Below are positions 1 to 22,803 of a stretch of 22,803 nt of DNA, piece after piece. Both the position numbers and the translations under genes were made by a program. The notes under the pieces were generated by a model. The model was not told the origin of the DNA. It made no database searches and was given only the letters and a program-made list of their open reading frames with translations. The stretch's first letter is position 1. Every line of letters starts with the position of its first letter. Origin of the DNA: a virus. The DNA lies in IMG/VR virus record IMGVR_UViG_3300035698_018046, positions 1 to 22,803 of that record; one strand, 5' to 3'.

Positions 1-96
1 ATATTGGTATATATTAACTTTTTATATTGGTATATATTAACTTTTTATATTGGTATATATTAACTTTTTATATTGGTATATATTAACTTTTTATAT
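1..96. repeat. 23-bp tandem repeat array, about 4.2 copies, cut by window start
   Basis: The unit runs TTGGTATATATTAAC followed by TTTTTATA and repeats with an exact 23-bp period (the GG pairs are at 6-7, 29-30, 52-53 and 75-76). Copies are identical until about position 96, where the pattern breaks just before the first gene. Because the window begins inside a copy, the array may continue upstream. Read on the minus strand each unit contains GTTAATATATACC, which includes the TTAATATATA element found before many genes here. It could be an iteron or partition-type binding array, a set of promoter-like sites, or a slippage-prone spacer; the sequence does not decide between these. Confidence 0.9.
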
Positions 97-103
97 ATAA
101 TTT

Positions 104-376
104 ATGAAAGAATTAGAATTTTATAAAGAGTATGAAGATTATTTAAATTGGAGGTTAGATGAGAATAAAATAAATAAGGGTAAATATTGTCTTTTAAAGA
201 TATCGAAGTCCGAGTATAATAAATTCGTAAATAGACTAGAAAATGATATCGAGTTTAATAATAAAATAATTGAAATAATAAAGATAAACAAGAGAAATGA
301 TGATATATCTGAAATATTATCCAAAGATATAGTAGAGGATGTTGATGATGATTTTTTTGATGATTTGTATATTTAA
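104..376 (+). CDS. Small acidic-tailed protein of unknown function
   Basis: I do not recognise this 90-residue protein. It is rich in Lys, Glu, Asn and Ile, looks mostly helical, and ends in a strongly acidic tail (EDVDDDFFDDLYI, residues 78-90). There is no signal peptide or membrane segment. The ATG at 104 is the first in frame and lies 8 bases after the tandem repeat array; no Shine-Dalgarno sequence precedes it. It is the first of three small plus-strand genes that precede the fibre genes. The antisense frame at 139-324 is a shadow. Coding is supported by length, composition and gene spacing only. Confidence 0.7.
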   Translation: MKELEFYKEYEDYLNWRLDENKINKGKYCLLKISKSEYNKFVNRLENDIEFNNKIIEIIKINKRNDDISEILSKDIVEDVDDDFFDDLYI

Positions 377-387
377 TATATATTGTA

Positions 388-421
388 TTAATGAGATATG
401 AGACACTTAATGAGATATGAG
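388..421 (+). repeat. 15-bp direct repeat (19-bp offset) across a start codon
   Basis: TTAATGAGATATGAG occurs at 388-402 and again at 407-421, so a 19-bp stretch is tandemly duplicated exactly at the start of the next gene. Because 19 is not a multiple of three, the ATG at 391 lies in a different frame from the ATG at 410. It opens a 9-codon reading frame (MRYETLNEI, stop at 418-420) that overlaps the two possible starts of the gene, 398 and 410. Confidence 0.85.
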
Positions 422-877
422 GGATATTCGACCAAAGAAAGGGTCGATGATGTTTTGGACAAAATATCCAAATATGGTATATCTACATTAACTAAGTTAG
501 AAAAAGAGTTTTTAGATGCTCACACACTAGGCAACGAATCCGAAGTACACAAAAGAATAACAAAAGAAGAATTTGAAAATGTATTTGAGGATGATTCGGG
601 TTATTTTAAATTTGAATATGAATCAATGAAAGATTTTGGTGATGAGAAACACTTTATAGGTATATTATATGTTCCAGATTTAGAATTAACAAAGACTCGT
701 AGATTGGATGGTAGATTGGAGGGTAAGATAATTAAATACAAAAATGGGCAAATTATTCCTGAGTTCGATTCGCCAATTAAAAACGGGGAGTCTTATGATG
801 TTTTAGAATTTTGTAATGGATTAGAACATGAATTAGACTCGTTTTTAGATTATATAATATCCGAGATTGATAATTAA
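398..877 (+). CDS. Conserved phage protein with DUF6576-like helical motif
   Basis: This is a 159-residue soluble protein of unknown function. Residues about 17-42 (DVLDKISKYGISTLTKLEKE) match the pattern IL-x-KI-x3-G-x2-SL-x3-E-x2-FL, a short helical motif I know from the C-termini of Bacteroidota rhomboid-family proteins (DUF6576-like); here it is near the N-terminus. The rest is acidic and unfamiliar. I chose ATG 398 because MRHLMRYEGYS resembles the N-termini of other proteins in this window (M-K/R-x-L/I-x2-aromatic-E); ATG 410 would give MRYEGYS and is the alternative. A TTAATATATATT element lies at 373-384, and the start region carries a 19-bp duplication. The protein at 21851 has the same motif. 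Confidence 0.8.
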   Translation: MRHLMRYEGYSTKERVDDVLDKISKYGISTLTKLEKEFLDAHTLGNESEVHKRITKEEFENVFEDDSGYFKFEYESMKDFGDEKHFIGILYVPDLELTKTRRLDGRLEGKIIKYKNGQIIPEFDSPIKNGESYDVLEFCNGLEHELDSFLDYIISEIDN

Positions 878-886
878 ATATATAAC

Positions 887-899
887 TTAATATATAATA
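887..899 (+). promoter_or_regulatory. TTAATATATAATA element, putative phage promoter
   Basis: TTAATATATAATA lies in the 39-base gap before the gene at 917, with 17 bases between its end and the ATG. The same core precedes the genes at 398, 1368, 3714, 7793 and 8558 on plus and 21067 and 21786 on minus. By position it resembles the AT-rich -10-like late promoter of T4-like phages (TATAAATA), but this is inference; in so AT-rich a genome some matches are expected by chance. Confidence 0.35.
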
Positions 900-916
900 A
901 AAATAAATATAAAATA

Positions 917-1276
917 ATGGTAAAAAAGTATAACCAATTTATAAAAGAATTAAACACAACAGATGAAGACGCATTTAATTATGATGAGATGGATTCTGAT
1001 GCTGATATAGAAGAAACGATGATTGATGGTGGTGTTGATGTTCTTGCAGTTAAAGACGAGGAAGATAAAATCCAACAAGAAGAAGAAGAAGGATTGGATG
1101 TTTATTTATCGAAATTACAAGAACTTGCCGATAAATTAGAGGTTGAAGTAGTAGACGGTAAAGTAGAATATAAAGGAAAAGAAATAATATTTCCTTCTGA
1201 AACAAACAAATACCATGTAGATAGAAAGAAATTTAATACCCCAGAAGAAGTTATTTCTTACTTAGGCAATCTTTAA
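917..1276 (+). CDS. Small acidic protein with capsid-targeting-like N-terminus
   Basis: A 119-residue protein that I cannot assign. The N-terminus MVKKYNQFIKE closely resembles in pattern the capsid-targeting sequence of T4 internal proteins (MKTYQEFIAE), including the I-x-E at which the T4 prohead protease cleaves; cleavage here would follow Glu11. Residues about 15-60 are very acidic (DSDADIEE, EEDKIQQEEEEG) and probably disordered. A helical segment (SKLQELADKLEVE) and a small lysine-rich C-terminal part follow. By analogy it could be a scaffold or internal head protein, but only the N-terminal pattern points that way. A TTAATATATA element lies upstream at 887-899, and the next gene is 91 bases downstream. 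Confidence 0.75.
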   Translation: MVKKYNQFIKELNTTDEDAFNYDEMDSDADIEETMIDGGVDVLAVKDEEDKIQQEEEEGLDVYLSKLQELADKLEVEVVDGKVEYKGKEIIFPSETNKYHVDRKKFNTPEEVISYLGNL

Positions 1277-1339
1277 ACAAAGATCTGCAACACCATGATA
1301 TATACTAATATAACTTTTCTAATTAATTAAATTTTAGAA

Positions 1340-1351
1340 TTAATATATAAT
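1340..1351 (+). promoter_or_regulatory. TTAATATATAAT element before the fibre genes
   Basis: TTAATATATAAT lies 16 bases upstream of the ATG at 1368, almost the same spacing as at 887-899. It would be the promoter for the two fibre-like genes at 1368 and 2360, which are only 14 bases apart. Basis: recurrence of the motif and position only. Confidence 0.35.
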
Positions 1352-1367
1352 AGAAAATAAATATTAT

Positions 1368-2345
1368 ATGGCAATAATAGGATCATTTAGTAATGGTAGT
1401 GCTTCCGCAGTTGAATATTCAACAATTGAAGAACTATTATCACAATTACCAGACAATACTAATAATATAATAGGAGCCCAAGATATAAGGGATTCTATTT
1501 ATACATTATGGGAAAAGGTCAATGTTGTTATATCAACACAATCAGTTTATTTTGATAATTCAACACCCACACCAATTGATGTAGGTGGTATTCCAGCAGG
1601 AAGTACATTTAGTTCAACTGATGTTTTGGATATGTGGCAACAATTATTATATCCATATATAGCACCCTCTTGTTCATTGGGTCCAAATTATAGTAGAGAA
1701 TATGGGGACCCGGATGGACTAACAACCGATAGTATTACACTAAATTGGTCCGTAACAAAGAACACAAATAATATAACATCAATAACAGTTGATGGTGATA
1801 GTTTTGTACCAACCGGTAATTCACAAGCTGGTACAAAAGATGTTACTGGAACACACAGTGTTACTCCAGGAACAAGTCAAACTAATACATTTTCTATGAC
1901 AACCACTGATGGCACACAAGTGGATAACGATAATTCTACAATAACTTGGAGTAATAGAATATACTGGGGTAGTGTAGATTTAGGTGGAGTTAATTTAACA
2001 ACCACACCTGGTGCTATTCCTGGTGTTGCTATAACCTGTGATGATACACTAATATTGAATTTAACGGGAGCTGGTGTTGGATCTGGTAGCCAATTATCCA
2101 CAACTAAAAATAAATCATATAATAATATAGATGGTGGTGGTGATCATTTAATTTTCGCTTGGCCTAGTTCAGTTAGTGGGTCTACATCACCAATATTCAC
2201 CGTAAATGGTTTACCTAATTCATCATTTACACAAATAAGAACTGCATCTACTTTTGTTAATCAATATGGAGTTAGTGTAGATTATGAAGTATGGGTATCT
2301 AATACATTACAGAACTCACCAATATCATTATTTACTATAAGTTAA
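1368..2345 (+). CDS. Phage virion/fibre-like structural protein
   Basis: A 325-residue protein rich in Ser, Thr, Gly and Asn with little Lys or Glu, typical of beta-rich virion surface proteins. Residues about 18-50 (STIEELLSQLP then NIIGAQDIRDSIYTLWEKV) form a helical segment of a kind seen at the N-termini of phage fibre or head-decoration proteins, where it probably attaches the protein to the particle. From about residue 95 onward it is a chain of beta strands with alternating Thr/Ser, consistent with one or more Ig-like or beta-sandwich domains; no enzyme motif is visible. It is followed after 14 bases by another fibre-like gene, and the two probably form one transcript. The exact site on the virion cannot be read from sequence. 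The antisense frame at 1877-2101 is a shadow. Confidence 0.75.
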   Translation: MAIIGSFSNGSASAVEYSTIEELLSQLPDNTNNIIGAQDIRDSIYTLWEKVNVVISTQSVYFDNSTPTPIDVGGIPAGSTFSSTDVLDMWQQLLYPYIAPSCSLGPNYSREYGDPDGLTTDSITLNWSVTKNTNNITSITVDGDSFVPTGNSQAGTKDVTGTHSVTPGTSQTNTFSMTTTDGTQVDNDNSTITWSNRIYWGSVDLGGVNLTTTPGAIPGVAITCDDTLILNLTGAGVGSGSQLSTTKNKSYNNIDGGGDHLIFAWPSSVSGSTSPIFTVNGLPNSSFTQIRTASTFVNQYGVSVDYEVWVSNTLQNSPISLFTIS

Positions 2346-2359
2346 AAAAATAAAATAAA

Positions 2360-3652
2360 ATGGCTAAAAATACAGGAACATTAATAACATCATCGATTAG
2401 ACCAAATGACTCTAATGACCCAATAGCATCCGCTTTTTCTAATGAAATAAAGGGTGGTTTGCATAGTGGCACACAGAGCATATATAGAGACTCTATTATA
2501 TCTGAGCGTAGAGAATGGGGTATGTTATGTTATGTAACTGATGAAGATAAATCATATCAATTAAGATATAATGAATCATCAACCGATATAGATGATAATG
2601 GAAATTGGGTGGAATTTACTGCCTCTAGTTTGGCACAACAGTTATATCTTGAAAATTATACTAGTTATAATCCAAATAATGTCGATGGTGATAATTCATT
2701 CGCAATTGGTAGCTATCAAACAACAGAGGGTGATTATGCTGCTGCTATTGGAGGAGCACAAAATGGAGCATTTGGTGATTATTCAATATCTTTGGGTGGA
2801 ATTTTAAATAACGCAAATGACGAATATTCAATTGCGGTTGGTGGTATAGGAAATGAATCACATGGTTATCTTTCAACAACTTTAGGTGGCATTGATAATA
2901 CCACCGGTGCTACAACTAGTGCTGTTATTTCTGGTGACAATTGCCATGTTTATGGTAGAAGTAGTATAACACTAGGTGGTCGTGATTTACATGCATTCTC
3001 TACCGCTGAGGTGGTAATCGGTCAATATAATAGTTTTTACACAGCATCAAATAATAACCTTTTTGTTACGGAAGATAGATTGTTTGTTATAGGAAACGGA
3101 ACCTCATCAGGTGGTGTTTTTAGATCTGATGCTTTTACTGTTCTTAAAAATTCACAAGTTGGTATTAATATTTCAAATTTTGAAGCAAATAATCCAAATG
3201 GTGCTATTTTAAATTTAAACGGAGATTTAGAAATACAAGGTGGTATATTTGATTCAAATGGAGATAAGGGAACATTAAACCAAATATTATCAACAAATGC
3301 TTCTGGTGATGTTGAGTGGGTAAATACATCAGAGGTTCAATTTATGGCAGGTGGAGGTGGTACAACTAGAAATATTAATGTAAATAAAGAAACACATTAT
3401 CTATACATCACTTCCATAGATAATGGAGATGAAATAAGAATACCAGATGCTGTGGATGTTACTCCTAGTACTACTATATACATAATTGACCAAGATGGTA
3501 ATGCTGGAGCTACTAGTAGTGTTATAATAGAGCCACTTAATGGTAATATGAATGGTGCTAATGGTACTAATTTACAAGAACCATATCAAGTTATAAAACT
3601 CATAAATAATGGTATTAATTGGTTTATAGCTTTTGGTGGAACTGCTAATTAA
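2360..3652 (+). CDS. Fibre/adhesin-like protein with YadA-head-type beta-roll repeats
   Basis: A 430-residue structural protein. Residues 1-88 form an N-terminal domain (GGLHSG, RREWGMLCYVTDEDKSYQL) like that of many phage head- or tail-fibre proteins. Residues about 111-222 contain six or seven degenerate repeats of 15-16 residues ending in A/S-I-G-G or T-L-G-G (SFAIGS, AAAIGG, SISLGG, SIAVGG, STTLGG, SITLGG), the pattern of trimeric YadA-type left-handed beta-rolls. A strand-turn region follows (DAFTVLKNSQVGIN, about 257-270), then a linker with LNQILSTNASGDVEW and a Gly-rich hinge (GGGG, 331-334). Residues 335-430 are a compact C-terminal domain. It is likely a trimer on the virion surface that binds the host or decorates the head. 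No intramolecular chaperone (peptidase S74) catalytic pattern is visible. It is probably co-transcribed with the preceding gene. Confidence 0.8.
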   Translation: MAKNTGTLITSSIRPNDSNDPIASAFSNEIKGGLHSGTQSIYRDSIISERREWGMLCYVTDEDKSYQLRYNESSTDIDDNGNWVEFTASSLAQQLYLENYTSYNPNNVDGDNSFAIGSYQTTEGDYAAAIGGAQNGAFGDYSISLGGILNNANDEYSIAVGGIGNESHGYLSTTLGGIDNTTGATTSAVISGDNCHVYGRSSITLGGRDLHAFSTAEVVIGQYNSFYTASNNNLFVTEDRLFVIGNGTSSGGVFRSDAFTVLKNSQVGINISNFEANNPNGAILNLNGDLEIQGGIFDSNGDKGTLNQILSTNASGDVEWVNTSEVQFMAGGGGTTRNINVNKETHYLYITSIDNGDEIRIPDAVDVTPSTTIYIIDQDGNAGATSSVIIEPLNGNMNGANGTNLQEPYQVIKLINNGINWFIAFGGTAN

Positions 3653-3653
3653 C

Positions 3654-3671
3654 TAACTAATTAATTAGTTA
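3654..3671. other. 18-bp perfect palindrome after the fibre genes
   Basis: TAACTAATTAATTAGTTA reads the same on both strands and lies directly after the stop of the second fibre gene. It is followed by a T-rich stretch, so it could act as a weak AT-only terminator hairpin, or as a dimer-binding operator for the following operon. It also places stop codons in several frames. The function is unknown. Confidence 0.5.
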
Positions 3672-3699
3672 ATATTTTCTTATTATTTGGTATAATTTT

Positions 3700-3710
3700 T
3701 TAATATATAA
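3700..3710 (+). promoter_or_regulatory. TTAATATATAA element next to the ATG at 3714
   Basis: TTAATATATAA ends three bases before the ATG at 3714. If it acts as a -10-like promoter, the transcript would be nearly leaderless; if so close a spacing is not functional, the element may instead be part of an A/T-rich translation initiation region. It belongs to the recurrent set seen before other genes. Confidence 0.3.
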
Positions 3711-3713
3711 ACT

Positions 3714-4460
3714 ATGAAATATATTAAGCAATTCGAATTTGTTCAAAATGATTTTGAGCCTATATCATCTTTTAAATTAAAAGATGATTTAAACCCAAAA
3801 GTATGGGAGGAAGAAACCATGAGACCAGAAGTTAGAGAGCAACTATTAACTATTGCTCAAGATTTCTTTAATACAACAGATCTTAGTGTTAAAATAAAAG
3901 ATATAATTCTAACTGGTTCTTTATCAAATTATAATTGGTCAGAGAGATATTCTGATTATGATTTACACATACTAATTGATTTCAAAGAAGTTAATGAAGA
4001 TTCTGTCTTAGTTAAAAGATTTGTTGATGCTGTTAAGAATGTTTGGAACAAACAATATGATATAAAAATAGAAGGATACGAGGTTGAGGTTTATATACAA
4101 AGTATAGAAGAACCACACAGAGCATCAGGAGTTTACTCCGTATTGAATGATAAATGGAATGTTAAACCAACTAGAGTTGATTTTGAACCGGATGATGAAT
4201 CTATAAAAGAGAAATCAAAAACCGTTATGATGTTAGTTGATGATTTATATGATGAGTTCGAAAGTTATAACTATGATGATTTTGTAAAAGAGGTCAGAAA
4301 GGTTTGGGATAAGATAAAAAGATATAGACAGTCTGGGTTAGAAAGTGAGGGTGGTGAATTCTCAACAGGAAATTTAGTTTTTAAATTACTAAGACGTAAT
4401 GGATATATAGGAAAAATATTAGATATGAGGAAAAAATCATACCAAAACCAATTTAAATAA
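3714..4460 (+). CDS. Predicted nucleotidyltransferase (minimal NTase fold)
   Basis: This 248-residue protein carries the signature of the DNA polymerase beta-like nucleotidyltransferase superfamily: L-T-G-S at 66-69, then after a spacer S-D-Y-D at 80-83 (metal ligands Asp81 and Asp83). A later strand, EVEVYI at about 123-128, can supply the third carboxylate (Glu125). Such proteins transfer a nucleotide to a protein, nucleic acid or small molecule; the target cannot be read from sequence. Similar stand-alone NTases occur in many large T4-like phages. Residues 1-10 (MKYIKQFEFV) are the recurrent N-terminus of this phage. The C-terminal part (about 160-248) is helical and charged. Its stop overlaps the next ATG (TAATG), so the two are translationally coupled. 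Fold assignment is firm, the role unknown. Confidence 0.85.
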   Translation: MKYIKQFEFVQNDFEPISSFKLKDDLNPKVWEEETMRPEVREQLLTIAQDFFNTTDLSVKIKDIILTGSLSNYNWSERYSDYDLHILIDFKEVNEDSVLVKRFVDAVKNVWNKQYDIKIEGYEVEVYIQSIEEPHRASGVYSVLNDKWNVKPTRVDFEPDDESIKEKSKTVMMLVDDLYDEFESYNYDDFVKEVRKVWDKIKRYRQSGLESEGGEFSTGNLVFKLLRRNGYIGKILDMRKKSYQNQFK

Positions 4461-5155
4461 TGATAAAGATATCAGAAATAGAACAAACATTTAAGGATAT
4501 ATTCAGCGAAGAAGATGGATATGTTAAATCAATAGAGACTTTATATGAAAAGCCAAAAACTGGTGATAATTTTTTAAAATTAATAATATCACTACATGGA
4601 TTATCGGTTGAGGATATTAGTATTATACACACTAAGTTTATATTTAAAGTAGATTTAAATAAAAGTAAATTAGAATCTAATTCCTTTATTTATCTTTATA
4701 ATATAAATTGTGATTACCATAAGGTTGAGTTTGATAGTATATTTGATATGAAGAAAAAGATAGAAGATATAATTGACTCAAATGATTTTGGAAAAGATTT
4801 GCAGATTTTATCTGATTTTATCGAAGCACCCGCTATGTTTTTGAATTATTATATGAGGAGAAGTGATATAACAGAGTATTCTATATTTAGTGTTGTTTAT
4901 GATCCGAAATTCAAAACAACACCTTGTGCGGAAACCACATTTGATTTTGATATAAATATAAACAATAATTATAATATGGATTTGTCTATTAGAAAATTAG
5001 AACCGGTAGACGATAAAGAAGAAAATTCATATAAATTTCAATTTAAGTTTATGGATGACATTGAAACGGTTGAGACAGACACAATAAAAAATATACACTT
5101 CTTCATAGGGTCCAACATAGCAAAAGTATTAGATAGAAAATTAAAGAATAAATAG
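4460..5155 (+). CDS. Protein of unknown function, coupled to the nucleotidyltransferase
   Basis: I do not recognise this 231-residue protein. It looks soluble, mixed alpha/beta, with no signal peptide, membrane helix or catalytic motif. It begins MIKISEIEQTF and has alternating hydrophobic strands such as FIFKVDL, FIYLYNI and YKFQFKF. Its ATG shares the A of the upstream TAA stop, and its TAG is followed after two bases by the next ATG, so it sits in the middle of a tightly coupled operon. Possible partnership with the upstream nucleotidyltransferase is inferred from this coupling alone. Confidence 0.75.
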   Translation: MIKISEIEQTFKDIFSEEDGYVKSIETLYEKPKTGDNFLKLIISLHGLSVEDISIIHTKFIFKVDLNKSKLESNSFIYLYNINCDYHKVEFDSIFDMKKKIEDIIDSNDFGKDLQILSDFIEAPAMFLNYYMRRSDITEYSIFSVVYDPKFKTTPCAETTFDFDININNNYNMDLSIRKLEPVDDKEENSYKFQFKFMDDIETVETDTIKNIHFFIGSNIAKVLDRKLKNK

Positions 5156-5157
5156 AT

Positions 5158-5832
5158 ATGAAATATATCAATAAATTTAATTTTTATATCAAGGAGTCTA
5201 AAAATATAGATATAGATGAGATAAAAACTATACTACTAAGTATTGGTGATATGGGAATTGATACATCTAATATAACAGAAGGCGTTATAGTTTGTTCTGA
5301 TAAATCAGATGATAACAACGGCAGAGACTTCATAAGCATAAACATGAATTTGAGTGATTTTGATGTAACAAATGCTATCCTAGGTGGTGTTGAAAAGGTA
5401 TATATCAATGATGATTTGATTTGGGAATTTATGGATGAGTTGATTTCTATAAAAAATAAAGTCATTGGTGTTGGTGCACATAATTGTATTATTGATTTTC
5501 ATAATAACGGAGGAGGATGGGTTGTATTTAATTTAATAGTCATTGGTCAAAAAAGAGATATAGAATCAAATGAGTATAAAATTCTAGAGCTTTATAAAAA
5601 AATAAAATCTATAATTTTTCCAATGAAAACAGACTTTGCTTATGATACAATCGTGAAATTAGAAGATAATATAATAAAAATCTCAACAAATAGTTGGTCA
5701 TATACCGATAGAAAGTTTAATAATATTTTAAGAAATGCTTTGGTCTCTTGTGGATTAACTGGGAAAGACATAGAAGTATCAAAAAGTCAAAAATCAGGAA
5801 TTGGTACCATAAATAAAATTGAGATGAAATGA
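5158..5832 (+). CDS. Protein of unknown function with recurrent N-terminal tag
   Basis: A 224-residue protein without a family I can name. The N-terminus MKYINKFNFYIKES fits the shared pattern of this window and ends in I-K-E, like a T4-type prohead-protease site after Glu13. The body alternates strands and helices; a Gly-rich HNNGGGWVVFNL segment lies at about 114-125. No membrane segment is seen. Its start follows the previous stop by two bases, and its last bases overlap the next start as ATGA, so it is translationally coupled on both sides. The minus-strand frame at 5184-5465 is a shadow. Confidence 0.75.
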   Translation: MKYINKFNFYIKESKNIDIDEIKTILLSIGDMGIDTSNITEGVIVCSDKSDDNNGRDFISINMNLSDFDVTNAILGGVEKVYINDDLIWEFMDELISIKNKVIGVGAHNCIIDFHNNGGGWVVFNLIVIGQKRDIESNEYKILELYKKIKSIIFPMKTDFAYDTIVKLEDNIIKISTNSWSYTDRKFNNILRNALVSCGLTGKDIEVSKSQKSGIGTINKIEMK

Positions 5833-6260
5833 GATATATAAAGAAATTTTACAAAACTAACGAAGATATTAATAAAAATACCGACTTATATAATAAGTAT
5901 CAGGGTATAAAAAAAGAGCGTGTTGGTCCTTGTGATTTTGACACATTTAAAGATATATTGATTGAGTTATGTGATGACTATGGTGATTATAAATTTGATA
6001 AATTTGTAACTGACGTTGATGATGATGAAAATTATTATTCTTGTGTTATAGATTTGGAATTTTTAAATTTAGATTATGGATATGTTGAGAATGTAGAAGT
6101 TAATACTAATGTTTTGGTTGATTCATTTGGAAGCTATGATGATCCATATGATTTTGAATATTCATTAGATGGTAATATGGTATATAACAGAATGGATATA
6201 GAAAAGGATAAATTAAAAAAAAACACTAAAGGTTATAGAAAAAATGATGGACTCATATGA
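5829..6260 (+). CDS. Acidic protein of unknown function
   Basis: A 143-residue, Asp- and Tyr-rich protein that I cannot place in a family. The N-terminus MRYIKKFYKTNEDINK matches the recurrent M-K/R-Y-I-K-x-F start. The middle is strongly acidic (DVDDDENYYS, about 55-64) and the last 20 residues are basic (KDKLKKNTKGYRKN). It starts inside the previous stop (ATGA overlap), consistent with coupled translation. A short ORF starting at 6244 overlaps its 3' end by 17 bases in another frame. Confidence 0.7.
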   Translation: MRYIKKFYKTNEDINKNTDLYNKYQGIKKERVGPCDFDTFKDILIELCDDYGDYKFDKFVTDVDDDENYYSCVIDLEFLNLDYGYVENVEVNTNVLVDSFGSYDDPYDFEYSLDGNMVYNRMDIEKDKLKKNTKGYRKNDGLI

Positions 6261-6396
6261 TAAGTCAAAAAATCTTATTAAGAAAATAGAGAATAATATT
6301 TATAATAGATTAAAGGCTTTTGAAAACTTCAAATCACTAACTATTGGTTTTGAGGAACATAGGCTTAGTATTTACTTTGATATAATTGAAAAATAA
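6244..6396 (+). CDS. Short ORF (50 codons) at the end of the operon
   Basis: Reading from the ATG at 6244 gives a 50-residue product, MMDSYDKSKNLIKK to EEHRLSIYFDIIEK, ending at TAA 6394-6396; a second ATG at 6247 gives 49 residues. It overlaps the previous gene by 17 bases and the convergent minus-strand gene at 6365-6607 by 32 bases tail to tail. It fills what would otherwise be a gap of about 100 bases, and its composition (Lys/Asn/Ile-rich, amphipathic helix KNLIKKIENNIYNRLKAFENF) is like its neighbours. I do not recognise it. It may be a real small protein or a frame remnant of the upstream gene. Confidence 0.5.
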   Translation: MMDSYDKSKNLIKKIENNIYNRLKAFENFKSLTIGFEEHRLSIYFDIIEK

Positions 6397-6607
6397 CAAC
6401 TTCGTTATATCCAATATCATGGTTAAATCTATATTTAATAAAGTTTGATATCTCTAAACACTTTTCATATTCCTCATCTTCTTTCAATAAATCAATAACA
6501 CATTCCAATATTTCTTTTGAATAAGGTATTAAATTTTTACCATAAGGTTTACCAGATAAAATTCTATTATAGATTTCTAGACCATTTAATGTTTCTGTAT
6601 TTTTCAT
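6365..6607 (-). CDS. Small phage protein with UVR-like YEKC motif
   Basis: An 80-residue protein, probably helical. Its core, about residues 27-60 (PYSKEILECVIDLL then EEYEKCLEISNFIKYRFNHD), resembles small phage proteins with a helical hairpin of the UVR type (E-x-Y-E-x-C-x2-I/L), a motif used for protein-protein contact in UvrB/UvrC; this similarity is from memory and not decisive. Its ATG overlaps the stop of the gp47-like gene (TAATG), so it is translated together with that nuclease. It could be a partner or regulator of the nuclease; that is inference from position. Confidence 0.7.
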   Translation of the reverse strand: MKNTETLNGLEIYNRILSGKPYGKNLIPYSKEILECVIDLLKEDEEYEKCLEISNFIKYRFNHDIGYNEVVIFQLYQSKY

Positions 6608-7722
6608 TAATCTAAATTTGAATAGCTCTCTTTATAAATCTTTATTATATCACCATACTCATCGAGTATTCCCTCTTTGAATTTATCATTATCATATTTT
6701 TGTTTTAAAATGAATTCTTTAACATAATCCTCATAATCTAATTTTATAGATATGTCTATTGAGTCCTCATCTATTTCTTCAATAATCTCATCATCTTCTA
6801 ATTCGTTTGTTATATCATCTATGTAGTCAATGGATGTGAAGTTTCCCTTTTCTAATAAGATTTCTAATTTTCTTCTTAGTTTTCTATTAGATATTAATAA
6901 ATTATTTGATATTGTTATATCAATATAATCCTTGGTATCTTTTAACTCTTCGAGTAATTCTATATCATCTTCTTCGGCTATTCTAACTTTTTTAAAAACA
7001 GGAGATATATTATTTTTTATAAATTCCTCTTCCCCAGTAACAACATCAATAACAAAAATGCCTTTTTGGTCACCATAATCATTTCTATCCATCTGGAAAT
7101 TTGAACCAACAAAAACAAAATTCTTACTTTTTTGAACTAAATGGATGTGACCAGAATAAACACCTTTGAACCCACTAAATTCATCAACATCAATCTTATC
7201 TAGGTTTTTATGACCAATGGATGTTAAGTGCATCTTAGCACCATTTAAATCTGAATGACAAAATAGATAATCACAATCTTTGTTATTATTTATGTGAAAT
7301 ATCTGGTCTTTCTTTTTCATTAGATAAGGCATCAATAATAACTTATTTCCTTTATATTCTATTTTTGTGGTTTTATCATAAATATGAACATTCGGTATGT
7401 ATTTAAATGGTCTTATCGTGTTTATTTCATCCGAACTCCTTGACCAACAATCATGATTTCCCACTATTATGTGCAGTGGTGCTATTTTTGATATAGCTTC
7501 AACTTGATCCATAGCAAAGTTCAATAAATTAATAGGAATAACATTTCTATTATCAAATAGATCACCTAAGTGTATTATTATGTCACCTGGTTCTATTCTC
7601 TCTTTTAGTGTGGGTATTAGGAAGTCATTGAAGTATTCTTGGTGTATCCTTAACCACTTATCTGTTTTGTTGGGATATCCCAAACCTATGTGGGAATCAC
7701 CAACTAGGTAAATTTTACTCAT
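6607..7722 (-). CDS. 47: SbcD/Mre11-type nuclease subunit, T4 gp47-like
   Basis: A 371-residue calcineurin-like phosphoesterase with all the metal motifs of the SbcD/Mre11/gp47 family: V-G-D-S-H-I-G (Asp9, His11), G-D-L-F-D-N-R (53-59), G-N-H-D (88-91), C-H-S-D (His156) and G-H-I-H (191-194). It would form a Mn-dependent exo/endonuclease with an SbcC/gp46-type ATPase to process DNA ends during recombination-dependent replication. T4 gp47 is about 340 residues, so the length fits. The C-terminal third (about 240-371) is charged, with an acidic stretch DDEIIEEIDEDSID, and probably forms the capping and ATPase-binding region. In T4 gene 46 is adjacent, but no gp46-like gene is in this window. 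It lies in a two-gene minus-strand island between plus-strand genes. Confidence 0.9.
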   Translation of the reverse strand: MSKIYLVGDSHIGLGYPNKTDKWLRIHQEYFNDFLIPTLKERIEPGDIIIHLGDLFDNRNVIPINLLNFAMDQVEAISKIAPLHIIVGNHDCWSRSSDEINTIRPFKYIPNVHIYDKTTKIEYKGNKLLLMPYLMKKKDQIFHINNNKDCDYLFCHSDLNGAKMHLTSIGHKNLDKIDVDEFSGFKGVYSGHIHLVQKSKNFVFVGSNFQMDRNDYGDQKGIFVIDVVTGEEEFIKNNISPVFKKVRIAEEDDIELLEELKDTKDYIDITISNNLLISNRKLRRKLEILLEKGNFTSIDYIDDITNELEDDEIIEEIDEDSIDISIKLDYEDYVKEFILKQKYDNDKFKEGILDEYGDIIKIYKESYSNLD

Positions 7723-7792
7723 ATATATTCTATTATTTTTTATTTATATTAAAATATCTTTTATTGTTCTTTTTTAATTAATATATATTACT
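7723..7792. promoter_or_regulatory. Divergent intergenic region with TTAATATATATT element
   Basis: These 70 A/T-only-rich bases separate the minus-strand gp47-like gene from the plus-strand gene at 7793, so promoters for both directions must lie here or nearby. On plus, TTAATATATATT (7778-7789) ends three bases before the ATG at 7793. On minus, the leader reads AATAGAATATATATG into the start. No Shine-Dalgarno sequence is present on either side. Confidence 0.4.
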
Positions 7793-8470
7793 ATGAATCA
7801 CTTAAAGTTATTTGAATCTTTTAATAATTATATTGATTTCTGTGATATTTTTGGTGAATCATTAATTAGAGGCGTTGATATTGATATAGATGAGTATATA
7901 GATGATCCTAAATTAAGAAAAATATCATCTGGGTCATCTAAGGAAGAAGATTATGTTTCTTTTCTTAAAAATTATAAAAATATAGGATTACAAGATCCAC
8001 TTAAATCAATTCACTTCTACTTAAATCCAACTAATGACCAAATAAAATACCTAGATTGGTATGGTAATTCATATAAACCAATTCCTCACAAAGATGCCGT
8101 ATTTTCATTTAATAAGGAGTTACGAAATGGTGGTCTTGGTTCTACGTGGTTTTTCTTAGAAAGAACATTAGAAGATTTTTTAGGTATGTCAGAAGATGAT
8201 ATAGGTAAATTATTTATTAACGAATATGGATATCATTTAGGTCCACCATCACCATCCTTTTCAACAGTTAAGTTATTATTAAAGGAACTCTATAATGAAA
8301 ATAAATTAGATTTTTTTAAAAAGTGCTCTGAATATCAGAATCTTTTAGTCGAAGGTGGTGTCTTGGGTAATCTTACTTATAATGAGCTTTTGGAACTATC
8401 AAAGGATGGAAAATTAAATTTACAAATATGGACGGAAAGCCCGGTGCTTCACCAGAGGATAAGATATTAG
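7793..8470 (+). CDS. Protein of unknown function with LFE-type N-terminal tag
   Basis: A 225-residue protein that I cannot assign. It begins MNHLKLFESFNNY, which fits the recurrent N-terminus and contains L-F-E, a T4-type prohead-protease site after Glu8. The body is mixed, with acidic IDIDEYIDDP at about 31-40, an aromatic, Gly-rich segment (RNGGLGSTWFFLERTLEDFLG, about 111-131), GYHLGPPSPSFSTV at 145-158 and an amphipathic C-terminus. No membrane span is seen. It stands alone before the tail tube gene. An 8-bp hairpin overlaps its stop (8467-8487) but lacks a clear T-run. The sequence could suggest an internal head protein only through its N-terminus. Confidence 0.75.
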   Translation: MNHLKLFESFNNYIDFCDIFGESLIRGVDIDIDEYIDDPKLRKISSGSSKEEDYVSFLKNYKNIGLQDPLKSIHFYLNPTNDQIKYLDWYGNSYKPIPHKDAVFSFNKELRNGGLGSTWFFLERTLEDFLGMSEDDIGKLFINEYGYHLGPPSPSFSTVKLLLKELYNENKLDFFKKCSEYQNLLVEGGVLGNLTYNELLELSKDGKLNLQIWTESPVLHQRIRY

Positions 8471-8518
8471 AAAAATGGGTTTTCTAAAATAATATATATG
8501 ATAGAGAAATACTATAAG

Positions 8519-8531
8519 TTAATATATATTT
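8519..8531 (+). promoter_or_regulatory. TTAATATATATTT element before the tail tube gene
   Basis: The TTAATATAT core lies in the 87-base gap between the gene at 7793 and the tail tube gene, 26 bases before the ATG at 8558. A tail tube gene would need a strong late promoter, so this is one of the better placed members of the set. The leader between it and the ATG is almost purely A and T. Confidence 0.35.
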
Positions 8532-8557
8532 TAAGATAAAAAATAACAAATAAAGAT

Positions 8558-9181
8558 ATGCCGTTACCGCACTTTACTCAAATTTCAAACGTAGGCTCTC
8601 CTGGTGGACCAGGAACCTTACCAGATGAGGTTGTATATTTAAATCTCTTTGAGGTTACATTTATATTACCTGTAATCCTACAAGCACAAGGAAGAGACCC
8701 TATTCTATTATTAGAAAATGCTACAAAAATTAGCTTAGGTGCATTAACTAGCTTTGATATACAGAATGTTAAACAACGTTTCAAGTATTCAACTAGAGAG
8801 TTCTTAACAACACCAACCATAACATCTGGTGAGATAATGATACCATTTCAAGTAAATGTTAACCAACAAGGATCTATGGAAAATTGGACAACAATGAAAG
8901 CTTGGTATGATTTGGTATTTAATTCACAAAATGGTTCTCTACACTATAAAAGTGATATAATAGGAACAATAATAGTAAATCAACACGATAAAAAAGGAGT
9001 CGTTCTTAGAAGAGTAACTTTTCAGAACTGTCAGTTAAAGATACTAACAGGATGGGAGTTAGATTGGTCATCAAACAATATTGTTGATAGCGTTGATGCA
9101 ACATTTGTTTATGATTATTTCATAGATGAATATATAGATCAAAACTTCACAATATCACCACCTATTATTTCTGGATATTAA
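8558..9181 (+). CDS. 19: Tail tube protein, T4 gp19-like
   Basis: A 207-residue protein of the contractile-phage tail tube family (T4 gp19 is 163 residues). Supporting segments are the N-terminal loop (PLPHFTQISNVGSPGGPG), the YLNLFEVTFILP strand, FDIQNVKQRFKYSTREF, and the C-terminal strands RRVTFQNCQLKILTGWELDWSS and DATFVYDYF, matching the beta-barrel order of gp19-type tubes. It polymerises as hexameric rings to form the inner tube through which DNA passes, inside the sheath. In T4-like phages it normally follows the sheath gene; here the sheath is more than 4 kb away on the other strand. A strong terminator follows after about 20 bases. The minus-strand frame at 8578-8820 is a shadow. 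Confidence 0.88.
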   Translation: MPLPHFTQISNVGSPGGPGTLPDEVVYLNLFEVTFILPVILQAQGRDPILLLENATKISLGALTSFDIQNVKQRFKYSTREFLTTPTITSGEIMIPFQVNVNQQGSMENWTTMKAWYDLVFNSQNGSLHYKSDIIGTIIVNQHDKKGVVLRRVTFQNCQLKILTGWELDWSSNNIVDSVDATFVYDYFIDEYIDQNFTISPPIISGY

Positions 9182-9197
9182 TAAATGAATAAATAAT

Positions 9198-9235
9198 AAA
9201 AAAAAAGACGAACAAAATTGTTCGTCTTTTTTTTT
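9198..9235. terminator. Bidirectional intrinsic terminator between tail tube and chaperone genes
   Basis: The hairpin GACGAACA (9207-9214) pairs with TGTTCGTC (9219-9226). It has an A-run on the left (9198-9206) and a T-run on the right (9227-9235), so it can stop transcription from both directions. It sits exactly where the plus-strand tube gene and the minus-strand tail-assembly gene converge; its last bases touch the stop of the minus-strand gene. Confidence 0.93.
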
Positions 9236-9485
9236 ATTTAAGTTTAGATGTCATATTTTTAGCATCTCTCATCATAGAGCCAGTATCAAAATTATTCATA
9301 CCAGATAAATCACTTTGTTGTTGTTCTTGTGTTTTTCTATTATCTTCTTCCTCTTCGAGTATATCATTGACTAATTTTATGTTTTCTTCAAACATCCAAT
9401 ATGGCCAATTATCTATAGATACTTCTTGTAAATTAAAATTCTTTTGTAGTAATAATTTATTCTTCAATAAATGCGTCAAAGGCAT
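9234..9485 (-). CDS. Probable tail-assembly protein, +1 overlapping frame of the hub/chaperone gene
   Basis: From ATG 9485 this is an 83-residue protein. Its core, VSIDNWPYWMFEENIKLVND, followed by a run of Glu and Gln (ILEEEEDNRKTQEQQQ), is like the W-P-Y/W-containing second reading frame of tail-assembly chaperones in long-tailed phages. The frame is open further upstream, to about 9563 (a GTG at 9557 is possible), so it overlaps the end of the gene at 9457 by about 100 bases in the +1 frame. Two readings are possible: independent start at ATG 9485 with a 29-base overlap, or a programmed +1 (or -2) frameshift that makes a longer fusion. A CCC codon followed by A (9519-9516) is one possible +1 slip site. 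The stop lies at the convergent terminator. Confidence 0.7.
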   Translation of the reverse strand: MPLTHLLKNKLLLQKNFNLQEVSIDNWPYWMFEENIKLVNDILEEEEDNRKTQEQQQSDLSGMNNFDTGSMMRDAKNMTSKLK

Positions 9486-10398
9486 CTTGAATAACGAAAA
9501 TTCCTGAGGCACCGTTGGGAAATTGCATTTCTGCGTGTACCTCCGAGCCACAATCACATTTTTTCATAAGACCTTTTATTCCAAAAGTCATTTTACTTAT
9601 TGCTGAATTTAAAAATTGAAATGATTCATCATCCATTTCTTCAAATTCCACTAATTTTGATTTAATACCATCATAACTAATTGATGTTCTACCAGATAAC
9701 ATAAATGGTACTATTTTTAAAAATGAAAGATTTGGTGTTTTTTTATCCACATTTTCTCTTATTATATAATCAGAGAAAGATTTTTGTAAACCAATATTAG
9801 GTGGTGATACTTCATATTCCTTTCTATTTTTTAATTTGAACTTAAATGAATTAGTTGATGTGCTAAAAAACCTTTCTAACTTTTCATCCAATTCGTGGAA
9901 AACAAAATGTTTTGTCTTAAGTTCTATATTTACCTGTTTATTATCTACTTCACAAATTTCTTTTATAGATAACTCATTTCCTTGTTGGAATGTTAATTCC
10001 CTTATTAGGAATACTAAGAATAATCTATCTTGGTCCTTCACATCTAAGTAAGACGATACTGAGCCATCTGGGTATTTTATTCTCACACAAGATTGTAGTA
10101 TATTGTTCATTTTCTCAACTATATCATAGAAATTATTATCATCCACCATTGAGTATGCTTGTATTTCTTTAACTTGTGCTGGTCTAACCATCATAAGTGT
10201 TCCTATTGGATAAAATTTACCACAAGGTAATGAATCAGCACTAAAATTGAAATATTGTAATTCATTTACTCTAGTTGATTCGACTTGTATTGGTTCATTT
10301 AGATTACTATTCATTTCTTCTTTTCCTTTATCTAAGTTAGATAAATGGTTTTTTAGATAGTCTTCTTCTGATAATTCCTTTTTTTCTTTATCGGCCAT
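9457..10398 (-). CDS. Baseplate hub/tail-assembly protein, T4 gp26/gp51 family
   Basis: A 313-residue protein. Residues about 55-135 (SLPCGKFYPIGTLMMVRP, then the DRLFLVFLIRELTF helix) match the pattern of the T4 gp26/gp51-type hub/assembly proteins that prepare the baseplate centre or act as tail chaperones. The first 50 residues are charged and disordered. Near the C-terminus CDCGSEVHAEMQF (about 280-292) has a Cys pair that may help bind a metal. It ends DAFDAFIEE. An overlapping +1 frame continues downstream (9234-9485), an arrangement reminiscent of tail-assembly chaperone pairs. The start is the ATG followed by GCC (MADKEKKEL). Family match is by pattern; whether it is hub, chaperone or both is not settled. 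T4 homologues are about 210-250 residues. Confidence 0.72.
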   Translation of the reverse strand: MADKEKKELSEEDYLKNHLSNLDKGKEEMNSNLNEPIQVESTRVNELQYFNFSADSLPCGKFYPIGTLMMVRPAQVKEIQAYSMVDDNNFYDIVEKMNNILQSCVRIKYPDGSVSSYLDVKDQDRLFLVFLIRELTFQQGNELSIKEICEVDNKQVNIELKTKHFVFHELDEKLERFFSTSTNSFKFKLKNRKEYEVSPPNIGLQKSFSDYIIRENVDKKTPNLSFLKIVPFMLSGRTSISYDGIKSKLVEFEEMDDESFQFLNSAISKMTFGIKGLMKKCDCGSEVHAEMQFPNGASGIFVIQDAFDAFIEE

Positions 10399-10431
10399 TG
10401 TTCTATTGTTATTTTTAATTATATATTTATT

Positions 10432-10472
10432 ACTAATATATTCCCCTTTATACCAAAAAAGGTGATATTAGT
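10432..10472. other. Imperfect inverted repeat between two minus-strand genes
   Basis: ACTAATAT (10432-10439) is complementary to ATATTAGT (10465-10472), and inside it CCTTT (10445-10449) pairs with AAAGG (10458-10462), giving an interrupted hairpin. It lies after the stop of the gene at 10485-11003 and before the start of the hub/chaperone gene. No long T-run follows on the minus strand, so it is a weak terminator or an RNA processing or regulatory element. Confidence 0.4.
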
Positions 10473-10484
10473 TTAAATATTAAC

Positions 10485-11003
10485 TTAAATAATAATAAAT
10501 TCTATTTTAGCAAAAATAAAATCACTTGTTTTATAACTTCCTCCTATTGAAGATAAATGATCTCCAATAACATAGTGGAAATTACCACCACCGATTCCGG
10601 TAAATTTATAGATAGGTAATGAATAGTCTTCGGGGTTTGTAACTTGCTGTGATCTATCATTGAAAAATATAATAAATTTAGATTTGAATCCCTCATCAAC
10701 CAATCTATCTCTAATTTCCGACATTGTATCCAATATGGTATTGAACTCTAATTCAAGACCTTCTTTTTTTATACACTTTCTTATTTCTATTCTGGTGTAG
10801 AAATCAGCATCATTATTTATACTTAATGACCAATCATCATCAATTAGGTCATAAAAATAAATACTAAATTCGTCTGATATTTCATTCTTGTTAGTTGGTT
10901 TATCGGTTTGATATCTACTGCTTATTCTTTTCCTATTATTAAATTGTGCGTAGGAATTTAATCTATTTAGATTATCGCTTATTTCTTTTAATGACTTAGC
11001 CAA
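10485..11003 (-). CDS. Protein of unknown function between LRR and tail-assembly genes
   Basis: I do not recognise this 172-residue protein. It begins MAKSLKEISDNLNRLNSYA (amphipathic helix), followed by a basic linker (NNRKRISSRYQTDKPTNKN) and then a mixed alpha/beta domain with FSIYFYDLI, a helical middle part (DTMSEIRDRLVDEGF) and a Gly-rich YKFTGIGGGNFHYVIGDHL at about 131-149. It ends in hydrophobic FAKIEFIII. The position beside the tail-assembly gene makes a tail-completion or tail-terminator role possible, but no motif supports this. The gap to the next gene upstream is 24 bases, so it may be co-transcribed with the LRR protein. Confidence 0.72.
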   Translation of the reverse strand: MAKSLKEISDNLNRLNSYAQFNNRKRISSRYQTDKPTNKNEISDEFSIYFYDLIDDDWSLSINNDADFYTRIEIRKCIKKEGLELEFNTILDTMSEIRDRLVDEGFKSKFIIFFNDRSQQVTNPEDYSLPIYKFTGIGGGNFHYVIGDHLSSIGGSYKTSDFIFAKIEFIII

Positions 11004-11027
11004 TTTTTCATCATTTGACTCATTTTT

Positions 11028-11612
11028 TTAAATAATTTCATAATTTTCAAATTTAAGGTTTTTACCAATATCAAAATCAAATAGGTAAGATACTTCTTTT
11101 AGTCTATCTAATATAATATTATTACCTTGTATAACATCTAATTCATTTATTAAATTCACCAATTCTAATAGACTACTAGTATCAAATAATGATGTCTCTT
11201 TGAATAGATTAATTACTTCGCTAACTGGGTTATTTGTTATATCTACATCTCCTCCTATTGATATTGGTATATCAACTAGTGTTTTTATTTCATTAAAACT
11301 ACAATGAAAGTTACCAATTATTTTTGTTGGTGAGTATTCTAATGTTTTTAATTCATTACTACTACAATCAAAATATTCACCCACATATATGGGTGATCCT
11401 TTTAGTGATTCTAATTCATTCCCATAGCAAAAAAATGATCCACTGACATTCCTAAAATTTATTGGAAATCCAATTAGTTTTTTATATGATATATCCACGG
11501 TTCCATCAACATCGATTGATTTATCCGAATTTATAGTATAGTTTCCTATTTGGTATTTTTCACATAGAAACTTTATATTCCTATTAAAATCTTTATACCT
11601 CATTACTTCCAT
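11028..11612 (-). CDS. Leucine-rich-repeat-like phage protein, paralogue 1
   Basis: A 194-residue protein whose middle (about 57-130) has three or four diverged repeats of about 21 residues with the pattern L-x-S-L-x-x-S-P-x-x-V-G-x-x-F-x-C-x-x-N-E-L, an LRR-like solenoid common in Bacteroidota phages. Before it is a conserved cap (NYTINSDKSIDVDGTVDISYKKL) and after it a helical C-terminal part (NIILDRLKEVSYLF). Both flanks match the protein at 21088-21786, so they are paralogues. The start may be ATG 11612 (MEVMRYKDF) or 11603 (MRYKDFN); the latter fits the shared N-terminal pattern better. Its function is unknown; LRR solenoids usually bind other proteins. An AAATATATAAT element lies upstream at 11616-11626. 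Confidence 0.8.
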   Translation of the reverse strand: MEVMRYKDFNRNIKFLCEKYQIGNYTINSDKSIDVDGTVDISYKKLIGFPINFRNVSGSFFCYGNELESLKGSPIYVGEYFDCSSNELKTLEYSPTKIIGNFHCSFNEIKTLVDIPISIGGDVDITNNPVSEVINLFKETSLFDTSSLLELVNLINELDVIQGNNIILDRLKEVSYLFDFDIGKNLKFENYEII

Positions 11613-11629
11613 TCATTATATATTTAAAC

Positions 11630-11650
11630 AAAAAAGCCTATATTTTTTAA
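11630..11650 (-). repeat. Half-terminator direct repeat at 3' end of the homing endonuclease gene
   Basis: AAAAAAGCCTATA followed by a T-run and AA at 11630-11650 is almost identical to 13388-13407, differing by one T. The copy at 13388 is one arm plus loop of a complete terminator; this copy lacks the partner arm. The two copies bracket the homing endonuclease gene as direct repeats, and this one overlaps its stop codon. Confidence 0.8.
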
Positions 11651-13356
11651 CCAACCCATTCCCATTTCTTTAAACCACAATCCCATATTCTATAAGAATT
11701 TATTTCATTGTACATTATCTCTCTTTCTGATTTGTTTTTATCATAGCCCATTTTTATTAGTCTAGATTTTCTATATTTAGATTTATGAACACGCTCATTA
11801 CCAATGACCCATTTATAGTTTACATCTGATATACCAACCATATTAAATCCTAATTTTTCATATAGTCCACCATTAAATAATGATAAATCCGAATAGGAAA
11901 TTATTTTAGATGTGTTGTTATTTCTTATGAAATGTTTTAGAAGCCTAGATGATCCACCAATTACACTAGTATTTAAAATATTTGAAAACCTCGAAAGCTC
12001 ATATGAATCACACCCCACCTCTTCTCTATTCTTACCAAAGCACATCAAGCTAACCAATTCATTATTATAATATAAGCCAATTTTTATTTTAGACTTATTA
12101 TCACCTTGTATATGATTTTTATTTAAAAATTTACTGGATTCCTCTTTCTTAACTTCTCTAATCTCGCACTTTCTAGCGTATATTTTGTTTTCGATTTTAT
12201 GTAGTTTGTTTTTTATTATTGATTTTACTATATCATTTTTTAACTTCCAATCATCCTCCCATATATGTATTAGTTCAATTCCAATCGATTCACATAATTT
12301 TGTCTTTTTTATATGGTAATTTTTGTCTTTATTTAACTCTGAGTGCCAATATAACCCATTGAATTCAAATGCTAGATTAATATCAGGTAAATAAATATCT
12401 AATTCTTTACCATTTAATAATTTTCTATCCGATCTTATTATCTCATCATTATATATCTCATTTATAAAATTAAACAAGGAAACTTCTTGACCAGATATGT
12501 GTTTTTTTAATGGGTTACAATTTGTGCATATAATAGTTTCTTGTTTGTGTCTTATTTGTAGATGCTCTCTATGTATTTTGAATTCACTTTGACAATCATT
12601 ACATTTAAATTTAATTTTCCTATTTTCATAATTTATATCAATTAAATCTATATTAATATTATCTATTTTTAGAAGAACACTCTCATATAATGAATTTTCT
12701 TTTGATATTTTTGTTTTAATTGTGCCCTTTTTATGTATTTCTTTGTTGCTCCAAGGGTGGTGATATCCATACCTTTCAAGTGAAGTTTTTTTATAACTTT
12801 TATTCCATGATTCTATATTCATCTTAAATGATTCTATTCTTTTATTTATTATTTCATCAACCTGATTAACATTATCCACTCCATATTTCTCCTTTACAGT
12901 ATTTAATCTTTTATCCTTTATCTTCTGTTTTTCTACCTTTGTCCTATTTTGATATTTTTTTGATATTTTTTTCTTTATATCCTTATTCATGGAAGCATGT
13001 TTATCTCCATATTTTAATATATTTGAATCTTCTTTCTTTTTCTTTATTTTAGGATCTAAACCAACACACCTATTTGAGCAGTAATTAAGATAGCCAATTT
13101 TTGAGTTCTTAAATTTGACTTTTTTTTCACAAAAGTCATTTTTACACAAAACGATACTATTTATATTACTATAACATAGATATACTTTTTCTTTGAATGT
13201 CAGTTCGTCTATTAATGAATAACCATCTATTATATACTTATAATCATTTTTAAAATTATTTAACACATATTTTTCGGAAGACATTTTTCCGGATTTATTA
13301 TTGAACTTATATTCTTCTATAAATTTATCACTTAACATAGTTTGATATTTTAACAT
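11647..13356 (-). CDS. Free-standing homing endonuclease with zinc clusters, Vsr/PD-(D/E)XK-like nuclease and GNAT-like C-terminus
   Basis: A 569-residue protein. Domain order: a Cys4 cluster (Cys71, 76, 93, 97); three repeats of the K/R-YG-x4-N type (about 114-125, 156-166, 194-204) that in such enzymes probably contact DNA; a second Cys4 cluster (252, 255, 277, 280); and a nuclease core at 310-370 with ELDIYLPDINLAFEFNGLYW (Asp320, Glu331, Asn333) and IHIWEDDW (His364, Glu367, Asp368), as in Vsr-like/EDxHD phage homing enzymes. Residues about 385-515 (NHIQGD, GLYYNNELVSLMCFG, SYSDLSLFNGGLYEKLGF) look like an acetyltransferase-type (GNAT/Mom-like) fold. It would cut a specific DNA site so that the gene spreads. 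It stands between the sheath gene and an LRR gene, with no visible intron. It is flanked by a direct repeat (11630-11650 and 13388-13407), suggesting how it arrived. Confidence 0.85.
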   Translation of the reverse strand: MLKYQTMLSDKFIEEYKFNNKSGKMSSEKYVLNNFKNDYKYIIDGYSLIDELTFKEKVYLCYSNINSIVLCKNDFCEKKVKFKNSKIGYLNYCSNRCVGLDPKIKKKKEDSNILKYGDKHASMNKDIKKKISKKYQNRTKVEKQKIKDKRLNTVKEKYGVDNVNQVDEIINKRIESFKMNIESWNKSYKKTSLERYGYHHPWSNKEIHKKGTIKTKISKENSLYESVLLKIDNINIDLIDINYENRKIKFKCNDCQSEFKIHREHLQIRHKQETIICTNCNPLKKHISGQEVSLFNFINEIYNDEIIRSDRKLLNGKELDIYLPDINLAFEFNGLYWHSELNKDKNYHIKKTKLCESIGIELIHIWEDDWKLKNDIVKSIIKNKLHKIENKIYARKCEIREVKKEESSKFLNKNHIQGDNKSKIKIGLYYNNELVSLMCFGKNREEVGCDSYELSRFSNILNTSVIGGSSRLLKHFIRNNNTSKIISYSDLSLFNGGLYEKLGFNMVGISDVNYKWVIGNERVHKSKYRKSRLIKMGYDKNKSEREIMYNEINSYRIWDCGLKKWEWVG

Positions 13357-13387
13357 ATATATTAAATACCCCTATGTTTGTTTGTAT

Positions 13388-13422
13388 AAAAAAGCCTATA
13401 TTTTTAAGATATAGGCTTTTTT
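13388..13422. terminator. Intrinsic terminator after the tail sheath gene
   Basis: GCCTATAT (13394-13401) pairs with ATATAGGC (13409-13416), with loop 13402-13408. It has six A before and six T after, extending the stem and serving as the U-run in either direction. On the minus strand it lies 9 bases after the sheath stop and before the homing endonuclease gene. Its left arm and loop are repeated at 11630-11650. Confidence 0.9.
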
Positions 13423-13430
13423 AATATATT

Positions 13431-16400
13431 TTATCCGTTTATAAATCCACCGGCTGATATAGCCCCAGTTCTAAGTATTGTGATATTATTAACGATAATA
13501 CCCATACCGCGTATGGGTTCAACATAAGTATCAAGAACACCAATTTGGTTATCTATAATCTCAGATGTATTATTTTCATCATCCATTTTATTGAAGTAAT
13601 TATATAATCCATTTTTACTTACATATGTTTCACAAATAACATCAGCTCTAAGTTTTATCTCAGCTCTAACATCAGGTGTGTTAAATTTCCATTGATAATC
13701 TAACAACATTCTTGATAATTCTCTTTCTAGTTCAATAAGAACTTCTCTTACGTGAATATAAGAAAGTGCTGATGAATAAAGAACTTGTCCAGTATTCTCT
13801 GTTTCGATTATATATCCTCTATTTCTTTTGAATACAATAGGATTCATTTGAGCTAGATTTAAATTCTCTATATCAGATGGTGAATAATCCATTTCCAATC
13901 CAGCGATATTAGTAATTCTACCATTTGTAACACCCGCTGCAATAGTCCAAGGAGTAATTGCAGTAACATTTGAGATATGTTTTCTCATGTATGTTGTAGC
14001 GGCATAAGACGCTGGCGGCATATCCAATGGTCTTCCATTATCATTCACTGTTAAGTAAGGTGTGAAATATCCAACTGTTGTTGTTCCGGCTCCCTCTCCA
14101 AATGAGTAAAGGAAAGCTGGGTTACTTTCTGGGTCACCACCTTGGCCTATGAATGAAGTTTGTAATGTTCCCTCACTATCTACAAAAGATGGTGATGATG
14201 AATTTTTGAAACTTCTCAACGAAGGCATATTTATGAACCCAAAGGCATCTAATCTATCTCCACAGATATCTACCAATTGTTGTTTAGATCTTTCAACCAA
14301 ACCAAGTCCAAATGAATCAATTAAGTATCTGAAATCAATGGCTTCTTTGTTAGTAAGAGCTTTGAACATTGGTGTTCCTTTAGCTACTAAGTTTAAGATT
14401 TGATTTTGTCTATCTTCTGTACCATCTGGTAATGAATTTCCTCTTACTTTAAAACCTTTAAGTGATAGAGCCTTGTATGTAGTAGCATAATTATCTATTC
14501 CAACATATCTCATTGATTGTAAATCATCTGTACCATAAGTATAAACTTTTATTCTTGAATCACAAGTTATCTCAGATAATGATGTGTCTCCTGAATATTG
14601 TCTTTTGCTTAGTATTCTAGTAAGTTTCCTCGCAACTTGACCAGCTTCTAAAACAACATCTGTATCAACATATGCTTCAAGGAAGTCACCGATTTTTACT
14701 TCAGTATATCTATCAGCTTTTACTAAAACTTTGTTGTTTTCTCTAACATAACCACTTGGCACTTCTATCTCAAGTGATTGTTTAAGGTTAGATTTTGATG
14801 ATTGTATAAATATTGTATTATTCGCTGTTGTGTTTATAGAATTTGTGGCTTCTAGTAATTCATCAGTGAAGTTTACTATCATATCACCATCATTTTCTAT
14901 ATACATTTTAAGGTATATTAAATCAGAATAATCATATACTAAATCAACATCAAATAAATCTTCTGCAACTACTTCTTCGTTAACTTGGTAGGCATAAAAA
15001 TCACCACCCGTATATCCAAGTGCAATAGCTAATAATGAAGGACTTAATGATGTTACCTCATCTGTCATTATTGTGAATGTTCCTGGGTTATTTAATGAAC
15101 TAGGAACTAAAATTTGTTCTCCTGTTTGTAGAGCCATCTCTAAACTAACTGTATCGGTTGATCCAAAAACTACATAGTCATACCCAGCATAAGAGAAAGT
15201 TGGACTACCATTTGGTGAGTCTTCGCCATCTACAAATGTTATTGTAACTGTTTCTCCTAATAAGGCATTAGTGGTTCCAGTTGAATCAACATATAGTCTA
15301 TTTGTATTAAATGTATCTTTTGTATTTATTATTCCATCATAGAACCTACTATATAATAAGGAGTCTTTGGCAACAACCCCCATACCACTTAGATCAGCAG
15401 TATTATTTGTTGTTTCTAATCCATCTTCTCCGAATATTATTTCATTATCAACTGTATATATAACTAAGTAACCATCAACAACATCTACTAAATCCGATGA
15501 TGTTAATGTTGTTTGTAATTCGAATGATTTATTTTCGAATGTAGAAGTTACTATGTTTGATATAGAAGCATCTTCTAATCTATATTTTATAGAATAATTT
15601 GTTGGTCCTAAGTTCATAGCCATTTTATCTAAGTTGGCACTATCTAATAAATTAACTAATCTATTAAAAAGTTTAAATCTTCTATATTGTTTATAATTCT
15701 TAACATCAGGTGTTGTGTTTGTTCCTAAGAATTCAAATGTTAGTTTACCACTACCATTATCTAATATCGTTAAATCAGTTCCTAATACCAAATCCACATA
15801 ACCAATATCACTCATTGATACTTCTACTGGTGTAACACTAGATGTTGCGAAATAACCAGCTGGCGTAACATCAAAATCTACGTAACTCAAAACGATATCC
15901 GTTGATAATACACTAGGTGAATCACCAGCGGTGAATGATTTATTTAACTTTATCTCACCATCATCTCCTAATATAAGAGCCACTTTATAAGAAGCGGTTG
16001 CTGATGTTGTTGGATAATCTGTATTATTAATAGATACTGAAACAGTACCAGGAGCTATATCTATTTTTTCATCACCAATTATGGTAAAAGAACCCTCATC
16101 TACGACATGGCTAACACCTATTTTTGTTTCATTTATTATAACAGACCCAACATCTAAATTAACTCCATATATAGAGTTCTCAGAGAACCAAGCCGTTCTA
16201 TTGTCAAAAAGTACAACTCCATCATCATCAAGTGTGCTAGTAGTTAAATCACCACCATAAGCGTGTTTTTCTTGTCCTGTATATGAAAATCCGGAAGATG
16301 TGTTACCAAGAAATGATGTAACATTACCAGGCAAATCTAAAGGAGTTGCTGTTATTTCTATTTCTTCTGAAATAGTCTCTTTATATGATAAAAATTCTAT

Positions 16401-17363
16401 ATCTTTTTCATTTACACCAACTACTGTGTTTCCTAGTAAATCTATTTTACCATTGTAAAATTCTTCTTCGATTAAATCGTTGTTGAATGCACAAAATAAA
16501 CCAGTTGTATCTGTATCTCTATTTATTGTTGTTTCAATAAATATATTTGTTCCATTAAGATCTCTGAAATAAGGTATCAATGATACTCCTTCATAATAAG
16601 ATAATAATGTTATATTTCTATCATTTGCAAAATTTCTAACTTGTTCTTTTAATAAACCAGACGGGTTAAAATATTCACTCCATCTTGGATCCACTGACAA
16701 TTCTTGGTAATTTGACCAATCACCACCAACCACTATTACGTCTAATAAATAATCAGATGCGTAATCTTGTGCGTTAACATAAGGAGGCATTTTCTCAACT
16801 GATCCATACCATTCTAATAGTGTTCTATCAAATCCACTTCTTGATGATTTGAAAACAAATGCCGTTATTGGTCTATCGGATAAATTTGTTAAATTAAATG
16901 CTCTTTCAGAATAACCTGTGTTACCTGATGTTAAATTTATAAAAGATTCTGTGTCTCTTTTCCAAAATCCAGTTGTATCGAATAACCTTCTATAAGGTCC
17001 TTCTCTTTTTATATCATTATCATATACAGCAGCTGATGAAAGTGATTTGTACTCAACCGTGTCTAATTCATCATCTGTTAATAATAAGTTCATAACGAAG
17101 ACCGGGGCCGTTTCTAACATTTTAGAAACTGTTCTATGAAAGAAAGATCCTTTTCTTTCTAACCCTCTGTCTAATTGACCAAAGATAGATTCAAGTGATT
17201 GAATAGATGTTAATCTTATAGGAGCATTGAATGGGCCTTTTTTAGAAACACCTATAACAAGATTAGTTAAACCCTCGACAATAGGTGAGGAAGTTAATGA
17301 TTCGTCATATTCTTCTATGAATATACCTGGTCTATTATATTTTCCAATTTGAATATTTGCCAT
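13431..17363 (-). CDS. 18: Tail sheath protein, about twice the usual length (T4 gp18-like)
   Basis: A 1310-residue protein with both ends typical of contractile tail sheaths. The N-terminus reads NRPGIFIEEYDESLTSSP with VIGVSKKGPFNAPIRLTS. The C-terminal part (about 960-1310) includes the CGDRLDAFGFIN segment near 1033-1044, then ALSYIHVREVLIELERELS and WKFNTPDVRAEIKLRADVI (about 1194-1250), and ends TILRTGAISAGGFING. These make the inner sheath ring that contacts the tube and contracts on infection. T4 gp18 is 659 residues. The extra length is a long insertion, roughly residues 320-960, rich in Thr, Ser, Asp and beta strands with no catalytic motif, probably one or more domains projecting outward. 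It ends 9 bases before a terminator. The gene is intact; the plus-strand frame at 14149-14403 is a shadow. Confidence 0.93.
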   Translation of the reverse strand: MANIQIGKYNRPGIFIEEYDESLTSSPIVEGLTNLVIGVSKKGPFNAPIRLTSIQSLESIFGQLDRGLERKGSFFHRTVSKMLETAPVFVMNLLLTDDELDTVEYKSLSSAAVYDNDIKREGPYRRLFDTTGFWKRDTESFINLTSGNTGYSERAFNLTNLSDRPITAFVFKSSRSGFDRTLLEWYGSVEKMPPYVNAQDYASDYLLDVIVVGGDWSNYQELSVDPRWSEYFNPSGLLKEQVRNFANDRNITLLSYYEGVSLIPYFRDLNGTNIFIETTINRDTDTTGLFCAFNNDLIEEEFYNGKIDLLGNTVVGVNEKDIEFLSYKETISEEIEITATPLDLPGNVTSFLGNTSSGFSYTGQEKHAYGGDLTTSTLDDDGVVLFDNRTAWFSENSIYGVNLDVGSVIINETKIGVSHVVDEGSFTIIGDEKIDIAPGTVSVSINNTDYPTTSATASYKVALILGDDGEIKLNKSFTAGDSPSVLSTDIVLSYVDFDVTPAGYFATSSVTPVEVSMSDIGYVDLVLGTDLTILDNGSGKLTFEFLGTNTTPDVKNYKQYRRFKLFNRLVNLLDSANLDKMAMNLGPTNYSIKYRLEDASISNIVTSTFENKSFELQTTLTSSDLVDVVDGYLVIYTVDNEIIFGEDGLETTNNTADLSGMGVVAKDSLLYSRFYDGIINTKDTFNTNRLYVDSTGTTNALLGETVTITFVDGEDSPNGSPTFSYAGYDYVVFGSTDTVSLEMALQTGEQILVPSSLNNPGTFTIMTDEVTSLSPSLLAIALGYTGGDFYAYQVNEEVVAEDLFDVDLVYDYSDLIYLKMYIENDGDMIVNFTDELLEATNSINTTANNTIFIQSSKSNLKQSLEIEVPSGYVRENNKVLVKADRYTEVKIGDFLEAYVDTDVVLEAGQVARKLTRILSKRQYSGDTSLSEITCDSRIKVYTYGTDDLQSMRYVGIDNYATTYKALSLKGFKVRGNSLPDGTEDRQNQILNLVAKGTPMFKALTNKEAIDFRYLIDSFGLGLVERSKQQLVDICGDRLDAFGFINMPSLRSFKNSSSPSFVDSEGTLQTSFIGQGGDPESNPAFLYSFGEGAGTTTVGYFTPYLTVNDNGRPLDMPPASYAATTYMRKHISNVTAITPWTIAAGVTNGRITNIAGLEMDYSPSDIENLNLAQMNPIVFKRNRGYIIETENTGQVLYSSALSYIHVREVLIELERELSRMLLDYQWKFNTPDVRAEIKLRADVICETYVSKNGLYNYFNKMDDENNTSEIIDNQIGVLDTYVEPIRGMGIIVNNITILRTGAISAGGFING

Positions 17364-17434
17364 ATTTCTGTATTAATTTTTATTTAAAGTATATATAAAA
17401 ACTTGAAAACGACATTTTTTCTATTTTATAGATA

Positions 17435-17959
17435 TTATTGAATCTTCTCTATCCAGTTTTCCATGTCGGACTTTATCTTAATCATCCTTTCTTCGTGTTC
17501 TTTCTCTAATTCTGGTAATCCCTTTTTCTTATCGTTTGTTTTCGATTTTATATCATTTATTTGATCTTTTACTTTAGATATTCGATCATTTATTGATGGT
17601 TTTGACTCATCACTAGCGTCTGATAATCTATCATTCAACTCTTTTACCTCTAGGTATTTCTCACTTTCTTTTACCTTTAAATCTTCTATTGATTTTTTCA
17701 TAGAGGCTATTCCAGAGTAACTGACAAGAAATTCATTCCTATCACCATCTTTGCCTACTATTTTTTCTAATTCTCCTTGTGGAACATCATCGGATTTATA
17801 TAAATTATCAATCGCTGATTTTTTAGAATTAAAATCTGATAATTTAATTTTTAAATCATTTAATTTTTCTTTAGACATCTTCACTGATGCTTCGTCAGTA
17901 TCTGTTATCTCAAATTCATCAGATTCAATGAATAATTTGTATTTTTTTATAATCTTCAT
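17435..17959 (-). CDS. Coiled-coil protein of unknown function
   Basis: A 174-residue protein, almost entirely charged helix. Residues about 30-170 carry many heptad-like stretches (KLNDLKIKLSDFNSKKSAI, EDLKVKESEKYLEVKELNDR, DRISKVKDQINDIKSK), so a coiled coil or helical bundle is likely. The N-terminus MKIIKKYKLFIESDE fits the recurrent pattern with F-I-E near position 12. It starts three bases after the stop of the 1034-residue protein, so the two are co-translated, and it precedes the sheath gene by 71 bases. It could be a scaffold-like or assembly partner of the large upstream protein. The plus-strand frame at 17751-17966 is a shadow. Confidence 0.78.
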   Translation of the reverse strand: MKIIKKYKLFIESDEFEITDTDEASVKMSKEKLNDLKIKLSDFNSKKSAIDNLYKSDDVPQGELEKIVGKDGDRNEFLVSYSGIASMKKSIEDLKVKESEKYLEVKELNDRLSDASDESKPSINDRISKVKDQINDIKSKTNDKKKGLPELEKEHEERMIKIKSDMENWIEKIQ

Positions 17960-17962
17960 TTT

Positions 17963-20900
17963 TTAATATTTCTTTAATATTTCTATCATACCACCATAAT
18001 TACTACTATCTCCATTTTCTTTACCTATGCTTGTTGGTGTTTCTGATGGTACCTTAATAATATCACCACCACCATCTTTAAGAGAATAGAATTCCTTTAT
18101 ATCAAATGAATCACTAATCAGTTCTACTTCATTAATTTTTGTCGCAAATTTGGATACATCTATAGACTTTATATCAAATGAGGTTACTTGTGTATCATCA
18201 AATGTTTTTTTATCTATTTTTCCAAAAAACATTTCAGATTTTTGGAAATTCATACCTTTTATAGCACCTTCTACTATTTTGAAATCCTCTTTGCAATATT
18301 TTGCAATATTTTGAAAAGATTTAGAATATTTCAGATATACGCTATCTTCATTCTCTTTTATGAAAATTATATAGTAGATATTATCATCTGATAATTTAAT
18401 AGAATGTATTGATCTATGTTTATTTTCTATACTTTTAACAGACTCAAATTTAGCAGTTACTCTTTCACTAGGCTTTATTTCCACTTCTTCCACATCATCA
18501 ACAGGTTTCTTACCATCAGTAGGTTTATTATCACCAGGGTTTTTATCTCCATCTTTAATACCAAAATATTTTTCTATGAATATTTTCTGAGCACCTTTTT
18601 TATATAATTTGGTATCACCATCTAATAAATCATTAATAAACTTTAATAAAACCTTTCCGCCTCCTTTTAGTTTTCTACCATCACCCATATTTATAGATGT
18701 GTCTTTGTCGAATATTTTTTTATATTCATCATCCTTTATTATATCTAATATAGCCCCTTCGAATTTATCAAACATCTTATTATTTCTCCAAGGCCCACTA
18801 CCAGGAGTATCAGGAGATGAATTACCACTACCCATGTTTGTATATTCTCTAAACACACTATTTGATACTTTTCCACCGGATCTTCCTGATGGTATCACTA
18901 AGGTTGTATAAATTTTATATGCTTGGTTGAATAATTTAACAACTTCAATTATGTGACCGAATGGTATTTCTTTTATCTTATTTTTTGATTCCTCAGCAGT
19001 TTTCTTTATATCTTCAACATCAGATTTCTCTATTATCCATCTATCATAATCCATTTCTCTTGAGAAATATTCTTTTATTTCAGTAGATGTTCTATCAACC
19101 TTTGCTTTTACAAACTCATTCATCTTCATGAAAGATTTGTAATTTGATAACTTTTCATTCTTCTCAAAATCTGTATTTATTAATTTAGTAAATAATTTAT
19201 TGAATGTCTCTAGTGGTTTTCCAATTATTCCTAAACCACCATACATATATTGTCCTTCAAATTGTAGTGAAAATTTAGCGAATCTTGAAATTTTATCAGA
19301 ATATACTTGTCTTTTTCTTATATCTGATATTTCGGCCATTCCTTCAAATAACTCACCAATATCACCCATTCTATTGAACGTTTCTTTTATATCAATCATA
19401 AATAACTTTATAGCCTTCGAGTTTACGGATTTACCAGAAATATCCAGTTCTTTTGCTTTTGTTATTATGTCACCTAAAAACTCTCCATCTACTCCATTAT
19501 CACTAAGAACTTTTATTTGTTTTTTTATCTTAGATAATGCTTTATTAAGTTGTTCTTCTTCCACTGAAAGTTCGGTTCTTTTTTCTAAAATAGATTCTGA
19601 ACTGAAAAAACTAAAAGATTCTTTTACTGTTGTCATACTAGGCTCACTAATTTTGACCTTTGATTTTTCTCCCTTTTTCGGTAGTTTAGGAGTTGGTGAT
19701 TTTATAGAAACCACTTTCCCTTGGTTTGTTATAACATCTTCTTCAGATTGGTATTTTTTACCATAATATTCGATAGCTTCCTTTTTTGTATCAAGGATTA
19801 TTGCTTTGCTAAGTATTGTATTTATATTTGTTGGTATTTGATTCTTTACCGGTGGTGTCAAAAACTCAACCCTACTACTAACATCACAACTTCCTATCTG
19901 CGTTTTGTAAAAATTATAATTTCTAGATGGCATAACTAACCACTTTCCCTTTATATTAGCATTAAACCAAGCTACTTCTTTTTCATTTAATTTAAAATCT
20001 TTGTTACTATTTATTACACTTTCTATATCTTTTAATTGAGCAAAGATATATTTAGATATTCTAACTATTATTTCTTTATTAAATGGTAAAATCTTTGGTG
20101 TTGATTTCCCTACATATCTTTTATTTGTAGTATCATATTTTGGTATATTAACTACCAATTCACCACTTTCATTTAATTCTATTAATTTTTTAGTTTTTCT
20201 ATACATTATACTATTTCCAGATATTTCCAAAATAGGCCATTTTGATACTTTACTATCCGATAATAAATTATTTGTGAATTTTTTATCACTTGGTCTGAAT
20301 TCATTTATAGATTTTATTATATTACTAAGAACATAATTTATACTTTTATTAGTCTTCTTATCATCCGCATCCTTTTCGGCCGTAGTTATAACATTATTTT
20401 TATTATCTATTACTAATTTTAGATTTTTTAGAATAGATATCATTTCAGAATATTTTATTTTTGGCATTTCCACAAGGCCAGGATCTTTATCAGATCCTTC
20501 TTCATCTCCCTCATCTTCTTTTTCTTCATCTTCTTCCTCATCAAATTCGGTTTCACCATCTTCTTCATTGAAGGTTTTAAGGAATTTTAAGAAATCTTCC
20601 AATTGTTTTATAAGTTCTAATTTAGCTTCTTCTGATATATCATATTTTCCATCTTTTAATGATGTTTTTGATATTTTATATTCTTTAACCCAAGTTATTA
20701 AATTCTTTGTTTGTATAATTAAGTATTTTACTTTTCTACCTTCAAAAACAGAATCTCTTAAATCACCCAATAGTTGTGATAATGTGACAAATCCAATCAC
20801 TTCGGTCTCTTCTGAGGCATTTTTTATAGAATCTAATAGAATAGCATTAAATTCAGCTTTTATAGCTCTAGACTTTGATCCTATCTTTATTGTATTTGCG

Positions 20901-21067
20901 CCAATTTGCATTTTTCTTGATATCGAATTCAATAACCTACCAACCAGAGAGTCTCCCCAGTTTATATCATTACCCATTGGGCCACTACCCTCACCAGACA
21001 TATCAAATTTTTCAAAAATTTTATTTTCTTTGTTTAAAAATTTATCTCTACCTTTTAAAAACTTCAT
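17963..21067 (-). CDS. Large protein of unknown function, probably structural or head-packaged
   Basis: A 1034-residue protein without a family I can name. It begins MKFLKGRDKFLNKENKIFEK, a longer version of the recurrent N-terminus with I-F-E at 17-19. A Gly-rich stretch and NDINWGDSLVGRLLNSI follow (about 33-49). A highly acidic low-complexity segment lies at about 169-200 (EFDEEEDEEKEDEGDEEG). Later come helical regions, a Gly/Ser/Pro-rich loop near 750 (NMGSGNSSPDTPGSGPW) and a linker KNPGDNKPTDGKKPVDD near 845-861. A small beta-rich C-terminal domain ends the protein. No transmembrane segment or enzyme motif is seen. Size, modular build and place between two tail-region genes suggest a virion component. 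Seven plus-strand frames inside it are antisense shadows. Confidence 0.8.
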   Translation of the reverse strand: MKFLKGRDKFLNKENKIFEKFDMSGEGSGPMGNDINWGDSLVGRLLNSISRKMQIGANTIKIGSKSRAIKAEFNAILLDSIKNASEETEVIGFVTLSQLLGDLRDSVFEGRKVKYLIIQTKNLITWVKEYKISKTSLKDGKYDISEEAKLELIKQLEDFLKFLKTFNEEDGETEFDEEEDEEKEDEGDEEGSDKDPGLVEMPKIKYSEMISILKNLKLVIDNKNNVITTAEKDADDKKTNKSINYVLSNIIKSINEFRPSDKKFTNNLLSDSKVSKWPILEISGNSIMYRKTKKLIELNESGELVVNIPKYDTTNKRYVGKSTPKILPFNKEIIVRISKYIFAQLKDIESVINSNKDFKLNEKEVAWFNANIKGKWLVMPSRNYNFYKTQIGSCDVSSRVEFLTPPVKNQIPTNINTILSKAIILDTKKEAIEYYGKKYQSEEDVITNQGKVVSIKSPTPKLPKKGEKSKVKISEPSMTTVKESFSFFSSESILEKRTELSVEEEQLNKALSKIKKQIKVLSDNGVDGEFLGDIITKAKELDISGKSVNSKAIKLFMIDIKETFNRMGDIGELFEGMAEISDIRKRQVYSDKISRFAKFSLQFEGQYMYGGLGIIGKPLETFNKLFTKLINTDFEKNEKLSNYKSFMKMNEFVKAKVDRTSTEIKEYFSREMDYDRWIIEKSDVEDIKKTAEESKNKIKEIPFGHIIEVVKLFNQAYKIYTTLVIPSGRSGGKVSNSVFREYTNMGSGNSSPDTPGSGPWRNNKMFDKFEGAILDIIKDDEYKKIFDKDTSINMGDGRKLKGGGKVLLKFINDLLDGDTKLYKKGAQKIFIEKYFGIKDGDKNPGDNKPTDGKKPVDDVEEVEIKPSERVTAKFESVKSIENKHRSIHSIKLSDDNIYYIIFIKENEDSVYLKYSKSFQNIAKYCKEDFKIVEGAIKGMNFQKSEMFFGKIDKKTFDDTQVTSFDIKSIDVSKFATKINEVELISDSFDIKEFYSLKDGGGDIIKVPSETPTSIGKENGDSSNYGGMIEILKKY

Positions 21068-21086
21068 ACTATTACTTTATATTTTG

Positions 21087-21098
21087 TTTATATATTAA
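21087..21098 (-). promoter_or_regulatory. TTAATATATAAA element (minus) before the 1034-residue gene
   Basis: On the minus strand TTAATATATAAA spans 21098 to 21087, ending 19 bases before the ATG at 21067 and overlapping the last codons of the LRR gene. The spacing is close to that at 887 and 1340 on the other strand, which supports a shared promoter-like element. Confidence 0.35.
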
Positions 21099-21786
21099 TA
21101 TATCCTTCGACTTTATTAACCGATTCTTTTCCTATGTCTTCTAGGAATGAATTTAGTCTATCTAAAATAATAGCTGGGTTTCCATCAACCTTTCTAAAGA
21201 TGTCATAATCACTTAGAATTTCTATTTTATCCAAATCTTTAAATAATTTCCAGACTTCATAGACTGGATTATCATTACAATCAAAACCACCACCGACTGA
21301 AGTTGGAGAGCCCTCTAATGAAGTTAATTTGTTATTATGGCAATAAAAATCACCACCGACTGAAGTTGGAGCACCTTCTAATGAAGTTAATTTGTTATTA
21401 TGACAATAAAAATCACCACCGATCGACTTTGGAGCAAACTCTAGTGAAGTTAGTTTATTATCACTACAATAAAAACCTCCACCAACTGAAGTTGGGGAAC
21501 CTTCTAATGAAGTTAAATTATTATTATGACAATAAAAATTACCACCGACTGAAGTTGGAGCACCTTCTAATGAAGTTATTTGATTATCATAACAACTAAA
21601 ATCACCACTAACTTTTCTAAACTTCAGTGGAATTTTAGTTAATTCCTTCTTATATAAATAAACATCACCATCAACATCAATTGAATGGTCTTTATTTATA
21701 GTATAATTTTCGATATTATGCTTTTTACAGATGGTATGGATTTTCTCATCAGAATTAAAGTTTTCAAATATTTTTAAGTAATTCAT
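21088..21786 (-). CDS. Leucine-rich-repeat phage protein, paralogue 2
   Basis: A 232-residue protein with five nearly regular 21-residue repeats at about 71-173 of the form T-S-L-E-G-A/S-P-T-S-V-G-G-x-F-Y-C-x-x-N-x-L. The DNA behind them is also highly repetitive. The repeats give an LRR-like solenoid with a stack of Cys, Asn and Leu positions. An N-terminal cap (NYTINKDHSIDVDGDVYLYKKEL) and a C-terminal part (AIILDRLNSFLEDIG) match the shorter paralogue at 11028-11612. It begins MNYLKIFENFN, with I-F-E at 6-8, fitting the shared N-terminal tag. The role is unknown; protein binding is the usual LRR function. It is divergent from the gene at 21851 and 20 bases upstream of the 1034-residue gene. 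Confidence 0.85.
   Translation of the reverse strand: MNYLKIFENFNSDEKIHTICKKHNIENYTINKDHSIDVDGDVYLYKKELTKIPLKFRKVSGDFSCYDNQITSLEGAPTSVGGNFYCHNNNLTSLEGSPTSVGGGFYCSDNKLTSLEFAPKSIGGDFYCHNNKLTSLEGAPTSVGGDFYCHNNKLTSLEGSPTSVGGGFDCNDNPVYEVWKLFKDLDKIEILSDYDIFRKVDGNPAIILDRLNSFLEDIGKESVNKVEGYINI
21291..21605. repeat. 63-bp tandem DNA repeats inside the LRR gene
   Basis: The CACCGAC-type segment recurs at 21291, 21354, 21417, 21480 and 21543, exactly 63 bases apart, with strong identity across the units; the second and fifth units differ at few positions. A degenerate unit follows. This DNA encodes five 21-residue LRR repeats. Such repeats can expand or contract in frame by recombination. Confidence 0.9.
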
Positions 21787-21793
21787 AAATATA

Positions 21794-21805
21794 TTTATAT
21801 ATTAA
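21794..21805 (-). promoter_or_regulatory. TTAATATATAAA element (minus) before the LRR gene
   Basis: On the minus strand TTAATATATAAA spans 21805 to 21794, with seven bases to the ATG at 21786. It lies in the 64-base divergent gap between the LRR gene and the plus-strand gene at 21851; the plus-strand leader is likewise A/T-rich and lacks a Shine-Dalgarno sequence. Confidence 0.33.
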
Positions 21806-21850
21806 CCTCAAATACTTTGCTTTTTATATAATTTTCCGTATATTTATATT

Positions 21851-22249
21851 ATGAAAAAATATATAAAAATAAACTTACATAGAACGAACAAAAATGATGT
21901 TAAATCATTTTGTGATGAATTCGGATTAGACATTGAAGTAGTTCTTACTGATAAAAAAAGAGGACATGCTACACTTTGGTATGTAATCACAGATGATACG
22001 GTTTGGGTAGTTGCTTATACTAGAAGCTCAAATGAAAATAAAGTTTTATTTATATATGACTCTTTCAAAGGAAAATTAGGAGAATTTGTTGATTTCAACA
22101 AGAGAAAAAAAGTTATAGTATCTAATTCTCCTACAAATAAATCTAAAAAAATAGAAATTAATCTAAATGTTGATTCAATCTTAGATAAAATTAACTCAAA
22201 AGGACTAAGTTCTTTGTCAAAAGAAGAGTTAAATTTTCTAGAATCATAA
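21851..22249 (+). CDS. Small protein with C-terminal DUF6576-like motif
   Basis: A 132-residue soluble protein. Residues 1-80 form a small alpha/beta domain (FCDEFGLDIEVVL, GHATLWYVITDDTVWVVAY, NKVLFIYDSFKG) that I cannot name. The last 27 residues, VDSILDKINSKGLSSLSKEE and then LNFLES, match the same IL-x-KI-x3-G-x2-SL-x3-E-x2-FL motif found near the start of the protein at 398, and in Bacteroidota rhomboid-type proteins at the C-terminus. A basic linker (NKRKKVIVSNSPTNKSKK) joins the two parts. The first ATG of the frame is used, and a clear terminator follows the stop after about 22 bases, so this is a single-gene unit. Confidence 0.78.
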   Translation: MKKYIKINLHRTNKNDVKSFCDEFGLDIEVVLTDKKRGHATLWYVITDDTVWVVAYTRSSNENKVLFIYDSFKGKLGEFVDFNKRKKVIVSNSPTNKSKKIEINLNVDSILDKINSKGLSSLSKEELNFLES

Positions 22250-22271
22250 TAAAATAAAAAATATATATCTT

Positions 22272-22300
22272 AAAAAACCGAGTTTAATACTCGGTTTTTT
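22272..22300 (+). terminator. Intrinsic terminator after the gene at 21851
   Basis: CCGAGT (22278-22283) pairs with ACTCGG (22289-22294) around the loop TTAAT. Six A before and six T after extend the stem and provide the U-run. It closes the transcript of the gene at 21851-22249 and could also work in reverse. Confidence 0.92.
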
Positions 22301-22329
22301 TATTTTATTTCCTAAATTTTTAAAAAATC

Positions 22330-22390
22330 CAACTTATTGAATAAAATTATAATTATTTTGTAATATATAAAATTATAAATTAATAAGTTG
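22330..22390. other. 9-bp inverted repeat flanking an A/T-only leader
   Basis: CAACTTATT (22330-22338) is the reverse complement of AATAAGTTG (22382-22390), which ends four bases before the ATG at 22395. Between them are two copies of AAAATTATAA and a TAATATATAA element (22361-22370). The arms could be an operator, or form an RNA stem that hides the start codon. With the terminator at 22272-22300 this explains the 145-base gap before the next gene. Confidence 0.4.
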
Positions 22391-22394
22391 AATC

Positions 22395-22691
22395 ATGAAT
22401 ACTATCTTAGAACTTAAATACAAAGGAAAGACTTATACTTCAGACTCTCAAATTTTTTCAATATTAAAAGAAAACGAATTTTATTGGTTAATAGATTCGG
22501 AAGTATCAGACTCTAAAATAGAGATATCAAATAATACTATAATATGGCATGATGGAAAATTCCTATCCGGATATTGGGAATATGGAATTTTTAAAAATGG
22601 TGAATTTCACGGCAATTGGCAAAATGGAATTTTCGAAAACGGACTGTTTAAAGGAGAATGGGTTAGTGGAATAAACCTAATAAAAAAATAA
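22395..22691 (+). CDS. MORN-like W/G/F repeat protein
   Basis: A 98-residue protein. Residues 1-50 form a small domain (ELKYKGKTYTSDSQIFSIL). Residues 51-92 consist of repeats with Trp, Gly and Phe at fixed spacing: WHDGKFLSGY, WEYGIFKNGEFHGN, WQNGIFENGLFKGE, WVSG. This W-x2-G-x-F-x2-G-x-F-x-G pattern is related in look to MORN-type beta-hairpin repeats and is common in phages of Bacteroidota. The function is unknown; such repeats often mediate protein or lipid contact. The upstream leader contains an inverted repeat, and the next gene starts nine bases after its stop. Confidence 0.82.
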   Translation: MNTILELKYKGKTYTSDSQIFSILKENEFYWLIDSEVSDSKIEISNNTIIWHDGKFLSGYWEYGIFKNGEFHGNWQNGIFENGLFKGEWVSGINLIKK

Positions 22692-22699
22692 TCAATACT

Positions 22700-22803
22700 A
22701 TGAGAAGGAAAAAGATGTTATTAAAGAAGGAAGAATTATATGCTACCAACAAAATAATTATCAGTGAGCTAAATGGTGGCTTATACTTTGAAATAGGACA
22801 AGA
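22700..22803 (+). CDS. Start of a gene cut by the window end
   Basis: From ATG 22700 the frame reads MRRKKMLLKKEELYATNKII, then ISELNGGLYFEIGQ, and stays open to the window edge (34 complete codons). The start is nine bases after the previous stop, so it probably belongs to the same transcript. It is basic at the N-terminus. Too little is present to name it. Confidence 0.6.
   Translation, partial: MRRKKMLLKKEELYATNKIIISELNGGLYFEIGQ

Follow-up and report, generated by a model that had tools for sequence, protein, structure and literature searches.

Why do many otherwise unrelated proteins encoded in one viral DNA begin with nearly the same few residues? The question is raised by the IMG/VR record IMGVR_UViG_3300035698_018046, a stretch of 22,803 nucleotides (the window), in which a first-pass annotation recognized a shared basic and hydrophobic start and likened it to the capsid-targeting sequence of T4 internal head proteins, with a prohead protease site at its end. 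Every open reading frame (ORF) and N-terminus that it quoted was present at its position, gene starts being assigned mechanically, and the shared tag was corroborated by a profile built from LR756502 only and independent of the window, with which 6 of the 25 window ORFs scored at least 8 (p = 1.3e-12; per-ORF shuffle probability 0.0014). With an LR745206-trained profile and a T4-like regular expression, 8 of the 25 ORFs were tagged, versus 0.05-0.1 expected.

On the plus strand, the tag opens a 159-residue protein (398..877; MRHLMRYEGY, 398-427; profile score 11.2; orthologue W02_118688, MKHLMRYEGY) and a 119-residue protein (917..1276) with the T4-like tag MVKKYNQFIKE (917-949) and the site IKE/L, the slash marking the predicted cut; orthologues of the latter start MIKKYNQFVND and MAIIKKYNQYIKKINE. 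A 248-residue protein (3714..4460; MKYIKQFEF, 3714-3740; score 12.0) matches phrog_36119 (E=7e-44, function unknown), and a PDB relative was sought and not found; a nucleotidyltransferase-like motif was noted in it by eye. Its homologue in the relative W04 starts MLKYNSFIKEE, unlike the siteless window copy. Further tagged proteins on this strand are one of 224 residues (5158..5832; MKYINKFNFYIKE, 5158-5196; site IKE/S; score 12.2; W01 orthologue starting MKHLTQFFDYIKES), one of 143 residues (5829..6260; MRYIKKFYK, 5829-5855), which bears the weakest accepted tag (score 8.3, and 5.0 with a W02-only profile), and one of 225 residues (7793..8470; MNHLKLFE, 7793-7816; site LFE/S; score 18.2), with TTAATATATA lying 14 bases 5' of its start. 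On the minus strand, a 174-residue protein (17435..17959) carries the tag MKIIKKYKLFIE (17924-17959) with the site FIE/S (score 13.4); its orthologues start MKYLKKYKIFLEAD and MKYLKGYSSFNED and lie near the sheath gene in W01 and W02. The tag of a 1034-residue protein of unknown function (17963..21067; MKFLKGRDKFLNKENKIFE, 21011-21067; site IFE/K) scored 5.7, slightly below threshold, and was accepted because both orthologues bear the tag (MKYLSKRSEYLKSAKYKVINES and MRYLKQREEFIRNNKYSLIKEE); homologues of this protein were found only in two huge relatives and in an overlapping, 100% identical contig. The remaining tagged protein, of 232 residues, is leucine-rich-repeat-like (21088..21786; MNYLKIFE, 21763-21786; site IFE/N; score 15.0; LRR_4 match).

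One further tag that had been suggested, at 11603, fell away (profile score -6.5; the ORF starts at 11612). The proposed I/L-x-E-like tag end held in part: [ILVFY]xE is present in 6 of 9 window tags (genes starting at 917, 5158, 7793, 17959, 21067 and 21786), and the tags at 398, 3714 and 5829 have no clear gp21-type site, being without [ILVFYM]xE in residues 5-26. Genes 917 and 5158 have the aromatic spacing of T4 (Tyr4, Phe7); most window genes carry form-A tags, in which Tyr/His3 and Phe/Tyr7 are retained, a spacing other than that of T4. The window's tail sheath is untagged (13431..17363, minus strand; PHROG tail sheath E=2e-90); its match to the sheaths of LR745206 (69% identity) and LR756502 (62%) assigns the window to the relatives of the largest phages known. 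As contrasts to the tagged set, the tail tube, a virion protein (8558..9181, plus strand; PHROG E=1e-13), and an SbcD-like nuclease subunit, a DNA-metabolism enzyme (6607..7722, minus strand; PHROG E=2e-53), are likewise untagged.

The whole-genome scan called for by the first-pass annotation was strongly positive: a profile seeded with five window N-termini only found 60 of 935 proteins in an independent 635-kb relative, versus 0.6 in shuffled sequences and 1.5 at internal Met. Iterated profiles found 107/935 and 133/965 proteins in the 635- and 642-kb phages and 33/671 in a 462-kb phage, versus ~1 expected. A 735-kb phage has ~68 tagged proteins (5 expected), and its tag is almost identical to that of T4 (MIKKYIQFINEA vs T4 MKTYQEFIAEA); there, 57 proteins have the core [YF]xx[FY][ILVMF]xE at residues 1-20, versus 3.5 by shuffle, and 4, 2 and 1 have it at residues 21-40, 41-60 and 61-80. 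T4-like aromatic spacing (Tyr4, Phe7) is present in the 735- and 462-kb phages and in form-B tags. Tagged proteins number 37 to ~154 per genome, and among orthologue pairs the tag was present in both members of 28, in one member of 19 and in neither of 360 (OR 112). In a control on T4 61-109 kb, the T4-like regular expression selected IPII and IPIII, and no others, from the 66 ORFs. A pattern search returned 98 stretches in IMG/VR and one in 257 Gb of cellular genomes, outside any ORF start; judged by this search, the tag is restricted to phages. It was absent from the cultured relatives PTm1 and MaF61 and from the first 220 kb of Lak, and a tblastn search of named phages with the tag peptides matched only huge-phage records (E 2-9).

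The bodies behind the tag are unrelated in sequence, as had been claimed, with 8 clusters for 8 proteins in the window and, in relatives, 119 for 125 (W01), 139 for 148, 43 for 46 and 31 for 36. Pfam gave 14 families among the 125 tagged proteins of one genome, most having no family match. Known families among tagged bodies are GluRS, DeoC, NUDIX, RNA ligase, cyclase, ankyrin and SET; the cargo that forms 119 clusters includes an RNA ligase, NUDIX hydrolases, a nucleotide cyclase and Acb1-like phosphodiesterases, and cargo elsewhere includes a tRNA synthetase and an aldolase. In a GluRS, a DeoC aldolase and an Rnl1 ligase the enzyme homology does not extend into the tag, and tagged DeoC has 13 extra residues that end at the predicted cut after IKE. 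By sequence, the tag is an additional, modular N-terminal piece. Core replication enzymes had been singled out as the comparison to make, and none was tagged; all were recovered from the untagged sets, which hold helicases, DNA polymerase, topoisomerase II, ligase, ribonucleotide reductase, thymidylate synthase and UvsX. A tagged 'DNA primase', the sole such tagged match, was set aside, being a 193-aa protein that matches the primase profile only in part. The ribosomal protein S21 extensions reported in 2020 were rejected as tags, the readable phage S21 frames being 64-72 aa long and untagged, and we claim no GNAT-acetyltransferase assignment for the largest tagged family, for which an AlphaFold model from 7 sequences (mean pLDDT 57) gave weak, uniform resemblance (best E 0.016). 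Long multidomain chains of the polyvalent type were not found among the tagged proteins (median length 160-183 aa).

The motif [ILVFY]xE[SAN] occurs at residues 5-24 of 48-62% of tagged proteins, versus 10-15% after shuffling, and a clear one is missing from 40-50%. At these sites P1 is E, P3 is enriched in F/I/L/Y and is often F/Y, not L/I, and P1' is Ser in 30% of tags versus 7% of background. In the form-A tag MKYLKxFNES the site would have to be F/Y-N-E, looser than the L/I-x-E of T4; the S/A-x-E motif of phiKZ/SPN3US did not fit the tags. PF03420 found no match in the window, because this 22.8-kb record is a fragment that has neither protease nor capsid genes; this evidence comes from relatives. 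In these, the gp21-type protease that the first-pass annotation proposed to look for is encoded by an S77 protease gene near a gp23 capsid gene, and aligns with the T4 gp21 motifs NRNxRxY, GExDHP and VSSRxxG; in LR745206 the S77 protease domain belongs to the ORF at 198546. PF03420 (S77 protease) matches 7 of 8 relatives at E<=0.1, with 3 exceeding the Pfam cut-off and W01-W04 falling below it (20-25 bits vs 27), as well as 9 of the 16 long IMG/VR records with tags. The protease and scaffold form one chain, in which [LI]-A-E/N recurs every 14 residues (in the window's lineage, 6-12 occurrences of [ILV]AE[NSTAG], mostly 14 residues apart, vs 0.3-0.5 shuffled). The capsid pro-region ends INE/N, at residue 43-44, with [ILM]xE then N or S near the end in 17 of 17 non-T4 sequences, so the tag ends match predicted head-protease sites. 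Relatedly, a small tagged protein of 84 aa consists of a tag joined to the capsid-protein arm at the predicted protease site (FIE/NADGSSTSGMGAV vs capsid INE/NAYANASNVSGMGAV; BLASTP 9e-10).

We consider it likely that the shared start is a capsid-targeting propeptide of the T4 type, used on a very large scale, and that its carriers are packaged as cargo and probably injected. A basic and aromatic N-terminal peptide of 8-20 residues would bring its carrier into the core of the prohead, presumably by binding to the scaffold; the gp21-type S77 prohead protease, whose predicted targets also include the fused scaffold and the capsid pro-region, would cut after [ILFY]-x-E at the tag end and free the mature protein within the head. 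At least part of the cargo would be ejected at infection together with the DNA: a ready-made kit of enzymes for counter-defence, nucleotide signalling, RNA repair, metabolism and translation. Packaging, cleavage, injection and the functions of individual cargo proteins are what we infer from sequence relationships.

Packaging being a prediction and many tags being without a good site, the tag might instead direct proteins, some of them enzymes that could work in the infected cell, to some other location within the cell (phage compartment, membrane, ribosome or host complex), its glutamate-containing end being part of the signal and no protease site. We regard this as unlikely: the tag ends agree with the sites predicted for the protease in scaffold and capsid, the fusion to the capsid arm is joined at such a site, the tag grammar is that of T4's proven targeting sequence, and, when Sec/lipoprotein signals were sought, a hydrophobic run of at least 7 residues was seen in just 3 of 355 tagged proteins. 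A translation or expression element, comprising an A-rich start and a dedicated promoter, with the peptide as by-product, is a very improbable account of the shared start. Tagged genes do have a TTAATATATA-type motif in the 60 bases upstream more often than untagged ones (46-48% versus 17-18%), but a DNA-level or translation signal was rejected on codon use, which in the tag is close to the genome's; identical peptides are encoded by different DNA, and all tag forms show constraint at the aromatic and Glu positions. Moreover, the motif-bearing untagged set holds a DnaB-like helicase and UvsX, so the motif fails to prove late timing, and a tag-specific late promoter was rejected.

Slightly less credible again is common descent of the tagged proteins as one paralogous family that diverged beyond recognition except at the N-terminus. 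Bodies from unrelated known families refute it, and the cluster counts and the position of the tag outside enzyme homology speak against it also, although some tagged proteins are true paralogues and tagged genes are often in tandem (45 and 67 adjacent pairs vs 16 and 23 expected). Chance or composition is the least probable explanation of all: lysine- and tyrosine-rich starts may be expected in an AT-rich phage, and the genome has ~28% G+C, but the shuffle and internal-Met controls, which are ~50-100 fold too low, refute it, and PTm1 and MaF61, with genes called identically, have no tags.

Capsid targeting of the tagged proteins would mean that giant phages, including the largest known, may deliver along with their DNA a large set of proteins made in advance. 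A more tentative reading, to which we give somewhat less than even credence, is that the largest phages deliver a pre-made proteome of 50-150 proteins via one removable N-terminal address, such that takeover and immune evasion precede phage gene expression; it would comprise an aminoacyl-tRNA synthetase, metabolic enzymes, a class III nucleotide cyclase and 2H/cyclic-nucleotide phosphodiesterases. Were this true, genome gigantism would partly be the cost of the delivered arsenal. An open-access literature search found no report of such giant-phage tags; in the 2020 paper describing these genomes, a text search did not find 'prohead', and N-terminal extensions are mentioned only for ribosomal protein S21 (PMC7162821). 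A readable tag makes the mostly family-less tagged proteins of each genome a defined, testable class, probably head cargo injected at infection, and allows candidate injected counter-defence and takeover proteins to be listed for phages that cannot be grown. The tag also predicts the mature N-terminus of many proteins and is a potential targeting label for loading proteins into very large capsids.

Among known systems, the gp21-processed T4 proteins IPI, IPII and IPIII (and Alt) likewise have a short N-terminal peptide with an aromatic-xx-Phe-Ile-x-Glu core ahead of unrelated mature bodies. In T4, 10 residues are enough for targeting, with residues 4 and 7 serving targeting and residues 8 and 10 processing, at the site L/I-X-E (PMC9026906). 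The T4 grammar recurs in the 735- and 462-kb phages (MKYIKEYEEFILEA), and, as in T4, relatives have a gp21/S77 protease and a gp23-type capsid. Unlike T4, with its handful of such proteins, these phages have dozens or more per genome, enzymes of metabolism, translation and signalling can be recognised among the cargo, the protease shares a chain with the 14-residue-repeat scaffold, and the 635/642-kb phages have a shortened tag (MKHLKKFNES) with F/Y allowed at P3. The inner-body and ejection proteins of phiKZ and SPN3US are similar in that giant phages package many head proteins and a diverged gp21-type protease cuts after Glu; the phiKZ site is S/A-x-E (PMC9026906), unlike the [ILFY]-x-E and the one common short tag here. 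Polyvalent proteins of phages and conjugative elements are effectors predicted to be packaged and injected, and their domains include anti-defence, ADP-ribosyltransferase and other enzymatic ones (PMC5512222). They fuse many domains in a long chain, whereas the proteins here are mostly short and separate, with a common tag predicted to be removable. DarA and DarB of phage P1 and their relatives are counter-defence proteins that are packaged in the head and injected; we know of no common short N-terminal tag of this kind on DarA and DarB. The tags of the giant phages most likely represent the T4 principle, expanded 10-40-fold.

The tail sheath of the 22.8-kb virus record is 69% identical to that of LR745206 (634 kb) and 62% identical to that of LR756502 (642 kb), versus 44–45% for LR756504 (636 kb) and LR756501 (735 kb). 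The Mahaphage clade comprises the four largest complete phage genomes in Al-Shayeb et al. 2020, with Bacteroidetes as predicted hosts (PMC7162821). All N-termini quoted in the first-pass annotation as sharing a tag are present in the window; the case at 11603 was rejected, and those at 398, 3714 and 5829 carry the tag but no clear cleavage site.

Profile scans of whole phage genomes bore out the proposed tag, finding it far above expectation. The seed profile used only five window N-termini (3714, 5158, 5829, 7793, 21786), with a threshold score of 8. Among 935 mechanically called LR745206 ORFs, 60 reached this score, against 0.6 for shuffled N-termini and 1.5 for internal methionines; after iteration the figures were 107, 0.7 and 1.8. 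The iterated profile found 133/965 in LR756502, 33/671 in the 462-kb phage LR756500 and 11/1014 in LR756501, where ~0.1–1 was expected (starts called mechanically, LR756500 covered to 460 kb, LR756504 left out). Tagged proteins numbered 0/303 in Tenacibaculum phage PTm1, and none were found in Flavobacterium phage MaF61 or the first 220 kb of Lak. The core [YF]xx[FY][ILVMF]xE occurred within residues 1–20 of 57 LR756501 proteins (3.5 by shuffling) and in 4, 2 and 1 proteins in the three following 20-residue windows; the combined tagged total for this genome is 68 (5.4 expected). Conversely, a profile trained only on LR756502 called 6 of 25 window ORFs tagged (p = 1e-12). A DNA pattern search for MK[YH]LKx[FY]NE[ST]-like starts hit 98 stretches in IMG/VR, where 95 of 112 matches were ORF starts and 312 of 1229 genes at the matched loci were tagged; 257 Gb of cellular genomes gave a single match, away from any ORF start.

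The tag has two forms that grade into each other. Form A, the shortened one (MKHLKKFNES, MKYLKTYKIFES, MNYLKIFEN), is common in LR745206, LR756502 and the window. Form B, used by LR756501 (MIKKYIQFINEA) and by window 917 (MVKKYNQFIKE), has the grammar of T4 IPII and IPIII (MKTYQEFIAEA), and its regular expression selects exactly these two among 66 ORFs of T4 61–109 kb; LR756500 has a long form, MKYIKEYEEFILEA. Tags often end in [ILVFY]-x-E followed by S, A or N. In four genomes 48–56% of tagged proteins, and in IMG/VR loci 62%, have such a site at residues 5–24 (10–15% when shuffled); its frequency peaks at residues 7–15 depending on genome and is flat further in, and Ser follows in 30% (7% background). 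No signal-peptide-like hydrophobic stretch was found in the tagged N-termini. Since codon use within the tag is about that of the genome and different DNA encodes identical tag peptides, it is the peptide that is under selection. A promoter-like motif, TTAATATATA, lies 13–40 bases ahead of start codons at window 398, 917, 1368, 3714, 7793, 8558, 17963 and 21088, and in relatives its type precedes 46–48% of tagged versus 17–18% of untagged genes.

The tag behaves as a separable module. In W01_93266, an 84-residue LR745206 protein, and its LR756502 orthologue, it is fused to the mature capsid-protein arm (BLASTP 9e-10); the junction is KKFIE/NADGSSTSGMGAVSSAQPGGLAGTT, compared with SINE/NAYANASNVSGMGAVVAAQPASLAGTT in the capsid protein (slashes mark predicted cuts), so the tag stands in place of the pro-region where cleavage is predicted. 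In a tagged GluRS (L246:1573-3363, minus strand, an IMG/VR contig) the tag is an N-terminal extension, alignment to solved GluRS beginning at residue 18–26; that of tagged T4-type RNA ligase 1 begins at residue 23–25. A tagged DeoC aldolase (locus L174) aligns from its residue 18, enzyme residue 5, so that the 13 extra residues are MKKIKNYTQFIKE, terminating at the site. Of the LR745206–LR756502 orthologue pairs, 28 are tagged in both genomes and 360 in neither; in 19 only one member is tagged, and by eye several of the partners still have a tag-like start. Orthologues were detectable for 28% of tagged versus 52% of untagged bodies, as expected of host-interaction proteins.

Within the window, the leucine-rich-repeat-like paralogues 21088-21786 and 11028-11612 differ in that only one is tagged; the latter adjoins a homing-endonuclease-like protein (11647-13356, minus strand; PHROG E=5e-115). 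The start of 10485-11042 (minus strand) seems frameshifted, with a tag-like start in a different frame; its LR745206 orthologue (440351) is tagged and intact, and further intact copies exist elsewhere.

Tagged LR745206 families include NUDIX, RNA ligase 1, DHH-like phosphoesterase, M15 peptidase, methyltransferases and a 2H/Acb1-like phosphodiesterase fused to a DEDD exonuclease; IMG/VR loci add GluRS, DeoC, pterin dehydratase, SET, ankyrin, C39 peptidase and a polyvalent-type ADP-ribosyltransferase. A tagged class III adenylate/guanylate cyclase (LR745206 528558; L051:8558-9241; PF00211 E=2e-19) weakly matches PycC, the Pycsar cyclase; if packaged, it would be an unusual phage-borne cyclic-nucleotide synthase. 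Untagged in LR745206 are DnaB-like and other helicases, DNA polymerase, topoisomerase II, ligase, ribonucleotide reductase, thymidylate synthase, UvsX, SbcC, portal and head protease; the tag is thus not equally frequent among replication enzymes, whereas equal frequency would have counted against the first-pass annotation. Cluster 117 (LR745206, LR756502 and LR756501; e.g. L167:978-2633), a 44-protein family (as a cluster 34 members, 19 of them in the 735-kb phage), is often tagged and has a conserved core with a weak GNAT-like fold and, in some members, a DnaJ-like CxxCxG repeat tail.

Neither a gp21-type protease nor a capsid-like gene was found among the ORFs of the 22.8-kb window. PF03420, the gp21-type S77 protease that the targeting hypothesis calls for, matched in 7/8 relatives at E<=0.1, 3 above the Pfam cut-off and mostly near gp23, and in 9/16 long tagged IMG/VR records, all nine with gp23. 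Alignment with T4 gp21 showed NRNxRxY, GExDHP and VSSRxxG kept. In the window's lineage a scaffold-like region C-terminal to the protease within one chain holds 6–12 copies of [ILV]AE[NSTAG] (shuffled 0.3–0.5), mostly at 14-residue spacing; the repeat is absent from LR756500 and PTm1. In LR745206 (198546-200669) and homologues, protease and scaffold seem to form a single chain with a 14-residue [LI]AEN repeat, and this protease–scaffold is possibly self-fragmenting. Ahead of the GMG/GRG motif, the capsid pro-region contains INE/N, MNE/N, IHE/N, LYE/N, IYE/S or INE/S in 17/17 non-T4 sequences. These correspond in position to LTE/A (residue 65), the cleavage site of T4 gp23, although the MAFFT columns do not coincide because the pro-regions differ in length. 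Tag ends, scaffold repeats and capsid pro-regions thus have one predicted cleavage grammar in common. ORFs of ~57–93 residues matching internal gp23 pieces lie far from the capsid gene (LR745206 440206, LR756502 466252 and, by genome or locus handle, G003 81791 and 304199, G001 49320 and G010 105641).

In T4, gp21 cleaves after L/I-X-E, and ten residues of IPIII are enough for packaging, with residues 4 and 7 acting in targeting and 8 and 10 in processing; with the tag attached, foreign proteins too can be packaged and delivered (PMC9026906). T-even internal proteins are diverse defence proteins conserved only in the targeting sequence (PMC3012670). The best reading of the sequences is that the tag is a T4-type capsid-targeting propeptide on tens to ~150 proteins per genome, which would be packaged, cleaved and injected. 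What weighs most against it is that 40–50% of the tags have no clear site, that the P3 residue is relaxed in form A and that gene starts were called mechanically. The form-B tags of LR756501 and window 917 follow the T4 grammar, whereas form-A tags are shorter and looser at P3.
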